From an uncultured Fluviicola sp. (GTDB lineage Bacteria; Bacteroidota; Bacteroidia; Flavobacteriales_D; Crocinitomicaceae), in contig NZ_CABHOL010000006.1 of assembly GCF_902168135.1 (NCBI RefSeq), forward strand, positions 1 to 64,000: DNA of 64,000 nt. The letters are read 5' to 3'. The translations under genes and the position numbers were made by a program. Positions 1-64,000 of this stretch are shown here, piece by piece (position 1 is the stretch's first letter; each line of letters starts with the position of its first letter). A model generated the notes under the pieces. The model was not told the origin of the DNA. It made no database searches and was given only the letters and a program-made list of their open reading frames with translations.

Positions 1-65
1 AAGCAGAAGACGGCATACGAGATCTAGTACGGTCTCGTGGGCTCGGAGATGTGTATAAGAGACAG
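1..65 (+). other. Illumina P7/Nextera adapter contamination
   Basis: Bases 1-23 match the Illumina P7 primer (lacking its first C), 24-31 (CTAGTACG) match the Nextera i7 index N702 in adapter orientation, and 32-65 match the Nextera read-2 transposase end, finishing in the Tn5 mosaic end AGATGTGTATAAGAGACAG. This is library-construction sequence left at the end of an assembled contig, not bacterial DNA. Genomic sequence starts at 66. Confidence 0.98.
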
Positions 66-193
66 GCCTGTACGCGGTCTACATCTCCCTGTGTGGGCAA
101 TGCTTCCACTTTCGCAGTACCTGAATTCTTCGCTGTTCCGCAGGCAACTAAGATTGCCACTCCGACAACCGCTAATAAACTGTTTCTCTTCAT
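66..193 (-). CDS. Partial lipoprotein, possibly a c-type cytochrome (3' end missing)
   Basis: Reading leftward from an ATG at 193-191 gives 42 codons that run into the adapter, so the C-terminus is lost. The visible N-terminus has a basic start (MKRN), a hydrophobic stretch and a lipobox (LVAC|G, Cys about residue 18), so an exported lipoprotein is well supported. The following low-complexity linker and the PTQGDVDRVQ segment resemble the start of small Bacteroidota cytochrome-c-like lipoproteins, but no CxxCH motif is inside the fragment, so that identity is only a guess. It is divergent from the cobalamin adenosyltransferase gene, with 148 bp between them. Confidence 0.6.
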
Positions 194-341
194 AATAGCT
201 TTTATTAAAATGGATTAAGAAGCATTCTTTGAATGCACTTAATTAAAAAAATCGTTTTCGTTCAACCAAATATAGACAAAAATCTTCCATGGTAAATAGC
301 CCGCAAGCGATCAATAAATGAAATATCGTTAATTTTAGATT

Positions 342-893
342 ATGAAAATTTACACGAAAAAGGGAGATAAGGGAACAACGGGGCTCATCGGCGGAACGAG
401 ACTTCCCAAGCACCATGTGCGGATTGAAAGCTACGGGACCGTAGATGAATTAAACAGTTACATCGGTTTGTTGCGCGATTTGATCAACGAAGAATCCAAA
501 TCTGCCGTTTTGATCGAAATCCAGGACCGCTTGTTTACCATTGGATCACATTTGGCGGCAGATCCCGTTAAATCAAAAATGACCTTGCCTGAACTGTTTG
601 AAAGCGATGTGACTTACCTCGAAAATCAGATCGACGAAATGGATAATGAGCTGCCTCCGATGAAGTTTTTCGTGCTTCCGGGAGGAAATGTTGTTGTATC
701 TCAATGTCATATTGCTCGCTGTATTTGCAGAAGAGCGGAAAGACTTGTTTCTCATTTGAGCGAAACAGAAACCGTTGAACCATTGATCAGCGCGTACATG
801 AACCGTTTAAGCGACTACTTATTTGTGCTTTCCAGGAAACTGGCTCATGAACTAAATGCTGTTGAAACCCCTTGGAAACCAAGAACAAATTGA
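342..893 (+). CDS. Cob(I)alamin adenosyltransferase (PduO/MMAB type)
   Basis: A 183-residue protein of normal family length. It transfers the adenosyl group of ATP to the cobalt of cob(I)alamin, making adenosylcobalamin in the cytoplasm. The N-terminal ATP-binding signature TKKGDKGTTGL (residues 5-15), the SYGTVDELNSYIG segment (about 30-42), the RRAERL motif (130-135) and the C-terminal NRLSDYLFVLSR helix (154-165) are all PduO-family landmarks. No other B12 gene lies nearby, so in this organism it probably serves B12-dependent enzymes such as methylmalonyl-CoA mutase encoded elsewhere (inference). The ATG at 342 places the ATP motif at the extreme N-terminus, as is usual. Confidence 0.95.
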   Translation: MKIYTKKGDKGTTGLIGGTRLPKHHVRIESYGTVDELNSYIGLLRDLINEESKSAVLIEIQDRLFTIGSHLAADPVKSKMTLPELFESDVTYLENQIDEMDNELPPMKFFVLPGGNVVVSQCHIARCICRRAERLVSHLSETETVEPLISAYMNRLSDYLFVLSRKLAHELNAVETPWKPRTN

Positions 894-949
894 TTTTTAG
901 CACTTTACAAATAAACTAAAAAGTTTTTTTTTAATCCTTGATAAAACAC

Positions 950-979
950 TTGGATTTTTTTAGAATAAGGTTATTTTTG
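950..979 (+). promoter_or_regulatory. Bacteroidota-type promoter for the DUF2795 gene
   Basis: A TTG at 950-952 is followed after 19 bp by TATTTTTG (972-979), matching the Bacteroidota primary sigma consensus TTG-N17-23-TAnnTTTG. It lies about 28 bp upstream of the start codon at 1007. Confidence 0.6.
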
Positions 980-1006
980 CGCAAATAAACAACAATATAC
1001 TAAGAC

Positions 1007-1228
1007 ATGTACTGGACATTAGAACTAGCATCCTACTTAGAAGACGCTCCTTGGCCTGCAACAAAAGATGAGTTAATTGACTATGCGATTCGAGCAGGTG
1101 CACCCTTAGAAGTAGTAGAAAATCTGCAAGATTTAGAAGATGAGGGCGACGTATATGAAAGCATTGAAGAAATCTGGCCGGATTACCCGTCGAAGGATGA
1201 CTTCTTATTTAATGAAGATGAATATTAA
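1007..1228 (+). CDS. DUF2795 domain-containing small acidic protein
   Basis: A 73-residue, strongly acidic protein. The whole chain resembles the DUF2795 family, whose function is not established; the recognisable core is the segment WPATKDELIDYAIRAGAP followed by an acidic helix (EVVENLQDLEDEGDVYESIEE) and a short acidic tail. It stands alone, with its own promoter-like element upstream and a hairpin terminator directly downstream, so it is probably a monocistronic and well-expressed gene. I do not assign a biochemical role. Confidence 0.85.
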   Translation: MYWTLELASYLEDAPWPATKDELIDYAIRAGAPLEVVENLQDLEDEGDVYESIEEIWPDYPSKDDFLFNEDEY

Positions 1229-1246
1229 TTCATAAACACTTTTACA

Positions 1247-1275
1247 AAGGCTCTCATTTCTGAGGGCCTTTTTTA
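1247..1275 (+). terminator. Rho-independent terminator after the DUF2795 gene
   Basis: Stem AAGGCTCTCA (1247-1256), loop TTTC, complementary arm TGAGGGCCTT (1261-1270, one G-U pair), then a run of T. Confidence 0.85.
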
Positions 1276-1373
1276 TATTGCAGACATGCCATGCATCGTA
1301 TGGCTGCGAGCATTAACCATTATTTAACAGCGAAAAATTTGGCGGTCTTTCAACTCTGAATTAGTTTTACATC

Positions 1374-1790
1374 ATGAAAAGTTTGCTTATAGGATTTTTT
1401 CAGCTCTTGTGCGTTATCCAGGTTTTTGGAGCAAATCAGCTGAATGTTCATCCTTCCCACGAAGCAAACACTCTCTTTAAGTTTCAGCAAAATCATTCGG
1501 AACACTCCAAATTTGTGGTTAAACACCATAAATCAAGTGCTGCAATCAATTCCAATACTTCTATTCCTACTGAAGATACGGAATTGATCTTTGAAAGTAT
1601 TGAGGAAGAAACGGAAGACTTTTCATCCCAAAAACACCTTTATAATAATCTGTTCTTTGCTGGTGTTCCGGTAGACCAATCGCTCGATTATCTCTACGGA
1701 ACTACCAAAAACAGCGCTATGTTCTGCGAACAGTTGTCTTTTATTGCAGCAAATAAAAGACACGTGGTTTTCCAGGTATTCAGAATATAG
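1374..1790 (+). CDS. Hypothetical exported protein
   Basis: A 138-residue protein I do not recognise. A hydrophobic N-terminus (MKSLLIGFFQLLCVIQVFGA) looks like a Sec signal peptide with cleavage near residue 20. The mature part is polar, rich in His and Glu (for example HHK near 50 and an acidic ESIEEETEDF stretch near 74), with no cysteine pair or domain signature I can name. It is isolated: 145 bp after the DUF2795 gene and 157 bp before the efflux operon. It could be a lineage-specific periplasmic protein. Confidence 0.55.
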   Translation: MKSLLIGFFQLLCVIQVFGANQLNVHPSHEANTLFKFQQNHSEHSKFVVKHHKSSAAINSNTSIPTEDTELIFESIEEETEDFSSQKHLYNNLFFAGVPVDQSLDYLYGTTKNSAMFCEQLSFIAANKRHVVFQVFRI

Positions 1791-1947
1791 GATCCGGCCG
1801 GCAATCCACTCATTGCCTCCACAAATAATCTTCTTAAAAGACTAATCGGATGTTACTTAAAACAATCCCGTATTAGTTCAGGAAACTATTTCCGGATCAA
1901 AAAATCCAAAAAACATTTTACAACAAAACGATTCAAATCGTTAAAAC

Positions 1948-3039
1948 ATGATTATTATGAAGAAAGTTCTCATTCTCATGAGCCTGATCGTTGCAGTAAG
2001 TGCTGCAAGCTGCGGTCCTAAAACCGAAGAAAAGGAAGAAACCGGTAAACTATTGGTGACAAGTCCTTTATTGAAAGACACCACCATTGTACAGGATTAC
2101 GTTTGTCAAATCCATGCAATCCAGCATATTGAAATCAGAGCCCTGGAAAAAGGTTACCTCCAAAAAATATACGTAGATGAAGGTCAAATGGTGAAAAAAG
2201 GCCAGTTGATGTTCCAGATTATGCCGATGATGTACGAAGCAGAAATGCAGAAAGCACAGGCAGAAGCAAATTTCGCAAAAACAGAGTACCTGAATGCTAA
2301 AATGCTTGCTGACAGCAATGTTATTTCCAAAAATCAATTGGCACTCGTGAAAGCAAAATACGATAAGGCGAAAGCTGAACTATCCTTATCACAAGTACGT
2401 TTGGGCTTCACGGAAATCAAAGCTCCCTTTGACGGGATCATGGACCGCTTCCAGGTTCGTTTGGGAAGTTTGGTGGATGAAGGCGATCTGCTGACAACTC
2501 TTTCCGACAACAGCAAGCTCTGGGTTTACTTCAACGTGCCGGAAGCACAATACCTGAACTTCAAAACAGTTAACCAGGGCGACAACATGAAAAATGTACA
2601 GCTCTTAATGGCAAACAATGAAATCTACGAATACCCGGGGGTGGTAGAAACCATCGAAGCCGATTTCAATAACGAAACAGGTAACATCGCTTTCCGGGCT
2701 ACATTCCCGAATCCGGAAAAACTTCTCAGACACGGAGAAACAGGAAGTATCCAAATGGTTGTCCCGTTAAAACATGCCTTGATTATCCCTCAAAAAGCTA
2801 CTTACGAAGTGCTTGAAAAGAAATACGTATATGTGGTCGATAAAAACAATGTGGTGCATTCAAGAGAGATCGTTATCCGTTCTGAAATCCCGGATCTGTA
2901 CATTCTGAAAAGCGGATTGAAAACAGACGAACGCATTCTCCTGGAAGGAATTCGCAAGGTCAGAGACGGTGATAAGATCACTTACAAGTACCAGGAACCG
3001 AATTCAGTGATTTCCAACCTGAAAGTTTACACGGAGTAA
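1948..3039 (+). CDS. RND efflux periplasmic adaptor (AcrA/MexA family) lipoprotein
   Basis: First gene of a tripartite efflux operon; 25 bp before the pump gene. The adaptor bridges the inner-membrane RND pump and the outer-membrane channel. The N-terminus carries a signal peptide with a lipobox ending at Cys22 (SAASC), so it is lipid-anchored. Visible architecture: lipoyl half (IRALEKGYLQKIYVDEGQMV, about 62-80), an alpha-helical hairpin (about 95-150, coiled-coil character), second lipoyl half (FTEIKAPFDGIMDRF), beta-barrel region, and a membrane-proximal C-terminal domain ending near 350. The ATG at 1957 (MKKVLIL) is an equally plausible start and gives a more typical lipoprotein signal. 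No adjacent regulator gene is present. Confidence 0.93.
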   Translation: MIIMKKVLILMSLIVAVSAASCGPKTEEKEETGKLLVTSPLLKDTTIVQDYVCQIHAIQHIEIRALEKGYLQKIYVDEGQMVKKGQLMFQIMPMMYEAEMQKAQAEANFAKTEYLNAKMLADSNVISKNQLALVKAKYDKAKAELSLSQVRLGFTEIKAPFDGIMDRFQVRLGSLVDEGDLLTTLSDNSKLWVYFNVPEAQYLNFKTVNQGDNMKNVQLLMANNEIYEYPGVVETIEADFNNETGNIAFRATFPNPEKLLRHGETGSIQMVVPLKHALIIPQKATYEVLEKKYVYVVDKNNVVHSREIVIRSEIPDLYILKSGLKTDERILLEGIRKVRDGDKITYKYQEPNSVISNLKVYTE

Positions 3040-3063
3040 TACCCATTTTAATCCGACCAGATT

Positions 3064-6000
3064 ATGTTTAATAAATTCATACACAGACCTGTTTTAGCGA
3101 TCGTGCTATCATTGGTCATCATATTCATGGGTGTACTTGCGATCAGCGGACTATCCACTTCCCAGTTCCCGGAAATCGCACCGCCCACAGTTATCGTAAG
3201 AGCTTCCTACCCGGGAGCGAGCGCGAAAGTACTTACAGAATCCGTTCTGATTCCGCTGGAACAAGCTGTAAATGGTGTTCCCGGAATGAAATACATGACC
3301 TCCGATGCAACCAGTGCCGGAGAAGCCAACATCCAAATCGTATTCAACCTGGGGACAGACCCCGACCAGGCGCTCGTGCAGGTAAATACACGTATTGCAC
3401 AGGTGTTGAACCGTCTGCCTGTATTGGTACAGCGTGAAGGGGTTATCGTAAACCGGATCATGCCGAGCATGTTGATGTATGTCAACCTGTACAGTAAAGA
3501 CCCGAAAGCCGACATGAAATTCATTTTCAACGTTGCCGGTGTAAATATGATCCCTGAATTACAGCGTATCAACGGGATTGGTCAGGCAAGTATCCTGGGA
3601 AGCCGCCAGTACGCCATGCGTATTTGGTTAAAACCGGACCGTATGCGGGCTTATAATATTTCCACGGATGAGATCATGGAAGCGCTCAATACACAAAGTG
3701 TCATCGGATCTCCTGGACGTATCGGACGAAGTGATGGTAAACGTGCAGAAGCATTGGAATACGTATTGACTTACAAGGGCCGTTTCAACGAAGCTGACGA
3801 ATATAAGAATGTCATTATCCGTTCGAACCCGGACGGAGAAATCCTGCGCCTGAAAGACGTAGCGAATGTAGAACTTGGTAGTGAGTACTACGATATTTAC
3901 TCCAACAAAGATGAATATCCTTCGGCTGCAATTGTATTAAAGCAGACTTACGGAAGTAACGCAACGGAAGTGATCGAACGGGTGAAAGAAAAACTGGAAG
4001 AATTGAAAAAAACATCCTTCCCTCCGGGAATGGAATACGAGATCAGTTATGATGTTTCGAACTTCCTGGACGCATCCGTTGAAAAAGTAATCCATACACT
4101 CGGGGAAGCATTTATCCTGGTGGCATTGGTGGTATTCTTATTCCTGGGAGACTTCCGCTCTACGCTGATTCCAACCATTGCTGTTCCGGTTTCTTTGATC
4201 GGTGCATTCATCTTCATGCAGCTATTTGGTCTAACCATCAACCTCATCACCCTTTTCGCATTGGTATTGGCAATCGGTATTGTTGTGGATGACGCCATAG
4301 TCGTCGTCGAGGCCGTCCATGCCAAGATGGAAGAAGAACACCTCTCCCCTTACCAGGCGGTCAAAAAAGTACTGAAAGAGATCAGCGGCGCCGTAATTGC
4401 AATCACCTTATTGATGACAGCCGTATTCGTTCCGGTAGCATTTATGACCGGTCCGGTGGGAATTTTCTACCGCCAGTTCGCAATTACCATGGCAACCTCC
4501 ATCGTTCTTTCCGGATTAGTTGCATTGACACTGACACCGGTTCTTTGCGCCATGCTGTTGAAAAACAACCATGGAAAACCGCGTAAGAAAACCCCAATCA
4601 ATCGTTTCCTGGACTGGTTCAACAGAGGGTTTGAAAAATTGACAGGAAGATATGTCGGTTTATTGAATAAAATCGTGAATCGAAGACTGGTAACAGCCGT
4701 TATCCTGATTGCATTCGGTCTGGGGATTTTCGGATTGAGTGAAAAACTTCCTTCCGGTTTCATTCCCAGTGAAGACCAGGGAATGATCTACGCCATTATC
4801 CAGACACCTCCGGGATCTACCCTGGAAAGAACAAACGACATTGCGCGCAAACTTCAGGCAATCGCAGAAAAAGTAGATGGTATCAAATCCGTTTCTGCGC
4901 TGGCCGGATACGAAGTATTGACTGAAGGACGTGGTTCCAACGCCGGAACGTGCTTGATTAACCTGGAACCGTGGTCTGAAAGAAAGCACAATGTTCAGGA
5001 GATCATTTACGAATTGGAAGAAAAAGCAAAAGTGATTCCCGGAGCTACGATTGAGTTCTTTGATCCACCTGCCGTGCCCGGTTATGGTGCTGCGGGAGGT
5101 TTTACCCTTCAGTTATTGGATAAAACCAATACCGGAGATTATTTGGAACTGGAGCGCGTGAACACCGAATTCATGAATGCCCTGCGAAAACGCAAAGAGA
5201 TCACCGGTTTATTTACCTTCTACAGCGCAAACTATCCGCAATACGAACTTCAAATCAACAACGATTTGGCGATGCAGAAAGGAGTTTCCATCGGAAATGC
5301 CATGAATACCCTCTCCATTCTAATCGGTAGTACCTACGAACTCGGTTTCATCAAGTATCAGCGTTTCTTTAAAGTATTCGTTCAGGCCTCGCCCGAATAC
5401 AGAAGACTACCGGAAGACATTATGAAGCTCTATGTAAAAAACGACCGCGGCGAAATGGTTCCCTTCTCAGCCTTTATGAAAATTGTAAAATCACAGGGAG
5501 CGAATGAGATCAACCGTTACAACATGTACACCACAGCATCCATTCGCGGTTCTGCGGCAAAAGGATACAGTTCCGGCGAAGCTATTAAAGCCGCACAGGA
5601 AGTTGCCAAACAAGTATTGCCAAGAGGTTACGACATCGACTGGGGAGGACTTTCCAAGGATGAAGTAATGCGTGGAAATGAAGCTTTATACATTTTCATT
5701 GTCGTATTGATCTTCGTTTACTTCGTATTGGCAGCGCAGTATGAAAGTTTCATCATTCCGCTGGCAGTAATCCTGTCTCTTCCTGCCGGAGTGTTCGGAT
5801 CGTTCCTGTTGATCAAACTGATGGGACTGGAGAACAACATTTACGCCCAGGTAGGTTTGGTCATGCTCGTTGGTCTCTTAGGAAAGAACGCCGTCCTGAT
5901 CGTGGAATTTGCCATGCAGAAGCACCACGAAGGCGCAACCGTTCTTGAGGCTGCGATTGAAGGTGCAAAAGTGCGTTTCCGCCCGATTTTGATGACTTCG

Positions 6001-6273
6001 TTCGCCTTCATCGCCGGATTGATTCCATTGGTCATTGCTACCGGTCCGGGAGCTATCGGAAACAGAACGATCGGTGCCTGCGCCCTCGGAGGAATGCTCT
6101 TCGGAACTATTTTCGGAGTGATTATTATTCCCGGTTTGTACTACATTTTCGGCACACTGGCGGAAGGCCGTAAACTGATCAAAAATGAGGATGACAGCTC
6201 TTTAACGGAAGACTTCGTTCACGCAATAGACAATTTTCCAACAACAGATGAAACCGAAGACAATGCGCACTAA
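3064..6273 (+). CDS. RND multidrug efflux permease (HAE1/AcrB family)
   Basis: A 1069-residue inner-membrane proton/drug antiporter, full family length. It begins with the typical FIHRPVLAIVLSLVI first membrane helix. The proton-relay aspartates of TM4 are present as Asp409-Asp410 (GIVVDDAIVVVE), and the TM10 lysine as Lys941 (LLGKNAVLIVEFA), equivalent to AcrB D407/D408 and K940. Two large periplasmic loops follow TM1 and TM7 as expected. It overlaps the start of the outer-membrane factor gene, supporting an operon adaptor-pump-channel. Substrates cannot be read from the sequence; hydrophobic/amphiphilic drugs, bile-like compounds or dyes are usual for this family. Confidence 0.96.
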   Translation: MFNKFIHRPVLAIVLSLVIIFMGVLAISGLSTSQFPEIAPPTVIVRASYPGASAKVLTESVLIPLEQAVNGVPGMKYMTSDATSAGEANIQIVFNLGTDPDQALVQVNTRIAQVLNRLPVLVQREGVIVNRIMPSMLMYVNLYSKDPKADMKFIFNVAGVNMIPELQRINGIGQASILGSRQYAMRIWLKPDRMRAYNISTDEIMEALNTQSVIGSPGRIGRSDGKRAEALEYVLTYKGRFNEADEYKNVIIRSNPDGEILRLKDVANVELGSEYYDIYSNKDEYPSAAIVLKQTYGSNATEVIERVKEKLEELKKTSFPPGMEYEISYDVSNFLDASVEKVIHTLGEAFILVALVVFLFLGDFRSTLIPTIAVPVSLIGAFIFMQLFGLTINLITLFALVLAIGIVVDDAIVVVEAVHAKMEEEHLSPYQAVKKVLKEISGAVIAITLLMTAVFVPVAFMTGPVGIFYRQFAITMATSIVLSGLVALTLTPVLCAMLLKNNHGKPRKKTPINRFLDWFNRGFEKLTGRYVGLLNKIVNRRLVTAVILIAFGLGIFGLSEKLPSGFIPSEDQGMIYAIIQTPPGSTLERTNDIARKLQAIAEKVDGIKSVSALAGYEVLTEGRGSNAGTCLINLEPWSERKHNVQEIIYELEEKAKVIPGATIEFFDPPAVPGYGAAGGFTLQLLDKTNTGDYLELERVNTEFMNALRKRKEITGLFTFYSANYPQYELQINNDLAMQKGVSIGNAMNTLSILIGSTYELGFIKYQRFFKVFVQASPEYRRLPEDIMKLYVKNDRGEMVPFSAFMKIVKSQGANEINRYNMYTTASIRGSAAKGYSSGEAIKAAQEVAKQVLPRGYDIDWGGLSKDEVMRGNEALYIFIVVLIFVYFVLAAQYESFIIPLAVILSLPAGVFGSFLLIKLMGLENNIYAQVGLVMLVGLLGKNAVLIVEFAMQKHHEGATVLEAAIEGAKVRFRPILMTSFAFIAGLIPLVIATGPGAIGNRTIGACALGGMLFGTIFGVIIIPGLYYIFGTLAEGRKLIKNEDDSSLTEDFVHAIDNFPTTDETEDNAH

Positions 6274-7705
6274 ACATAAAATAGGAAGCTGGTTAATCAT
6301 TACAGCGCTGGCAGTCAGTGTTACAGCCTGTAAAGACCTGAAAATTGCTTTCAAGACGGAAAATAAAACAACTCCTGAGTCGTACCTGGGATCTGCCTCT
6401 AAGGACAGCACCAATACAGCTGCGATCAAGTGGAAAGATTTCTTCAAGGACCAAAATTTGGTTGCCCTGATCGATACTGCACTGAAAAACAACCAGGAAT
6501 TGAACATTACGATGCAGGAAATCAATATTGCCAAAGCAGAAGTAAGAGCCAAAAAAGGGGAATTTCTGCCTTCTGCCGGTGTCCGCGTTGGCGCCGGTGT
6601 GGAAAAAGTAGGTGAATACACCCGAGATGGTGCAGTAGAGAAAAACCTGCCGGTCCACGACGGAAAAGCATTCCCGGAACCTCTTGGAGACTTGATGGTC
6701 GGTGTGAATGCATCCTGGGAAATCGATATCTGGCGTAAATTGCGAAACGGAAGAGATGCAGCCGCATCCCGTTACCTGGCGAGTGTAGAAGGGAAAAACT
6801 TCATGGTCACAAACCTCGTGGCTGAAATTTCCGAATCGTATTACGAATTGATGGCTTATGACAACAAGCTGGAGATTTTGAAGCAAAACTTAGAGATCCA
6901 GAAAAATGCCCTTGAAATTGTGAAACTGCAAAAAACTGCCGGTGAAGTCACCGAATTAGCTGTAAAAAAGTTTGAAGCAGAGGTTTACAAAAACCAAAGT
7001 CATTTATTCTACATCCAGCAGCAGATTGTTGAAGCAGAAAACAGGATCAATTTCCTGGTCGGACGTTTTCCACAGCCTGTCCAGCGCAATTCTGCGGCCT
7101 TTCAGCAGATGGTACCGGATACGATTTACAGCGGAATTCCGTCCCAATTATTGCAGAATCGTCCGGATATCCGACAGGCGGAACTGGACCTGGCAGCTTC
7201 CAAACTGGATGTGAAAGTTGCAAGAGCACAGTTCTACCCTTCCCTGCGCATTACAGCCGGAGTTGGTTACCAGGCTTTCAATGTGAAGTACCTGATCACT
7301 TCCCCGCAATCGTTGTTGTATAACATCGCGGGCGATTTGATTGCTCCGCTAATCAATAGAAATGCCCTGAAAGCAAAATACGCTTCTGCAAATGCAAAGC
7401 AGTTCCAGGCTGTTTACAAATACGAACAAACTATCCTGAATGCTTACATCGAAGTAACAAACCGGGTAACGAAAGTTCAGAACCTGAAAAACAGTTACGA
7501 CCTGAAGCAAAAACAGGTGGATGCCATGAATCAGTCGATTACAATCTCGACCAACTTGTTTAAGTCTGCTAAAGCAGATTACATGGAAGTCTTAATGACA
7601 CAGCGGGATGCGATCGAAGCCAAGTTTGACCTGATCGAGATCAAACAGGAACAGCTTTACAATATGGTAAGTGTATATCAAGCCCTTGGAGGCGGATGGA
7701 GATAA
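6248..7705 (+). CDS. Outer-membrane efflux factor (TolC/OprM/NodT family) lipoprotein
   Basis: Third gene of the efflux operon, overlapping the pump gene by 26 bp (or 11 bp if the ATG at 6263 is used). The 485-residue product has a lipobox ending at Cys28 (SVTAC), giving an outer-membrane lipoprotein. Two outer-membrane efflux repeats are visible with long alpha-helical, coiled-coil-forming segments; the motif NRPDIRQAELDLAASKLDVK (about 304-323) is typical of the NodT/OprM group. A strong terminator follows at 7741, ending the operon. Confidence 0.94.
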   Translation: MKPKTMRTKHKIGSWLIITALAVSVTACKDLKIAFKTENKTTPESYLGSASKDSTNTAAIKWKDFFKDQNLVALIDTALKNNQELNITMQEINIAKAEVRAKKGEFLPSAGVRVGAGVEKVGEYTRDGAVEKNLPVHDGKAFPEPLGDLMVGVNASWEIDIWRKLRNGRDAAASRYLASVEGKNFMVTNLVAEISESYYELMAYDNKLEILKQNLEIQKNALEIVKLQKTAGEVTELAVKKFEAEVYKNQSHLFYIQQQIVEAENRINFLVGRFPQPVQRNSAAFQQMVPDTIYSGIPSQLLQNRPDIRQAELDLAASKLDVKVARAQFYPSLRITAGVGYQAFNVKYLITSPQSLLYNIAGDLIAPLINRNALKAKYASANAKQFQAVYKYEQTILNAYIEVTNRVTKVQNLKNSYDLKQKQVDAMNQSITISTNLFKSAKADYMEVLMTQRDAIEAKFDLIEIKQEQLYNMVSVYQALGGGWR

Positions 7706-7740
7706 TAATCACCGCAAGTCAACTTTAAATGGATAAGTGG

Positions 7741-7770
7741 AAAGCACCAGTCGGTTGACTGGTGCTTTTT
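7741..7770 (+). terminator. Terminator of the RND efflux operon
   Basis: Perfect 10-bp stem AGCACCAGTC (7743-7752) / GACTGGTGCT (7757-7766), loop GGTT, flanked by A and T runs; 35 bp after the stop codon of the channel gene. Confidence 0.9.
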
Positions 7771-7801
7771 GATTATTAGAAGAGATTTACCAGAAGAGAA
7801 C

Positions 7802-7833
7802 AAAAAAGGCATCCGCTAAATAACGAATGCCTT
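7802..7833 (-). terminator. Terminator of ychF
   Basis: On the minus strand a 10-bp stem AAGGCATTCG / CGGATGCCTT (one G-U) is followed by TTTTTT, 22 bp past the ychF stop codon. Together with the terminator at 7741 it separates two convergent transcripts. Confidence 0.85.
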
Positions 7834-7855
7834 CCAACTATTTAAGATTTAGTAT

Positions 7856-8953
7856 TTATACATTAAATCTGAAATGCATGATGTCGCCATCCTGCACAAT
7901 GTATTCTTTTCCTTCTACTTTAAATTTCCCGGCTTCTTTTACTGCTGCTTCGGAACCTAAAGTCGTGTAGTCGTCGTATTTCATCACTTCTGCGCGGATA
8001 AATCCTTTCTCGAAATCCGTGTGGATTACTCCTGCAGCCTGCGGAGCCGTTGCACCTACAGGAACCGTCCAGGCTCTTACTTCTTTCACTCCGGCTGTAA
8101 AGTATGTTTGAAGGTTCAACAAGGAATAAGCTGAGCGGATCAAACGGTTCACACCCGGTTCTTCCAAACCTAGTTCTTCCAGGAACATCTGGCGTTCTTC
8201 ATAAGTTTCCAATTCGGAAATATCTGCTTCGATCTTTGCTCCAACGATCAGGATCTGTGCATTCTCATCTTTTACCGCCTCACGAACTGCTTCAACGTGT
8301 GCATTTCCTGTTTTAACAGCAGATTCCTCTACGTTACAAACATACATCACCGGCTTGGAAGTAATCAACTGGAACTTCTGAACAATCTCTCTTTCTTTTT
8401 CATCAAAACTCATGGAGCGAACAGATTTTCCCTGCTCCAAAGTAGCTTTGATAGCAAGTGCCAGGTCATTTTCCTTAACCACTTCTTTATCTCCTGATTT
8501 CAACATGCGGGCCAAAGACTGGATTCTTTTTTCGATCGATTCCAAATCTTTCAGCTGCAACTCGATATCGATAATCTCTTTGTCACTTACCGGGTCTACA
8601 CGTCCGTCAACGTGGATAATGTTCCCGTCTTCAAAACAGCGCAGTACGTGCAGAATAGCATCTGTTTCACGGATATTTGCTAAGAATTGGTTCCCCAAAC
8701 CTTCTCCTTTCGAAGCACCTTTCACCAAACCGGCGATATCCACGATTTCCATGGTTGTCGGAACTACTCTTTCCGGGTTTACCATCGATTCCAATTTCTC
8801 CAAACGCGGATCAGGAACAGAAATCGTTCCTACATTCGGTTCGATCGTACAGAAAGGAAAATTCGCAGATTGCGCTTTAGCGTTGGATAAACAATTAAAC
8901 AAAGTCGACTTACCCACATTCGGCAAACCAACAATTCCGCATTTCAATGCCAT
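7856..8953 (-). CDS. ychF: Redox-regulated ATPase YchF (OLA1 family)
   Basis: A 365-residue ribosome-associated P-loop ATPase, standard length. Walker A is GLPNVGKST (residues 8-16), the G2/G3 region includes DIAGLVKGASKGEGLGNQFL (about 73-92), and the base-specificity loop reads NVEE in place of NKxD, the change that lets YchF prefer ATP over GTP. A C-terminal TGS domain (about 281-363) ends in GDIMHFRFNV. It is a single-gene unit flanked by its own promoter-like element and terminator. Confidence 0.97.
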   Translation of the reverse strand: MALKCGIVGLPNVGKSTLFNCLSNAKAQSANFPFCTIEPNVGTISVPDPRLEKLESMVNPERVVPTTMEIVDIAGLVKGASKGEGLGNQFLANIRETDAILHVLRCFEDGNIIHVDGRVDPVSDKEIIDIELQLKDLESIEKRIQSLARMLKSGDKEVVKENDLALAIKATLEQGKSVRSMSFDEKEREIVQKFQLITSKPVMYVCNVEESAVKTGNAHVEAVREAVKDENAQILIVGAKIEADISELETYEERQMFLEELGLEEPGVNRLIRSAYSLLNLQTYFTAGVKEVRAWTVPVGATAPQAAGVIHTDFEKGFIRAEVMKYDDYTTLGSEAAVKEAGKFKVEGKEYIVQDGDIMHFRFNV

Positions 8954-8967
8954 AAAAAAATTTTTTG

Positions 8968-8975
8968 CAAAGGTA
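8968..8975 (-). promoter_or_regulatory. Candidate -7 element for ychF
   Basis: Minus-strand TACCTTTG matches TAnnTTTG and sits 15 bp before the ychF start codon; no clear -33 TTG was found at the right spacing. Confidence 0.4.
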
Positions 8976-9023
8976 ATTTATAATTGCAAATGATTTCACA
9001 GAAAGTATGTTTGCATCAAGATA

Positions 9024-9671
9024 TTATTCCTTCACCACTTTAAACGTTTGTTTTAAATCCGATCCAAAGCGAAACAAATAAATGCCCCGCGATAAATGAC
9101 TCATATCCACAGCTGTGTTTTCCGAATCTATCCTTCCTGTCAACATCAGTTTTCCCGTATGGTCATACGCGAAGTAGTTGGTGCCCGATTCGTCTATGCC
9201 GGTTTGAATGGTAACCTGACTTTTTACAGGGTTGGGAAATAACGAAAATGCATTCGCTGTTCCATATGTATCGGACAATCCGGCAGTCGTTCCGAAGCTT
9301 AGTGAACACGTGTCCATATCGAAGGCGTCTACACCATAAACAAAAACCGCAGTTAATGGTTCACAGGCCAAAGATCCGCTTAGCGTAACGGCGTAATCAT
9401 TGGTAGTTTGTCCGATCTGAGCAAAAAAAGACATTCCGCCTGTTGCCACTGTATCACCATTACAGTCGAGCACCGCAGAAACATAAGGGTAATTAACATG
9501 ATCCGTTGAAGGTGCAGAAAATTGAATGCTCACGTTGTACACATTCGGATCAAACGGATCCGGATTTATTCCCAGAACCGTGAAATCAGCGCAGGAAACA
9601 GATTGAGCCATGCATGTGCAAGAGAAGCCAATAGTTGTAAATACTGCAAGTAATAAGGATTTCGTTTTCAT
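9024..9671 (-). CDS. T9SS-sorted secreted protein
   Basis: A 215-residue protein with a signal peptide (MKTKSLLLAVFTTIGFSCTCMA) and a C-terminal type A sorting domain: LFPNPVKSQVTI near 142-153, ending GIYLFRFGSDLKQTFKVVKE. These are hallmarks of cargo exported through the outer membrane by the type IX secretion system. The middle 110 residues form an Asp/Asn/Thr-rich beta-like region with several Cys (NPDPFDPNVYNVSIQF, LACEPLTAVFVYGVD) and no enzyme signature I recognise. It is separated from ychF by only 70 bp but ychF has its own -7 element there. Confidence 0.8.
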   Translation of the reverse strand: MKTKSLLLAVFTTIGFSCTCMAQSVSCADFTVLGINPDPFDPNVYNVSIQFSAPSTDHVNYPYVSAVLDCNGDTVATGGMSFFAQIGQTTNDYAVTLSGSLACEPLTAVFVYGVDAFDMDTCSLSFGTTAGLSDTYGTANAFSLFPNPVKSQVTIQTGIDESGTNYFAYDHTGKLMLTGRIDSENTAVDMSHLSRGIYLFRFGSDLKQTFKVVKE

Positions 9672-9732
9672 AATCTTTTCGTTTTTAGCGAAGGAAACTC
9701 TTCGGTTTTTCCGCTTTGCCTTTTTATTAAGA

Positions 9733-9762
9733 CAAAGGTATATCCGTGTACCTGTACAGGTA
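9733..9762 (-). promoter_or_regulatory. Candidate promoter and palindromic operator of the T9SS protein gene
   Basis: Minus-strand TACCTTTG (9733-9740) matches the TAnnTTTG -7 element about 60 bp before the start at 9671. Just upstream lies a perfect 14-bp palindrome TACCTGTACAGGTA (9749-9762), placed where a repressor or activator would contact the -7/-33 spacer. Confidence 0.45.
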
Positions 9763-10190
9763 TTATGAAAAAGCAGTAATTACTTATGAATATCCGCCGG
9801 ATGTTTTTCAACTCTACTTCTGACCAACAAAAATTTCAACGTAATAAAATAGTCTCTGATTTAAATCATTTTGTTTATCAATGAGTTCGGGCTTAAAAGC
9901 GTTTTACTTTATGCTTGTACCGAGCTTTACTAAAATCAGTCTGCATTACGCTTACAATCACGAGCACACCCTTCGTTTCATTGTTTAGAAATTCTTTTTT
10001 AATTTTGTCAGTATGAGAATGACTGTAATGTTATAATACTCCTTTTCAAGCTTAATTCTTAAGCAATGCGCTTTCTTATACAAAGCGCCCCTTCCTCATA
10101 TTAATTCATTTTTATTGATAATCCAATAACCAAGTCCACATGTTGACAGAAGTTGTTGATGTGTTTGGCTGGTTTTTAAACAAAAAAATT
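9763..10190. other. Long AT-rich intergenic region
   Basis: About 430 bp without a supported gene between the divergent T9SS-cargo gene and the dioxygenase gene. It is visibly richer in A and T than its neighbours and holds no ORF with a recognisable product, no convincing hairpin terminator and no tRNA fold. An in-frame ATG at 10140 extends the dioxygenase ORF by 17 codons but the added peptide looks unlike the family. Confidence 0.5.
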
Positions 10191-10976
10191 ATGTTAGAAA
10201 TACTAAGCAAAAAGGAAATACAGCATTTTATTCATAACGGCTTTGTCCGCCTTGATCATTCTTTTTCCAAGGAAATTGCAGATGCTGCTTTAGAAATTCT
10301 ATGGAATGACCTTCCATGCGACAGGTCAAATCCATCAACCTGGACTGAACCCGTAATTCGTTTGGGAATGTACACCAATGAACCTTTTATCAATTCCATA
10401 AACACTCCGAAGTTACATCATGCATTTGATCAGTTGGTTGGCAAAGACAAATGGATTCCCTGCCGTAATGTAGGAACATTTCCTGTCAGGTTCCCGTCTG
10501 CTAAACAACCCAATGATACCGGTAAACATGTAGATACAAGTTTTCCCGGAAACGACCCGAATAACTATTTCGAATGGCGTGCCAACATCAAATCGAAAGG
10601 ACGGGCATTATTGATGTTGATTCTATATTCCGATGTGAGCCTAAATGATGCTCCAACGGTCATTTATGAAGGTTCTCATTTGGATGTTGCAAAGTTGTTG
10701 TCTCAAGAAGGTGATGAAGGTCTTTCCTTTATGGAACTCGCAGGGAGGCTGGATGAACTACCAAAAAGAAAAAAAGTATATGCTACCGGTAAAGCAGGTA
10801 CCGTTTACCTATGTCATCCGTTCCTGGTCCATTCAGCTCAACCGCATAGAGGAAGTACTCCAAAATTTATGGCGCAACCGCCTTTATTGTTAAAAGGCGA
10901 ATTGTCTATTTCAGATTCTGATACGGGCTATTCTCCTCTTGAAGAGGCTATTCGTTTAAGTATCGGGAAATCATAA
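10191..10976 (+). CDS. Phytanoyl-CoA dioxygenase (PhyH)-like Fe(II)/2-oxoglutarate oxygenase
   Basis: A 261-residue protein from the ATG at 10191 (MLEILSKKEIQHFIHNGFVRLD), which puts the usual N-terminal helix at the start; an ATG at 10140 is possible but less likely. The Fe(II)-binding facial triad is visible: HVDTSF supplies His and Asp, and HSAQPHRG supplies the distal His and the Arg for the 2-oxoglutarate carboxylate. The family hydroxylates small molecules such as phytanoyl-CoA, ectoine or natural products; the substrate here is not evident. It has no operon partner, sits next to a long AT-rich gap, and could be a horizontally acquired cassette (inference). Confidence 0.82.
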   Translation: MLEILSKKEIQHFIHNGFVRLDHSFSKEIADAALEILWNDLPCDRSNPSTWTEPVIRLGMYTNEPFINSINTPKLHHAFDQLVGKDKWIPCRNVGTFPVRFPSAKQPNDTGKHVDTSFPGNDPNNYFEWRANIKSKGRALLMLILYSDVSLNDAPTVIYEGSHLDVAKLLSQEGDEGLSFMELAGRLDELPKRKKVYATGKAGTVYLCHPFLVHSAQPHRGSTPKFMAQPPLLLKGELSISDSDTGYSPLEEAIRLSIGKS

Positions 10977-10988
10977 AAAGACCGCATT

Positions 10989-11023
10989 GAAGGAGGCTGC
11001 TAAACACAGCCTCCTTCTTTTTT
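10989..11023 (+). terminator. Terminator of the PhyH-like gene
   Basis: Perfect 11-bp stem GAAGGAGGCTG (10989-10999) / CAGCCTCCTTC (11007-11017) and a following T6 run. Confidence 0.92.
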
Positions 11024-11201
11024 AGAGCTGTACATAACAGCAGACACGGAACTGCAACTTTTGAGCGTGAAAACGACCGGATAAATCAGTTCAAAAAAGA
11101 AGTGGTCATATTATAGAACAAAATGAAGTCTTTTCTGGAACAGCTTGCCGATTCGTTTCTTATTTTCGCAGCATTACTTTAACTAAGATTATTTCGCAAC
11201 T

Positions 11202-12575
11202 ATGAAATACTATTCCTTTGTGCTGCTTTTCCTGGCGTCAGGTTTTTCCTTTTCCCAAAACAGCTCCGGGGCTGATTCTACAATCATCCGGAAGTTCTTC
11301 GACGAAGCCCTGATCCGGGGGAAATCTTACGAAGACCTGCGTTCTTTGTGCAAAGGGATCGGTGCGCGTCTTTCCGGTTCTTCCCAGGCGCAAATGGCCG
11401 TGGAATGGGGAAAACGAAAAATGGAGGCTTACGGCTTTGAAAAAATCTACCTGCAGCCGGTAATGGTCCCGCATTGGGAAAGAGGAACCAAAGAAGTGGC
11501 GTGGTACCAAACGGCTTCCGGAGAAGTGGCGCAGCTTGACATCCTGGCATTGGGAGGTTCTATCGGAACAAACGGAATGCTCAAAGCAGAAGTGATCGAG
11601 TTTAAGTCGCTGGATGATCTGAAAAAAGCATCGAAAGCAAGTGTACAGGGGAAAATTGTTTTTCTGAACCAGCCCATGAACCCGGCTGATATTGTAACTT
11701 TTACAGCGTATGGCGGCTGTTACGGCATTCGCGGACAAGGTGCTGCCGAAGGTGCAAAACTGGGTGCTGTTGGTGTGGTAATCCGCTCACTGGCTTTGCC
11801 CGATGATCATTTCCCGCACACGGGGTCCATGTATTACGAAGACGGCGTTCCTAAAATTCCGGCCGGAGCACTTTCTACCATTTCTTCCAACGAACTTTCA
11901 AAAGCACTCGAAAAAGGAAAAGTGACCCTCATTCTGGAAATGGATTGCCGGGATTTCCCGGATGAACCTTCGTTCAATGTGATCGGGGAATTGACCGGAA
12001 GCGAAAAACCCGATGAGATCATTACCATCGGCGGACACCTGGATTCCTGGGATGCCGGTGAAGGAGCACACGATGACGGCGCAGGAATTGTTCACTGCCT
12101 GGAGGCTCTACGCATTCTGAAAACAACAGGTATCAAACCGAAACATACCATCCGGGTGGTTTTCTTCATGAACGAAGAGAACGGGAACAAAGGCGGACAT
12201 GCATACGCGAAATGGGCGAAACAGGAAAACCAGAAACAGATTGCAGCAGTAGAAAGCGACCGCGGCGGATTTAGTCCGGATGGATTTGAGTGCGACGGAA
12301 AAGCATCCTACGTGCAGTTGATCAAAGGATTTGCACCGCTATTAAAACCTTACGACCTGCATCACTTCGAGGCTGGTTACGGCGGAGTGGATATTTCTCC
12401 GTTGAAACAGCACTATGAAGGAATTCCTTTATTCGGCTTCGTTCCGGATTCTCAGCGCTACTTCGACTTTCACCATGCAGCAAGTGATGTTTTCGAAAGT
12501 GTCAACAAACGGGAATTGGAACTGGGCTGTGCAAGCATGGCTGCTTTTGTTTACCTGCTGGACAAAAACCTGTAA
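11202..12575 (+). CDS. M28-family exported metallopeptidase (carboxypeptidase Q-like)
   Basis: A 457-residue exported protein with signal peptide MKYYSFVLLFLASGFSFSQ. An inserted PA-like domain (about 125-235) precedes the zinc peptidase core. Di-zinc ligands are visible: GGHLDSWDAGEGAHDDGAG (His and bridging Asp, about 277-295), MNEENG (catalytic Glu pair), ESDRGGF (third ligand) and FHHAASDV (C-terminal His). This order matches the M28 aminopeptidase/plasma glutamate carboxypeptidase subfamily, which removes residues from short peptides. It has no T9SS domain, so a periplasmic location is likely. It abuts, tail to tail with no gap, the gene at 12576. Confidence 0.93.
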   Translation: MKYYSFVLLFLASGFSFSQNSSGADSTIIRKFFDEALIRGKSYEDLRSLCKGIGARLSGSSQAQMAVEWGKRKMEAYGFEKIYLQPVMVPHWERGTKEVAWYQTASGEVAQLDILALGGSIGTNGMLKAEVIEFKSLDDLKKASKASVQGKIVFLNQPMNPADIVTFTAYGGCYGIRGQGAAEGAKLGAVGVVIRSLALPDDHFPHTGSMYYEDGVPKIPAGALSTISSNELSKALEKGKVTLILEMDCRDFPDEPSFNVIGELTGSEKPDEIITIGGHLDSWDAGEGAHDDGAGIVHCLEALRILKTTGIKPKHTIRVVFFMNEENGNKGGHAYAKWAKQENQKQIAAVESDRGGFSPDGFECDGKASYVQLIKGFAPLLKPYDLHHFEAGYGGVDISPLKQHYEGIPLFGFVPDSQRYFDFHHAASDVFESVNKRELELGCASMAAFVYLLDKNL

Positions 12576-14141
12576 CTATTCAAATTCAATACGCTGCAGC
12601 ACTTCTTTTTTTCCGTAATCACGAAGCGTGAACATACTTGTTCCATTTAGCACCGAATAAATAATCCGTTGGATATCCGAATCAACTTTGAGGTGTTTTA
12701 ATGCCTGGTAATCCACATCTCCAGTCGGGGAAAGATGGATCACAAAAGGCACACTTTGACTCACATTCATCATATTCTCCCTCCCCTGACCGGCAGTTCT
12801 GCCTTCGTTTGCAGGATTATCATTATATAAAAAATAAAGTTCGTCATTCTTCATGATGGTTTTGAAAGACAAATATTGCCGGGTGTCTTTCGATAAGCGG
12901 ATAGCAAAAGGAGTAGCAACTAAAAATCCGGGAGCCACAAAAATGATCGGAATTCCTCTTTCTTTGAAAAACTGTGATTTAGCAATGAAATTGTCCCATT
13001 CGACATTTCCTTCCGGGGTGATCTTTACAGCAATGATTGATCCGTAATAATACTCGGTCAATCCGCCGGAAGATGTTTGTGAAGCCCGTTCATAAAGCAT
13101 ATACGTATTTCCTTTACTATCCTTAATACAGCTGTTCAATCCATAAAGCAACGGAACATCGAGTAATTCAGGTTCTTCGTAGCCTTTCAGGCTCTTCGCC
13201 TTCGTGCCAGCTGAAAAAGCTTTGGACTTTGAATAATTTACAGTCAAATCGCTGCTTAGTTCTGCGGTATACACACCACGGATGCCGATAATCGTTTTTT
13301 TGGAAGTTCCCAAATAGGAAGCAAATAATTGCAGATTGTCCTTGGCTTCCTGCATACGCATATCAGATAACAGGTAACCATCCGGAAGCGTGAGAGCTCG
13401 TGTATGGATTGTATCATTCGCTTTAAACCCGAATTTCCGGAACCTCAACCCAGCCTGATGCTTTTTGACGGATTTGTTGTAACTGACTTCCTGCTGCAGT
13501 TCGTATAAATGTTCATTGCCCAAGTAATAGGTCAATTGATGCTTTTGCTTCATGGTGGATTTCGGGAAAGAAGCGTAATCTGTTTTAAAAATGGGGGCCA
13601 ATTTTTGATCATACACACGGACATAATGGTCTGCATGATCTCCAAACTGGGATACGAAAGCAACATGTACCATTAACGATGACTTATCCGGGCTTGTTTG
13701 CACATCTGTCAGAACGGAATAACTGGCTTGTGACCTCTCCGTAAAAAGCGTTCGTTGAAAATGTTCATCCAGCTTGCCGTTCTCAAGGATCGTATAGATG
13801 AAAATTGCAAATTGATTAGAACCGGTAGAAAATCCTGTTGCAACGAGTTTAAATTCATCTCTCACTCGATAAACACCTTCTATTTCCAGGTCGTATTTAT
13901 CCTTTTCAATAAGCCGGATTTGTTCATGATGTATCAAGCTGAGTGATTCGAGTGCATACACATCCATGTACATTTCTTCTTTGTCTTCGGAAATGCTGAA
14001 CAGGCGATCATCCAAAGCACCAAGAAGCGCATGATTCAATGTTTCATCCAATACCCGGGATTCTGAGATACGTGATTGAAGAAGTTGCCCGAAAGAAAAG
14101 GGTGAACTGATTAATAAGATAAAGATGGTTATGCGACTCAT
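12576..14141 (-). CDS. Large exported protein of unknown function
   Basis: A 521-residue protein with a clear signal peptide (MSRITIFILLISSPFSFGQ). The rest is rich in beta-type alternation and could form a propeller or repeated-sheet fold (for example KLVATGFSTGSNQFAIFIYT, LQLFASYLGTSKKTIIGIRG), but no domain is recognisable. There is no lipobox and no T9SS sorting domain. Its stop codon is directly adjacent to the stop of the convergent M28 peptidase gene. Its promoter region is shared with the divergent DinB-like gene. Confidence 0.7.
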   Translation of the reverse strand: MSRITIFILLISSPFSFGQLLQSRISESRVLDETLNHALLGALDDRLFSISEDKEEMYMDVYALESLSLIHHEQIRLIEKDKYDLEIEGVYRVRDEFKLVATGFSTGSNQFAIFIYTILENGKLDEHFQRTLFTERSQASYSVLTDVQTSPDKSSLMVHVAFVSQFGDHADHYVRVYDQKLAPIFKTDYASFPKSTMKQKHQLTYYLGNEHLYELQQEVSYNKSVKKHQAGLRFRKFGFKANDTIHTRALTLPDGYLLSDMRMQEAKDNLQLFASYLGTSKKTIIGIRGVYTAELSSDLTVNYSKSKAFSAGTKAKSLKGYEEPELLDVPLLYGLNSCIKDSKGNTYMLYERASQTSSGGLTEYYYGSIIAVKITPEGNVEWDNFIAKSQFFKERGIPIIFVAPGFLVATPFAIRLSKDTRQYLSFKTIMKNDELYFLYNDNPANEGRTAGQGRENMMNVSQSVPFVIHLSPTGDVDYQALKHLKVDSDIQRIIYSVLNGTSMFTLRDYGKKEVLQRIEFE

Positions 14142-14154
14142 TTGGTTTTTTTTC

Positions 14155-14162
14155 CAAAATTA
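14155..14162 (-). promoter_or_regulatory. Candidate -7 element for the gene at 12576-14141
   Basis: Minus-strand TAATTTTG fits TAnnTTTG, 13 bp before the start codon. Confidence 0.4.
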
Positions 14163-14206
14163 ACTGCTTTGTTCCAAATGCAGTTTAACAAGCTGCAAAT
14201 AATCCT

Positions 14207-14214
14207 TAACTTTG
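14207..14214 (+). promoter_or_regulatory. Candidate -7 element for the DinB-like gene
   Basis: TAACTTTG fits TAnnTTTG, 22 bp before the ATG at 14237; it would drive transcription divergent from the element at 14155. Confidence 0.4.
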
Positions 14215-14236
14215 AGTAAAATCAAAGCTTTAACTT

Positions 14237-14779
14237 ATGAGTTTCATCGGAAGGCCGAACCCGGAATTTGCTCCGGCTTATGCAAAATACTATTTTGACC
14301 GTACATTGGGTCAGGACGACTTATTGCTTGCCCTGGAAAATAATCTGAATGAAACGGAATCTTTCATTGCCGGTCTTCCGGAAGAAAAAGCCGATTTTCA
14401 GTATGCCGATGAAAAATGGACACTAAAAGGGGTGATTCTTCATTTTATAGAAACCGAACGCATTTTCCAGTACCGGGCACTTCGTTTTTCACGCAAAGAC
14501 AAAACCGCATTGGACGGATTCGATGAAGACTGGTACGCAAGACATAATAATACCGATCAGCGTTCCCTTGAAGATTTGAGAGCAGAATTCATGGATGTGC
14601 GCAAAGCAAGTATTTCACTGTTCAAAGGAATGACCGGAGCCATGCTGGACTCCATCGGAACAGCAAACAATACACCAAATACTCCCCGCAACGTGGGCTG
14701 GATCATGGTCGGACATGTGATTCATCACTGCAATATTATCAAAGAACGTTACCTGGTGGACGCAGACGAAAATTTTTAA
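14237..14779 (+). CDS. DinB-like (DinB_2) four-helix metal-binding protein
   Basis: A 180-residue protein of the DinB/YfiT superfamily. Putative metal-binding histidines fall in the usual places: ILHFIETERIFQYRALRF (about 71-88) in the second helix and GHVIHHCNIIKERYL (about 159-173) in the fourth. Members are thiol-dependent S-transferases or uncharacterised metalloproteins; the substrate cannot be judged here. It is followed at once by a 40-bp perfect palindrome and then by the SPT-like gene, which has its own promoter. Confidence 0.88.
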   Translation: MSFIGRPNPEFAPAYAKYYFDRTLGQDDLLLALENNLNETESFIAGLPEEKADFQYADEKWTLKGVILHFIETERIFQYRALRFSRKDKTALDGFDEDWYARHNNTDQRSLEDLRAEFMDVRKASISLFKGMTGAMLDSIGTANNTPNTPRNVGWIMVGHVIHHCNIIKERYLVDADENF

Positions 14780-14783
14780 ACAT

Positions 14784-14823
14784 AAAACAGTAGGGGCGCG
14801 ATTAATCGCGCCCCTACTGTTTT
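14784..14823. repeat. Dispersed palindrome, family A copy 1
   Basis: A perfect, gapless 40-bp palindrome centred between 14803 and 14804; each arm contains CAGTAGGGGCG. It lies 4 bp after the DinB-like stop codon. Related copies with a conserved GTAGGGG/CCCCTAC arm but different cores are at 18476, 26612, 46081 and 48555. It may also terminate transcription, since the right arm ends in TTTT. Confidence 0.9.
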
Positions 14824-14870
14824 CAAATAATCCCCTGTTCATTTCTTGGTTAATTAATTTTCATTACAAA

Positions 14871-14902
14871 TTGGTAATATAGCTGGAATACTTCTAAATT
14901 TG
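14871..14902 (+). promoter_or_regulatory. Promoter of the SPT-like gene
   Basis: TTG at 14871-14873 and TAAATTTG at 14895-14902 with 21-bp spacing, fitting TTG-N17-23-TAnnTTTG. Confidence 0.6.
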
Positions 14903-14954
14903 CAAACTCAACTGTTAACCAAAGATTCAATGGGTTAATGGAAAATGAACAAGT

Positions 14955-16223
14955 ATGGCAGATATTTTTGATAAAATTGAACGTAACCGTGGTCCTATCG
15001 GACAGTATTCCAAAGGAGTTCATGGTTATTTTACCTTTCCAAAGTTAGAAGGTGAATTAGGTAACAAAATGATTTTCCGCGGAAAAGAGTGTTTGGTTTG
15101 GTCTTTGAACAACTACCTGGGATTGGCAAACCACCCGGAAGTTCGTGAAGCAGATGCTAAAGCAGCTGAGCAGTACGGATTGGCTTACCCGATGGGAGCT
15201 CGTATGATGACAGGTCAGACAAGTGAGCACGAAAAATTGGAAAATGAGTTAGCTGAATTCATGGGGATGGAAGACTGTATCCTTTTGAACTTTGGATACC
15301 AGGGAATGGTTTCTGCAATCGACTGTTTGGTTGACCGCAGTGATATCATTGTTTATGACTCAGAAGCACATGCTTGTATCCTTGACGGAATGCGTTTACA
15401 CACTGGTAAGCGTTTCGTATTCCAACACAACGATATGGAAAGCTTTGATAAGCAAATGAAAAACGCTACACGTTTGGCAGAACAAACAGGTGGTGGTATT
15501 TTGGTTATCACAGAAGGAGTTTTTGGTATGGCCGGTGACCAGGGGAAATTGAAAGAGATCATTGAATTCCGTAAATCCGGAAAATATGACTTCCGTTTGT
15601 TCGTTGACGACGCTCACGGATTCGGAACATTGGGTAAAACAGGCCAGGGTGCCGGTGAAGCTCAGGGGGTTCAGGATGAGATCGACGTATTATTCGGAAC
15701 ATTCGCAAAATCCATGTCATCTATCGGTGGATTTATCTGTGCAAAAGAATCCATCATCGAATTCTTCCGTTACAACATGCGTTCTCAAATGTTTGCAAAA
15801 GCATTGCCTATCACCATTACAATCGGTGCACGTAAGCGCCTTGAGTTATTGCGTACACGTCCTGAATTGAAAGATAAATTGTGGGAGATCGCTGACGCAC
15901 TTCAATCAGGATTCAAAAATGCAGGATTCGATATCGGTGCAACAAATTCTCCTGTTACCCCGGTTTTCATGAAAGGAAACCTGGCAGAGGCTACGAATTT
16001 AACATTCGACCTTCGTGAAAATTACAATATTTTCTGTTCAATCGTTATTTACCCGGTAGTTCCGAAAGATGTAATCATGCTGCGCATTATTCCAACTGCT
16101 GCACATACTTTGGAAGATGTGAACTACACGATTGAAACATTCAAGACATTGAAAGAAAAATTAGATTCCGGTGCTTACAAAGCTGACGAGCTTGCAGCTG
16201 TTGAAGTAGACAGAAAGAAGTAA
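14955..16223 (+). CDS. Serine palmitoyltransferase-like alpha-oxoamine synthase
   Basis: A 422-residue PLP-dependent fold-type I enzyme that condenses an amino acid with an acyl-CoA and releases CO2. The PLP lysine is Lys252 in GTFAKSMSSIGGF; this GTF(S/A)KS context matches bacterial serine palmitoyltransferases better than KBL or BioF (TLGKALGG types). Asp218 and His221 (FVDDAHGFGTLG) contact the cofactor ring. The likely product is 3-ketosphinganine for sphingolipids, a characteristic membrane component of many Bacteroidota (family knowledge). A glycine C-acetyltransferase role cannot be excluded: no threonine dehydrogenase gene is next to it, and neither are other sphingolipid genes. Own promoter and terminator. 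Confidence 0.85.
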   Translation: MADIFDKIERNRGPIGQYSKGVHGYFTFPKLEGELGNKMIFRGKECLVWSLNNYLGLANHPEVREADAKAAEQYGLAYPMGARMMTGQTSEHEKLENELAEFMGMEDCILLNFGYQGMVSAIDCLVDRSDIIVYDSEAHACILDGMRLHTGKRFVFQHNDMESFDKQMKNATRLAEQTGGGILVITEGVFGMAGDQGKLKEIIEFRKSGKYDFRLFVDDAHGFGTLGKTGQGAGEAQGVQDEIDVLFGTFAKSMSSIGGFICAKESIIEFFRYNMRSQMFAKALPITITIGARKRLELLRTRPELKDKLWEIADALQSGFKNAGFDIGATNSPVTPVFMKGNLAEATNLTFDLRENYNIFCSIVIYPVVPKDVIMLRIIPTAAHTLEDVNYTIETFKTLKEKLDSGAYKADELAAVEVDRKK

Positions 16224-16247
16224 GATTTATTCCTTCAAAAATATACG

Positions 16248-16282
16248 AAAGCCTGATCCTGCAATTACGATCAGGCTTTTTT
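16248..16282 (+). terminator. Terminator of the SPT-like gene
   Basis: Stem AAAGCCTGATC / GATCAGGCTTT with a 10-base loop, then a T run, 25 bp after the stop codon. Confidence 0.88.
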
Positions 16283-16460
16283 AATATCCCCTGCCGCATA
16301 CTCTTATTACCGAACGGCTTCAATTAAACCTGCTTTCTCTGGTTATTAACTCAAGACATCTTTATTTCTCTGCCAATTTCCAGGTGAATTGCTAAATTTC
16401 AACCCCGAAACGAAACTTACATTTAAAGAATCAGTATATTCACTCTACCAAAACTAAACT

Positions 16461-17699
16461 ATGCTTAAGCAGCTTAAAAATGCGTTATCTCCAAAAGTCA
16501 TCAATGAAACCAATTTTGAAGATGAAACAAGGTTCATGCTGGCCTATAGGATGTCTCTATTTTTATCTATTTCCATTGGCGCATTAAGCATTATTCTTTT
16601 CATCTACTTCAGCCTGGCTATTGCATCCGTTACATTACTGGCTTTTTTCTCGATACTTATTGCTACCATTTACATTTACAGAACAGGCAGATTCCGTATT
16701 CCAACATTGATCTTTAGTATAATCGGTGCGGTTTGCTGTGCTGTTCCCTTATTTTTTATTCACAACCAGCCTCATTTCCTGAACGGATTTTGGATGACCA
16801 TTAATATCCTATTCGCGTTCATTGTTCTGGGAGTTCGATGGGGATTGACATTCACGCTATTTCATGCTGTCTGCCAGGCTGTCTATTATTATTATTTCCT
16901 GGATGAGCAAATGGATATTATGCGGAACCTTACCCACGAGCAATTAATTGCGACGATCATAAACAGCTGTGTATGTTTTGTTATTATCGGTTACCTGGGT
17001 TGGGAAAATATCCGTACCAATGAAGTAGGAAAAAACAGGCTCAATGAAGCACAGGATGTGCTGCAGGTCCAGTACAACATCATCTCGAAACAAAACGAGG
17101 AGAAAACAGTCATGTTGAAAGAAATTCACCACCGTGTGAAGAACAACCTCCAGATCATTACAAGTTTATTACGGCTTCAATCCAGGGAATTGGAAAACCC
17201 GGAAGCTATTGCCAAATTCAAAGACGCAACTCACCGGGTAATCGCCATGTCCATGATCCATGAGAAAATGTACCAAAGCGATCACCTTTCTACGCTGCAT
17301 TTACGCGAATACCTGCATGATCTCTCTTCCGACCTGGTCTCATCCTATCAATCCGGGTATCCGGTAAATCTGAAAATCGAATGCGATATCGATTCCATCG
17401 GGTTACGTTCCATCGTCCCGCTTGCATTGATCCTGAACGAGCTTATCTCCAATTCCCTGAAATACGCTTTTGACGATTATGAAAACTGTCTGATCTCTAT
17501 TTCTTTCATGCATTACCAGGGAAAAAAATGCAAATTGATCTACAAAGACAGCGGTACCTGGAAAGCGCCATCCAGACAAGGATCATTCGGTTTAGACCTC
17601 ATCGAATCATTGACGGACCAATTGGAAGGGACCATGGATTTGAAAACCTATCCTGAAACTATTTTCGACATTACGTTCAGTCCGCAGGAAGACCAGTAA
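16461..17699 (+). CDS. Membrane sensor histidine kinase (HisKA_2 type)
   Basis: A 412-residue kinase. Residues 30-180 hold about six hydrophobic helices (for example MSLFLSISIGALSIILFIYF) forming a membrane sensor with short loops. A short coiled coil (190-220) leads into a HisKA_2 dimerisation box, KEIHHRVKNNLQIITSLL, with the phosphoacceptor His223 or His224, then an HATPase_c domain with the N box LILNELISNSLKYAF. This class often lacks a dedicated neighbouring regulator and phosphorylates LytTR or other single response regulators; none is adjacent. The input signal is unknown. Confidence 0.88.
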   Translation: MLKQLKNALSPKVINETNFEDETRFMLAYRMSLFLSISIGALSIILFIYFSLAIASVTLLAFFSILIATIYIYRTGRFRIPTLIFSIIGAVCCAVPLFFIHNQPHFLNGFWMTINILFAFIVLGVRWGLTFTLFHAVCQAVYYYYFLDEQMDIMRNLTHEQLIATIINSCVCFVIIGYLGWENIRTNEVGKNRLNEAQDVLQVQYNIISKQNEEKTVMLKEIHHRVKNNLQIITSLLRLQSRELENPEAIAKFKDATHRVIAMSMIHEKMYQSDHLSTLHLREYLHDLSSDLVSSYQSGYPVNLKIECDIDSIGLRSIVPLALILNELISNSLKYAFDDYENCLISISFMHYQGKKCKLIYKDSGTWKAPSRQGSFGLDLIESLTDQLEGTMDLKTYPETIFDITFSPQEDQ

Positions 17700-17765
17700 T
17701 TATCAATTATGAATGACTGAATTATCAAGAGAATTCACATTCTTGACAATTAATAATTGATAATT
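17698..17765. repeat. AT-rich nested inverted repeat, family B copy 1
   Basis: Outer arms AATTATCAATTAT (17698-17710) and ATAATTGATAATT (17753-17765) are perfect complements; an inner pair TCAAGA / TCTTGA lies between them. It begins at the kinase stop codon and its last base is the first base of the marC stop codon. Copies at 51924-51999 and 53460-53536. Confidence 0.85.
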
Positions 17766-18391
17766 TATTTGATTTTCAAAATTTCTTGTACCGCCGAAGA
17801 AACGTACTCTACTCCTATTGCAATGACAATAAAACCTATGATCCGTGAAATGGCGTTTATCCCGGAAGCTCCAAGGGCTTTTACGATGAAATGCGAAGTT
17901 CTTAAAATAACATAGATTGCCAGGCAGACAGCAATAATAGCGCAAACCGAAAGCAAATGCTGTTCTTTATTGTCGAATGTTTGATTATAAGTAATCAGTA
18001 AAGAGATAGATCCCGGACCGGCGAGCATCGGAATCGCAAGTGGAGTCAGTGAAACTTCCGAACGCGTCTGCATATCTTCCTGAACACTCGCTTTTTTCAT
18101 TCCCTTATGCTTGGTAAAAGACCCGGTAAGCAACGCAAAACCCGAGGTAGCAATAATCAATCCGCCAGCTACACGCAAGGAATTGATACTGATCCCAAAA
18201 AAATTCAACACATATTTTCCGGCAAAAAAAGAGATCAATAAGATGATACACACATTGACAGAGGTCCAAAGCGACGTTTTATCCCGGTTGTGTTTGGTAT
18301 CGTCTTTCGTCAATCCAACGAAAACGGGAACGGTTCCCAAAGGGTTTAAAACTGAGAATAATGCGGCGAAAACACTGATAAAAAGTTCCAT
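17765..18391 (-). CDS. MarC-family integral membrane protein
   Basis: A 208-residue inner-membrane protein starting at the ATG at 18391 (MELFISVFAALFSVLNPLGT); an upstream TTG at 18403 is unlikely. Six hydrophobic helices and the family signature NPLGTVPVF at residues 16-24, plus the LTPLAIPMLAGPGSISLLIT segment, identify UPF0056/MarC. The family was once linked to multiple antibiotic resistance but its function is not established. The C-terminus ends ILKIK, with the last codons next to an AT-rich repeat identical in arrangement to that after the thioesterase gene at 51999. Confidence 0.92.
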   Translation of the reverse strand: MELFISVFAALFSVLNPLGTVPVFVGLTKDDTKHNRDKTSLWTSVNVCIILLISFFAGKYVLNFFGISINSLRVAGGLIIATSGFALLTGSFTKHKGMKKASVQEDMQTRSEVSLTPLAIPMLAGPGSISLLITYNQTFDNKEQHLLSVCAIIAVCLAIYVILRTSHFIVKALGASGINAISRIIGFIVIAIGVEYVSSAVQEILKIK

Positions 18392-18475
18392 TTTTTTGCG
18401 CAAAATTCCCCATATTCCGGGGCTTTGACGTTAGGTGAATATTAATTGTTGGTTACGAATGTAATTCATGGCTCT

Positions 18476-18505
18476 GGTAGGGGAGAAAAATTTTTCACCC
18501 CTACC
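18476..18505. repeat. Dispersed palindrome, family A copy 2
   Basis: A gapless 30-bp inverted repeat, GGTAGGGG...CCCCTACC with an A5T5 centre and one mismatch. Unlike the other copies it lies in the promoter region between divergent genes (marC and the methyltransferase). Confidence 0.85.
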
Positions 18506-18552
18506 GGGACAAATTCGAAATTCGAATGACTATTTTCGTAAAAACACATCCC

Positions 18553-19212
18553 ATGGAGAAAGATCAATTAGCAGAACTCGCTTCTCAATTAAGCCATCCG
18601 TCCGGAGAAAAAGGCAATGAAATAGCTCAAATGATGAATGAAACCAATATCGGTATGACTAAAAATGCCATTCTAAACCTGGATCTTAGCTCCAATGATT
18701 CCGTTTTGGAATTAGGCCATGGAAATGCCGGTCACGTAGAATTTCTATTTGCACAATGCGAGAATATCCGCTATACCGGCCTGGAGATCTCTACCCTGAT
18801 GAACAGAGAGGCACAGCTGTTAAACGAATCCTTCGTAACTTCTGAAAAAGCTTCTTTCACCTTATACGACGGGGAAAAAATTCCTTTTAAAGACAATGAA
18901 TTCAACAAGTTACTTACTGTAAACACGCTGTATTTCTGGAAAAATCCAATGGAGTTACTGACTGAACTGTCCCGGGTTCTAAAACCCCAGGCACTTTTTT
19001 CACTCACATTCGCCCATCGGAGCTTTATGGAAACGCTTCCTTTTACTCCCTTCGGCTTTACGCTGTATAATCCCGATGAAGTCCTGGAGCTGGTGAACCA
19101 AAGTGCATTCAGCCTTCATAAGGAAGATGCACAGACAGAAGTCGTGCTTACAAAAACCGGTGAATCAGTAGCACGTCAATTCTCTACCTTAGTATTGAAA
19201 AACCATAAGTAA
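18553..19212 (+). CDS. Class I SAM-dependent methyltransferase
   Basis: A 219-residue protein from the ATG at 18553 (MEKDQLAELASQL). The upstream in-frame ATG at 18526 would add only nine unusual residues and overlaps a TATTTTCG promoter-like word. SAM-binding motif I is VLELGHGNAGHVEFLF (family pattern hD/ExGxGxG), followed by an acidic residue after strand 2 (TGLEIS), and post-motif regions LYDGEKIPFKDNEFNKLLTVN and LTELSRVLKPQALFSLTF typical of UbiE/Methyltransf_11 enzymes. The substrate is unknown. It is just upstream of, and collinear with, the OsmC cluster but separated by 41 bp of a TTTGAAC-rich repeat. Confidence 0.88.
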   Translation: MEKDQLAELASQLSHPSGEKGNEIAQMMNETNIGMTKNAILNLDLSSNDSVLELGHGNAGHVEFLFAQCENIRYTGLEISTLMNREAQLLNESFVTSEKASFTLYDGEKIPFKDNEFNKLLTVNTLYFWKNPMELLTELSRVLKPQALFSLTFAHRSFMETLPFTPFGFTLYNPDEVLELVNQSAFSLHKEDAQTEVVLTKTGESVARQFSTLVLKNHK

Positions 19213-19251
19213 TTTGAACTCTTTGAACTTTTAAACCTTTTAAACGTTTCT
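19213..19251. repeat. TTTGAAC/TTTAAAC low-complexity repeat, copy 1
   Basis: The short gap between the methyltransferase and OsmC genes consists almost entirely of the words TTTGAAC, TTTAAAC and CTTTTAAAC. A similar, partly self-complementary block is at 31764-31817 before the hybrid kinase gene. Confidence 0.5.
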
Positions 19252-19253
19252 TT

Positions 19254-19724
19254 ATGAAAGAACACACATACGAAGCAACTGTTATCTGGACAGGAAACAA
19301 AGGAACCGGAACATCTGACTATGCAGCATACGGAAGAGAATTTACCCTTCAAATCCCCAACAAACCGGATTTACTCTGTTCAGCGGATGTACCATTTCGG
19401 GGCGATAAAACCAAACACAACCCGGAAGATTTTTTCCTGGCATCACTTTCCAGCTGCCACATGTTATGGTATTTCCACTTGTGTGCCGATGCTGGGATCC
19501 GGGTTGTCGAATATACCGACGAACCGATTGGAACAATGATCCAGGATCCGAACGGAGGCCGCTTCACTTCCGTTACATTGCGCCCGAAAGTAGTGATTAC
19601 AGATCCTTCTAAAATAAATCTGGCAAACAGCCTGCACCACGAAGCCAATAAACAATGCTTCATTGCAAACTCCTGCAACTTCAGGGTTACCCATGAACCT
19701 ACTTGTACTTCGAACAATGCTTGA
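19254..19724 (+). CDS. OsmC-family peroxidase-like protein
   Basis: A 156-residue OsmC/Ohr-fold protein. The two redox cysteines expected for hydroperoxide reduction are present: Cys68 in LSSCHMLW and Cys141 in ANSCNF. Their sequence context resembles the third OsmC subgroup more than Ohr. It heads a compact cluster: its stop codon overlaps the start of the DUF1272 gene (ATG at 19717), which overlaps the HPP gene, which overlaps the RpoA-CTD-like gene. The likely role is reduction of organic or lipid peroxides in the cytoplasm (family knowledge). Confidence 0.9.
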   Translation: MKEHTYEATVIWTGNKGTGTSDYAAYGREFTLQIPNKPDLLCSADVPFRGDKTKHNPEDFFLASLSSCHMLWYFHLCADAGIRVVEYTDEPIGTMIQDPNGGRFTSVTLRPKVVITDPSKINLANSLHHEANKQCFIANSCNFRVTHEPTCTSNNA

Positions 19725-19950
19725 GTTGAGACCAACATGTGAAAGATGTTATAAAGAATTACCTCCGGAAAGTACCGAAGCAATGATCTGTAGTTTCGAA
19801 TGTACATTCTGCATTAGCTGTGTGGAAAAATACCCCGAAAAAAAATGCCCAAATTGTGGCGGAGAATTCCAAAAAAGACCAATAAGGCCGAAACATTTGC
19901 TCGAAAAATTTCCGGCGAGCACTGACTTTTTTTTCAAACCAAGAGATTAA
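19717..19950 (+). CDS. DUF1272 small zinc-ribbon protein
   Basis: A 77-residue protein starting at the ATG at 19717, eight bases inside the OsmC gene; the longer reading from 19663 is unlikely because the family begins MLELRPTCERC. Eight cysteines in CxxC-type pairs (CERC, CSFEC-TFC, CISC, CPNC) are consistent with two structural zinc sites in a RING-like/treble-clef arrangement. The family function is unknown. Translational coupling on both sides (overlap with OsmC; TAATG junction with the HPP gene) argues that it acts in the same process. Confidence 0.88.
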   Translation: MLELRPTCERCYKELPPESTEAMICSFECTFCISCVEKYPEKKCPNCGGEFQKRPIRPKHLLEKFPASTDFFFKPRD

Positions 19951-20573
19951 TGCCAATGAAAAAATACAAATCCATCAGAAAAGTCCGCTATGTACTCTAC
20001 AAAGAAACCCTGGTTGATTTCAAAGAGCATCTCTGGACCTTCATCGGATCCTTCTTCGGTATCGGGCTGATCGCTTTTATACAGTCTCATTCACTGGATC
20101 ATTTATCAAACGTTTTCCTGATAGGATCTTTCGGTGCGAGCAGTGTGTTGATCTACGGTGCAATCCAGAGTCCGCTGGCACAGCCCAGAAACCTCGTCGG
20201 CGGACATATTATTTCTGCATTTATCGGTGTTTGCGTTTATAAATTGTTACCCAATCCGGACCTGGTATGGGTAGCCGCACCGCTTGCAGTAAGTATTTCA
20301 ATCATTGCCATGCAGATGACCAAAACACTTCATCCTCCGGGTGGAGCAACCGCATTGATAGCCGTTATCGGAACACCGAAAGTCAAAGCACTTGGTTTTG
20401 TATACGTATTGTCGCCTGTACTTTCTGGAGTAATGATCCTGCTATTAGTTGCAATCATAGCCAATAATCTTACAAAGAACAGAAGCTATCCGACCAACAG
20501 CAGGCTTACAAAATATATCAAACCCCGTAAAATTCGTTTAAGAGATGTCACAAAAAACAGAAAGAATTTGTAA
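19950..20573 (+). CDS. HPP-family integral membrane protein
   Basis: A 207-residue membrane protein with four to five hydrophobic helices and the family signature LHPPGGATALIAV at about residues 127-139. Characterised HPP members in plastids and cyanobacteria have been associated with nitrite transport; whether this applies here is inference. The start codon overlaps the previous stop (TAATG at 19948-19952); the second Met (19956) is an alternative. A basic N-terminus (KKYKSIRKVRYVLYK) and C-terminus suggest cytoplasmic ends. The last 29 bp overlap the downstream gene. Confidence 0.9.
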   Translation: MPMKKYKSIRKVRYVLYKETLVDFKEHLWTFIGSFFGIGLIAFIQSHSLDHLSNVFLIGSFGASSVLIYGAIQSPLAQPRNLVGGHIISAFIGVCVYKLLPNPDLVWVAAPLAVSISIIAMQMTKTLHPPGGATALIAVIGTPKVKALGFVYVLSPVLSGVMILLLVAIIANNLTKNRSYPTNSRLTKYIKPRKIRLRDVTKNRKNL

Positions 20574-20832
20574 AAGGGGACACCGCTATTTCAAAAGTTC
20601 GGATTGTCCGACCTGCCCGGTTTGCGAAGAAGAACGAAAAGCAGAAGCCGGGATTTTTGCTGTCCTTGCCGCTCCCGCAAGAAGAGCAATGGCAAGTCAT
20701 GGAATAAATACCTTAGAACAATTAGCCAATTACAAGGAAAAAGAAATTCTTCAATTCCATGGGATCGGAAAAACCAGCATCCCCGCTCTCAAAAATCTTT
20801 TGGCTGAGAGAGGACTTTCTTTTAAGGCATAA
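20545..20832 (+). CDS. RNA polymerase alpha-CTD-like protein with N-terminal zinc ribbon
   Basis: A 95-residue protein. Residues 9-28 hold a Cys/His cluster (CKRGH, then CPTCPVC) that looks like a zinc ribbon. Residues 45-92 resemble the helix-hairpin-helix C-terminal domain of RpoA: APARRAMASHGINTLEQLAN followed by GIGKTSIPALKNLLAERGL. The true alpha subunit is much longer, so this is a stand-alone alphaCTD-like module and may bind DNA or RNA polymerase. It overlaps the HPP gene by 29 bp and ends the OsmC cluster. Confidence 0.82.
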   Translation: MSQKTERICKRGHRYFKSSDCPTCPVCEEERKAEAGIFAVLAAPARRAMASHGINTLEQLANYKEKEILQFHGIGKTSIPALKNLLAERGLSFKA

Positions 20833-20852
20833 TTTGAATTATATTTATCATT

Positions 20853-20930
20853 GAAAGACTATTAGGCAAAAGACTCAAGACATAAGACTTGAATTTGTCT
20901 TTGGTCTTATGTCTAACATCTTTAGTCTTT
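20853..20930. repeat. Intergenic inverted repeat AGACATAAGAC
   Basis: Arms AGACATAAGAC (20878-20888) and GTCTTATGTCT (20904-20914) are perfect complements, with outer AAAGACT / AGTCTTT pairs. The right arm contains a spurious in-frame ATG (20909) for the next gene. Confidence 0.75.
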
Positions 20931-20935
20931 TTAAA

Positions 20936-21307
20936 ATGAAAACTTTCGCCAACGTAGATGAATACATAAATGATTTTGAAGGAGAAACCAGGGAACGATT
21001 AATTGCTACCCGGAAACTCATCCTGGAAACAGCCCCGCAAGCGCAGGAATCTATCTCCTATGGCATGCCGGCTTATAAAACAAATGGAAAACCATTGGTT
21101 TATTTCGGCGGATACAAATCACACATAGGTTTTTATGCTACGCCGACAGGTCACCAGGCGTTTGAAAAAGAGCTTTCCAAATACAAACAGGGAAAAGGCT
21201 CGGTACAATTCCCTTTGGATGAACCGCTTCCCGCAAAGTTGATCAAAGAGATCGTTCTGTTCCGCATGGCTGAAAACCAGGCAAAGTACGGAAAAGGGAA
21301 GAAATAA
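20936..21307 (+). CDS. DUF1801 (YdhG/YjbR-CyaY-like) protein
   Basis: A 123-residue protein. The start at 20936 (MKTFANVDEYINDF) is preferred because the in-frame ATG at 20909 falls within an intergenic repeat. The conserved features are PQAQESISYGMPAYKTNGKPLVYFGGYKSHIGFY and a C-terminal SVQFPLDEPLP-KEIV region, typical of DUF1801, an alpha/beta fold of unknown activity sometimes associated with iron or DNA binding. No operon partner is apparent. Confidence 0.87.
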   Translation: MKTFANVDEYINDFEGETRERLIATRKLILETAPQAQESISYGMPAYKTNGKPLVYFGGYKSHIGFYATPTGHQAFEKELSKYKQGKGSVQFPLDEPLPAKLIKEIVLFRMAENQAKYGKGKK

Positions 21308-21470
21308 CGTTAGTCCGTCACAGCGGAAAGACTTCGGGCAGTAGCCACAAACTGCTTTACATGAAGGAAAAGACAAGCTCCTCATTCAGAAGGAATCATT
21401 AATTTCACACAAGAAAATCAGCAGCAGCTGATAGATACAAGCCGGCTCAGCCGGTAAATACCAAGTGATT

Positions 21471-23090
21471 ATGAAACACCTGTTTTTCTTTTATTCTTTG
21501 CTGCTTGCAGCCACATCATTCGGTCAATTCACCCATGCTGATTCTTTGCGCGGGACTTATGGAGATTCCAGGAATTGGTGGGATTTGAAGCATTACGATC
21601 TGAGTGTAACCTTTGATATAGACCAAAAAGAAATCCGTGGAAAAAACACCATTCAATTTGCAGTTTCGGAACTCCCTGAAACAGGAAAGCAAGAGCTTCA
21701 GATTGATCTCCAGGAACCCATGATACTCGATAGCGTACTTTCAGGGAAGCAGCATAAAAAATTACCTGTTCGAAAAGACGGAAATGCCTACTACATATCG
21801 AATGTTGTAAACAGCGAACAAAACAACGAGATCACTGTTTACTTCCACGGAAAACCGCGTGCAGCAAAACATGCACCCTGGGACGGAGGAATCGTTTGGG
21901 CAAAAGATCACAACGGCTCACCCTGGGTTTCTATTGCCTGCCAGGGACAGGGAGCAAGTGTCTGGTTTCCGTGCAAAGATTCTCAATTCGATGAACCTGA
22001 TAACGGTGTCGTGATGCATTATACTTGTCCGGGTGAATTGGTCTGTGTCAGTAACGGGACCTTTTTGGGGAAAGAAGTCAACAACTTAAAGCAATCCACC
22101 TATTCCTGGAAAGTAAGCAATCCGATCAATAATTATTGTATGATCCCGTATATCGGTGATTATGTAAACATGCACGAACACTTCACGGGAGAAAAAGGAA
22201 ACCTGGAAATCGACTATTGGGTTTTGAGAGGAAATGAAGAAAAAGCAAAAAAACAATTCGGAGATGCGCCAAAAACCCTGAAAGCACTGGAATACTGGTT
22301 TGGGCCTTATCCTTTTTATGAAGATGGTTATAAATTAGTTGAAGCTCCTTACCTTGGAATGGAACACCAAAGTGCCGTTGCCTACGGAAATGGTTTCAAA
22401 AATGGTTATATGGGTTCTGATCTGAGCAATACCGGTGTCGGACTGAAATGGGATTTCATCATTGTCCATGAGAGCGGCCACGAATGGTACGGGAATAATA
22501 TCACCTCTAAAGATATCGCAGACATGTGGATCCATGAAGGGTTCACCTGTTACAGCGAAACCCTTTTTACCGATTACTGGTTCGGAAAGGAAGATGCTGA
22601 TAAATATTGCCGGGGCCTTCGTAAAAACATCCTGAATGACCGGCCTATTATCGGTCCGTACGGAGTAAATACCGAAGGAAGCGGTGACATGTATTACAAA
22701 GGAGCAAATATGCTTCATACAATCCGTACAATTTACGGCAACGACTCACTTTTCCGGATGATGCTTCGTAAAATGAATGCCGATTTCTATCATCAAACCG
22801 TTACAACACAGCAAGTAGAACAATTCATGTCAAAAGAACTCGGAATGGATCTTTCAAAAGTGTTTGATCAATACCTGCGCACGAAAACTCCACCGACACT
22901 TCAATTAAAAGTTTCCAAAAGGAAAGTTAAATTCCGCTGGGTAAATTGCGTAGAAGGTTTCAATATGCCGATCATGAATGGAAACCAAAAGTTGGTATGC
23001 ACTGCTAAATGGAGCTCATACGTTATCGGAACTGATCATCCCTTCAATTTGAATCCGAACCTGTACCTTCTAAAAAAAGAACAGAAGTGA
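21471..23090 (+). CDS. Exported M1-family zinc metallopeptidase
   Basis: A 539-residue exported protein starting at the ATG at 21471 (MKHLFFFYSLLLAATSFGQ, a signal peptide); a GTG two codons earlier is less likely. An N-terminal beta-saddle domain (about 25-210) precedes the catalytic domain. The zinc motif HExxH-X18-E is complete: His335, Glu336, His339 and Glu358 (HESGHEWYGN ... IHEGFTCYSE). The exopeptidase loop is GMEHQS in place of the usual GxMEN, as in other short bacterial M1 enzymes. The C-terminus is short, with no T9SS domain, suggesting a periplasmic aminopeptidase that trims oligopeptides. Confidence 0.93.
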   Translation: MKHLFFFYSLLLAATSFGQFTHADSLRGTYGDSRNWWDLKHYDLSVTFDIDQKEIRGKNTIQFAVSELPETGKQELQIDLQEPMILDSVLSGKQHKKLPVRKDGNAYYISNVVNSEQNNEITVYFHGKPRAAKHAPWDGGIVWAKDHNGSPWVSIACQGQGASVWFPCKDSQFDEPDNGVVMHYTCPGELVCVSNGTFLGKEVNNLKQSTYSWKVSNPINNYCMIPYIGDYVNMHEHFTGEKGNLEIDYWVLRGNEEKAKKQFGDAPKTLKALEYWFGPYPFYEDGYKLVEAPYLGMEHQSAVAYGNGFKNGYMGSDLSNTGVGLKWDFIIVHESGHEWYGNNITSKDIADMWIHEGFTCYSETLFTDYWFGKEDADKYCRGLRKNILNDRPIIGPYGVNTEGSGDMYYKGANMLHTIRTIYGNDSLFRMMLRKMNADFYHQTVTTQQVEQFMSKELGMDLSKVFDQYLRTKTPPTLQLKVSKRKVKFRWVNCVEGFNMPIMNGNQKLVCTAKWSSYVIGTDHPFNLNPNLYLLKKEQK

Positions 23091-23105
23091 ATCGGTAAAA
23101 TTGCG

Positions 23106-23113
23106 TAAGTTTG
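23106..23113 (+). promoter_or_regulatory. Candidate -7 element for the choice-of-anchor L gene pair
   Basis: TAAGTTTG fits TAnnTTTG, 18 bp before the ATG at 23132; no good -33 TTG was seen. Confidence 0.4.
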
Positions 23114-23131
23114 TAGCTACATTTTTACAGC

Positions 23132-24133
23132 ATGAAATACTTTTACCACCTTATCATCTGCCTTTTACCGGTACTTTCCTTCGGTCAATTAACTTTAGGC
23201 GGAAGTGATCCTCAGGATATCTCAACTATTTTGAGTGGCTCGGGAGTTACTATTTCCAATGTGCAACACAATGGAACACTGGATGCTATTGCATATTTCT
23301 CTGCTAACACCTATAATATGCCGTTCCAGTCGGGGTTTTTAATGACTACTGGATCAAAATTTTGTGCTGTCGGGCCAAATGACACTGCCTTTGCAAGTAT
23401 AAAGAACAATGCCGCGGGTCTTAATCTTGCAGATAACGCATTAAATATTATTTCTTACGATGCCTCTGTCATTACTTTTGATGCAGTGCCAAGTGGAAGC
23501 ACTCTGAAAATCAATTACATATTTGGATCAGAAGAATTTGGATATAGCGGTTTAACAATTAACGATGCTTTCGGAATTTTTATTTCCGGACCTGGAATAA
23601 GCGGAACACAGAATATAGCCCGTTTACCAAATCAAAATACCATTACTATATCCAATTTAAAAGCAAATAGCCAATACCTTGTAAACAATGGAAATGGAAC
23701 CCAGGCTCCTTACAACACTTCTGATAACTATCTGCAATACAATCAATTAAGCATTCCGTTAACAGCTTCGATAAATGATCTTTTTCCCGGTTCCCCCTAC
23801 CACATCATCCTGGTAATTGCTGATGACCGGGATGCAGTTTTTGATTCCGGAGTTTTTATAGAAGAAGGCAGTGTTACTGCCAGTATCGATGAAAATACAC
23901 TGGATAACTTTGTAAACATCACGTATAATTCCTCCAACCAGCAGGCAACCATCCAGGTTACTGACTATCCCGGAAACTTGACTTACTCGGTTCTGGATTT
24001 GTCCGGAAAAACAATGACTCAATCAACCATAGCGGAAAGCACCACTATCGACCTGAGCAATTATGCATCCGGAATGTACCTCATCCATGTAGAAGGAAGC
24101 AACGGTCAGGTTACCAGGAAAGTAATTCGCTGA
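23132..24133 (+). CDS. T9SS-sorted choice-of-anchor L domain protein, paralogue 1
   Basis: A 333-residue secreted protein: signal peptide (MKYFYHLIICLLPVLSFGQ), one choice-of-anchor L domain (about 20-250; landmarks SGFLMTTGS, INYIFGSEEF, DAFGIFISGPG) and a C-terminal T9SS type A sorting domain (DLSNYASGMYLIHVEGSNG to the end KVIR). The domain is a beta-rich module common in surface and adhesin-like proteins of Bacteroidota; a binding or structural role at the cell surface is likely, the ligand unknown. The next gene, 21 bp downstream, is its close paralogue. Confidence 0.88.
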   Translation: MKYFYHLIICLLPVLSFGQLTLGGSDPQDISTILSGSGVTISNVQHNGTLDAIAYFSANTYNMPFQSGFLMTTGSKFCAVGPNDTAFASIKNNAAGLNLADNALNIISYDASVITFDAVPSGSTLKINYIFGSEEFGYSGLTINDAFGIFISGPGISGTQNIARLPNQNTITISNLKANSQYLVNNGNGTQAPYNTSDNYLQYNQLSIPLTASINDLFPGSPYHIILVIADDRDAVFDSGVFIEEGSVTASIDENTLDNFVNITYNSSNQQATIQVTDYPGNLTYSVLDLSGKTMTQSTIAESTTIDLSNYASGMYLIHVEGSNGQVTRKVIR

Positions 24134-24154
24134 AATTAATTCTTAAAAACAACT

Positions 24155-25186
24155 ATGAAAATGAAACATCTTTACCACCTTCTTCCGGCATTTTTGCCAT
24201 TCTTTTCATTTGGACAATTAAACCTGGGCGGAAATGATCCACAGGATTTGGTCGCACACGCACTTTCCGGGTCAGGAGTTAGTATTTCCAATGTTCAATA
24301 CACCGGTACACCGGATGCTATTGCCTATTTTTCATCCAATAATATGATAAATATGCCCTACAATTCCGGTTTTTTAATGACTACCGGATCAAAATATTTT
24401 GCTGTGGGGCCAAATGATACGATCAATGCTGGTATTGACAATCAAACTCCGGGACTTGCTCTTTTTAATAACTTCTTTAATGCAACTTCTTACAACGCTT
24501 CAGTTATTGAATTTGATCTTGTTCCGAGTGGAAACATTCTGCACATCAATTACACCTTTGCTTCGGAGGAATATACCGGTCCGAATATTACCCCGGCTTA
24601 TGCCTTTAACGATGCTTTCGGAATCTTCATTTCCGGTCCCGGAATAACTGGCACACAGAATATAGCCCGCTTACCGAATACCAGCCCCGTTTCAACCAGA
24701 ACAATTAATCCTTCGACAAACAGCCAATACTTTGTTTACAATGGAAATGGTTCTGAAGCACCTTACGACGGTTCTGATCAATACCTGCAATACAACGGTC
24801 TAAGCATTCCATTAACAGCTTCCGCACCCAATCTCACACCCGGTTCTTCCTATCACATCATCCTGGTCATTGCAGATGCTGGAAATGCAGTTCGTGATTC
24901 GGGAGTATTCCTGGAAGAAGGAAGTATTACAGCAAGTATTGACGAAAATACACTGGACAACTTTGTAAGCATCGTTTACAACTCTTCCAACCAGCAGGCA
25001 ACTATCGAGGTTACAGAATACCAGGGCAATCTAACTTATTCGGTTGTCGACCTATCCGGAAAAATCATGGTGCAATCCAAAATAACCGAAACAACAGCAG
25101 TTGATCTAAGCAATTATACTTCAGGAATGTACCTCATTCGTGTAACCGGAAGCAACGGTCAAATTATTAAAAAAGTAATTCGCTGA
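24155..25186 (+). CDS. T9SS-sorted choice-of-anchor L domain protein, paralogue 2
   Basis: A 343-residue protein with the same architecture as its upstream neighbour: signal peptide, choice-of-anchor L domain, T9SS sorting domain ending IKKVIR. By eye roughly two thirds of residues are identical, with long shared runs such as ASIDENTLDNFV and SGPGI-GTQNIARLPN; differences are small insertions (SNNMINMP, GPNITPAYAFN) in surface loops. The pair arose by tandem duplication and is probably co-transcribed. An alternative start is the ATG at 24161. Confidence 0.88.
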   Translation: MKMKHLYHLLPAFLPFFSFGQLNLGGNDPQDLVAHALSGSGVSISNVQYTGTPDAIAYFSSNNMINMPYNSGFLMTTGSKYFAVGPNDTINAGIDNQTPGLALFNNFFNATSYNASVIEFDLVPSGNILHINYTFASEEYTGPNITPAYAFNDAFGIFISGPGITGTQNIARLPNTSPVSTRTINPSTNSQYFVYNGNGSEAPYDGSDQYLQYNGLSIPLTASAPNLTPGSSYHIILVIADAGNAVRDSGVFLEEGSITASIDENTLDNFVSIVYNSSNQQATIEVTEYQGNLTYSVVDLSGKIMVQSKITETTAVDLSNYTSGMYLIRVTGSNGQIIKKVIR

Positions 25187-25268
25187 CCGGTTATTCGTTT
25201 TTTCCTTTAAAGAGTCATTTTGTTAATTAATTCTCGCTCCGGGCTTTAAAAGACCGCTTTGATTTTGG

Positions 25269-25276
25269 TACTTTTG
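25269..25276 (+). promoter_or_regulatory. Candidate -7 element for the flavin reductase gene
   Basis: TACTTTTG fits TAnnTTTG, 15 bp before the ATG at 25292. Confidence 0.4.
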
Positions 25277-25291
25277 TAGAAATTTACAAGC

Positions 25292-26185
25292 ATGTTAACG
25301 CTCGATCCGAAAGAACTTCCCGTACCCAAACTCCATGGATACCTGCTTGGAGCTATTGGCCCTCGTCCCATCGCTTTTGCTTCAACAATCGATGAAAACG
25401 GAGTCAATAACTTATCTCCGTTCAGTTTTTTCAATGTCTTTTCGGCGGCACCGCCTATCCTGATCTTTTCTCCGGCAAGGAACGGAAGAACGAATACGAC
25501 AAAGGACACTTACAACAATGTCAAAAAGATCCCGGAAGTGGTTATTAACATTGTGAATATGGATATCCTGCATCAAATGAGTTTGAGCAGTTCTCCTTAC
25601 GGACCGGAAGTCGATGAATTCGTAAAATCAGGTCTTACACCTGTAAAATCAGATACTGTTAGACCGATGCGTGTGTTGGAAGCTCCTGTTCAATTTGAAT
25701 GCAAAGTGCTTGAAGTAAAAGAATTGGGCGATCAGGGCGGAGCAGGAAATCTGGTGATCTGTGAAGTGACCAAAATCCACATCCACGAAGAAATCCTGGC
25801 AGAAGACAGCACCATCGATCAGAAAAAGATCAACCTGGTGGCCCGAATGGGTGGAAACTGGTACTGCCACGCCAATGAGGCATCCATGTTTGAGGTAACC
25901 AAACCAATTACAACAATCGGCATCGGATTCGACCAGATTCCGGAAGATATCCGGGTGAGCACAGTCTTATCGGGAAATGATCTGGCACAACTGGCAGGTG
26001 TTACGGAACTTCCCAATGAAACGGATGTAAACGAATATAAATTATTGGAATTAAGTGATTTATTCCTAACTTTAGAAGACGAGCCGGCAAAATTAGAGCT
26101 TGCTTTGCATGAACGTGCAAAAGAATTAATTAACAACAATGATATTGAAGGAGCATGGATGACACTGCTTTCTTTTAACGATTAA
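25292..26185 (+). CDS. Flavin reductase-like FMN-binding split-barrel protein
   Basis: A 297-residue protein. Residues 1-205 match the flavin_reduct/DIM6-NTAB split barrel: GPRPIAFASTIDENGVNNLS and SPFSFFNVFSAAPPIL (FMN contact region), then NTTKDTYNNVKKIPEVVINI. The C-terminal 90 residues are an extension of acidic helices (ELSDLFLTLEDEPAKLELAL) typical of the longer Bacteroidota members. Members reduce FMN or flavin substrates with NAD(P)H or simply bind FMN; the partner oxygenase is not evident here. The gene is 22 bp upstream of the DUF3127 gene. Confidence 0.88.
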   Translation: MLTLDPKELPVPKLHGYLLGAIGPRPIAFASTIDENGVNNLSPFSFFNVFSAAPPILIFSPARNGRTNTTKDTYNNVKKIPEVVINIVNMDILHQMSLSSSPYGPEVDEFVKSGLTPVKSDTVRPMRVLEAPVQFECKVLEVKELGDQGGAGNLVICEVTKIHIHEEILAEDSTIDQKKINLVARMGGNWYCHANEASMFEVTKPITTIGIGFDQIPEDIRVSTVLSGNDLAQLAGVTELPNETDVNEYKLLELSDLFLTLEDEPAKLELALHERAKELINNNDIEGAWMTLLSFND

Positions 26186-26207
26186 AATAGTAAATACCCG
26201 TAGAAAT

Positions 26208-26603
26208 ATGTTTAAAATATCCGGAATCTTAAAGGTGAAGAATGATACAGTTCAAGTATCAGAGAAGTTCTCAAAGAGAGAATTTGTTTTAACTGATAAT
26301 GCAAGTATGTATCCTCAGGACATCTTGTTCCAGTTAACTCAGGATAAGTGCAGTTTGATTGATGGATTCAATACTCAGGATCAAATTGAAGTGTCTTTCA
26401 ACTTAAGAGGACGCGAATGGACTAGCCCTCAGGGAGAAGTGAAATACTTTAATACCCTGGAAGCATGGAGAATTGAAAAAGTGGGAGCTGCTTCCATGGG
26501 AGGTGGAATTCCTGCCGGAGGACCAACAGCAATGAACTTAGATCCAATTGCTACTCCGAGTGCTTCTACAGCACCAAGTGATGATGATGATTTACCATTC
26601 TAA
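26208..26603 (+). CDS. DUF3127 protein with SSB-like acidic tail
   Basis: A 131-residue protein. The N-terminal 90 residues match DUF3127 (GILKVKNDTVQVSEKFSKRE, FNLRGREWTSPQGEVKYFN), predicted to form an OB-like beta barrel. A Gly/Pro/Ala/Ser-rich linker leads to the C-terminus SDDDDLPF. That tail closely resembles the SSB protein-interaction tip (the true SSB in this window ends SPNDDLPF). The arrangement suggests a single-stranded nucleic-acid-binding or SSB-partner-recruiting role (inference). It is followed directly by a family A palindrome. Confidence 0.85.
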   Translation: MFKISGILKVKNDTVQVSEKFSKREFVLTDNASMYPQDILFQLTQDKCSLIDGFNTQDQIEVSFNLRGREWTSPQGEVKYFNTLEAWRIEKVGAASMGGGIPAGGPTAMNLDPIATPSASTAPSDDDDLPF

Positions 26604-26611
26604 ATAATTAA

Positions 26612-26659
26612 AAAACAGTAGGGGTGAATCCCGTATGTACGGGACACCCCTACTGTTTT
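26612..26659. repeat. Dispersed palindrome, family A copy 3 (nested hairpin)
   Basis: Outer 15-bp arms AAAACAGTAGGGGTG (26612-26626) / CACCCCTACTGTTTT (26645-26659) enclose a second perfect hairpin CCCGTA-TG-TACGGG (26630-26643). The outer arms share CAGTAGGGG with copy 1. It lies 8 bp after the DUF3127 stop codon and contains a spurious ATG (26635) in frame with the next gene. Confidence 0.9.
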
Positions 26660-26670
26660 ATCTAAAATCT

Positions 26671-27132
26671 ATGAACCCTGAAATTCTGCGCAAATTAAAC
26701 GGCAACATTACCCTCATCCGAATTATTTTCGGAGCATTCCTGTTCGGCATACTTAGCTTTTTGACGGTTATGAGCCTGATCATTGTTCCCGGAAGCCAGC
26801 AAACCGAAACGAATGAGCTGTTCCAACTAATTGCCCCTATTTTCATGGTCACCTCGGTATCAACCAGTATTTTCCTGCGCAAGACAATGCTAGCAAAAGT
26901 CCACAATGAAACAAATCCGTTGAAACTTATAAAGTCCTATACAAACACCCGAATCATTCAAATGGGATTGGTCGATGCATCTGTTATTTTTGCTATTGTT
27001 TGTTACGTGCTTACCACAAATACATTTTTTCTCCTGCTTGCAGGAATAGGTATTCTCTATTTTACATCTCTTTTTCCGCTTGAAAGTAAAGTTATCCGGC
27101 AATTAAAGCTGGACGCTCCTATTGGATTTTAA
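26671..27132 (+). CDS. Small four-helix membrane protein, function unknown
   Basis: A 153-residue protein starting at the ATG at 26671 (MNPEILRKLNGN); an in-frame ATG at 26635 lies inside the preceding repeat and is rejected. Four hydrophobic segments are visible: IRIIFGAFLFGILSFLTVMSL, LIAPIFMVTSVSTSIFLR, MGLVDASVIFAIVCYVL and FFLLLAGIGILYFTSL. There are no conserved catalytic residues that I can name. It is probably an inner-membrane protein of a lineage-specific family. Confidence 0.7.
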   Translation: MNPEILRKLNGNITLIRIIFGAFLFGILSFLTVMSLIIVPGSQQTETNELFQLIAPIFMVTSVSTSIFLRKTMLAKVHNETNPLKLIKSYTNTRIIQMGLVDASVIFAIVCYVLTTNTFFLLLAGIGILYFTSLFPLESKVIRQLKLDAPIGF

Positions 27133-27352
27133 GCGTCATTATGTAGCAGAACTCCTCGATTTGTAGCTTATTTCCCCACTTTTCAGGTCTTGGCACAATT
27201 GCTTTCATTCGATCAAAAGGGAATCACATTTCTTTAATTCCTTTAAAAATAAGGGCTTTCAGCTTTTGAATTTGTCATTTTGAATTCATCATTCAAATTG
27301 TGGTATCCTTTTTCTTAGTGTTTCCGCAGAAATCATTTAAAAATTAAATACC

Positions 27353-27679
27353 ATGAAAAAGTTGATCATCGCAGCAATCGCAATTACAACAACAGTATTC
27401 GCTAACGCTCAGGCTCCGGCCCAAACAGAAAATAAAACAACTAAAGCAACAGAAGTTGCAGCAGCAGATGCAACCAATCCTGATCGTGTAAAAATCAAAT
27501 TGGAAGAATTACCGGCAGCGGTCCGAAAAGCATTAACGGAAGATTCATTCCAGGGATGGACTGCTAAACAAGCGTACATCGTAAAAGCAGAAAAACCCTA
27601 TTACGAAGTAGAATTGTCAAACACGAAAGCAGAAATGAACGTTGTGAAATTCAGAGAAGACGGAACAGTGATCAAATAA
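27353..27679 (+). CDS. Small periplasmic protein, PepSY-like
   Basis: A 108-residue exported protein: signal peptide MKKLIIAAIAITTTVFANAQ, an Ala/Thr-rich linker, then a 60-residue domain (VKIKLEELPAAVRKALTEDS ... YYEVELSNTKAEMNVVKFRE) whose pattern, a helix then KAxYYEVEL/xVKFxExG strands, resembles the PepSY-like proteins often linked to two-component systems in Bacteroidota. Such proteins are thought to act in the periplasm, perhaps as signal inhibitors. It is next to, but terminated before, the sigma-54 response regulator. Confidence 0.72.
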   Translation: MKKLIIAAIAITTTVFANAQAPAQTENKTTKATEVAAADATNPDRVKIKLEELPAAVRKALTEDSFQGWTAKQAYIVKAEKPYYEVELSNTKAEMNVVKFREDGTVIK

Positions 27680-27699
27680 GCTTTTCCTTAAATAATCAT

Positions 27700-27737
27700 A
27701 AGAAAGGTCTCGCTTCTGCCAGACCTTTCTTATTTTT
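27700..27737 (+). terminator. Terminator between the PepSY-like gene and the response regulator
   Basis: Perfect 11-bp stem AAGAAAGGTCT (27700-27710) / AGACCTTTCTT (27721-27731) with a T-rich tail. Confidence 0.9.
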
Positions 27738-27761
27738 ATTAGGAATCACAAAATTTTAGCT

Positions 27762-29090
27762 TTGGGTACCAAAATCCTGTTAATTGAAGACGATCCGACT
27801 TTTGCAAAAATCGTAACTACCTTTCTGACCAAGAAAGGATACTTGATCAACTCTGCTTCAAACCTGAAAGCCGGAGAGCAGCTGCTGCAGTCGGAAAAGT
27901 TTGATTTATTGCTCCTGGATTACCGGTTACCCGACGGAATCGGTTTGGAACTGATCGCTAAAATGGGTACTAAATTCCCGGTATTACCTATTGTGATCAT
28001 TACCAGTTTTGATGATGTGCGAACAGCCGTAAAATCGATTCAATCAGGTGCCTTTGAATACATCATCAAACCCATCAATCCGGATGAACTCCTTCTGGTG
28101 ATCGAATCTGCATTGGATAAAAAAGAACCGGATAAAAAACAGGAACAAAAACCAAAAACAGCTCAGCAATTTATCAAAGGTGAAAGCGACGTTGCAAAAA
28201 AGCTTTACGAATATGTCGACCTGGTTGCTCCTACTGAGATGTCGGTAATGATTATCGGTGAAAGCGGAACGGGAAAAGAACACATTGCGCGTTCTATCCA
28301 CAATCAAAGCAGACGTTCCACCGGGCCTTTTATAGCTGTTGATTGCGGGGTTCTTTCGAAAGAACTTGCTGCCAGCGAATTATTCGGTCATGCAAAAGGT
28401 GCTTTTACAGGCGCATTGCAGGAGAAAGTCGGAGTGATGGAAAAAGCGAATGGCGGAACATTATTCCTGGATGAAATCGGGAATCTCGGCTACGACGTAC
28501 AGGTCAAATTACTTCGCACACTTCAGGAACGCACTATTGAGCCGGTTGGAAGCGGTAAAAGCATTCCGATTGATATCCGGCTGATCAGCGCAACAAACGA
28601 AAACCTGCTCCAGGAAATCGGATCCGGGAATTTCAGGGAAGATATTTATCACCGGATCAATGAATTCAAGATACAGATGCCGGCATTGCGTGAACGCGGA
28701 GTTGACCTGGAACTTTTTATCCGATATTTTGTGGAACAGGCAAATCAGGAATTAGACCGTTCTGTCAAACGGCTTTCTCCGGAAATCATCCAGGTATTCA
28801 AAAAATACGATTGGCCCGGAAATCTGCGTGAGCTTCGAAATGTGATCAAACGATCCGTTTTGTTGAGCAAAAACGATGAAATCGGGATCGAACTCCTTCC
28901 GGAAGAAATGATCTCACGTGCTCGGACAAGCAATCCGAATGATCTGAAATTGGTCCAGGAAACAAACGAACGTGAACTCATCCTGAATGCATTGGTTCAA
29001 ACGCGCTATAACAAAACGAAAGCAGCACAATTACTAAATATCGACCGGAAAACGCTCTATAGCAAGATGGAGAAATATCAGTTGGAATGA
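27762..29090 (+). CDS. Sigma-54-dependent response regulator (NtrC family)
   Basis: A 442-residue regulator with all three domains: receiver (1-120, phosphoacceptor Asp53 in LLLDYRLPDG), AAA+ ATPase (about 143-370; Walker A GESGTGKE, the sigma-54 contact loop GAFTGA, Walker B GGTLFLDEIG, arginine-finger region) and a C-terminal Fis-type helix-turn-helix (TRYNKTKAAQLLNIDRKTLY). It activates sigma-54 promoters as a hexameric ATPase. The reading frame has no ATG near the receiver domain; the best start is TTG at 27762. The probable cognate kinase is encoded convergently at 29296-31746. Confidence 0.93.
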   Translation: MGTKILLIEDDPTFAKIVTTFLTKKGYLINSASNLKAGEQLLQSEKFDLLLLDYRLPDGIGLELIAKMGTKFPVLPIVIITSFDDVRTAVKSIQSGAFEYIIKPINPDELLLVIESALDKKEPDKKQEQKPKTAQQFIKGESDVAKKLYEYVDLVAPTEMSVMIIGESGTGKEHIARSIHNQSRRSTGPFIAVDCGVLSKELAASELFGHAKGAFTGALQEKVGVMEKANGGTLFLDEIGNLGYDVQVKLLRTLQERTIEPVGSGKSIPIDIRLISATNENLLQEIGSGNFREDIYHRINEFKIQMPALRERGVDLELFIRYFVEQANQELDRSVKRLSPEIIQVFKKYDWPGNLRELRNVIKRSVLLSKNDEIGIELLPEEMISRARTSNPNDLKLVQETNERELILNALVQTRYNKTKAAQLLNIDRKTLYSKMEKYQLE

Positions 29091-29295
29091 CTCTTACTTC
29101 AACCGCGATTAAAATGACAAAGAATATTTACCGCAAAGAATGAACGCTTGCGCTGTAGCTTCAGCGAAGGAGCAAAGAGCGCAAAGCAGACATCTGATAA
29201 CCACAGATATTCTAATAATATCACGATTATAACATGCTACTTTTCTATTGACATTTCTTCCTCCTTCATTTTGAGCTGGTTGAATCCTTCAAAAA

Positions 29296-31746
29296 CTAAA
29301 GACTATTCACTGCTTTTTCCAACTCAGGAATAATCTCTTTTGCCTCGTAAAGCGCAATTCCTTTCGCGGTATTCTTCAATTGAACCTCCAGTTCTCTCAA
29401 TTTTGGAGCTAACGTTTTAGAACCCATTTGCCCGAACCTTCCGGCCAAACGGTGCACAAGCAGCAATAACTTTTGCGGATTCTCTTCTTCCAAAGCTTTT
29501 CTCATCGCAGCAAGATCAGCCCTTGAATCAGACACAAATTGAAGTTTGATTTCCCGGAAATCCGTTTCATCTGAAATCATCTCTCTCAAGGCAGAAAAAT
29601 CAAATTCCGTTTCTTTTTTAGCGATCTCCCGAATAGGTGCGTAAAACTCCTGGCTTTTGAACGGTTTTAAAACAATTCCGTCAAATCCGCTCTGAAGAAA
29701 CAGTTCTTTCTCTTCCGGCAGCACCTGGGCTGTTAATGCGATAATCTTTACAGCAGTATGTCCGCGTTTTCTCAACTGCGAGCAGAGTTCAATACCGCTG
29801 ATCCCGTGCATACGTACATCCGCGTAAACCAACCGGATACCTTCATCCCAATCGGCTTCAAGCAGTTCTTGGGGGCTGCTGAATAACCTGAATTCCAGGT
29901 CTTTTTGTTTCAACAATTGTCCGCATAATTTCAAAATGGCAGGATCGTCATCAACCACCCACACTACTCCATCCAATTCGATGGATTTCTGCTCCTGTGG
30001 AACCTGTTTTATATCGTTCATTGCTGCCTTTTCAAAGGAAAAGCGCAGTTCGAATGTTGTTCCTTTTCCCAATGAACTCCAAACACTCATTTCACCATTC
30101 AGCGCTTCCACCAGTTCTTTGACAATGCTCAGCCCCAACCCTGTTCCCGATTGAATCGGTGCATTTCTTGCCTGTTCAAACTGTTGAAAAACTACTTTCA
30201 GGTCTTTTGCACTCATCCCGATACCGGTATCCAGGATTTTAAATAACACTCCAAGCTTCTGATCCTGGTCTTCCAGCTGAACTTCCAGCGAAACCGATCC
30301 TTTTTCAGTGAATTTCACCGCATTGCTCAAAATATTGATCAGGATCTGCTTCAAACGGAAAGCATCCGAAACCACGAGTGATCTTTCCGGTTCAAATTCA
30401 TTGATATCAAAATTCCAGCGTATTCCTTTCTGTTCGCACTGAAAAGACGCCAGATCCGCAACCTCACCAATCATTTCTTTCAAAACGAAAGGCTTTTCGT
30501 CGATCTTAAAATTCGAAGAAATAATGCGTGAATAATCCAGGATCTCATTTACAACCTGTAACAAATGCTCCGAAGCTTTTGAAACCACTTCTACTTTGGA
30601 TTTATCTGTTTGCGGCTCTTTCATCATCAATTCCGAGTACCCCACAATTGTTTGGAGCGGAGAACGGATCTCGTGACTCATATTGGACAGGAAACGCTGC
30701 TTTGCCTGACTGTGAAATTCTGCTTCTTCCCTGGATGCTTCAAGTTGTTTGCGGTATTTATTGAACTTGGAAATATCCCCGATAATAAAACCGATCAATG
30801 CAAAAGCTGCTAACACAAAAATCACTGTCAATATCTTGGTAAAAGCAACCGTTTCACGCGCTATTTGTATCGAAGCGGATGAATTCACCTGTGTATCCAG
30901 GTTTTCCTCCTTTTTCACTTCTCCGATGATTTCCAGCAGGCGGTTGAATAATATATCGTTGCTTTTAATCAGTCTCAACTCCTGTTTCTGAAGGAATCTC
31001 CTTCCCGAATTCCGCTCTGACTCAACCTGGTCTAAAGAAATCCGGATATTTTCAAGTATACTGTCCTTTTTCCGGGAAACAGCCAGTGTATCAATGTGAA
31101 TTTTTGTGTTTTCTTCAACAACTACATACGGTTTCGCTTCAACAACCGGCTGCTTTTTCCTGCGGAACCTTCTTTTCTTTGCCGAAACATCTTCTTTGAC
31201 TACCTGGTCGAAATAGGTGTAGGTCTTGGTCTGTTTCTCAGTAGTTATCACATTCGTGTCTATCTTCAGATTATCCTTATCAACCTGGTCTGCCAATTCT
31301 TCAAACTGCCTGTCTACCAAACCGCTATAGATATAATTGTAACGGGTTTTCAAATATTTTTCAAAGAGCTTGTTCCGCTTAATAAAAATAGAGTCAATCT
31401 CATTTAATCGCTGTACCTGGATCGGGTTTTCGGCAAAAGAATCCTTTAATTGTGTCAGTTTTTCAGAGATTTGGGCAACACGGTTGTCATATTCCGATGA
31501 AGGGTTGTATTTATTCTGTAAAGCTTCTGCCCGGTAAAAGTCATTCAGGCGGCTCAATTCTATTTGCAGGTCGTTCAGGGCTTCAAGCCGGTTATTCGGT
31601 TTGGCCAGGTTTTCCACAACGGTATTGATGCGGTCAAACGCGCTGCGGTTAACGATCCATGTAAACAATGAAACACACAGCACCAAACCGAAAGCCAGGA
31701 TCAGTTTTCCACGGGTCGTCTGCGTAAATCTTTTAGATTGCTCCAA
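29296..31746 (-). CDS. Hybrid sensor histidine kinase with receiver and HPt domains
   Basis: An 816-residue kinase. TM1 (about 13-33) and TM2 (about 302-323) bracket a periplasmic sensor region that is mostly helical, with basic and Glu-rich stretches. Next come a HisKA domain with His358 (FLSNMSHEIRSPLQT), HATPase_c (GIGMS, GTGLGLSIVKELV), a receiver domain with Asp643 (YADVRMHG) and a C-terminal HPt-like domain with His765 (LVHRLAGRFGQMGS). This gives a full internal His-Asp-His phosphorelay that would need an external receiver, and the NtrC-type regulator next door supplies one. The only usable start is a TTG at 31746. Confidence 0.92.
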   Translation of the reverse strand: MEQSKRFTQTTRGKLILAFGLVLCVSLFTWIVNRSAFDRINTVVENLAKPNNRLEALNDLQIELSRLNDFYRAEALQNKYNPSSEYDNRVAQISEKLTQLKDSFAENPIQVQRLNEIDSIFIKRNKLFEKYLKTRYNYIYSGLVDRQFEELADQVDKDNLKIDTNVITTEKQTKTYTYFDQVVKEDVSAKKRRFRRKKQPVVEAKPYVVVEENTKIHIDTLAVSRKKDSILENIRISLDQVESERNSGRRFLQKQELRLIKSNDILFNRLLEIIGEVKKEENLDTQVNSSASIQIARETVAFTKILTVIFVLAAFALIGFIIGDISKFNKYRKQLEASREEAEFHSQAKQRFLSNMSHEIRSPLQTIVGYSELMMKEPQTDKSKVEVVSKASEHLLQVVNEILDYSRIISSNFKIDEKPFVLKEMIGEVADLASFQCEQKGIRWNFDINEFEPERSLVVSDAFRLKQILINILSNAVKFTEKGSVSLEVQLEDQDQKLGVLFKILDTGIGMSAKDLKVVFQQFEQARNAPIQSGTGLGLSIVKELVEALNGEMSVWSSLGKGTTFELRFSFEKAAMNDIKQVPQEQKSIELDGVVWVVDDDPAILKLCGQLLKQKDLEFRLFSSPQELLEADWDEGIRLVYADVRMHGISGIELCSQLRKRGHTAVKIIALTAQVLPEEKELFLQSGFDGIVLKPFKSQEFYAPIREIAKKETEFDFSALREMISDETDFREIKLQFVSDSRADLAAMRKALEEENPQKLLLLVHRLAGRFGQMGSKTLAPKLRELEVQLKNTAKGIALYEAKEIIPELEKAVNSL

Positions 31747-31763
31747 GCTTATACAAGTTAAAA

Positions 31764-31817
31764 TGGTTCAAAACGTTCAAGTGTTTAAACAACTTTGAAC
31801 ATTTAAACTTTTGAACA
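31764..31817. repeat. TTTGAAC/TTTAAAC repeat, copy 2
   Basis: GGTTCAAAACGTTCAAG ... ACTTTGAACATTTAAAC ... TTTTGAAC: GTTCAAA and TTTGAAC words in both orientations around a TTTAAAC centre. It occupies the region upstream of the hybrid kinase start. Compare 19213-19251. Confidence 0.5.
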
Positions 31818-31866
31818 TGTCTAAAATAGCCAGAAATAAACCGGGTAAATATTAAAAAGACCTAAA

Positions 31867-32940
31867 TTATCTCCCTTTCCATTCGGGTTGGGAAACCATC
31901 AGGTAAGCCAATAGCGCAAACAGGTAAACCGGGTAAAACAGTTCAAACAAACCCAATCCCATCAAATCAAAGGAAGAAGGTTTCTTTTTATCCATTTTCA
32001 CCAGCATGAAATCCATTCCGAACTTAAAAGCAATGATCAAAAAAGTGAGCCAGTAAACCCCGGCAAAAAAGGTGATGATCAGCAATAAGAAATAGTATAG
32101 ATGTAATCCTACAGCCCAGATTCCTAAAAAATTGTTCAATGAATCGGCAACATGGTTTGTTTTTCCCACCCATCTAACGCGCTGTTCCATCACTTCGGAA
32201 ATCGTTTCCGGTGTTTCCGTTTCGACCTTCAAAGCTTCGTTTTCTACGATTTCAATTCGTTTACCGGATCCTCGGAAAGCTCTCAGGGTATAAATATCAT
32301 CACCGCTTAAAATATGGTCGTGATCATCGATATCGTCTACCTGGTCGAAACTCGATACATGAATCAGCAAATTAGCCCCGCTGCAGTTAACCGGTCTTGC
32401 CCAACCTGCAATTCCTTTATTCAAAAGTGTTGTGAAGAGGTATTCCAACGTAAAAAATGACTGCCACCAATGCTTACCGGTCATTTCTACCGGAAGAATG
32501 ATCAACTCAGCTTCCGGAAGCATCAGCATCGATTTCATATATTCCTTACCGAAAGAAACATCAGCATCCATCGTTAAGCAGTATTCTGTTCGAACATGGT
32601 CCATCCCAAAACGGATTGCACGCTTCTTCCCCCTTTGTTCTTCCGGCAAATGCAGTAAGCGGATCGGGAAAGCATCCATTTCCTTAAACAAGTCAATATA
32701 CGAATCCGAAGAATGGTCGTTCACAAAGATCCATTGAGCCGGCTGGTAGCGCTGTGCATAAATGCATTCCAAAAACTGTTCGAGGTTATGTGCCTCATTC
32801 CGAAAAGGAATTACAACCGAAATTTCATCGATTGCCATCATTTTTTTAGTGTTACGGCTTACCCGAAGGCGATTCACTCCAAACAAAAGTGTCAATATCG
32901 AAAGGATGTAAAGAAGTACCCATGAACCAATCAACCACAT
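31867..32940 (-). CDS. Family 2 glycosyltransferase (membrane-anchored)
   Basis: A 357-residue protein. An N-terminal membrane helix (about 4-21) is followed by a GT-A domain: ISVVIPFRNEAHNLEQFL (nucleotide-sugar binding), MDADVSFGKEYM (DxD metal motif) and, further on, a QRVRW motif typical of processive/GT2 synthases. Three hydrophobic segments near the C-terminus (285-350) anchor it to the inner membrane. Its gene is 3 bp downstream of a flippase-like gene, a pairing that suggests the two build or move a polyprenyl- or lipid-linked sugar. The acceptor is unknown. Confidence 0.88.
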   Translation of the reverse strand: MWLIGSWVLLYILSILTLLFGVNRLRVSRNTKKMMAIDEISVVIPFRNEAHNLEQFLECIYAQRYQPAQWIFVNDHSSDSYIDLFKEMDAFPIRLLHLPEEQRGKKRAIRFGMDHVRTEYCLTMDADVSFGKEYMKSMLMLPEAELIILPVEMTGKHWWQSFFTLEYLFTTLLNKGIAGWARPVNCSGANLLIHVSSFDQVDDIDDHDHILSGDDIYTLRAFRGSGKRIEIVENEALKVETETPETISEVMEQRVRWVGKTNHVADSLNNFLGIWAVGLHLYYFLLLIITFFAGVYWLTFLIIAFKFGMDFMLVKMDKKKPSSFDLMGLGLFELFYPVYLFALLAYLMVSQPEWKGR

Positions 32941-32943
32941 AAC

Positions 32944-33867
32944 TTATTTTTTTCTTTTCGGAAGCCAGATAAAACTACTCATAAATGCCGGCAGAGCGAT
33001 ATTTATGAGATAAATAATAATACTTGAAACAATCACATCAGGAACGGAAACAGCTGTTCCTGCAAAAACAAATAAAGCCGCTGTTTCGCGGATCAGCACT
33101 TTCCCGGACCACAAGGAAGGAATAAAGGACGTGAAGAGATAAATCAACCAGATCTGTGTTACCAAAAACCAAAAGTCTTCATAACCGAAAGTCACAAATA
33201 GCAAAACATATTGCAAACTAAAGACCAAAAATCGAATCGTTGAAAAGAGGAGAAAAGGCCATTTCAGGTTTTGGTAGCGCCCCCGGATACTTTGCAGCCT
33301 TCTGACAAATGGAATCCGGCTTCTCCTTTGAGGCAGTAAATAATCCCCGAAGAAGTATAAAAGCAGAATTACCGCAGCTCCCAAACTGGTTGTAATCCAC
33401 AAGGAATTAGAATGACCATACTTCAGCACCACTGCAAACAATCCGAAAAGCAAAGTTGGTATCAGCTGGCTCAGGTTAGCCAGTGCGGTTGAGAAGATGA
33501 TGTAAATTGTTTGTCTTTTTTGGAAATAAATCAATCTTCCCAGGAAATTTCCCCAACCGTTGGGTGACATAAAACCGGAAGCTACTCCTGCCCAAAAAGC
33601 ATTGGTTACGAGCTTGGGTTCTACGTGTAAAGGGTCAGTGATTTTCTTCCACTTCAGGAATTCCATCCATAAATTGGGAACGAGCAATAAGAAAGACAAT
33701 GCCAATGCCCACCAGTGTTTTATATCGAGTCCTTTGGCACGCTCCCAATCCACATTCCTCAACTGGAAATACAGTGTCCAGATTACGGCAGCAAATACCA
33801 ATAATTTGAATAATGTAATTAAACCAGCTCGTTTTTTAGTAGCTTTAGCCTCCTCTTTCATTTGCAT
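32944..33867 (-). CDS. LPG synthase TM-region/UPF0104 flippase-like membrane protein
   Basis: A 307-residue inner-membrane protein with seven to eight hydrophobic helices, resembling the UPF0104 (lysylphosphatidylglycerol synthetase TM region) family. Landmarks: an N-terminal helix ([20 protein letters not shown]), the [19 protein letters not shown] loop and [19 protein letters not shown]. Family members flip or polymerise lipids. The start is the ATG at 33867, or the ATG at 33861; with the first, the start codon overlaps that of the divergent ruvC by 2 bp (CATG). Confidence 0.85.
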
Positions 33868-34423
33868 GGCCGAAGATAAAATAATTTTAGGGATTGACCC
33901 CGGAACAACTGTATTAGGATATGGATTAATTCATATTAAAGGCACGAAAATTGAAATGCTCAACTTCGGAATTATCCAGTTGAACAAACTCGGCAATCAA
34001 CCGGATAAGCTGAAACGCATTTTTGATCGCATTGACGGGCTTATGGAAGAATACAAACCGGACGAAATGGCCATTGAAGCACCTTTCTTCGGAAAGAATG
34101 TCCAATCCATGTTAAAATTAGGAAGAGCACAAGGTGTTGCCATTGCAGCCTCACTGAGAAGAAATATTCCTTACGAGGAATATACCCCGAAACGCATCAA
34201 ACAGGCCATCACCGGAAACGGAAATGCGTCCAAAGAACAAGTTGCTGCAATGCTCCAAACCCTGCTCCGCTTTGAAGAGCTTCCCAAATATTTGGATGCC
34301 ACAGACGGACTTGCAGCAGCTGTATGTCATCATTTCTCCAAGGGAATCGGTGAGAACAATAAAAGCAAAGGCGGCGGGTGGAGCAGTTTTTTGAGTAAAA
34401 ACCCCGAACGAAAAGTCAGATGA
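33866..34423 (+). CDS. ruvC: Holliday junction resolvase RuvC
   Basis: A 185-residue endonuclease that resolves four-way junctions with RuvAB. Catalytic acidic residues sit in the expected motifs: Asp11 (GIDPGTT), Glu in [11 protein letters not shown], and the C-terminal [12 protein letters not shown] aspartate pair. The start at 33866 ([13 protein letters not shown]) places the first motif at the N-terminus; the long open frame upstream to 33560 is only the antisense of the flippase gene. Its last 4 bp overlap the next gene (ATGA). Confidence 0.95.
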
Positions 34424-35130
34424 AAAACGTCCTGTTAACTACCATTTTTCTGCTTTCATTGGCGTCTTCCATTCATGCACAGGAGGTTTTTGAATGGTAT
34501 GAAGGTTATTGCCTTTCAAGAGCACAGATAAATCCTGAGAAAGCCACTTACATGCAGGTTCAAAATGTGCATTACACCTTGGCTCAGGCTTCCGAATTAA
34601 GCCAGCCGTTCCTGGCTTATCAGCCAAAAGACACCGCTTATTTAAGTGCAAAAAACATCCGGTTTGAGTGTTCTAATTTCCTGTCTGAATTGGAAGGAAT
34701 GGAATACCCGAAAGGTGAATATTGGACTACTATCAAAAAATTGAGGTTGGAAAACCTGAGAGAGCAGTGTCTGCTTCGCGAAAAAGCGGTCATCGCTTTA
34801 AATGAACCTAAAGCTTTGAAGGGAACTCCCTATTGCAAAGAATGTTCCCGGTATGTCACTGCATTGGAAAAAGGAGGAAAAACCCTGCTCAGTTTGTGGA
34901 AAGAAATTCACGAAAAAGAAGTCGCCGGTGCACTGGATCCCGATCCGATAAACAAAGCATTCGAACAACATTGGAATGCCCCTAACCAGGAATTATGGGC
35001 AAGAATTGAAGTTCTGCGTTATGGCTGGTGGAATTGCATACTGGAAAACCAAAAAGTATGGTTCGACGAAGATCAATATCGTATTGAATTCAAAAAACTA
35101 ATGACTTCCGTTCAACTGGAATGCCATTAA
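34420..35130 (+). CDS. Hypothetical exported protein
   Basis: A 236-residue protein with a signal peptide ([21 protein letters not shown]). It has five or six cysteines ([36 protein letters not shown]) and a largely helical body, consistent with a disulfide-linked periplasmic protein. I do not recognise the family. It overlaps the ruvC stop by 4 bp so is probably translationally coupled to it, although nothing about the protein suggests DNA repair. It converges with the DUF4296 gene, with 3 bp between the stops. Confidence 0.65.
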
Positions 35131-35133
35131 GAA

Positions 35134-35484
35134 TTATTTCTTTTGCAGCTCAATGGATTCCTTTTGCAGGTTTTCCATCACTTTATCCAGCATCTGCTTA
35201 TAGTCTTCGTGTGTGCTGGTATAGTAAACAAACGATTCTTCGTATTGCTTTTCGGTAACATGTTTGCTTTTCAGGTAATAACGCCCTGATGCAGTCATTA
35301 CTTTGTAGTAGCGGTTTACCGTGGAATAGGTCGTCTGGATATGACCTTCCAGTATCAGCATATCCGTCATCAAATCGATCATCTGGTCTTTGGGGATCAG
35401 ATTATTCGGTTTTTTGAGGCCATGCAGTTCACTGTTGCAGGATTGCAGAACTACTAAAAGCGCTATGACAGCCCATTTTATCAT
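35134..35484 (-). CDS. DUF4296 lipoprotein
   Basis: A 116-residue lipoprotein: MIKWAVIALLVVLQSC gives a lipobox ending at Cys16. The body matches DUF4296 (NLIPKDQMIDLMTDMLILEG, then an YYxxxMxxxGRYYLKSKHVTEKQYEESFVYY pattern interrupted as usual), a helical family restricted largely to Bacteroidota with unknown function. Its start codon overlaps the dihydroorotase stop by 4 bp, making it the third gene of an operon. Confidence 0.88.
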   Translation of the reverse strand: MIKWAVIALLVVLQSCNSELHGLKKPNNLIPKDQMIDLMTDMLILEGHIQTTYSTVNRYYKVMTASGRYYLKSKHVTEKQYEESFVYYTSTHEDYKQMLDKVMENLQKESIELQKK

Positions 35485-36818
35485 CTGTCGAACAACATGC
35501 GTTCTCCCGGCTTACTTCCGGTCAATTGACCGTTTTCATAAACCACTTCTCCATTTACAAAAGTCTTCTCAATACTCGAAGAGAAAGAAGTTCCTTCAAA
35601 CGGAGACCATCCGCATTGGTAAAGGAGAGATTCTTTGGTAACAGTGGATTTTTTGTTCAGGTCAACCAATACCAAATCTGCAAAATAACCTTCTCTCAGG
35701 AATCCGCGTTCCTTGATATTGAAACAAACAGCAACCGCATGTGCCATTTTTTCAACCACACGTACCAAAGGAATTTTTCCATTTGCGGAAGCATCCAGCA
35801 TAGCTAGCAATGCATGTTGTACTAATGGGCCTCCCGAAGGTGCCTGCAAATATTTCTGCTGTTTTTCTTCAATCGTATGCGGAGCATGGTCTGTAGCTAT
35901 CACATCGATCCGGTTGTCCAGCAATGCTTGCCAGATCTGATCTCTGTCAGCAGCTGTTTTCACAGCAGGATTCCATTTGATCCAGGCGCCTTTCTTTTCG
36001 TAATCTGCATCTGAGAACCACAAATGGTGGATACAAGCCTCAGCTGTAATGCGTTTTTGTTCCAAAGGAATATCATTCCGGAATAACTCCGTTTCAATTC
36101 CGGTAGAAATATGTAAGATATGAAGTCTTGTATTGTTCTTTTTAGCCAGTTCAACCGCTTTGGAAGATGACAAATAACATGCTTCCGCACTTCTAATCAA
36201 AGGGTGAGCAGTCATGGGGATATCTTCTCCGTATCTTTCCTTGTATTCTTCCAGGTTCTTTCTGATAGTTGATTCATCCTCGCAATGAGTCGCAATCAAC
36301 ATTGGTACGTTTGCGAACAAATGCTCCAAAGTACTTGTATTATCTACCAGCATATTTCCGGTAGATGACCCCATGAATATTTTGACTCCGCAAACATCCT
36401 TGACGTTTGTTTTCATCACTTCATCATAGTTATCATTCGAAGCTCCCATGAAAAACGAGTAGTTCGCCGGAGAAACTTCAGATGCACGCTGGTATTTTGC
36501 TTCGAGGAGTTCTTGATTAAGTGTATTCGGAACCGTATTCGGCATTTCCATGAAAGAAGTAATCCCACCGGCAACAGCAGCTCTTGATTCCGATTGGATA
36601 TTGGCTTTATGCGTCAATCCAGGCTCTCTGAAATGGACCTGGTCATCAATGCAACCGGGAAGTAAATGCAATCCTTCACAATTGATTTCCTGCACTGATC
36701 CATCAACAGAAATCGAAGCCGCAATTTTTGAAATTCGTTTCCCATCGATCAACACATCTGCAACAAATTCCTTTCCTTCGTTTACAAGCGTTGCGCCTTT
36801 CAGTAAAATCTTTGCCAT
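35481..36818 (-). CDS. pyrC: Dihydroorotase
   Basis: A 445-residue amidohydrolase that cyclises carbamoyl-aspartate to dihydroorotate in pyrimidine synthesis. The start at 36818 forms a TAATG junction with the upstream glycosyltransferase stop; a start at 36845 would overlap it further. Metal-site residues: the usual HxH is here DDQVHFREPG, so the first His is Gln; the carboxylated lysine is in GVKIFMGSS; His ligands in IATHCEDE and LHILHIST; the catalytic Asp in IATDHAPHT. The QxH variant is, to my knowledge, common in Bacteroidota PyrC. Confidence 0.93.
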   Translation of the reverse strand: MAKILLKGATLVNEGKEFVADVLIDGKRISKIAASISVDGSVQEINCEGLHLLPGCIDDQVHFREPGLTHKANIQSESRAAVAGGITSFMEMPNTVPNTLNQELLEAKYQRASEVSPANYSFFMGASNDNYDEVMKTNVKDVCGVKIFMGSSTGNMLVDNTSTLEHLFANVPMLIATHCEDESTIRKNLEEYKERYGEDIPMTAHPLIRSAEACYLSSSKAVELAKKNNTRLHILHISTGIETELFRNDIPLEQKRITAEACIHHLWFSDADYEKKGAWIKWNPAVKTAADRDQIWQALLDNRIDVIATDHAPHTIEEKQQKYLQAPSGGPLVQHALLAMLDASANGKIPLVRVVEKMAHAVAVCFNIKERGFLREGYFADLVLVDLNKKSTVTKESLLYQCGWSPFEGTSFSSSIEKTFVNGEVVYENGQLTGSKPGERMLFDR

Positions 36819-37531
36819 TACACCTTTAAATTTCTCATTTTCCACACCCCAAAGAAGGCTTCCTTAAATATACTTGAAGACATTTTGGATTCTCCGAACT
36901 GACGATCTATAAATGTGATCGGAACTTCAATAATTTTAAATCCCTTTCTTTTTGCGGCGTACTTCATTTCAATCTGGAAAGCATATCCTTTGAAATGGAT
37001 GTTATCCAGATCAATCGCTCTGAGCACCTTGCTTGAATAACACATAAATCCGGCTGTGGTATCGGAAATTCCGATAAAGAGGATCATCCGAACATACACC
37101 GATGCAAAATAGGACATCAGGATACGTCCCATCGGCCAGTTTTGTACCTTTCCCCCTTTTGTGTAGCGCGAACCGATACTTACATCAGCTCCTTTTTGAG
37201 TGCATGCTTCCAATAATCTCGGCAAATCCAGCGGATTGTGTGAAAAGTCGCAGTCCATCTCAAAAATGTAGTCGTAATTTTGGTTGAGGGACCATTTGAA
37301 CCCATGAATGTAAGCCGTTCCCAAACCTAACTTACCTGCTCTTTCTTCCAGGAATATCCGATTGGGAAATTGCTCCATCAACCCTCGAATAAGAGCAGCC
37401 GTTCCGTCGGGAGAATTATCGTCTACAAAAAGAATATCAATCTGAACGGGTAAGCCCATTACTGCCTGAGCCATACGCTCAACATTCTCTTTTTCGTTAT
37501 ATGTTGGGATAATTACAACTGCTCGCGTCAC
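36818..37531 (-). CDS. Polyprenol-phosphate mannosyltransferase-like (DPM1/Ppm1) GT2 enzyme
   Basis: A 237-residue cytoplasmic-face glycosyltransferase. The N-terminal IIPTYNEKENVERM and the acidic motif MDCDFSHNP match the DPM1/Ppm1 family, which transfers mannose (or a related sugar) from GDP-sugar to polyprenol phosphate. There is no C-terminal membrane domain. The start is a GTG at 37531; an in-frame stop lies 12 bp upstream, so there is no alternative. It heads the operon with pyrC and the DUF4296 gene. Confidence 0.9.
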   Translation of the reverse strand: MTRAVVIIPTYNEKENVERMAQAVMGLPVQIDILFVDDNSPDGTAALIRGLMEQFPNRIFLEERAGKLGLGTAYIHGFKWSLNQNYDYIFEMDCDFSHNPLDLPRLLEACTQKGADVSIGSRYTKGGKVQNWPMGRILMSYFASVYVRMILFIGISDTTAGFMCYSSKVLRAIDLDNIHFKGYAFQIEMKYAAKRKGFKIIEVPITFIDRQFGESKMSSSIFKEAFFGVWKMRNLKV

Positions 37532-37746
37532 GTGAGTTCAATTTCAGGTGATAAAAATAGTCAAATTCCGCTTTCTTCAATGCATTTAAGTAGTTTCTGA
37601 CATATTTTTGATGAATTCCGAATGAACAGAACTTATTTACGGATCAAAAATCTTTACTCGCAGAAAAATACACTAAATACCTGTTACATTTCACATCATA
37701 TTCGGTACATTTAAAGGAAAGTAAGGTTCAGACTTTCAATAATAAC

Positions 37747-37754
37747 TATCTTTG
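37747..37754 (+). promoter_or_regulatory. Candidate -7 element, leaderless-type spacing
   Basis: TATCTTTG fits TAnnTTTG only 6 bp before the ATG at 37761, so a transcript from here would have almost no 5' leader. Confidence 0.4.
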
Positions 37755-37760
37755 GAATAG

Positions 37761-39152
37761 ATGAAATGGACTTCTCAAATAGCATTTTTCGTATTTTCTT
37801 TTTGCCTGAATAACGCATTATTTGCTCAAACATTTCACAACATGACACTTTTGGATCAATGGCACCAGGACAGCCTGATCGCAAACTCCTCGAAAGTACG
37901 TTATTCGGATTGTTTCGGCTTCACTCAAAACGGAAACGAATATGCGGTAATCGGTTCAACCGAAGGAACACATGTTTTTTTGATCAACGACCAGGACAAA
38001 CTCATTCCGAAAGGATTTATAAAAGGCCGTTATTCCACCACTTTCGTCCAGCACCGGGAATATGCTGTATTCAAACATTACCTCTATGCCGTTTGTGATG
38101 AAGGTGTAAGCAGTCTGCAAATTATCGACCTTCAGTACCTGCCGGATTCTCTTCACCTGGCAAAAGAAGATACCGTGCAATTTGGCCGCGTACACAACAT
38201 TTTTATAGATACGGTCCAGGAAAAATTCTATTCCTGCACTCACAGAAGTACGGTCAATACACAAGCAATTGACGAACCCATGAAAATCTTTTCACTGGCT
38301 GATCCGTTGAATTTACTGGAACTTTGGAGCGGACCAGGAGATGTCAATGAAGTACACGACATTTATGTACGAAACGGAACAGCCATTCTGAATTGCGGCT
38401 ATGATGGTTTGAAAGTTTACGACTTCACCAATACAAATACCCCGCTTTACTTAGACTCCAAAAACATTTACACCGACCAGGGTTACAATCACCAGGGCTG
38501 GCTCACTCCTGACGGGACAAGGTATATATTCGCCGATGAAACAAATGGAAAACGTGTCAAAACCTGCAGTTTTAACGGTTCGGTGGTTACGATCAACGGT
38601 TATTTCGGTACGAATTATGAAAACGGATCCGTACCTCACAATATCAAGGCCACGAATGAATTTGCTTTTGTTGCTTATTACAATGAGGGAATCCGGGTAT
38701 TTGACCTGCGTTATCCGGCTCCATTGGAAGTGGCACATTATGACACCTATCCGGATGAACATCCTTACAAAATGAATGGCAACTGGGGTGTTTTTGCAGA
38801 CCTTCCATCCGAAAGACTGATCGTTTCAGACAGACAATACGGTTTGTTTTTACTGAACTTTGACCGAAAGAAAATGCTTGAGTCCTTTCCTTTGACTGAT
38901 GAAATGGAACTCTTCCCCAACCCTGTTTCCAGTTCCGAAACCATTTTCATGACTATTCCCATTAAAACCGAAAAAACCGAATGGAATATTTATGATTTGA
39001 GCGGTAAACTGGTGTCAAGTGGTGTTAGCGAGCATTTCAACTACACAGAAATCCCGGTAGATTTTTCTGCAGGAACATACCAAATCAGAATCCGGCTGCA
39101 CCAGGACGCCTACAGGTCAAAAGAGATTATTCGAAAAATAGTAGTTATTTAG
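37761..39152 (+). CDS. T9SS-sorted choice-of-anchor B/LVIVD-repeat protein
   Basis: A 463-residue secreted protein: signal peptide (MKWTSQIAFFVFSFCLNNALFAQ), a beta-propeller-like region of LVIVD-type repeats (for example TAILNCGYDGLKVYDFTN and FAFVAYYNEGIRVFDLR), and a C-terminal T9SS sorting domain (LFPNPVSSSETIFMTI ... RKIVVI). The choice-of-anchor B family contains such propellers and is found on surfaces of many Bacteroidota; the ligand or activity is not known. The downstream lipoprotein gene begins 21 bp after its stop. Confidence 0.87.
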   Translation: MKWTSQIAFFVFSFCLNNALFAQTFHNMTLLDQWHQDSLIANSSKVRYSDCFGFTQNGNEYAVIGSTEGTHVFLINDQDKLIPKGFIKGRYSTTFVQHREYAVFKHYLYAVCDEGVSSLQIIDLQYLPDSLHLAKEDTVQFGRVHNIFIDTVQEKFYSCTHRSTVNTQAIDEPMKIFSLADPLNLLELWSGPGDVNEVHDIYVRNGTAILNCGYDGLKVYDFTNTNTPLYLDSKNIYTDQGYNHQGWLTPDGTRYIFADETNGKRVKTCSFNGSVVTINGYFGTNYENGSVPHNIKATNEFAFVAYYNEGIRVFDLRYPAPLEVAHYDTYPDEHPYKMNGNWGVFADLPSERLIVSDRQYGLFLLNFDRKKMLESFPLTDEMELFPNPVSSSETIFMTIPIKTEKTEWNIYDLSGKLVSSGVSEHFNYTEIPVDFSAGTYQIRIRLHQDAYRSKEIIRKIVVI

Positions 39153-39173
39153 TGTTAACCAAAATCCAATAAA

Positions 39174-39794
39174 ATGAATCTAAGACACGCAATTATCCCC
39201 GTTTTATCCATCGCACTTTTTGTAATCGGTGCGTGTGGAAGCCCTGCTAAAAAAGATTACTCGAAAGAAGTGGACGAAGGTACTTTCAACGGGAACAAAT
39301 ACACCAGCCAGGCATTGGGCTGGACCATGGAATTTCCGGATAACTGGATTATCACATCCAAATCAAGCCTGGAGTCATTGGATGAACGCAGCAAAGCTTC
39401 CGTAAATGATACAAGCTCAAACATGTCGGGGATCAAACGAACACTGGCTTTCCAGAAGAATTTTGACAACAATTTCCAGTCGAGCTGGGAGGATTTCTCC
39501 GGTGATGAAGCCGCATACAAGCGTGTTATTGCCAATAATCACGTAATGATCTATACCAATTACCTGGAGCGCAACATGTATACCGATACTGTTCCCGGAA
39601 AACTGACTGTCAGCGGAGTAACATTCGACACCTTTGAGGTTTCATTAAACGACAAAGAAGCAAAAGTTTTCACCACACAATTACTGATGAACGCTCTGGT
39701 AAAAGGGAAATTCATGACAGTTACGATTTCCTATAACAACGATGCCGACAAAAAGAAAATGCTCGACTTGTTTAAGAAATCGACTTTTAACTAA
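39174..39794 (+). CDS. Lipoprotein, PsbP-like
   Basis: A 206-residue lipoprotein (LFVIGACGSP, lipobox ending at Cys20 or so). The body contains LGWTMEFPDNWIITSKSSLE, a segment reminiscent of PsbP/MOG1-like folds, and ends with a paired beta-hairpin VKGKFMTVTISYNNDADK. No catalytic residues are evident. It converges with recX; the two stop codons are directly adjacent. Confidence 0.72.
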   Translation: MNLRHAIIPVLSIALFVIGACGSPAKKDYSKEVDEGTFNGNKYTSQALGWTMEFPDNWIITSKSSLESLDERSKASVNDTSSNMSGIKRTLAFQKNFDNNFQSSWEDFSGDEAAYKRVIANNHVMIYTNYLERNMYTDTVPGKLTVSGVTFDTFEVSLNDKEAKVFTTQLLMNALVKGKFMTVTISYNNDADKKKMLDLFKKSTFN

Positions 39795-40280
39795 TTATTC
39801 TCCATCCATTTCAGAGAGCGCTTCATAGATCAAATCGTTTTCAAAACCTTTTGACTGCACATAGCGAAGCAGTTTCGCTTTCTTTTTCCAGGGATCTTTT
39901 TCATTCGAAAGGTCCCTTTGTTTTTTGGTGATCTCGTGCTTCAGGATCTTGAAATATTCATCGGGGTCGATGGTCTTAAAAGCAAGCTGAATGATCTTTT
40001 CGGGAATTTGCTTTAGTTTCAGCCCTTGCTTGATCTTGATCCTGCCCCAGTGCTTGATACGCAGTTTACCGGAGACATAAGATTCTGCAAAACGTCCTTC
40101 ATCGAGGAACTTATTTTCGATCAGGTATGCAGTTAACTGATCCACCTGTTCGGCACTCTGTCCCCAGGAAAAGAGTTTATTCTTAACCTCAAAATGGCTT
40201 CTGTCCTGGTAGGCACAGTAAGATTCTATCTTTGATTTTGCCTCTAAAAAAGAAATTTTCTTTGACGTTTTCTGATCCAT
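39795..40280 (-). CDS. recX: Regulatory protein RecX
   Basis: A 161-residue RecA modulator composed of three tandem three-helix repeats (SYCAYQDRSHFEVKNKL, LIENKFLDEGRFAESYV, GFENDLIYEALSE). Start at 40280 (MDQKTSKK) with a strong purine-rich AGGAAAG just upstream; the longer reading from 40418 would translate a GC-rich intergenic repeat and the end of the neighbouring RNase gene. RecA is not in the window. Confidence 0.9.
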   Translation of the reverse strand: MDQKTSKKISFLEAKSKIESYCAYQDRSHFEVKNKLFSWGQSAEQVDQLTAYLIENKFLDEGRFAESYVSGKLRIKHWGRIKIKQGLKLKQIPEKIIQLAFKTIDPDEYFKILKHEITKKQRDLSNEKDPWKKKAKLLRYVQSKGFENDLIYEALSEMDGE

Positions 40281-40283
40281 CTT

Positions 40284-40320
40284 TCCTCCCCCTTCATCCC
40301 CCTCAAAAGGGGGAGACTTT
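40284..40320. repeat. G/C-rich intergenic hairpin repeat (SPPFEGDEGG-coding word)
   Basis: CCCCCTTCATCCCCCTC then AAAAGGGGGAGA: a stem CCCCCT / AGGGGG (40298-40313) with a CAAA loop, and a second CCCCCTT word before it. Translated on the minus strand it gives SPPFEGDEGGG, a peptide that I recall from many spurious Bacteroidota ORFs. It sits in the short gap between rng and recX. Confidence 0.7.
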
Positions 40321-40341
40321 AACGAAAAATTGCTCCCCATA

Positions 40342-41889
40342 TCAGAGAGCAATTTCATTATTATCTTTATCCTGGAAATTGTATTCCAATAAGTGATATG
40401 CTGTAATACCACGTACATCGACCCACTTTTTATACTTAAAGAACCATTTCCACTGCTTGGAAATAAATCCTTTTTTGAAGTAAGCTTCCAGGTACGGGTG
40501 AACCAGCAAAGTCACCTTTTTTTCTTTTTTATCGGCTAATAAGAAATTCAGGTTCATTTCAATTTCCTCGGCAAAAAGGATGGATGCCTGTACTTCACCT
40601 GTTCCGTTACAAGTAGGACAAGTTTCAGAAGTATTAATATCCGTTTCAGGTCTTACTCTTTGGCGGGTAATCTCAACAACACCAAACTTGGACGGAGGAA
40701 GAATATTATGTTTCGCTCTGTCGGAACGCATAAACTCTTTCAACTTCTCAAACAGGTCCTTGTTGTTTTCCTTATCATGCATATCAATAAAATCGATACA
40801 AACGATTCCACCCATATCACGCAATTGAAGCAGGCGTGCAATTTCTTCAGCAGCTTCCACATTGGTTGCCAATGCATTGGATTCCTGTCCGTCGGCACCC
40901 TTGCGGTTTCCGCTGTTTACATCAATCACGTGCATGGCTTCAGTGTGCTCGATAATCAGGTACCCTCCGGAAGGCAGGGGAACTTTTTTACCGAACATCG
41001 TTTTGATCTGTTTATTGATCCCGAATCGCTCAAAAATATTGAGTTTTCCGTCGTACAATTTCAGGATTTTCTCACGGCCGGGGGCAATTCCGCTGATATA
41101 TTCTTTCAATTCGGACATCAGCTTTTCATCGCTGACATGAATATTTGAGAAATCAGCATTCAGTAAATCCCGGAGGATCGATGAAGTTTTGTCAATTTCA
41201 CCCAGAACACGACGAGGCGGAGTTGCCTGCTTTAAGTTTGCATGCATATTCTTCCACTTCTCCATCAGGTTTCTAAGGTCCTGGTCAATTGCTTCCACTT
41301 TTTTGTTTTCAGCAACAGTACGAATAATGACACCAAAATTCTTAGGCTTGATATCATCCATCAGATTGCGTAAACGATCACGCTCTTCCTGACTCTTAAT
41401 TTTTTGGGATATCGAAACTTTTTCCGAAAATGGCACCAACACCAAATAGCGTCCTGCAAGTGTCAATTCTGCACTTAAGCGAGGTCCTTTGCTTGATATA
41501 GGCTCTTTGGCAACCTGAACCAATATGGGTGATGAAGTGGATACAATTTCGGTAATTTTCCCGTCTTTTGGAATGTCCTTTTCCGGCTTAAAATAAAGCA
41601 AATCAGCAACATTCTGCTTCCCTTGCAGGGTATCTTTGGTAAACTTATTCAAAGATTGGAATTGCGGGCCCAGATCGAGGTAATGCAAGAATGCATCTTT
41701 CTCATATCCAACATCCACAAAAGCCGCATTCAAGCTTGGAACTACCTTTCTGACTTTACCGAGGTATATATCACCAACAGCAAAATCGGTACTTCCTTGT
41801 TCCTGATGCAGTTCAATCAATTTCCCATCGCGCAAGAGAGCAAGCCAAACACCACCTTCACGGGTGTCTACAACTAGTTCTAAACTCAC
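40342..41889 (-). CDS. rng: Ribonuclease G/E family protein
   Basis: A 515-residue endoribonuclease of RNase G length, without the long RNase E scaffold. An S1-like domain (about 35-125) is followed by the catalytic DNase I-like domain with the acidic residues in MHVIDVNSG and IVCIDFIDM, and the zinc-link motif CPTC in SETCPTCNGTG. It trims 16S rRNA 5' ends and other RNAs in characterised relatives. The start is GTG at 41889; an in-frame stop upstream excludes a longer form. Confidence 0.95.
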   Translation of the reverse strand: MSLELVVDTREGGVWLALLRDGKLIELHQEQGSTDFAVGDIYLGKVRKVVPSLNAAFVDVGYEKDAFLHYLDLGPQFQSLNKFTKDTLQGKQNVADLLYFKPEKDIPKDGKITEIVSTSSPILVQVAKEPISSKGPRLSAELTLAGRYLVLVPFSEKVSISQKIKSQEERDRLRNLMDDIKPKNFGVIIRTVAENKKVEAIDQDLRNLMEKWKNMHANLKQATPPRRVLGEIDKTSSILRDLLNADFSNIHVSDEKLMSELKEYISGIAPGREKILKLYDGKLNIFERFGINKQIKTMFGKKVPLPSGGYLIIEHTEAMHVIDVNSGNRKGADGQESNALATNVEAAEEIARLLQLRDMGGIVCIDFIDMHDKENNKDLFEKLKEFMRSDRAKHNILPPSKFGVVEITRQRVRPETDINTSETCPTCNGTGEVQASILFAEEIEMNLNFLLADKKEKKVTLLVHPYLEAYFKKGFISKQWKWFFKYKKWVDVRGITAYHLLEYNFQDKDNNEIAL

Positions 41890-41919
41890 GAACGTATAAT
41901 TAGAAAGTAACTAAAACAG

Positions 41920-41950
41920 AAAAACTTAGTAAGCAAATTCACTTACTAAG
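41920..41950 (-). terminator. Terminator of the 30-residue protein gene
   Basis: On the minus strand CTTAGTAAG / CTTACTAAG (9-bp stem, 41942-41950 with 41925-41933) is followed by TTTTTCTGTTTT, 27 bp past the stop at 41977. Confidence 0.8.
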
Positions 41951-41976
41951 CTCTTCCAACTATCTTAAGAAGATTC

Positions 41977-42069
41977 TTATTTCTTCTTTTTATGACGATT
42001 TTTTCTTAGTCTTTTCTTACGCTTGTGCGTCGCCATTTTATGTCTTTTTCTTTTCTTACCGCTTGGCAT
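41977..42069 (-). CDS. AURKAIP1/COX24-domain 30-residue basic protein
   Basis: A complete ATG-to-TAA frame of 30 codons encoding MPSGKKRKRHKMATHKRKKR and a further LRKNRHKKKK. About half the residues are Lys or Arg and the pattern KKRLRKNRHKKK fits the AURKAIP1/COX24 C-terminal domain found in small ribosome-associated proteins of mitochondria and annotated widely in Bacteroidota. A ribosomal location is likely by family. It has its own terminator and lies between HU and rng. At 30 codons it is below usual gene-finding limits. Confidence 0.88.
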   Translation of the reverse strand: MPSGKKRKRHKMATHKRKKRLRKNRHKKKK

Positions 42070-42122
42070 AGCAATATTATTTTATGGTTATTAATTCAAT
42101 TATTTCAATTTCAACAGCTTTT

Positions 42123-42154
42123 AAAAAAAGCACTCCTGCGTCAAACAGGAGTGC
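42123..42154 (-). terminator. Terminator of the HU gene
   Basis: Perfect 9-bp stem GCACTCCTG / CAGGAGTGC with a 7-base loop and a following T7 on the minus strand. Confidence 0.92.
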
Positions 42155-42207
42155 AAAGATATTAAAATAAGTTTTCCCACAAACTAGTTGTAGTAAAAAA
42201 GATGGAA

Positions 42208-42498
42208 TTATTTCACAATCACCTTATTCTTCACCTCTTCAACGAATGTTTTAGCAGGTTTGAATGAAGGAATATTATGAGCCGGGATAATAATCGTTGT
42301 GTTTTTTGAAATATTGCGCCCTGTCTTCTCTGCTCTCTCTTTCACAATGAAGCTACCAAAACCTCTTAAATAAACGTTCTGACCTTTAGTCAAAGAAGTT
42401 TTAATAGAAGTCATAAAAGCTTCAACAGCTTTCTGTGCTTCATTTCTTTCCAATCCTGTTTCCTCTGCAATCTCAGCAACGATATCTGCCTTTGTCAT
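42208..42498 (-). CDS. HU/IHF-family DNA-binding protein
   Basis: A 96-residue nucleoid protein. Two N-terminal helices (MTKADIVAEIAEETGLERNE), the beta-saddle GFGSFIVKERAEKTGRNI with the conserved phenylalanines, and the DNA-intercalating arm around NTTIIIPAHNIPSFKPAK match HU and IHF. The motif at the arm tip is PAHNIP rather than PARNP, as in other Bacteroidota HU proteins. It has its own promoter-like element and terminator. Confidence 0.95.
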   Translation of the reverse strand: MTKADIVAEIAEETGLERNEAQKAVEAFMTSIKTSLTKGQNVYLRGFGSFIVKERAEKTGRNISKNTTIIIPAHNIPSFKPAKTFVEEVKNKVIVK

Positions 42499-42541
42499 CT
42501 TATTATAAATTAAAGTTTTTCAACAATGTGATTTTCAGGTG

Positions 42542-42549
42542 CAAAAGTA
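42542..42549 (-). promoter_or_regulatory. Candidate -7 element for the HU gene
   Basis: Minus-strand TACTTTTG matches TAnnTTTG, about 44 bp before the HU start. Confidence 0.45.
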
Positions 42550-42606
42550 GTCAGCTTAAACGTTTATTTTTGCTTTATTTTTAAAAAACTTCAATTTTTT
42601 CCCTAA

Positions 42607-43608
42607 ATGGCTGATTTTGTTCTACTAATAAGCGATTGGTACAGACTAAATGCGCGTGAGCTCCCCTGGAGGAACACAAAAAACCCGTATTTCATCTGGT
42701 TATCGGAGGTCATTTTGCAGCAAACAAGAGTCGACCAGGGCATGAATTATTACCTGAAATTTATCGAAAATTATCCTGTTTTGAATCAACTTGCAGACGC
42801 CGATGAAGCATCCGTTTTAAAACTTTGGCAGGGATTGGGGTATTATTCCAGGGCACGGAATTTACATAAAACAGCACAACAGGTCAGGGACGAATATGGC
42901 GGAGAATTCCCGAAAACCTACGCTGAGATCATCCAATTGAAAGGAATCGGCCCATACACAGCTGCTGCCATTTCATCTTTTGCATTTGATCTTCCTCATG
43001 CTGTTGTAGACGGAAATGTTTACCGGGTGCTTAGTCGTTATTTCGGGATTGACGAACCGATAGACTCCACACAAGGAAAGAAAACCTTCCAAAACCTGGC
43101 TGATTCGTTGATTCCGGAATCAGATCCGGCTCTTTTCAACCAGGCAATCATGGAATTCGGAGCCATTCAGTGCACTCCCAACAACCCGGACTGCAATTCC
43201 TGCGTTCTAAATCAAAGCTGTGCAAGTGCATTTAATGCTGATCTTATAAAAAAGCTTCCTGTCAAAAAAGGAAAAACCAAAGTTCGCAAACGCTATTTTC
43301 ACTACCTGCACATAGAGAAAGAAGGCGAAATTGCATTGGATCAGCGCACAAATAAAGATGTTTGGGAGAAATTATACGAATTTCCGATGATAGAAAGCGA
43401 AAGCGCGGATATCCCTTTCGAATTCAAAGACTCCGCCGATCTATGCTATCAAACCAAACATATACTGAGCCATCAGCACATTTACGCCTATTTCTACAAA
43501 ACCGACCGGCCTGAAATAGAAGGATTGGAATTTCGTTTCGTGGAGAAAAGCCAGCTGGAGGATTATCCGATTCACCGGTTGATGGAAAAATACCTGGAGT
43601 CAAGATAA
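42607..43608 (+). CDS. mutY: A/G-specific adenine glycosylase MutY
   Basis: A 333-residue DNA glycosylase that removes adenine mispaired with 8-oxoguanine. Visible features: RELPWRNTKNPYFIWLSEV with the catalytic Glu before ILQQTRVDQG, the helix-hairpin-helix GIGPYTAAAISSFAF, the catalytic Asp in VVDGNVYRV, the [4Fe-4S] cluster Cys set (CTPNNPDCNSCVLNQSC, spacing C-X6-C-X2-C-X5-C) and a C-terminal NUDIX-like 8-oxoG recognition domain. The HU gene is divergent upstream; ssb, gldE and gldD follow downstream after a repeat. Confidence 0.96.
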   Translation: MADFVLLISDWYRLNARELPWRNTKNPYFIWLSEVILQQTRVDQGMNYYLKFIENYPVLNQLADADEASVLKLWQGLGYYSRARNLHKTAQQVRDEYGGEFPKTYAEIIQLKGIGPYTAAAISSFAFDLPHAVVDGNVYRVLSRYFGIDEPIDSTQGKKTFQNLADSLIPESDPALFNQAIMEFGAIQCTPNNPDCNSCVLNQSCASAFNADLIKKLPVKKGKTKVRKRYFHYLHIEKEGEIALDQRTNKDVWEKLYEFPMIESESADIPFEFKDSADLCYQTKHILSHQHIYAYFYKTDRPEIEGLEFRFVEKSQLEDYPIHRLMEKYLESR

Positions 43609-43627
43609 TTACCAATTCCAAATGCCT

Positions 43628-43680
43628 AATTACGAATTTTGATGATTTCATTCGTAATTCGTAATTCGAAATTCGTAATT
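43628..43680. repeat. AT-rich inverted repeat AATTACGAATTT
   Basis: Arms AATTACGAATTT (43628-43639) and AAATTCGTAATT (43669-43680) with related ATTCGTAATT words between them. It resembles family B in size and AT content but uses a different word. It contains a spurious ATG (43639) in frame with ssb. Confidence 0.75.
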
Positions 43681-43681
43681 T

Positions 43682-43689
43682 TATGTTTG
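43682..43689 (+). promoter_or_regulatory. Candidate -7 element for ssb
   Basis: TATGTTTG fits TAnnTTTG, 18 bp before the ATG at 43708; it supports that start over the ATG at 43639. Confidence 0.5.
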
Positions 43690-43707
43690 TATAAACAAGC
43701 ACAAATT

Positions 43708-44160
43708 ATGTCAGGTAGTGTAAACAAGGTGATTTTGATTGGAAACCTGGGGAAAGACCCGGAAGTAAGACGTTTGGAAAACGGAGCCGTAGTGGCAAGC
43801 TTCCCTATAGCAACCTCTGAAACTTACGTCGACAGAACAACCGGAGAACGCAAAGACAATACCGACTGGCATAATATTGTGGTTTGGAGAGGTTTGGCAG
43901 AAGTGGTTGAAAAATACGTCCGAAAAGGAATCAAAGTATATATTGAAGGAAAATTAAAAACACGCTCCTGGACAGATCAATCTGGTGCAACACGTTATAC
44001 TACGGAAGTTGTCGCAGACGAGCTGACAATCCTTACTCCAAGAAGCGAGCAGGACAACAGATCAATGGGATCAAACACTCCTCCATACCCGACTGAAGAG
44101 CCGCAAAATCCAAGCCCGATGAACCTGGACATTAGTCCTAATGATGATTTACCATTTTAA
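43708..44160 (+). CDS. ssb: Single-stranded DNA-binding protein
   Basis: A 150-residue SSB starting [20 protein letters not shown]. The OB fold runs to about residue 105 ([51 protein letters not shown]), then a Pro/Asn/Ser-rich disordered linker and the acidic tip NDDLPF that recruits partner proteins. The longer frame from 43639 would translate repeat DNA. It is 2 bp upstream of gldE and probably forms an operon with gldE-gldD. Confidence 0.95.
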
Positions 44161-44162
44161 AC

Positions 44163-45497
44163 ATGGACAGTATAGCCGGATTCAGTTCAGATGTTGTTCC
44201 CGTCAGTATTCATGCAGGATTCACTCTATCTGATAACATTATTTCACTGATTGTTGTTTTCATTTTGATTGCATGTTCCGCCCTGGTATCAGCTTCCGAA
44301 GTTGCTTTCTTTGCTTTGGGACCCGCTGAAAAAAAAGACCTGGCGGAAGACCAATCAAGAAGTTCACAGGCTATTTTGAAGCTTCTTTCCAAACCAAAAG
44401 ACTTGTTGGCGACCATCCTGATCACGAACAACTTTATCAATGTCTGTATCATTATTCTTTCCACGGAAGTCATTGATCAGTTTTTTCCTGATTCCGATCA
44501 GCCCAATACACTGCGCTTTTTAATTGAAGTTGTAGGAATAACCACATTCCTGCTCTTGCTTGGAGAAGTTGCCCCTAAACTTTATGCTTCCCGGAACACC
44601 TTATCAACAGCACGTTTCATGTCAAGCCCAATTACGTTTATCAATATTCTCCCTCCATTTTCCTGGCTGCGCTGGTTGTTGGTTAACGGAACAAATATGA
44701 TTAACCGCAGGGCTAAGAAACGAGGAATCAATTTATCTTCCGACGACCTGGAACATGCTTTGGCACTTACCAAAGAAGATTCGGACAATGAAGACGAACA
44801 CCGGATCCTTGAAGGAATTATCAAATTCGGCAATACGGAGGTGAAACAGATCATGAAATCACGCCTCGATATTGTAACCATTTCCAATGAAGCGAGTTTT
44901 CAGGAAGTGCTTGACGTTGTTCTGGATGCAGGATATTCCCGCATTCCGATCCACGAAAGTACTTTCGATAATGTAACCGGAATATTGTACATCAAAGATT
45001 TGCTTCCATACATCAACAATGAAGTCTTCGATTGGAAAACGCTTTTGAGAAAGCCGTATTTCATTCCTGAAAACAAGAAAATTGATGATTTATTGAAAGA
45101 ATTCCAGGACATGAAAATGCATATGGCTATCGTTGTGGACGAATATGGCGGTGCAAACGGATTGGTAACACTGGAAGACGTACTGGAAGAAATTGTGGGT
45201 GATATAACGGATGAATTTGACGACGATGACCTTATTTATACGAAAATCGACGAGCTAACTTATTTGTTTGAAGGCAGAACATCATTGGTTGATTTTTACA
45301 AGGTATTGGATATCGACGGCAAGGATTTCGACCATATCAAAGGAGAATCGGATACAATCGGCGGGTTTATTATCGAACAGGCGGGCCGGATTCTGCGAAA
45401 TAACGAATACATTCGCTGCGGAAATATCAAACTGGTCGTTGAAAGTTCCGACAAGCGAAGAATAAAAATGATTAAAACCATCCAGGAAAATGATTAG
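44163..45497 (+). CDS. gldE: Gliding motility-associated protein GldE (CorC/HlyC-like)
   Basis: A 444-residue membrane protein with a DUF21/CNNM transmembrane domain (hydrophobic helices near 25-48, 85-105, 120-145), two CBS domains (DIVTISNEASFQEVLDVVLD and KIDDLLKEFQDMKMHMAIVV) and a C-terminal CorC/HlyC domain. The family includes metal transporters; GldE in Flavobacterium is associated with gliding and with GldD. The assignment rests on synteny: ssb-gldE-gldD, with the gldD start overlapping the gldE stop. Confidence 0.93.
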   Translation: MDSIAGFSSDVVPVSIHAGFTLSDNIISLIVVFILIACSALVSASEVAFFALGPAEKKDLAEDQSRSSQAILKLLSKPKDLLATILITNNFINVCIIILSTEVIDQFFPDSDQPNTLRFLIEVVGITTFLLLLGEVAPKLYASRNTLSTARFMSSPITFINILPPFSWLRWLLVNGTNMINRRAKKRGINLSSDDLEHALALTKEDSDNEDEHRILEGIIKFGNTEVKQIMKSRLDIVTISNEASFQEVLDVVLDAGYSRIPIHESTFDNVTGILYIKDLLPYINNEVFDWKTLLRKPYFIPENKKIDDLLKEFQDMKMHMAIVVDEYGGANGLVTLEDVLEEIVGDITDEFDDDDLIYTKIDELTYLFEGRTSLVDFYKVLDIDGKDFDHIKGESDTIGGFIIEQAGRILRNNEYIRCGNIKLVVESSDKRRIKMIKTIQEND

Positions 45498-46077
45498 AAT
45501 AATTGGTTCACTATGTTTAATACTTGCATTTTTGGTAAGCAGTTGTGGTGGCGATGAGCTACTGATCCCAAAACCACCGACTTATTTGCGCACTAACTTC
45601 CCCAAGCATGAATATGTGAAGATTGATGATGCTACCACTTATTCTTTCGAACTGTCGAAAGTGTATTTTGCAAAACCGCTGACTTACAAGGGAGAAGTGA
45701 CCAATCATAAAGAAATTAACCTGGGTCCGCTAAACGGGATTTTGTACCTGAACTACTACCCAATCCCAAATCGTGATACGCTGGTCCGATACATTAACTT
45801 ATCCAACGACAAAGTAGACGAACACCAGATCAAGGCAACCGGAATTAAAGACCAGAACTTCGTCTTCCCGGATAAAAAAGTTTACGGAACGCTCTTTGAG
45901 TTCGAAGGAGATGTGGCAACGAATTTTCAATTCTATCTTACTGATTCTACTTCAAATTTCATTAGAGGTGAAGTCCTAATGAATTGCAGACCGAATTACG
46001 ATTCCCTGCGTCCGTCATTGAATTATTTAAAAGCGGACATTCTTCATTTGATTGAGACGCTTGAGTGGAAAAAATAA
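45490..46077 (+). CDS. gldD: Gliding motility lipoprotein GldD
   Basis: A 195-residue lipoprotein (LAFLVSSCGGDE, lipobox Cys about 19) required for gliding in characterised Flavobacterium. The conserved segments PKPPTYLRTNFPKHEYVKID and LNYYPIPNRDTLVRYINLS are GldD-like. The start overlaps gldE by 8 bp, so the two are co-translated. The gene ends just before a family A palindrome. Confidence 0.93.
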   Translation: MIRIIGSLCLILAFLVSSCGGDELLIPKPPTYLRTNFPKHEYVKIDDATTYSFELSKVYFAKPLTYKGEVTNHKEINLGPLNGILYLNYYPIPNRDTLVRYINLSNDKVDEHQIKATGIKDQNFVFPDKKVYGTLFEFEGDVATNFQFYLTDSTSNFIRGEVLMNCRPNYDSLRPSLNYLKADILHLIETLEWKK

Positions 46078-46080
46078 TAT

Positions 46081-46110
46081 AGTAAGGGCGAAAAATTTTT
46101 CACCCTTACT
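46081..46110. repeat. Dispersed palindrome, family A copy 4
   Basis: A gapless 30-bp inverted repeat AGTAAGGG...CCCTTACT with an A5T5 centre and one mismatch, 3 bp after the gldD stop. Arm sequence is one base diverged from GTAGGGG in copies 1-3; its centre is the same as copy 2. Confidence 0.85.
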
Positions 46111-46172
46111 GACTAATTAATTGGAGTATAGTCTATAAGAATCATTATTTTTATGGGAAACTATACTCTATT

Positions 46173-48536
46173 ATGAAAACAACTCTCCTATTATTTTCAC
46201 TCCTGTTTTCCTGTTGGGGATTTTCACAGGAATATTCGCGGGCAAAAATTTTCACCGACTCCGATGGCCTCCAAACCCTTGCGGAACTTGGAATCGGTAT
46301 TGACCATGGAGTCATAAAGCGCGGAACATTTTTTATTTCAGACTTCTCCAAAAATGAAATAAAGCAAATTCGGGATGCCGGATTTGAAGTTGAGATCCTT
46401 ATTCCGGACGTAAAGGCTTATTATGTAAACCAAAACATCGGTTTAGACCCGAATTCCACTTCGGTCGAAAAAAATACTACCTGCCCCCCTTCATCCGGTT
46501 CAAGTACATTCATTCCGGAAGTTCCTTCCAATTTCAATTTAGGAACTATGGGCGGATTTTACACTTACCAGGAATTCATTGCTGAGATAGATGCAATGGC
46601 GGCTCAATACCCAAACCTGATTTCCGTAAAAGACACTATCAATAACTTTTTGAGTATTGAAAACAGACCTATTTACTGGATGCGTTTAAGTGATAATCCG
46701 AACTCTGATGAACCGGAACCGGAAGTTCTTTACACTGCCATTCATCACGCAAGAGAACCTAACTCCTTATCTGAAGTAATCTTCTACATGTGGTATCTGC
46801 TCGAAAACTACAATACAAGCGACGAGATCAAATACCTGATCGATAACACCGAAATGTACTTCGTTCCGATGATCAATCCTGACGGATATATCTACAATCA
46901 AACCACGGATCCCGCAGGAGGCGGTATGTGGCGAAAAAACCGCAGACCAAACAGCGGTGGAAGTTACGGGGTCGATTTGAACAGGAATTACTCTTATGGC
47001 TGGGGAACAACCGGAACATCCACTAACCAGGGGAATGATACTTATTGCGGAACAGCTCCCTTTTCTGAGCCCGAAACACAAGCCATCAAATGGTTTTGCG
47101 AAAACCGTGATTTCCAATACGCCTTTAATGCACATACTTATGCCAATGACATCCTCTTCCCAATCGGAACAACCACCAATGAGTTTGCGGTAGACCATAA
47201 TTATTTTGATGCTTTTACGCACCACATGGTACAATACAACGGATATGAAAACAAAAAATCATCTGCACTTTATCCGGCTTCAGGAGATTCAGACGATTAC
47301 ATGTACAAAGTGGACACTGTTGTAAAGCCAAAAATCTTCGCCATGACACCGGAAGTAAGTAATACCAGCGGTGGGTTCTGGCCTGCAGCGAATGAAATTA
47401 CCGGAATCTGCCAGGACATGGTTTTCCCAAACCTCATCTTATCTCATTTAACACACCGGTATTTGGTGGTGGAAGATGTTGATCCTGCGATGGTAGCAAC
47501 AACAACGGGCAACTTCAATCACAGTGCATATCGTCTTGGCCTTGAAAACGGCCCGGTAACTGTCAGCATCACTCCTATTTCCGGAATACAGTCTGTAGGC
47601 CCTTCAAGCATACACAACCTTGCAATTATGGGAACTCAAAACGGAGCAATTTCTTATGTTCTTAATCCGGCTATCCAATTCGGTGACGAGATCAAATATG
47701 TTTTGAATACGGAATACACCGGCTGGACAAAACACGATACTATTGTAAAGACTTTCGGAAGTATTACTTCTCAATTTATCGACGAAGCGAATAGTGCTGT
47801 AAACTGGACCGGAAGCTGGGCTACTACTAATGCAACTTATGTTTCACCAAGTAATTCGTTTACTGATTCTCCGGGGGCAGATTATCCAAACAACGTTACA
47901 AGAATTTACCAGTTCAATAACACCATTGACCTGACCCATGTAACGGAAGCAATGGTAAAGTTCTATGCGAAATGGGAAATTGAAGCGGATTACGATTACT
48001 GTCAATTCCAGGTTTCCACTGATGGCGGAACAAGTTGGATCGGTCAATGCGGGAATTATACTGTTCCGGGAACAAGTGCTAATGGCTCTGTCCAACCAAA
48101 CAATCAACCGGTTTATGAAGGAACGGAAGCAAACTGGGTATTGGAGGAAATCAACCTGAGTGATTATATCGGCGATAGTATCAAAGTGCGTTTCATTCTA
48201 AAATCTGACGGCGGAACAAGAGGAGACGGGTTCTACTTTGATGATTTTGAAGTACTTTACAATATAGATGTTACCGGTCTTGCAGAGAATGACAAAGAAT
48301 TATTCCACCTGGTACCGAATCCGGCAAGTTCTTATGTAAATATTATTTTTGACCAGACGGTTCAGAACGGCTCTATCGAAATTGTAAATACGAGCGGAGA
48401 AACGGTTTCGACTCATTCAGTGGAAAGTCCGAAGGTTGAAGTCCGAATGGATAAATTACCGGCAGGTGTTTATTATGTGCGCTACATCGGTTCTACAGAA
48501 CAGAAATCTCCTGTGAAATTGGTGGTGATTCATTAG
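46173..48536 (+). CDS. T9SS-sorted M14 zinc carboxypeptidase
   Basis: A 787-residue secreted protein. Signal peptide (MKTTLLLFSLLFSCWGFSQ); propeptide-like region (20-120); M14 catalytic domain (about 125-430) with the zinc motif HHAREPNS (HxxE), PMINPDGYIYN, the substrate-binding NRNYSYGWG, the third zinc His (FNAHTYAN) and the catalytic Glu in MTPEVSN; beta-sandwich region with DYDYCQFQVSTDGGTSWIG, characteristic of immune-inhibitor A/MAM-like domains; T9SS sorting domain (LVPNPASSYVNIIF ... to KLVVIH). It probably degrades extracellular peptides. Confidence 0.93.
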   Translation: MKTTLLLFSLLFSCWGFSQEYSRAKIFTDSDGLQTLAELGIGIDHGVIKRGTFFISDFSKNEIKQIRDAGFEVEILIPDVKAYYVNQNIGLDPNSTSVEKNTTCPPSSGSSTFIPEVPSNFNLGTMGGFYTYQEFIAEIDAMAAQYPNLISVKDTINNFLSIENRPIYWMRLSDNPNSDEPEPEVLYTAIHHAREPNSLSEVIFYMWYLLENYNTSDEIKYLIDNTEMYFVPMINPDGYIYNQTTDPAGGGMWRKNRRPNSGGSYGVDLNRNYSYGWGTTGTSTNQGNDTYCGTAPFSEPETQAIKWFCENRDFQYAFNAHTYANDILFPIGTTTNEFAVDHNYFDAFTHHMVQYNGYENKKSSALYPASGDSDDYMYKVDTVVKPKIFAMTPEVSNTSGGFWPAANEITGICQDMVFPNLILSHLTHRYLVVEDVDPAMVATTTGNFNHSAYRLGLENGPVTVSITPISGIQSVGPSSIHNLAIMGTQNGAISYVLNPAIQFGDEIKYVLNTEYTGWTKHDTIVKTFGSITSQFIDEANSAVNWTGSWATTNATYVSPSNSFTDSPGADYPNNVTRIYQFNNTIDLTHVTEAMVKFYAKWEIEADYDYCQFQVSTDGGTSWIGQCGNYTVPGTSANGSVQPNNQPVYEGTEANWVLEEINLSDYIGDSIKVRFILKSDGGTRGDGFYFDDFEVLYNIDVTGLAENDKELFHLVPNPASSYVNIIFDQTVQNGSIEIVNTSGETVSTHSVESPKVEVRMDKLPAGVYYVRYIGSTEQKSPVKLVVIH

Positions 48537-48554
48537 GCAGAACGAAATAAATCA

Positions 48555-48583
48555 GTAGAGGTGAGTTGCGACTCACCTTCTAC
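48555..48583. repeat. Dispersed palindrome, family A copy 5 (degenerate)
   Basis: GTAGAGGTGAGT (48555-48566) pairs with ACTCACCTTCTAC (48571-48583) with a one-base bulge and a TGCG loop. 19 bp after the M14 stop codon. Confidence 0.7.
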
Positions 48584-48611
48584 AATAATTAAATAAAAAC
48601 ATTTTTACAGC

Positions 48612-48645
48612 AAAAAAGGCTTTCCATTCCGGAAAGCCTTTTTTT
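48612..48645. terminator. Bidirectional terminator
   Basis: Perfect 10-bp stem AAGGCTTTCC / GGAAAGCCTT with a 5-base loop, flanked by A6 on the left and T7 on the right, so it can end both the M14 gene and the convergent 64-residue gene. Confidence 0.9.
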
Positions 48646-48667
48646 CACATTTATGCGAAGAATGATT

Positions 48668-48862
48668 TTATTGATCAATCCATTTATCATCTTTCATTTC
48701 ACCTAGAATTACTACGTCTTTTGTACGTGAATAATCCTCAGCTGCAAGAAGCATTTGCTCTCTAGTATCTCTTCTAATTCGTATACCTTGTGATCCTGAA
48801 TTTCTTACTTCAATGTAAAAACCATCTCGCAATCTTGCTGGTTTTGTTGGAGGTCTACCCAT
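48668..48862 (-). CDS. Conserved small protein, function unknown
   Basis: A 64-residue protein beginning MGRPPTKPARLRDGFYIEVR. The RPPTKP start, Gly/Arg-rich core (GSQGIRIRRDTREQM) and the KDVVILGEMKDDKWID tail recall small conserved Bacteroidota proteins of unknown role. The N-terminus resembles AT-hook-like basic motifs but there is only one, so DNA binding is only a guess. It has a shared terminator and its own short upstream gap. Confidence 0.65.
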   Translation of the reverse strand: MGRPPTKPARLRDGFYIEVRNSGSQGIRIRRDTREQMLLAAEDYSRTKDVVILGEMKDDKWIDQ

Positions 48863-48927
48863 TTGTTTGTGTTTTTCTGCATCTAATATAATAATACATT
48901 AAACGCATCGATTAAAATTATATTTTT

Positions 48928-49404
48928 TTAGGAATCCAATAAATCTGATTCCACTTTTTGTTTGTATAGGACTCCTTGTTTTTTAAACCTGTCGGACTGG
49001 ATAATTCCAACAATGGAAAAAGCCAAAACCATGGGTGTAAAAAGAAAGAAGGCTACACCAACTTCGTCAAAACTAATACTCGACGGTGAGCTCAGCATGC
49101 CTAAATCCCACAGCAAAAAAAGTGCCGAAACAGACAGGCCTATAATTGACAAAACTTTATTTGTAACTCGTTTAATCTTAATTAATCCGAGTAAAAATGT
49201 TACGCAAAAAAAAGAAAAGAATAATAAGCTAATCCATGCTCCCTCTTCCGTCTTCACTGCTCCCTGATCCAAACTGTAAAAATCCGGAGCATCCCAAAAT
49301 GAATCGGGGTATCTCGCAGAGGCAACCAAATCAATGTAGTAGATTATGATAACACTGAATAGTACACTAAGGACCAAACTTGAAACGTAAAAAGCTTTAT
49401 TCAT
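48928..49404 (-). CDS. Four-helix membrane protein, function unknown
   Basis: A 158-residue protein starting at the ATG at 49404 (MNKAFYVSSLVLSVLFSV); a TTG two codons earlier is rejected. Hydrophobic segments: residues 4-24, 50-68 (SLLFFSFFCVTFLLGLI), 82-97 and 115-135 (VGVAFFLFTPMVLAFSIVGI). No recognised family. It has an acidic loop (VGTxxx is not seen) with DLVASARYPDSFWDAPDFYS facing outside. Confidence 0.6.
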   Translation of the reverse strand: MNKAFYVSSLVLSVLFSVIIIYYIDLVASARYPDSFWDAPDFYSLDQGAVKTEEGAWISLLFFSFFCVTFLLGLIKIKRVTNKVLSIIGLSVSALFLLWDLGMLSSPSSISFDEVGVAFFLFTPMVLAFSIVGIIQSDRFKKQGVLYKQKVESDLLDS

Positions 49405-49480
49405 CCCCAAATTTGGCGCGAATATATGACTTTATTTTGAAATTCCTAAAAAATAGACTGATTATCACTAAAATAGCAAG

Positions 49481-50113
49481 CTATTCATTTTCCCGAATCT
49501 GATAGAAAGTACCGTTCTCATTCATTTCCATAGAAACCAGATCCCAGCAGATAAATAATACCATCAGGCGGTCAATCGTTGATTTCTGAAGATTTGACAG
49601 TCGGTAAATTTTACTCAGAGTTATTCCCGGGTTACCGGATATCATTGCAAGCAGCTGTGTTTCTTCTTCCCCGATCTTTTCAGGTTTCTTCTGGTCAAAA
49701 CGCTCGTGTTTCCAAACGTTCAGCAGGATTTTATTGGCTAAAAGAGTATGATCCTTTCTTCTGACAAATGCTTTCCATTTCCCTTCTTCATCCAATGCCA
49801 AAACCGGGCGATTAGCCGCTTTTTCAATGGAAATTTCAAGAACCAGCTTCATGTCTTCCTGCCAAACACGTGATTTAAATTCTAATTTGGGTTTGGAATA
49901 CATTTCTGCGGCAGCTTCAATCATGTGGATTTCTTCTGTAGGATCAACTCCGGTTATCTTTCCGTTATCTTTCACGCCGATCAAAAGCCTGCCACCATCC
50001 GTATTTGCGAAGGCAACGAGTGTTCGTGCAATCTTTTTGGAATCATCAATACGGAACTTAAAATCCTGTTGCTGGTGTTCGCCTTCTCGGATCAACTGTT
50101 TTACAGACTGCAT
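49481..50113 (-). CDS. AlbA_2/Schlafen-like ATP-binding DNA-binding protein
   Basis: A 210-residue protein with an N-terminal AlbA_2 (Schlafen AAA_4) domain: QDFKFRIDDSKKIARTLVAF, GGRLLIGVKDNGKITGVDPTEE and a Trp/Arg-rich second half. The C-terminal 60 residues contain a winged-helix-like segment (ISGNPGITLSKIYRLSNLQKSTIDRLM). Proteins of this type are usually annotated as transcriptional regulators or ATP-binding proteins. A striking palindrome lies 25 bp upstream of its start and may be its own operator. Confidence 0.8.
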   Translation of the reverse strand: MQSVKQLIREGEHQQQDFKFRIDDSKKIARTLVAFANTDGGRLLIGVKDNGKITGVDPTEEIHMIEAAAEMYSKPKLEFKSRVWQEDMKLVLEISIEKAANRPVLALDEEGKWKAFVRRKDHTLLANKILLNVWKHERFDQKKPEKIGEEETQLLAMISGNPGITLSKIYRLSNLQKSTIDRLMVLFICWDLVSMEMNENGTFYQIRENE

Positions 50114-50137
50114 CCGACAAAATTACTAAGAAAACGT

Positions 50138-50169
50138 CCATTTGGCAAATTTGCCAGTTTGCCAAATGG
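50138..50169. promoter_or_regulatory. Palindromic operator candidate upstream of the AlbA_2 gene
   Basis: CCATTTGGCAAA (50138-50149) and TTTGCCAAATGG (50158-50169) are perfect 12-bp arms around an 8-base spacer. Two smaller perfect palindromes are nested in it: TGGCAAATTTGCCA (50143-50156) and TTTGCCAAATGGCAAA (50158-50173). Confidence 0.7.
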
Positions 50170-50192
50170 CAAACCGTGGCTTCCGGCACTAC

Positions 50193-50924
50193 TTAGCTAT
50201 TCCAGATCTCCCAGGCCTTATTTGCCTGCTCTTTAAGCATCGAAAGCCCATTTAGCGTTGTTGCCCCTCTCCCGTGCGCCTCCCGCAGGAATCTGGTCTC
50301 TTCCGGATTGTAAATCAAATCAATACATAAATGTGATTCCGTAAGAAACTCAAACGGAAAAGGAATGCATTCATCGATGTTAGGAAAAGTCCCAACTGGC
50401 GTGCAATTAACCACTACTTTGCATGCACGCAGCATGTATTCATTCATTGCTTCATACCGAAATTCCTTTTCATTTTTCGGATTCCGGGAAATCCAAATAA
50501 CATCCAGTCCGATATTTTTCAAAACGTAGGCAACCGCTTTCGAAGCCCCTCCCGTTCCGAGAATTATTGCTCGTTCATGCTCATTGGTCAAAAAAGGTTT
50601 GATCATCTGATGAAAACCAAATGCATCCGTATTATAACCTGTTTTTTGACCATCCGCTGATATTCGCACACAATTCACAGCGCCTATTTCACCCGCTTCT
50701 TCACTCATCGAATCCAGGAAGGGTATAATTTGTTCTTTGTAGGGAATTGTAACTGAAAAACCTTTTAGGTCAGGAATACTAAAAACTTTCCTAACGTCTT
50801 CAATGGCGGGCAATTCAAAGTTTTCAAATGTATGATCGAGGCCTTCTCTTTGAAATTTCTCTTCGAAATAACTCTTCGAAAAAGAATGTCCCAACCTCTT
50901 ACCGACCAATCCGAACTTAGGCAT
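50193..50924 (-). CDS. aroE: Shikimate dehydrogenase
   Basis: A 243-residue NADP-dependent enzyme of the shikimate pathway (3-dehydroshikimate to shikimate). Substrate-site motif GHSFSKSYF (N-terminus), NTDAFGF, the nucleotide-binding ILGTGGASKAVAYVL (about 117-131) and NCTPVGTFP are all present. Slightly short relative to E. coli AroE, as in other Bacteroidota. Its start overlaps the DedA gene by 8 bp, suggesting co-translation. Confidence 0.95.
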   Translation of the reverse strand: MPKFGLVGKRLGHSFSKSYFEEKFQREGLDHTFENFELPAIEDVRKVFSIPDLKGFSVTIPYKEQIIPFLDSMSEEAGEIGAVNCVRISADGQKTGYNTDAFGFHQMIKPFLTNEHERAIILGTGGASKAVAYVLKNIGLDVIWISRNPKNEKEFRYEAMNEYMLRACKVVVNCTPVGTFPNIDECIPFPFEFLTESHLCIDLIYNPEETRFLREAHGRGATTLNGLSMLKEQANKAWEIWNS

Positions 50925-51555
50925 CTTTCTTACTGAATTTTGACTTCAGGAAACTGATCAACATCGGAAGAACGGATACCAAAATGATGAGTAATACTAC
51001 TTTTTCGTTGTTCTCACGAACCCATTCGATTTCTCCGAGGAAATATCCGGCAAGTGTCATGGAAGTAATCCATAAAATTCCCCCGATGATATCGTAAATC
51101 AAAAATGTACGGTATTTCATTTTCCCGATCCCGGCTGCAAACGGAGTAAATGTTCTGACGATCGGAACGAAGCGTGCCATAATGATTGCCGCAACACCTC
51201 TTTTTTCAAAGAATTGTTCTGTTTTTGTAAGGTAAGATTGTTTCACCAACTGACGGCCTCTGATTTTCCATTCAAAAACTCCTAATCCAAGTTTACGACC
51301 GATCCAGTAATTCACATTATCTCCCAAAATAGCAGCAAAAGCAAGGGATCCAAGAATAAAAGCCAAATCCAGCTTACCATTAGCAGCAAACATTCCAGCC
51401 ATAAACAGCAAGGAATCTCCCGGAAGAAAAGGCATGATGATCAACCCTGTTTCAATGAAAATCACTACAAAAAGGACCACATAAATGGAATCGCGGTAAT
51501 GATCGAACACCCAGTTAAAATCCAGGTGGAATAAATGTTTGAATAACTCTATCAT
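50917..51555 (-). CDS. DedA-family membrane protein
   Basis: A 212-residue inner-membrane protein. The FLPGDSLLFMAGMFAA segment, GDNVNYWIGRKLG and the amphipathic RFVPIVRTFTPFAAGIGKM motif with the conserved Arg pair are typical of DedA/SNARE-associated proteins, which are linked to lipid scrambling or polyprenyl-phosphate flipping and to proton-motive homeostasis. Four to five TM helices. It lies 2 bp downstream of the rhodanese gene and overlaps aroE, giving an operon rhodanese-dedA-aroE. Confidence 0.92.
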   Translation of the reverse strand: MIELFKHLFHLDFNWVFDHYRDSIYVVLFVVIFIETGLIIMPFLPGDSLLFMAGMFAANGKLDLAFILGSLAFAAILGDNVNYWIGRKLGLGVFEWKIRGRQLVKQSYLTKTEQFFEKRGVAAIIMARFVPIVRTFTPFAAGIGKMKYRTFLIYDIIGGILWITSMTLAGYFLGEIEWVRENNEKVVLLIILVSVLPMLISFLKSKFSKKDA

Positions 51556-51557
51556 GC

Positions 51558-51872
51558 TTAGTACATTTCGTAATTCGGTTCGAATGTTTCAAACCAATTC
51601 GTAATTCCTCCTTCCAAAATCGCCACATGCTTAAATCCATGAGCACATTCCATCAGGTTTGCTACCGATTCAGCCCTTCTTCCCGTCTTGCATACAATAA
51701 CATAATGCTTAGACTTATCCATAGATTCTGCTACTTCAGGAATTTTGTGCATCGGAATTCGTGTCCCTCCAATGGAACAAATTTCAACTTCCCACGGCTC
51801 GCGGATATCGATCAATTCTGCCTCATTATTCTGGATTAGCTGCTTACAGGCTTCGGAGGTAATACGATTCAT
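51558..51872 (-). CDS. Rhodanese-like single-domain protein
   Basis: A 104-residue single rhodanese domain. The active-site loop is CKTGRR (in YVIVCKTGRRAESVANLM), with the nucleophilic Cys present, so it can carry a persulfide. The start region ELIDIREPWEVEICSIGG and C-terminal LEGGITNWFETF match the family. It is likely a cytoplasmic sulfurtransferase or thiol-relay protein. First gene of an operon with dedA and aroE. Confidence 0.9.
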   Translation of the reverse strand: MNRITSEACKQLIQNNEAELIDIREPWEVEICSIGGTRIPMHKIPEVAESMDKSKHYVIVCKTGRRAESVANLMECAHGFKHVAILEGGITNWFETFEPNYEMY

Positions 51873-51923
51873 GCTTTTTTTGAGGCAAAGATAGACTTAT
51901 TTGGAAATTGAGAAGTGAAAGAG

Positions 51924-51999
51924 AATTATCAATTATCAATTCTATAAATTATCAAGTATTGAAATATCTTGATAGTTCAGTCATTCATAATTGATAATT
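51924..51999. repeat. AT-rich nested inverted repeat, family B copy 2
   Basis: Outer arms AATTATCAATTAT (51924-51936) and ATAATTGATAATT (51987-51999) identical to copy 1; inner pair ATCAAG / CTTGAT. Its last base is the first base of the thioesterase stop codon, as in copy 1. Confidence 0.85.
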
Positions 52000-52466
52000 T
52001 ATTTGATTTTGACAGATATCTCCATTTCGAAAAGTGCAACCACCTCTCCGTTCAGATCTTTAGCTGTGACCTTCACCCAGTGATTTTGTCTTTCGTTTGT
52101 TTGAATTGCCTTTAGTACCTGCTCCCTCACAGCAGCACCTTCATTACAGGTAAACAGAACATCTGTTTCAGCACGTTTTATGAACTCCGATTTCATCGCT
52201 TTAAAAGCGAATGAAGGACGAACATTCAATTCATCACAAAAATAAAATGCGTGCAATCCTGCCGTAACATCAGCTCCTACGGCCAATACTCCGAAATACA
52301 TGCTTTTCAGATGATTCTTTGTTCTTCTTCTCAATCGAATCTTTACAACAACATCGGTATCATTGATTTCAACCAGCCTGGGACGCACATACCCGATCAT
52401 CGGTATTTTAAAAATACCCATTAGACGAAGCATCATCCCATATTTCTTCAAATTCGGATTACTCAT
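51999..52466 (-). CDS. DUF4442 hot-dog thioesterase-like protein
   Basis: A 155-residue protein resembling DUF4442/YiiD-type hot-dog thioesterases: VVVKIRLRRRTKNHLKSMYF, GVLAVGADVTAGLHAF and SFAFKAMKSEFIKRAETDVL. Acyl-CoA hydrolysis is the probable activity by family, with no substrate evident. Its start overlaps the nitronate monooxygenase stop by 4 bp, so they are translationally coupled. The last codons (KIK-stop) carry the same AAAATCAAATAA word as the marC end. Confidence 0.82.
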   Translation of the reverse strand: MSNPNLKKYGMMLRLMGIFKIPMIGYVRPRLVEINDTDVVVKIRLRRRTKNHLKSMYFGVLAVGADVTAGLHAFYFCDELNVRPSFAFKAMKSEFIKRAETDVLFTCNEGAAVREQVLKAIQTNERQNHWVKVTAKDLNGEVVALFEMEISVKIK

Positions 52467-53410
52467 GGCTTTGTAAGGGTTTCGATGATCTCTTTTACCG
52501 GTCGGATCGATTTCACATGCTCAATACTTGGTCCCGCACACCAAACGGTTTTATAAGTTGCGCTGAAAGCTGCTTTCTCCAGGGATTTCATCCCCCGATA
52601 AAATGTCAGTGCTTTTACCCATTTCTTCAAACGCTTGTTTTTATTCAAAATGCGTTCCAACCAGGATTGTTCAGTTCCAATTTCCTTTACATATGGTGTG
52701 TTTATAACTGTACAAGGTGTTCCTGAAAGTTTGGAGGTCATTACAATATCCTTTGCACCGTAATCTACACATGCCTGCTTATATTCCTGCGAAACGCCTG
52801 CTTCATCAGATGCAATGAAAACCGAACCGATAGAAAATCCGTCAGCTCCTGCCTCGATCAATTCGTCCATTTCTTTTTTTGTTCCTACACCTCCGGCAGA
52901 AATAACCGGAATTGAAATAGCTTTCTTAATGCTCTTGATCAGTGTCGGAGCATCTATTTGGCCTGCATGACCACCTGCCCTGTTGTTGACGGCAATTACA
53001 GCATCAGCTCCCAAGGTTTCTACTTTCTGCGCATAAGAAACATCCGTAACATCACAAAAAACTTTTATATTCTTTCCATGAGCCGCATCAATGACTTTTT
53101 TAGGAGATCCTAAAGAGGTTATGAAAAAATCGACGCCCTCTTCCACACAGATCTTTAATTGCTCTTCCATGTAAATATTAGAAGCATTTACGATCAGGTT
53201 AATCCCGATCGGACCTTTCGCTTTTGCTTTCATACGTCTCAGACCTTCTCTCAATAGTTCGGTAGAACGGTAATTCAAAGCCGGAATAGCCGCCGCAATC
53301 CCATTTTCAGTACCCGCAATGATCATTTCTTCATTCGAAACCAAAAACATAGGCGCCATAATAATCGGATGCTCAATATTCAATAAGTTGCTTAAAGCCA
53401 ATTTTTCCAT
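52463..53410 (-). CDS. Nitronate monooxygenase (NMO/2-nitropropane dioxygenase family)
   Basis: A 315-residue FMN-dependent TIM barrel from the ATG at 53410 (MEKLALSNLL); a TTG at 53416 is less likely. FMN and substrate motifs include IIMAPMFLVSNEEM, GIAAAIPALNYRS, the catalytic-His segment NNRAGGHAGQ and VISAGGVGTKKEMDELIEAG with GADGFSIGSVFIASDEA. NMO oxidises alkyl nitronates such as propionate-3-nitronate; related enzymes are FabK-like enoyl-ACP reductases. The coupled thioesterase suggests an acyl-CoA context (inference). Confidence 0.9.
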   Translation of the reverse strand: MEKLALSNLLNIEHPIIMAPMFLVSNEEMIIAGTENGIAAAIPALNYRSTELLREGLRRMKAKAKGPIGINLIVNASNIYMEEQLKICVEEGVDFFITSLGSPKKVIDAAHGKNIKVFCDVTDVSYAQKVETLGADAVIAVNNRAGGHAGQIDAPTLIKSIKKAISIPVISAGGVGTKKEMDELIEAGADGFSIGSVFIASDEAGVSQEYKQACVDYGAKDIVMTSKLSGTPCTVINTPYVKEIGTEQSWLERILNKNKRLKKWVKALTFYRGMKSLEKAAFSATYKTVWCAGPSIEHVKSIRPVKEIIETLTKP

Positions 53411-53459
53411 TTTCAATTGATTACATCCAAATATACAAATAATTATGCATGCATATATT

Positions 53460-53536
53460 AATTATCAATTATGAATTTCGGGAATTATCAAGAATGTTCA
53501 GAACTTGATAATTTGAATTCTTGATAATTGATCATT
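53460..53536. repeat. AT-rich nested inverted repeat, family B copy 3
   Basis: Outer arms AATTATCAATT and AATTGATCATT (one mismatch) enclose a perfect inner 10-bp stem AATTATCAAG / CTTGATAATT. It lies between the NMO start and the terminator of the next gene. Confidence 0.75.
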
Positions 53537-53566
53537 AAAAAAGCCCTCCCGATTTCTCAGAAAGGC
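53537..53566 (-). terminator. Probable terminator of the gene at 53590
   Basis: On the minus strand AGCCTTTC pairs with GGGAGGGCT (two G-U pairs) across an 8-base loop, followed by TTTTTT. Weaker than the other terminators here. Confidence 0.5.
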
Positions 53567-53589
53567 TCTCAATATGTTTTAAAGGCTTT

Positions 53590-54270
53590 TTACATTCCGA
53601 AACCGAACTTGATTCCGGTTGCCGCATTCAGTCTGACTCCCGTATTGCTTGTACCAACCCAGCGAGACTGAACATTGCCCTGGTCGTCTACGTAATTATC
53701 CATGTACTTGTTATTAATATCGAACGTTCCCAGTCCAACTCCGAAATACATGTCGATGCTGAAATTTCCGTCACCCGGCCAAAACTGGAATCCCATATTA
53801 AATCGGAATATCAATTGGCTTAAGCTAGCTTTTGTGTCATCGAGCACTCCACTTATATCCTGGATCAAATAATTGTATCTTCGATACTTAAAGACCGGAG
53901 AAAGGTAAAGTCCCTTCAATTCATTATCTTCGGAAAGCGGGTAAAATCTTGGAGCAAGTGATGCATGAAATCCAATATTAGCATCAGCATCCATATTTAT
54001 CGGATCAAATTCCCAAATATCGCTGCGCCACAAACGCTGGTTTCCAAAGTTCAGTCCGAATTGAGAAATGGTAGGACCGACTTCCAGCTCCAGGCTGAAA
54101 ATACGTGCCACCCGCTGCTCGTAACTGAAGTTAAATTCTCCTGCAACCAACTGTGTGGGAGCAAATTTCAGGACGAAATTCTTTCCAAAGCGGTCTTCTT
54201 CTGCCTCGTCTTGTGACCAGGTTGCCAGTGAAATAGTTGATAGAATGATACATCCAAGTAATTTTTTCAT
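53590..54270 (-). CDS. Outer-membrane beta-barrel-like exported protein
   Basis: A 226-residue protein with a signal peptide (MKKLLGCIILSTISLATWSQ) and alternating hydrophobic/polar strands typical of an outer-membrane beta-barrel (FVLKFAPTQLVAGEFNFSYE, QLIFRFNMGFQFW, FSIDMYFGVGLGTFD). It ends GIKFGFGM, an aromatic/hydrophobic C-terminus compatible with barrel assembly. Function unknown. Signal peptide and strand pattern support export, but the family name is not certain. Confidence 0.68.
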   Translation of the reverse strand: MKKLLGCIILSTISLATWSQDEAEEDRFGKNFVLKFAPTQLVAGEFNFSYEQRVARIFSLELEVGPTISQFGLNFGNQRLWRSDIWEFDPINMDADANIGFHASLAPRFYPLSEDNELKGLYLSPVFKYRRYNYLIQDISGVLDDTKASLSQLIFRFNMGFQFWPGDGNFSIDMYFGVGLGTFDINNKYMDNYVDDQGNVQSRWVGTSNTGVRLNAATGIKFGFGM

Positions 54271-54371
54271 ATACCTTGATTTAGTCTTACCAAATTAACC
54301 TTTTTTTCAATCAAATGGAAAGTTTAAATTCCAATTGGAACAATGAAGAGATAAAATACCGAAATTTGGGC

Positions 54372-55286
54372 ATGGCAAATTCATCAGACTGGATTAGTGC
54401 TCTTCGGTTAAGAACACTTCCTTTATCCATTTCGGGAATACTCGTTGGTTCTTTTGTTGCGGTTTTCCAGGGTTACTGGAACCCCGTTATTTTCTCTTTA
54501 GCCTTGTCTACAACCCTTCTTTTTCAAATCTTGTCGAACCTGGCAAACGATTTGGGGGATTCTCTAAAAGGCGCCGACAATTCGGAAAGGGTGGGCCCGA
54601 TGCGTGCCGTTCAATCCGGTTCTATCTCGAAAAAGGCAATGAAAAATGCAGTAATCCTTACTTCCCTGTTGTCTTTTTTAAGTGCAGGGCTGTTGATTTA
54701 CTTCGGAACAAAGAACCTTTCTGCAACAAGTGTTTACATTTACATTGCTTTGGCCGTTGCATCGGTTTTTGCTGCTATTACTTACACCATTGGAAAAAAG
54801 GCTTATGGCTATAATGGTTTGGGTGATTTGTTCGTATTCATCTTTTTTGGCCTGGTAAGTGTTATCGGTGTCTACCCGTTATTTTCGGACACCTTATCCT
54901 GGATACTTGTCTTTCCGGCTGTCACGATCGGTTTTTTAAGTACAGCTGTATTGAACCTGAATAACATGCGTGACCGTGAAAACGATTCAAAAGTCGGAAA
55001 ACGGACCTTGGTTGTAAAATTGGGAGCTTCAAATGCAAAAAAATACCATTTCTTCCTAATTATCAGCGCTTTTGTAAGCTGGGGAATTTTCCTGGTACTG
55101 ACTAAGAACTGGCTCGGATTTATCTCCTTTCTTCCAGCATTATTATTTGTGAAGCATTTGGTATTTGTAGCGAAGAACACAGTCCCTAAAGAATTGGACT
55201 CTCAATTAAAGATCGTTGCTTTGGGCACCTTTTTTATCAGTCTGCTCTACGTAATCAGTGTTTCGATCAACCAATGGATCCTCTAA
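54372..55286 (+). CDS. menA: 1,4-Dihydroxy-2-naphthoate polyprenyltransferase MenA
   Basis: A 304-residue UbiA-superfamily membrane enzyme that prenylates DHNA in menaquinone synthesis. Start at 54372 (MANSSDWISALRLRTLPLS) fits the family; the ATG at 54315 adds 19 polar residues. Asp-rich motifs are NDLGDSLKGAD and RDREND. About eight TM helices. It overlaps menC by 13 bp. Confidence 0.92.
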   Translation: MANSSDWISALRLRTLPLSISGILVGSFVAVFQGYWNPVIFSLALSTTLLFQILSNLANDLGDSLKGADNSERVGPMRAVQSGSISKKAMKNAVILTSLLSFLSAGLLIYFGTKNLSATSVYIYIALAVASVFAAITYTIGKKAYGYNGLGDLFVFIFFGLVSVIGVYPLFSDTLSWILVFPAVTIGFLSTAVLNLNNMRDRENDSKVGKRTLVVKLGASNAKKYHFFLIISAFVSWGIFLVLTKNWLGFISFLPALLFVKHLVFVAKNTVPKELDSQLKIVALGTFFISLLYVISVSINQWIL

Positions 55287-56308
55287 AGCAAGCAAAGGCA
55301 ACCTTTGAGGCGTTTACACTTGATTTCAAACGTCCGAGCGGGACAAGTCGCGGAGTTCTGACCCAAAAGAAAGGCTGGAAACTGCTATTAACGGATCCTG
55401 AAGGCACTACCGGATTGGGAGAATGTTCCATCATTCCGGGATTATCGCCGGATTACACTACTGATGAAGCCTACGAGCAAAAACTGACTGAAGTTTGTTC
55501 AAATCCATTCCTGTTTGCTAAAAACAAAACACTTCTGATTGATTACCCTTCTATCCTATTCGGTTTAGAAAGCGCTTATTTCGATTTGTTGAACGGTGGA
55601 AAACGGGTTTATTTCGAATCAGCAAAAAGAAGTTCCGGGTTCAGCATTCCGATTAACGGGTTGATCTGGATGGGGAATCCCGGTTACATGCGCGATCAGA
55701 TCGAAGAAAAGCTGGATGCAGGATTCAACTGCATCAAACTGAAGGTCGGAGCAATCGATTTCAAACAAGAATTGAAACTTTTAGAAGGAATCCGCGCCAG
55801 ATTTGACGCGTCTAAAATTGTATTGCGTGTAGATGCCAACGGGGCTTTCAGCATGGAGGATTCAACCTGGAAACTAAAAGAGTTAGCTCAATTGGACCTC
55901 CACAGTATTGAACAGCCGATCAAAGCCGGATCCTGGAACAACATGAAGAAGCTTTGTGAAGAAACACCGCTGGCGATTGCTTTGGACGAAGAGCTGATCG
56001 GAGTTAATGAAACAAACAAAAAGATTGAACTTCTTGAAACGATCAACCCTCAATACATTATTCTAAAACCAAGTTTACACGGCGGATTCAGCGGGTCAAA
56101 AGAATGGATTGAGCTGGCAGACGAACGCAACATTCCGTGGTGGATTACCTCAGCTTTGGAAAGCAATATCGGGTTGAATGCGATAGCGCAGTTTACAGCG
56201 GATTACAACCCGGTTTTACCGCAGGGACTGGGAACAGGCGGATTGTATGAAACGAATTTTGAAGCTCCGTTAACGATTGCAGAAGGGAATTTGATTTATC
56301 TAAAATAA
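55274..56308 (+). CDS. menC: o-Succinylbenzoate synthase MenC
   Basis: A 344-residue enolase-superfamily enzyme of menaquinone synthesis. Motifs in order: catalytic base region FNCIKLKVGAIDF (KxK), metal ligands in LRVDANGAF, IEQPI and IALDEEL, then the second lysine ILKPSLHGG and a C-terminal ESNIGLNAI. It follows menA with a 13-bp overlap, so the two are translationally coupled; the other men genes are not in the window. Confidence 0.92.
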   Translation: MDPLKQAKATFEAFTLDFKRPSGTSRGVLTQKKGWKLLLTDPEGTTGLGECSIIPGLSPDYTTDEAYEQKLTEVCSNPFLFAKNKTLLIDYPSILFGLESAYFDLLNGGKRVYFESAKRSSGFSIPINGLIWMGNPGYMRDQIEEKLDAGFNCIKLKVGAIDFKQELKLLEGIRARFDASKIVLRVDANGAFSMEDSTWKLKELAQLDLHSIEQPIKAGSWNNMKKLCEETPLAIALDEELIGVNETNKKIELLETINPQYIILKPSLHGGFSGSKEWIELADERNIPWWITSALESNIGLNAIAQFTADYNPVLPQGLGTGGLYETNFEAPLTIAEGNLIYLK

Positions 56309-56331
56309 CTTTCAAAACAAGGGCACAAATT

Positions 56332-56381
56332 CTTCGCGAGCGAAGCTGTTTTAATTTGCGCACAGATCTCGCTGATCTCGC
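56332..56381. repeat. Intergenic CGC-rich words after menC
   Basis: A short palindrome CTTCGC-GA-GCGAAG (56332-56345) and a direct repeat of GATCTCGC (56365-56372 and 56374-56381) in the gap between menC and the next gene. A similar CCGCGGA doublet lies at 57019-57035. Confidence 0.5.
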
Positions 56382-56482
56382 AGATTTTTATTCTGCATAG
56401 TATAGGGACTTCGCTAGCTCAGTCAGGTCATTATTCCCGAAGATAACACAGAGGAACGCTGATTTTATATGGTGGTTATCCT

Positions 56483-56929
56483 TTAAAACAATCTCTGTTT
56501 CTCACGTTGAATTAAAGTGATGTTTCCTGATTTAATTTCTATTCTTACCGAAATTTCGTTTCTCAATCCGAGGAAGCCATTATAGCTCTTACCACACAAC
56601 AAAAGCAAGTCATATTTTTCATTTTCAAAAGGAATATCAATAACATCAAACCTTAATGCTGTATCATTAATTTTTGCAGCTCTTTTTTGTTCAGATTTGT
56701 CGAATGAACTCTGGATATACAAATCGATTTCAGTGATATATTTTTTATATCCATCCTTAAAAAAGTTATAAGTAGCAATTTGCTCCTCTTTCACCTTTCC
56801 CTTTTCAGAACCGAAATAGACATCGCATTCCCCACCCAATCCATCAAACATTTGTGTCTTAATATAAGACTTCGAGTTTTCTGGTCCTACGAGTGAATAA
56901 TCACTCATAAGCGTTTCCAATGTCAACAT
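56483..56929 (-). CDS. Hypothetical cytoplasmic protein
   Basis: A 148-residue protein without signal peptide or membrane segment. It has an acidic/beta-rich character (GGECDVYFGSEKGKVKEEQI, RFDVIDIPFENEKYDLLLLC) and is not recognised. It is flanked by an intergenic CGC-rich repeat and lies upstream of the dnaK terminator, unrelated to dnaK by strand spacing. An internal ATG (MSDYSL) could be the true start. It could be a small immunity-like or enzyme-associated protein; I cannot say which. Confidence 0.55.
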   Translation of the reverse strand: MLTLETLMSDYSLVGPENSKSYIKTQMFDGLGGECDVYFGSEKGKVKEEQIATYNFFKDGYKKYITEIDLYIQSSFDKSEQKRAAKINDTALRFDVIDIPFENEKYDLLLLCGKSYNGFLGLRNEISVRIEIKSGNITLIQREKQRLF

Positions 56930-57037
56930 ATTTTTCCAATTGTTGTTTTTTTACTGTCTAAAAATACAGATTACAAAGCAGAAACGCGATAATTGCATAC
57001 CTGCTATTTTTTAATAAATCCGCGGAATCCGCGGGCC

Positions 57038-57076
57038 AAAAAAAGAGGGCCTCTGCATCTGCAAAAGCCCTCTTTT
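57038..57076 (-). terminator. Terminator of dnaK
   Basis: Minus-strand AAAGAGGGC / GCCCTCTTT stem with a 16-base loop and T7, 19 bp past the dnaK stop. Confidence 0.88.
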
Positions 57077-57093
57077 TGTAATCTATTTATTTG

Positions 57094-58998
57094 TTACTTC
57101 TTATCGTTCACTTCTTCGAAGTCAACATCAGTTACTTCATCACCTGAGTTTCCTCCGGCATTTCCGCCTTGAGCTCCCTGATCTGCACCACCAGCATTTG
57201 CTGCGTTATACATTTCCTGAGAAGCTGCCTGGAAAGCTGTATTCAAACGCTCCATTGCCGCATCAAGGTTTGCCATGTTCTTCGCTTCAAACTCAGTCTT
57301 CAATGCCGCTAAAGCATCTTCTATAGGTTGTTTTTTATCTGCAGGGATCTTATCTCCGTACTCTTTCAACTGACGCTCAGTTTGGAAGATCAATGAATCT
57401 GCTTTATTCAAAGTTTCAGCTTCCTGCATACGCTTCTTATCTGCATCTGCATTTGCTTCTGCCTCTGCTTTCATACGCTTGATCTCTTCATCAGACAAAC
57501 CTGAAGATGCTTCAATCTTGATAGACTGCTCTTTTCCTGTTCCTTTGTCTTTTGCAGAAATGTGCATAATTCCGTTCGCATCCACGTCGAATGTTACTTC
57601 GATTTGCGGTTCTCCACGACGAGCAGGCGGAATATCCGTCAATGAGAAGCGACCCAATGTTTTGTTATCGCCTGCCATCGGACGCTCACCCTGCAATACA
57701 TGAATATCTACTGCCGGCTGGTTATCCGCTGCTGTTGAGAATGTCTCAGATTTTTTAGTCGGAATAGTTGTATTCGCTTCGATCAATTTCGTGAATACAC
57801 CTCCCATTGTTTCAATTCCTAAAGACAATGGAATAACATCCAACAATAAGACATCTTTCACTTCACCTGTCAATACACCTCCTTGAATCGCCGCACCAAC
57901 TGCTACTACTTCATCCGGGTTTACTCCTTTTGACGGAGCTTTTCCGAAGAAACGCTGCACTGCATCCTGGATTACAGGAATACGAGTTGATCCACCAACC
58001 AAAATCACTTCATCGATATCGCTTGTAGACAATCCTGCATTTTGAAGAGCAGAACGACAAGGTGCGATTGTTCTTTCAACGATTGTTGCGATCAATTGCT
58101 CGAATTTTGAACGTTGTAAAGTTCTTACCAAGTGTTTTGGAATACCGTTTACCGGCATGATGTATGGCAAGTTGATCTCTGTTGAAGTTGTTGAAGACAA
58201 TTCGATCTTCGCCTTTTCAGCAGCTTCTTTCAAACGTTGTAAAGCCATCGGGTCCTGGCGTAAATCCAATCCTTCTTCTGCTTTAAACTCGTCTGCCAGC
58301 CAAGTAATGATTGCCTCATCCACGTCGTCACCACCTAAGTGCGTATCTCCGTCAGTTGCCAATACTTCAAACACTCCGTCTCCCAATTCCAAAACGGAAA
58401 CGTCATGAGTACCACCACCGAAGTCGAATACTACGATCTTTTGGTCTATTCCTTTTTTATCCAAACCGTAAGCTAAAGCTGCAGCTGTAGGCTCGTTGAT
58501 AATACGTTTGATTGTTAAACCTGCGATTTCTCCTGCTTCTTTTGTAGCCTGACGCTGAGAGTCATTAAAGTACGCCGGAACTGTTACAACCGCTTCAGTT
58601 ACTTCCTGACCCAAATAATCTTCAGCTGTTTTCTTCATTTTCTGAAGGATCATTGCAGAAATTTCCTGCGGAGTATACATACGTCCGTCGATATCTACTC
58701 TTGGTGTGTTGTTATCGCCTTTTACAATTTTGTAAGGTACGCGGCCAGCCTCTTTCTGTGTTTCATCATAGGAAGATCCCATGAAACGCTTAATCGAGTA
58801 AATTGTTTTTGTTGGGTTGGTAATCGCCTGACGCTTCGCAGGGTCACCAACTTTCAGTTCGCCACCATCTACGAATGCTACCACAGAGGGTGTTGTACGC
58901 TTACCTTCAGAATTTGCGATTACAACCGGCTCATTTCCCTCCATTACGGAAACACATGAGTTTGTTGTTCCTAAATCGATTCCAATTATTTTTCCCAT
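57094..58998 (-). CDS. dnaK: Chaperone DnaK (Hsp70)
   Basis: A 634-residue Hsp70. ATPase motifs [13 protein letters not shown] (phosphate 1), [17 protein letters not shown] (phosphate 2) and [11 protein letters not shown] are intact, followed by the substrate-binding domain (about 385-500) and a lid ending in a Gly-rich segment and the acidic tail DFEEVNDKK. It folds nascent and stress-denatured proteins with DnaJ and GrpE, which are not adjacent. Its 256-bp upstream region holds a sigma-54-like promoter and repeated TGTCAG words. Confidence 0.98.
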
Positions 58999-59037
58999 TT
59001 TATTTAATTTTCGTTTTCAGAATTTTCCTTCCATAAG

Positions 59038-59052
59038 TCAAAGGTTGTGCCA
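59038..59052 (-). promoter_or_regulatory. Sigma-54-like -24/-12 promoter upstream of dnaK
   Basis: Minus-strand TGGCACAACCTTTGA aligns with the consensus TGGCACGNNNNTTGC: the -24 GG and the -12 TTG are at the correct spacing; only the last C differs, and one -24 base. It lies about 40 bp upstream of the dnaK start codon. Confidence 0.55.
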
Positions 59053-59073
59053 GTTGAAAAAAGGCGCAGGATT

Positions 59074-59201
59074 CTGACAGATTTGGCATAAAAGGTCTAA
59101 AAGGTGGTATTACTCCTGTCGATTTGTCAGAAAAATGTCTTTTGAATCACCATTTTTGTCAGTTTAAGCGGAGAACTAACTTGATTTAAAATTCAAACTT
59201 A
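59074..59201 (-). promoter_or_regulatory. Upstream control region of dnaK
   Basis: Three TGTCAG half-sites (CTGACAG at 59074-59080; TGTCAG at 59125-59130, preceded by CTGTC; TGTCAG at 59157-59162) lie 20-110 bp upstream of the -24 element, where a sigma-54 activator would bind. A separate TAnnTTTG element (TAAGTTTG, 59194-59201) gives a possible second, vegetative promoter with a long leader. Confidence 0.4.
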
Positions 59202-59254
59202 CTTCGCAAGCGTTTTTCCGGAAGTTTGCTACCTGATTATTGGACTTTGCGGAC

Positions 59255-59779
59255 TCATTCAGATTTGAGTGTTCGATTGGGGCGGGTTCGCTGCATCCAA
59301 ATTTTCATACAGATGGTTATTCCGCCAACAAATCCAACAATATAGGAACTCACATGAGCCCAAGCTACTGCGAGAAACATTTCCTGTTTCGCAATAGGAA
59401 TGGTTGCTGAAAATTCACCCATCAAATGAATTGCCCCTGTTTTAGCGAGCAAATAACCGATTAATCCCGCTAATGCAGCGGTAAATGGCAGAATGAGCAG
59501 TAAGCGGATCACATATTTCCGAATCTTAGAAAAAGGAATTTGGGGCAATTTTCCAATACTATTAAAACACACGATGAGCAGCCCCAATATCAAACCTACC
59601 CACCAGGTAGCCAAAACTCCCCAAACAAGCGCCAGGAAAATCGGGTTCTGACTTTCAATCACTTTCGGATGCCCTATCGTGAAATACTCTACACAGATAT
59701 TTGCAGTAACTAAATCATGAGTAATCCCGAAAGTAATTGCTCCCAGTAAACAGAGTAAGATCGTTTTGAAATTAGTCAA
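59255..59779 (-). CDS. Four-helix membrane protein of unknown function
   Basis: A 174-residue protein with four hydrophobic segments (about 5-25, 45-70, 90-112, 130-155). No family recognised. The only usable start is a TTG at 59779, 8 bp inside the amino-acid permease gene, so it is probably translated by coupling to it. A role as a permease partner is inference only. Confidence 0.62.
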   Translation of the reverse strand: MTNFKTILLCLLGAITFGITHDLVTANICVEYFTIGHPKVIESQNPIFLALVWGVLATWWVGLILGLLIVCFNSIGKLPQIPFSKIRKYVIRLLLILPFTAALAGLIGYLLAKTGAIHLMGEFSATIPIAKQEMFLAVAWAHVSSYIVGFVGGITICMKIWMQRTRPNRTLKSE

Positions 59780-61238
59780 CTTGCTGTTTTTTCTTAAACA
59801 CCAGGTAATAAATCGGAATTCCTGTAAGAATCAATAGAATACTTCCAAACGTATTCTTGTCGAACACCGTCAAAGAAACACAAATGATCACAGCAAAAAC
59901 CAAATACAAAAACGGGATTACCGGATAACCCAACGCTTTGTAGGGACGATGTGCATCCGGCATGGTTCTGCGTAATTTAAACAATCCCAGGATCGTTACG
60001 ATGTAAAACACCATGGAACCAAAGGTTGCAAACTTTATCAGAATTCCATAGGAACCCGAGCAGCATAAAATAATAGCCCATAAAGCCTGTATCCACATAG
60101 CCCACGCAGGAACTCCAAAACGGTTCAGTTTACTCGCTTTCTGAAAGAATAAACCATCTTTCGACATGGCATAGAACAAACGTGATCCAGCCATGATCAG
60201 CCCATTGTTACATCCGAATGTGGAAATCATAATCAGGATTGCCATCAGCATATTAGCCACATTACCAAACAACATATATGCTGCTGCTGTACCTACCCGT
60301 TCCGAACTTGCAAACTGGATCCCGGCAGACTGAACGGCTTCTCTCGTATAAACAAAATCGCCATCAAACGGAGTTCCGTGAAGCGGAAGCAAACCTAAAT
60401 AAGCAACGTTTGCAAGAATATAAAGAATCGTAACGATAAATGTTCCCAGGAACAAGGCGCGCGGTAAGTTTCGTTCCGGATTGCGGATATCTCCGGCGAT
60501 GAAGGTCACGTTATTCCAGGCATCGGAAGAAAAAAGCGAATTGATAATGGTGGTTGAAAGCACGATCATTAATCCAACAGCTGTCAAATCGGTCGTTGTC
60601 CATCCTCCTTCTTCTTTTTTTGTGGAAGTTGCTTCCCACATATTGTGAAAGTTATCATCAAAAAAACCGGAGTAAAATCCCACGATAATTCCTGCTACAA
60701 TCAAAACAGCCAGGGCAATAAGCTTGGAGCTGGTAAAAACGGCCTGGATGATCTTTCCATAATTGATCCCCCGTACATTAATGACCGTTAGAATGAGAAT
60801 AGTCCCTACCCCGACAAAGTTTGCACCATTGATTTTAATAACGCCGAATTCCACTAACGTTTTATCAACCAAAACCGGAAAGAAAACACCTGCAAACTTA
60901 CCAAATGCGACGGCAACGGCTGCAATCACCCCGGTTTGAATGACTGCAAAGGTTGTCCAGCCATAGAGGAAAGAAGGTAATTTACCCCAGGCCTCCCGAA
61001 TGTATACGAACTGCCCGCCGGCTTTCGGGAACATGGCTGCCAATTCACCGTAACTCAACGCCCCGAACAAGGTAATTATCCCTGTTAAAAGCCAGGTTAC
61101 AAGGAGCCAGCCTGAACTTCCCAGATCGCGTGACATTTCCGATGACACGATAAAGATTCCGGAACCGATCATACTTCCTGCAACCAGGAAAGTAGCATCC
61201 ATTAAACCGAGTGATTTCTTTGAGTTGTTTTCGTCCAT
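59772..61238 (-). CDS. APC-superfamily amino-acid permease
   Basis: A 488-residue inner-membrane transporter with 12 hydrophobic segments. The N-terminal GSMIGSGIFIVSSEMSRD is the substrate-binding GxG/TM1 unwound region of APC permeases. A long cytoplasmic insert between TM6 and TM7 (FFDDNFHNMWEATSTKKEEG) is unusual for the family. Substrate unknown; the LAT-like pattern suggests neutral amino acids. It lies 57 bp downstream of a second permease gene, with a terminator between. Confidence 0.9.
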   Translation of the reverse strand: MDENNSKKSLGLMDATFLVAGSMIGSGIFIVSSEMSRDLGSSGWLLVTWLLTGIITLFGALSYGELAAMFPKAGGQFVYIREAWGKLPSFLYGWTTFAVIQTGVIAAVAVAFGKFAGVFFPVLVDKTLVEFGVIKINGANFVGVGTILILTVINVRGINYGKIIQAVFTSSKLIALAVLIVAGIIVGFYSGFFDDNFHNMWEATSTKKEEGGWTTTDLTAVGLMIVLSTTIINSLFSSDAWNNVTFIAGDIRNPERNLPRALFLGTFIVTILYILANVAYLGLLPLHGTPFDGDFVYTREAVQSAGIQFASSERVGTAAAYMLFGNVANMLMAILIMISTFGCNNGLIMAGSRLFYAMSKDGLFFQKASKLNRFGVPAWAMWIQALWAIILCCSGSYGILIKFATFGSMVFYIVTILGLFKLRRTMPDAHRPYKALGYPVIPFLYLVFAVIICVSLTVFDKNTFGSILLILTGIPIYYLVFKKKQQVD

Positions 61239-61247
61239 AAGCAGTAA

Positions 61248-61278
61248 TAAAAAAGTCTCGCCGGAATTGGCGAGACTT
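61248..61278 (-). terminator. Terminator between the two amino-acid permease genes
   Basis: Perfect 10-bp stem AAGTCTCGCC / GGCGAGACTT with a 6-base loop and a following T-run on the minus strand. Confidence 0.92.
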
Positions 61279-61295
61279 CAAGTAGTATCAATAAA

Positions 61296-62891
61296 TTATT
61301 CCGGGTTGGATTCCTCCTGCTGTTGATCTATCTTACTATTTCGTTTACCATAAGTAAAGTAGATCAGGAAGCCCATCACCATCCACAAACCTGCAACAGT
61401 TAGAGTTGTTAAATCCAAAGCAATGATCATAAATGTACATACCGCCATTCCGAGGATCGGAACCAACGGAACCAACGGTGTTTTAAACGGACGCTCCAAA
61501 TGCGGGAATTTTTTTCGCATCACGATGATTCCTGCGCAAACGATCACGAAGGCGAATAACGTACCGAATGAGGTAAGATCTCCCGCCACGCTTCCCGGCA
61601 CAAATGCGGCAAATGCACCAACCAAAACAAACAAGATCATGTTTGATTTATACGGGGTTTTGAATTTCGGATGTAAATCAGAAAATACTTTTGGGATCAA
61701 CCCGTCTTTTGACATAGAATAGAATACACGGGACTGTCCCATTAACATCACCAAAATCACAGAAGAGAATCCTGCCAAAATAGCGATCGTAATACTTGTA
61801 GCAAGCCATCCATAACCAGGCATATATGTATTCACAGCGTATGCAACGGATGCTTCTTTACCAGCTTTTTCGTATTCTTCCCAAGGAGCTACTCCGGTAA
61901 GGACATGTGCAAACAATATATATAAGATCGTACAAATTATCAATGATCCGAGAATTCCGATAGGCATATCTCTTTTAGGGTTTTTAGCTTCCTGTGCAGC
62001 TGTTGAAACGGCGTCAAATCCAATGAAAGCAAAGAAAACGATCGCTGCACCACCTACAACTCCACCCCAGCCATGCTGGAAAATTCCTTCGTGATTTTCA
62101 ACTCCTTCCGGAATTAAATATGGTGTATGATTATCAGGGTTGATAAATTGCCACCCGATCGCAATAAACACTAAAACAATAGCCACTTTCAGGAATACCA
62201 TGATCCCATTGATAAACGCAGATTCCTGTGTTCCTTTGATCAATAAAAGGGTTACTGCTAACAAAATCGCAAGTGCAGGTGCGTTTAAGTACCCGGTAGA
62301 GGTTTGTACCTGAGCTTTCAATTCTCCCGGTAGTTTGGCCAATTCACTATCCGACAGCATCACAACTCCATTTTTAGCAGTTGTCATCAATTCTTTCGGA
62401 AGTTGCGCAATGTATTCTGTTCCTACTAATTTGTTTACATGTTCGAACGGAGAATGGCACCATTCATAGGGTATTGCACCGCCGAGGAGGTTATTGAGGT
62501 ATTCACTCCAGGCAATCGAAACGGTAGCGGCACCCAGTGCATATTCCATTAATAGCGCCCAACCGATAATCCATGCCACAATTTCTCCCAAAGTAGCGTA
62601 GGAATAAGTATATGCACTTCCTGCAATAGGAATAGTCGAAGCAAATTCTGCGTAACAAAGCCCCGCAAAAGCACAACCAATTGCTGCTAAAGCAAACGAT
62701 AAAGTAACTCCGGATCCGGCAGCTTCACCTGCAGCAGCTGCAGTTCGCACAAATAAACCAGCACCGATAATAGCACCAATTCCCAACGCAATTAATGACC
62801 ATGCACCCAGTGTCTTTTTCAAACCACCCTCATTTGCAGCGGCCTCTTTCAACAAAAGTGAAATGGATTTCTTCTTAAAAATGTTAGACAT
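61296..62891 (-). CDS. APC-superfamily permease, CAT-like (cationic amino acid transporter)
   Basis: A 531-residue transporter with about 12 TM segments; it resembles eukaryote-like CAT transporters in the N-terminal GIGAIIGAGLFVRTAAAAGEAA and the FAFIGFDAVSTAAQEAKNPKRD segment. A large extracytoplasmic loop (about 135-190) is present. Substrate probably cationic or neutral amino acids, by family. It has its own terminator, so the two neighbouring permeases appear to be separate transcription units. Confidence 0.9.
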   Translation of the reverse strand: MSNIFKKKSISLLLKEAAANEGGLKKTLGAWSLIALGIGAIIGAGLFVRTAAAAGEAAGSGVTLSFALAAIGCAFAGLCYAEFASTIPIAGSAYTYSYATLGEIVAWIIGWALLMEYALGAATVSIAWSEYLNNLLGGAIPYEWCHSPFEHVNKLVGTEYIAQLPKELMTTAKNGVVMLSDSELAKLPGELKAQVQTSTGYLNAPALAILLAVTLLLIKGTQESAFINGIMVFLKVAIVLVFIAIGWQFINPDNHTPYLIPEGVENHEGIFQHGWGGVVGGAAIVFFAFIGFDAVSTAAQEAKNPKRDMPIGILGSLIICTILYILFAHVLTGVAPWEEYEKAGKEASVAYAVNTYMPGYGWLATSITIAILAGFSSVILVMLMGQSRVFYSMSKDGLIPKVFSDLHPKFKTPYKSNMILFVLVGAFAAFVPGSVAGDLTSFGTLFAFVIVCAGIIVMRKKFPHLERPFKTPLVPLVPILGMAVCTFMIIALDLTTLTVAGLWMVMGFLIYFTYGKRNSKIDQQQEESNPE

Positions 62892-63044
62892 AAGTTTTAA
62901 TTGTTAATTCTTTTAGCAGTGATGATTTTATAACCACTAATTTGTTTCAAGTCGCTAAAGATAGAAAAAATGTGAATGAATGCTAAAATCTGAAAATTTG
63001 TTCCGGTATTTAACTTACCTTATTCAATAAACTAAACTTTCAAT

Positions 63045-63052
63045 TACATTTG
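63045..63052 (+). promoter_or_regulatory. Candidate -7 element for the ABC1 kinase gene
   Basis: TACATTTG fits TAnnTTTG, 19 bp before the ATG at 63072. Confidence 0.4.
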
Positions 63053-63071
63053 ATATAAATAATAATCTTTT

Positions 63072-64000
63072 ATGTGGATTTTTCGTTTTAGTTCAAACCT
63101 TAAGAATTTTTTCAGATTATTATCGATTATTCGAATCATTGCGGGTCATTATGTTGCCAATTGGCTTACAACAGGACCTTTGCGGGTAATTTTTGATCCG
63201 AGAGGAAAGAACCGGAAAACACGTTCTGAAAGATTGCGCTTGATTATCGAAGACCTGGGACCGACGTTTATCAAATTCGGGCAAATTATTGCCGACAGGC
63301 CTGATATCGCTTCCGAGGGTTTAAGAATGGAGCTTAAAAAGCTGCAATCCTCTGCCCGGCCAATAGCTGACGACATAGCCATTCAAATCATCGAAAATGA
63401 AATTGGAGCTTCTATTAGCACTGTATTTTCGGAATTCAATGAAAAACACATAGCTTCTGCATCCATTGCGCAGGTTTATACTGCGAAACTTCACACAGGT
63501 GAAAAAGTGGTCCTGAAAGTGCAGCGTCCGAATATCCGAAACAAGATCCGTCTGGACATCAAACTCCTTCAGATTTTCGCTCAGAAAATCCAAAATCAAT
63601 ACCCGGAGATCAGTAATTTCAACCTGATCCGCTTCATTGAGGACTTCGGTGATATTATGCTCAAGGAACTTGATTTCATGAATGAGCTTTCAAATATGAT
63701 GCGTTTCACGCATATGTTTAAGGAAGATGACCGGGTATATGTTCCTAAAATTTACAGCAAATATTCCACATCTAAATTACTGGTCATGGAATACGTGGAA
63801 GGTGAAGCTCCGGACAATTTAGCCAACCTTATTGTCAAAGGATATGACCCGAAAATTATTGCTGAAAACGGAATGAATGTCATTTTGACTATGATCCTGA
63901 AACATGGTTTCTTTCATGCCGACCCACATTCGGGAAACATGTTTATCCGAAGAGATAACCAGCTCGTTCTGATCGATTTCGGGATGTGTGCCAGTTTAAA
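63072..64000 (+). CDS. ABC1/UbiB-family atypical kinase (partial, 3' end beyond window)
   Basis: An open frame from the ATG at 63072 to the window end (309 full codons, no stop). Signature motifs of the ABC1/UbiB family are present: the invariant KxGQ in FIKFGQ, the ATP-binding lysine in KVVLKVQRP, HADPHSGNMF (catalytic loop; the more common form is HADPHPGN) and LIDFG with the metal-binding Asp. The family supports quinone synthesis and lipid homeostasis, and menA-menC lie about 7 kb away. The C-terminal helices and any TM segments are outside the window. Confidence 0.92.
   Translation, partial: MWIFRFSSNLKNFFRLLSIIRIIAGHYVANWLTTGPLRVIFDPRGKNRKTRSERLRLIIEDLGPTFIKFGQIIADRPDIASEGLRMELKKLQSSARPIADDIAIQIIENEIGASISTVFSEFNEKHIASASIAQVYTAKLHTGEKVVLKVQRPNIRNKIRLDIKLLQIFAQKIQNQYPEISNFNLIRFIEDFGDIMLKELDFMNELSNMMRFTHMFKEDDRVYVPKIYSKYSTSKLLVMEYVEGEAPDNLANLIVKGYDPKIIAENGMNVILTMILKHGFFHADPHSGNMFIRRDNQLVLIDFGMCASL

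Follow-up and report, generated by a model that had tools for sequence, protein, structure and literature searches.

The five palindromes and their surroundings

The window (the whole stretch of DNA that was analysed, 64,000 nucleotides) carries five palindromes of similar build, and the question it raises is whether these are a mobile repeat family, transcription terminators, or both. REPs are short DNA hairpins paired with a small transposase, and roles at mRNA ends have long been suspected for them. A sequence-only reading had considered the palindromes REP-like and possibly working as terminators, an idea that is supported by their copy number, 28-bp architecture, linkage in relatives to a single RAYT subclass and exchange with terminators. 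We consider it probable (about 0.72) that they are double-foot REPs spread by a RAYT and kept as terminators, often in both directions, where we infer both the transposition and the termination. Double-foot REPs, as passages of Quentin et al. 2018 (PMC6006769) describe them, carry GT[AG]G at the 5' end and the complementary C[TC]AC at the 3' end, and belong to TnpA-REP subclass 2.4 (RAYT group 4). The copies in the window and one neighbouring hairpin are:

14784..14823, no strand: double-foot palindrome, a 40-bp perfect dyad with its 28-bp unit at 14790-14817, GATTAATC core and A/T flanks
18476..18505, no strand: 28-bp palindrome (18477-18504), core A5T5, located between the divergent MarC and methyltransferase genes
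26612..26659, no strand: 36-bp member (26618-26653) flanked by AAAACA/TGTTTT and holding a nested CCCGTA...TACGGG hairpin
46081..46110, no strand: 28-bp member whose arm reads GTAAGGG, 3 bp 3' of the gldD stop (ORF end 46077)
48555..48583, no strand: 29-bp degenerate member with GTAGAGG arm, bulge and TGCG loop
48612..48644, no strand: ordinary intrinsic-terminator-like hairpin, directly downstream of the 48555 copy

All five palindromes are real, but of the GTAGGGG-like arms noted for every copy three are exact; 46081 and 48555 depart from the motif. Double-foot ends are found at 14790, 18477 and 26618 and, with a bulge, at 48555; 46082 deviates (GTAA). The described positions hold. Besides the copy behind gldD, those at 14784, 26612 and 48555 follow a stop codon by 4 bp (preceding ORF end 14779), 8 bp (DUF3127 gene, ORF end 26603) and 18 bp (M14 peptidase gene, ORF end 48536), while the copy at 18476 lies between the divergent ORFs and has no T-rich tail. 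In RNA folding each of the five surpassed all 200 of its own shuffles (z from -4.3 to -9.5). A terminator consensus scan of 12000-31000, itself at chance level (18 sites compared to 19.1 in shuffles), listed neither 14784 nor 26612, and one of its minus-strand sites overlaps 18476.

A repeat family of fixed length and ends

The pattern GTAGGGG-N(5-30)-CCCCTAC matched 58 times in the 4.38-Mb genome that contains the window (G000), compared to no match for the pattern read backwards. In an 837-kb sample (19% of this genome, window included) 68 strong palindromes were picked without any sequence criterion; paired GTAG/CTAC ends were present in 27 of them, of which 24 measure 28 bp, two 35 bp and one 36 bp. 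With ends fixed as GTNG/CNAC, 25 of the 30 hairpins of 20-45 bp were exactly 28 bp long; no hairpin of this length came out of three first-order Markov shuffles. Strict 28-mers have the GATTAATC core in 11 of 26 and an A/T-rich core in 15. None of the 26 was scored inside a gene in our own gene calls; a further member, at C15:33187, overlaps a called gene.

The suggestion that arms are conserved over cores needs rephrasing. Ends, length and pairing are indeed constant, but arm positions 5-8 vary, in most cases jointly with the position they pair with, and the same few classes of core recur. The strict scan demands GT.G/C.AC; pairs 1, 2 and 4 are thus invariant by construction, and their constancy was not used. 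Reversed sequence is a weak control for the approximate arm scan (for example 21 vs 15 reversed in C15; 3 vs 9 in G452a), because reversing a palindrome yields another palindrome; the controls relied on were the exact-pattern reversal, the shuffles and the palindromes picked without a sequence criterion. Approximate-scan matches at 10989, C15:139464 and C15:407072 were judged not to be of the family and were left out of the orthologous-site comparison. In the literature, none of the papers listed for the arm letters was on the subject, and a peptide of in-frame inserts matched no paper.

Placement at gene ends

The 42 placed copies, from a placement set of 44 in which 18 were judged by eye, comprise 12 in convergent gaps, 26 in tandem gaps and 4 in divergent gaps (p=0.005 vs intergenic length). 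The neighbouring stop codon is at most 35 bp away in 43 of 50 cases, with most copies about 20 bp past the stop, and in tandem gaps the upstream stop is the nearer one for 21 of 26. The next 10 nt contain 5.4 T on average vs 3.7 (p=3e-7); the four divergent-gap copies have no clear T tail. We propose that surviving copies would mostly lie within about 35 bp past stop codons because the hairpin works there, its A-rich side before and T-rich side after making it a putative intrinsic terminator or a hairpin at mRNA 3' ends, in many cases bidirectional.

Linkage to RAYT genes

A double-foot palindrome lies inside or within 300 bp of the gene at 11 of 29 loci of subclass-2.4-like RAYTs, compared to none of 19 loci that encode other Y1 proteins, which were unsorted by subclass and came from genomes mostly chosen as same-genus or palindrome-rich. 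Counted by length, the RAYT genes with 300 bp on either side (29.0 kb) hold 18 palindromes vs 1 in the other 63.7 kb at these loci. Eighteen of the 29 loci have no strict palindrome near. Thirteen came from separate searches, and among these a strict palindrome is near only two, several others having degenerate relatives. The other 16 were selected from 30 found in mostly same-genus or palindrome-rich genomes. Left out were L183 (a duplicate entry of the L108 gene), L201 (joined to L190), L209 (a fragment beside L187) and, as weak matches (E 1.6e-6 to 0.005), L195, L196, L202, L203, L205-L208 and L210-L212; palindromes are near L202 and L211.

Palindromes flank or lie within the RAYT gene in four genomes of the same genus (G404, G452, G439, G423) and in other families. 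The RAYT of G404 lies between GTAGGCACGCGATTAATCGCGTGCCTAC and a GTGG variant of it, both with the GATTAATC core that is frequent in G000; G000 itself has the GTAGGCACGCGATTAATCGCGTGCCTAC 28-mer at C15:490001 and the GTGG variant near the Y1 gene of C36 (L196). The end of the RAYT gene of G452 falls inside a palindrome. In-frame insertions were seen within RAYT genes, and at L175, where three identical palindromes lie before, in and after the gene, the insert sits between motifs. The A1 RAYT consensus has the motifs MPNHFH, WQRS and YIExNP, some rows having DH for NH or WH for WQ.

Among 395 genomes of the phylum, an L108-type RAYT match (1e-10) was found in 33 of the 38 with at least three copies vs 127 of the 357 others, relatedness being uncorrected. 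The five palindrome-rich genomes with no such match at 1e-10 include G000. NF047646, the NCBIfam RAYT model, gave 71.6 bits for L108 and 59.1 for L189, below its curated cut-off of 80 with E values well below 1e-10, and may be centred on other subclasses. Its matches in 295 of the 395 genomes are too common to be very informative, and in a number of genomes PF01797 fails to detect the subclass of interest.

The sequence-only reading had suggested looking for a TnpA-REP-type transposase elsewhere in the genome. No subclass-2.4-like RAYT was detected in G000 (56 contigs, 99.87% complete), the only match, at 0.005, being to another Y1 protein, but the cognate RAYT is present in all four other same-genus genomes tested. 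The reported lack of a transposase in the window stands for the Y1 family, to which the search applied: both Pfam Y1 matches in G000 are on other contigs. A RAYT of G000 (L016, 100 bits with NF047646) was rejected as partner, its flanking hairpins being different, and G000:C34:85286, which matches DNA 3' of the G404 RAYT, was rejected as an empty RAYT site, its upstream genes being different. REPs without their own RAYT are described for other genomes in passages of PMC3733652 and PMC6006769; therefore the absence from G000 lowers present mobility rather than membership in the family.

Orthologous sites in relatives

Among named relatives, Fluviicola comes closest. Whether a copy is present at an orthologous site was judged by eye, using 7 of 15 loci for the relatives. 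At the 14784 site an identical 40 bp is found in Fluviicola chungangensis (L220) and a different core in L222, with AT-rich repeats instead in L219, L221 and G404. The 18476 site has a degraded copy in L219, and no copy was seen in L220-L223, G404 or G452. At the 26612 site, six relatives (L219, L220, L222, L223, G404, G452) have ordinary terminators and L221 has a 28-bp double-foot member with another core. The G404 copy at the 46081 site differs at one arm pair that changed on both sides and at another that no longer pairs, and at the 48555 site no copy was seen in G404. At these sites a double-foot member thus trades places with an ordinary terminator, a different inverted repeat or a member of another core, which suggests that the hairpin may be replaceable site by site: where one species has an ordinary terminator, the next may have a double-foot REP with one core or another.

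The sequence-only reading had also called for a check of arm co-variation. Of the 23 pairs that changed between orthologous copies, 9 did so on both sides and are still Watson-Crick, compared to about 0.9 expected if the sides were independent, and 10 are breaks; the nine pair comparisons were drawn from sites with a visible palindrome of comparable core, a choice that favours pairing. Arms tend to change together within a site, and pairing is therefore kept. Neither a clean empty site nor a target duplication turned up at the compared sites, where intergenic DNA is too diverged between species for duplications or element edges to be defined.

Preferred and alternative explanations

The palindromes would spread, on our preferred reading, as double-foot REPs (GTAG ... 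CTAC, 28 bp) of TnpA-REP subclass 2.4, a RAYT of that type having carried copies through the genus, presumably by cutting and rejoining single-stranded hairpins as in its family. The same RAYT linkage and in-frame insertions inside RAYT genes would also be expected of selfish REPs with no useful function, whose RAYT prefers hairpin- or T-rich gene ends and whose other insertions are purged, so that the terminator-like look belongs to the target. Divergent-gap copies without clear T tails fit this, as does 48555, which adjoins an ordinary terminator. We nevertheless regard it as unlikely: paired arm changes often preserve pairing at orthologous sites, and the 26612 copies replace the terminator of relatives rather than lying beside it.

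Less probable still is that ordinary intrinsic terminators were multiplied by recombination or gene conversion with no transposase. Terminator-like position and folding and the missing cognate RAYT in G000 would agree with it, but a terminator needs neither a 28-bp span nor GTAG ends, and a single RAYT subclass is linked in relatives. Perfect or near-perfect dyads of fixed length could alternatively be two-fold symmetric binding sites of a dimeric protein; this seems very improbable, as entire cores are exchanged at one site and placement tracks gene ends instead of promoters. Chance GC-rich hairpins, the objection raised at the outset, are already excluded by the genome-wide counts and the shuffles, even though GTAGGGG alone is just mildly enriched in the window (7 vs 2.5 expected; 7 was reached by 4 of 100 shuffles).

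Relation to known elements

By their sequence the palindromes match an already known REP type, the double-foot REPs of TnpA-REP subclass 2.4. In common with those in the passages of PMC6006769, which occur in Cyanobacteria and Bacteroidetes, they have the same ends and occur next to a RAYT gene carrying HuH, W and Y motifs and, in frame, within it; unlike them, they occur in a genome without a detected subclass 2.4 RAYT. The strict 28-bp span, the paired drift of arms and the exchange with terminators seen here are unmentioned in those passages. The GTAG-tagged REPs described in parts of Di Nocera et al. 2013 (PMC3733652) similarly have a GTAG end, a 20-40 bp palindrome, RAYT association and a preference for convergent and co-directional gaps, but their GTAG is unpaired and at a single end, whereas here it is paired. 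The same parts report GTAG repeats for Proteobacteria, Cyanobacteria, Chloroflexi and the PVC group and none for Bacteroidetes. REPINs (Bertels and Rainey 2011, PMC3116915) are likewise REP-based short mobile DNA; according to passages of PMC6006769 they are REP doublets, compared to the single double-foot units here. Intrinsic (Rho-independent) terminators share the hairpin soon past a stop and, on average, the T-rich DNA behind it, and ordinary ones stand at the orthologous 26612 site, but the palindromes form a repeat family marked by its ends and its length.

Significance

To our knowledge, transcription termination in this phylum has been little studied. A genus in which an ordinary terminator or a REP stands at orthologous gene ends makes the question whether REPs are useful or tolerated directly testable. 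More tentatively, and at somewhat less than even odds, gene ends may be docking sites at which ordinary terminators, double-foot REPs of different cores and AT-rich inverted repeats interchange from one close species to another, with a mobile element rewriting the ends of transcription. If this is true, a transposase-linked REP family would supply the genus with interchangeable terminators.

Window palindromes and the genome-wide family

All five palindromes described in the sequence-only reading were confirmed at their positions, four of them close behind a stop codon and one in a divergent region, and RNA folding predicts a strong hairpin for each:

14784: 4 bp past the stop of the preceding ORF, whose gene matches the DinB family
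18476: between the divergent marC and methyltransferase genes
26612: 8 bp past the stop of the preceding ORF, whose gene matches the DUF3127 family; longer class, with an inner hairpin
46081: 3 bp past the stop of the preceding ORF, whose gene matches the GldD family
48555: 18 bp past the stop of the preceding ORF, whose gene matches the M14 peptidase family

The seven-base arm GTAGGGG alone, with 7 matches in the window against 2.5 expected, is poor support for a family. The arm pair, searched genome-wide, occurs 58 times in the 4,379,353-base genome and 0 times as a reversed-pattern control, in agreement with the REP-like family proposed earlier. We then take a sample of 837 kb (19% of the genome, window included), in which 68 strong palindromes were detected without a sequence criterion. 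GTAG pairs with CTAC in 27 of them; 24 of these span 28 bp, two 35 bp and one 36 bp. With GTNG/CNAC ends preset, 25 of 30 hairpins of 20-45 bp were exactly 28 bp long, and three first-order Markov shuffles produced 0 such hairpins at 28 bp. The inner hairpin is a feature of the longer class, which has further copies in this genome, and the end variants GTAA, GTGG, GTTA and GCAG were also seen. Among the 26 strict 28-mers, pairs 5-10 vary, mostly on both sides together; 11 have the core GATTAATC, the other 15 an A/T-rich one. Pairing often extends beyond GTAG into outer sequence that is matched yet copy-specific, often A-rich 5' and T-rich 3'.

Placement at gene ends

Placement was assessed with our own codon-score gene calls on 44 sample copies, namely the 26 strict ones and 18 further members selected visually; excluding two at stretch edges, 42 remain. 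Convergent, tandem and divergent gaps hold 12, 26 and 4 copies, compared to 6.0, 24.8 and 11.1 expected by intergenic length (p=0.005). The neighbouring stop is at most 35 bp away in 43 of 50 cases (median about 20), and in tandem gaps the upstream stop is closer than the downstream start for 21 of 26 copies. The next 10 bases hold on average 5.4 T for the 38 tandem and convergent copies compared to 3.7 at comparable places of 313 copy-free gene ends (p=3e-7); the mean for the four divergent copies is 3.0.

Orthologous sites

We sought to anchor 28 family sites (window and contig C15) by their flanks in the same-genus genomes G404 and G452, where the fetched stretches are counterparts of part of C15 only and DNA identity in the main blocks is about 69-87%. 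In G404 18 sites were placed, one across an uninterpretable 2-kb gap; the remaining 17 show a palindrome at 10, two or three of these with another core, and none at 7. In G452 a palindrome is present at 2 of 16 placed sites, and site C15:240150 differs in all three species. With a window protein as query, 15 loci were retrieved (86% identity in Fluviicola chungangensis, L220; 97% in a Flavobacteriales MAG, L219). Seven of them served to compare three window sites; two further loci, L224 and L225, were unplaceable at all three. Site 14784 has an identical 40 bp in F. chungangensis, an other-core member in Fluviicola L222 and AT-rich inverted repeats in L219 and L221. Among these loci, a copy at 18476 is found only in L219, with broken arms. 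At 26612, L219, L220, L222 and L223 each carry an ordinary hairpin followed by a T-rich tail, L221 a 28-bp other-core member, and G404 and G452 ordinary terminators. Starting instead from 13 copies in relatives, the comparison revealed G404 members where our genome has AT-rich or TTCAA-type inverted repeats.

The window itself carries AT-rich inverted repeats of AATTATCAATTATGAAT and AATTCGTAATTCG types (17697-17765, 43607-43680, 51924-52002 and 53458-53538); related repeats occupy orthologous sites in lieu of GTAG palindromes, and sequences resembling the first of these recur in G404 and G452. A further class with TTCAA/TTGAA words lies at gene ends (C15:157931-157980, C24:204581-204622), and in our genome a similar sequence stands where G404 has a GTAG palindrome at the orthologous position. 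L223 (CP034120.1) is a complete genome titled Glaciecola amylolytica; since it has the window protein at 75% identity and conserved adjoining window DNA, it is probably a relative of Fluviicola recorded under a wrong name.

Nine orthologous comparisons cover 117 pairs, at sites chosen by eye and therefore biased towards pairing. Of these pairs 23 have changed: in 9 both sides changed and still pair, 10 lost their pairing, 3 gained it, and 1 went from one non-pair to another. Independent change of the sides would give about 0.9 paired changes. The paired changes are compatible with selection on the hairpin; template switching or arm-to-arm conversion could also produce them, with selection unneeded.

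Linkage to transposases

Two proteins of the genome match the Pfam Y1 family. One is a RAYT, the Y1-type transposase paired with REPs, and was rejected as partner because its flanking hairpins are of another kind; the other scores under the RAYT cut-off, and no family member lies within 300 bp of either gene. Four GTAGGC/GTTAGGC palindromes with GATTAATC core lie within about 10 kb in L043 (C15:507417-517481), beginning about 2 kb from a RAYT whose differing flanking hairpins have CCCC-type outer arms. In three genomes of the genus, ours included, another palindrome, CAAGGGGATTAATCCCCTTG, is inside or beside a Y1 match (L017 1476-1495, within the coding frame; L105 1476-1501; L106 1722-1741).

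In G452, a 159-aa RAYT-like protein terminates within GTAGGGGTAGCTCGCGAGCTACCCCTAC, where the TAG of GTAG serves as its stop codon. Used as query, this protein matched 160 of 395 genomes of the phylum at 1e-10, including 33 of the 38 with at least three exact palindromes compared to 127 of the 357 others (Fisher p 1.5e-9, relatedness not corrected). The five palindrome-rich genomes with no match at 1e-10 were ours, G185, G273, G280 and G371. A profile (A1) of ten such proteins, run on 14 chosen genomes, gave clear members in G404, G452, G423 and G439; its matches were contig-edge fragments in G273 and G280, partial in G185 and weak in G371. It finds no convincing member in our genome.

Palindromes with a GTAG-type and a complementary CTAC-type end (double-foot) lie inside or at most 300 bp from the gene at 11 of 29 RAYT loci of the G452/A1 type (2 of 13 from pre-profile searches, the G452-protein search among them, and 9 of 16 from the A1-profile search); at the 19 loci with other Y1 proteins, none is near. 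Their density at the 29 loci is 18 in 29.0 kb (gene plus 300 bp) versus 1 in the other 63.7 kb; degenerate relatives occur at several of the 18 loci that have no strict copy. GATTAATC-core members flank the RAYT of G404 on both sides, one lies inside the RAYT reading frame of G439, and L175 has three identical 28-mers, one each before, in and after the gene.

Identity, mobility and function

By its copy number, characteristic ends, span and RAYT linkage, the family can be assigned to the double-foot REPs of TnpA-REP subclass 2.4 described in Quentin et al. 2018 (PMC6006769), where such REPs of Bacteroidetes and their RAYTs are already published. Exact 28-bp members also occur in putative phage DNA (IMG/VR; seven stretches, L091-L097, on six contigs). 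Identical double-foot palindromes are closely spaced in another family of the phylum (G295:C17:57-153, G217:C83:44402-45091), which suggests local amplification.

From the RAYT linkage and the known behaviour of the family, we infer that RAYTs would move the palindromes. The partner RAYT of our genome seems to be lost or unassembled, and present mobility there is therefore doubtful. No report of exchange between REPs and ordinary terminators at orthologous gene ends was found in the covered parts of the open-licence literature (including PMC3733652, PMC6006769, PMC12306157 and PMC13289151), and given this partial coverage the apparent absence is weak evidence. Judged by their placement, their T-rich tails and their interchange with ordinary terminators, gene-end copies probably function as terminators or 3'-end hairpins.
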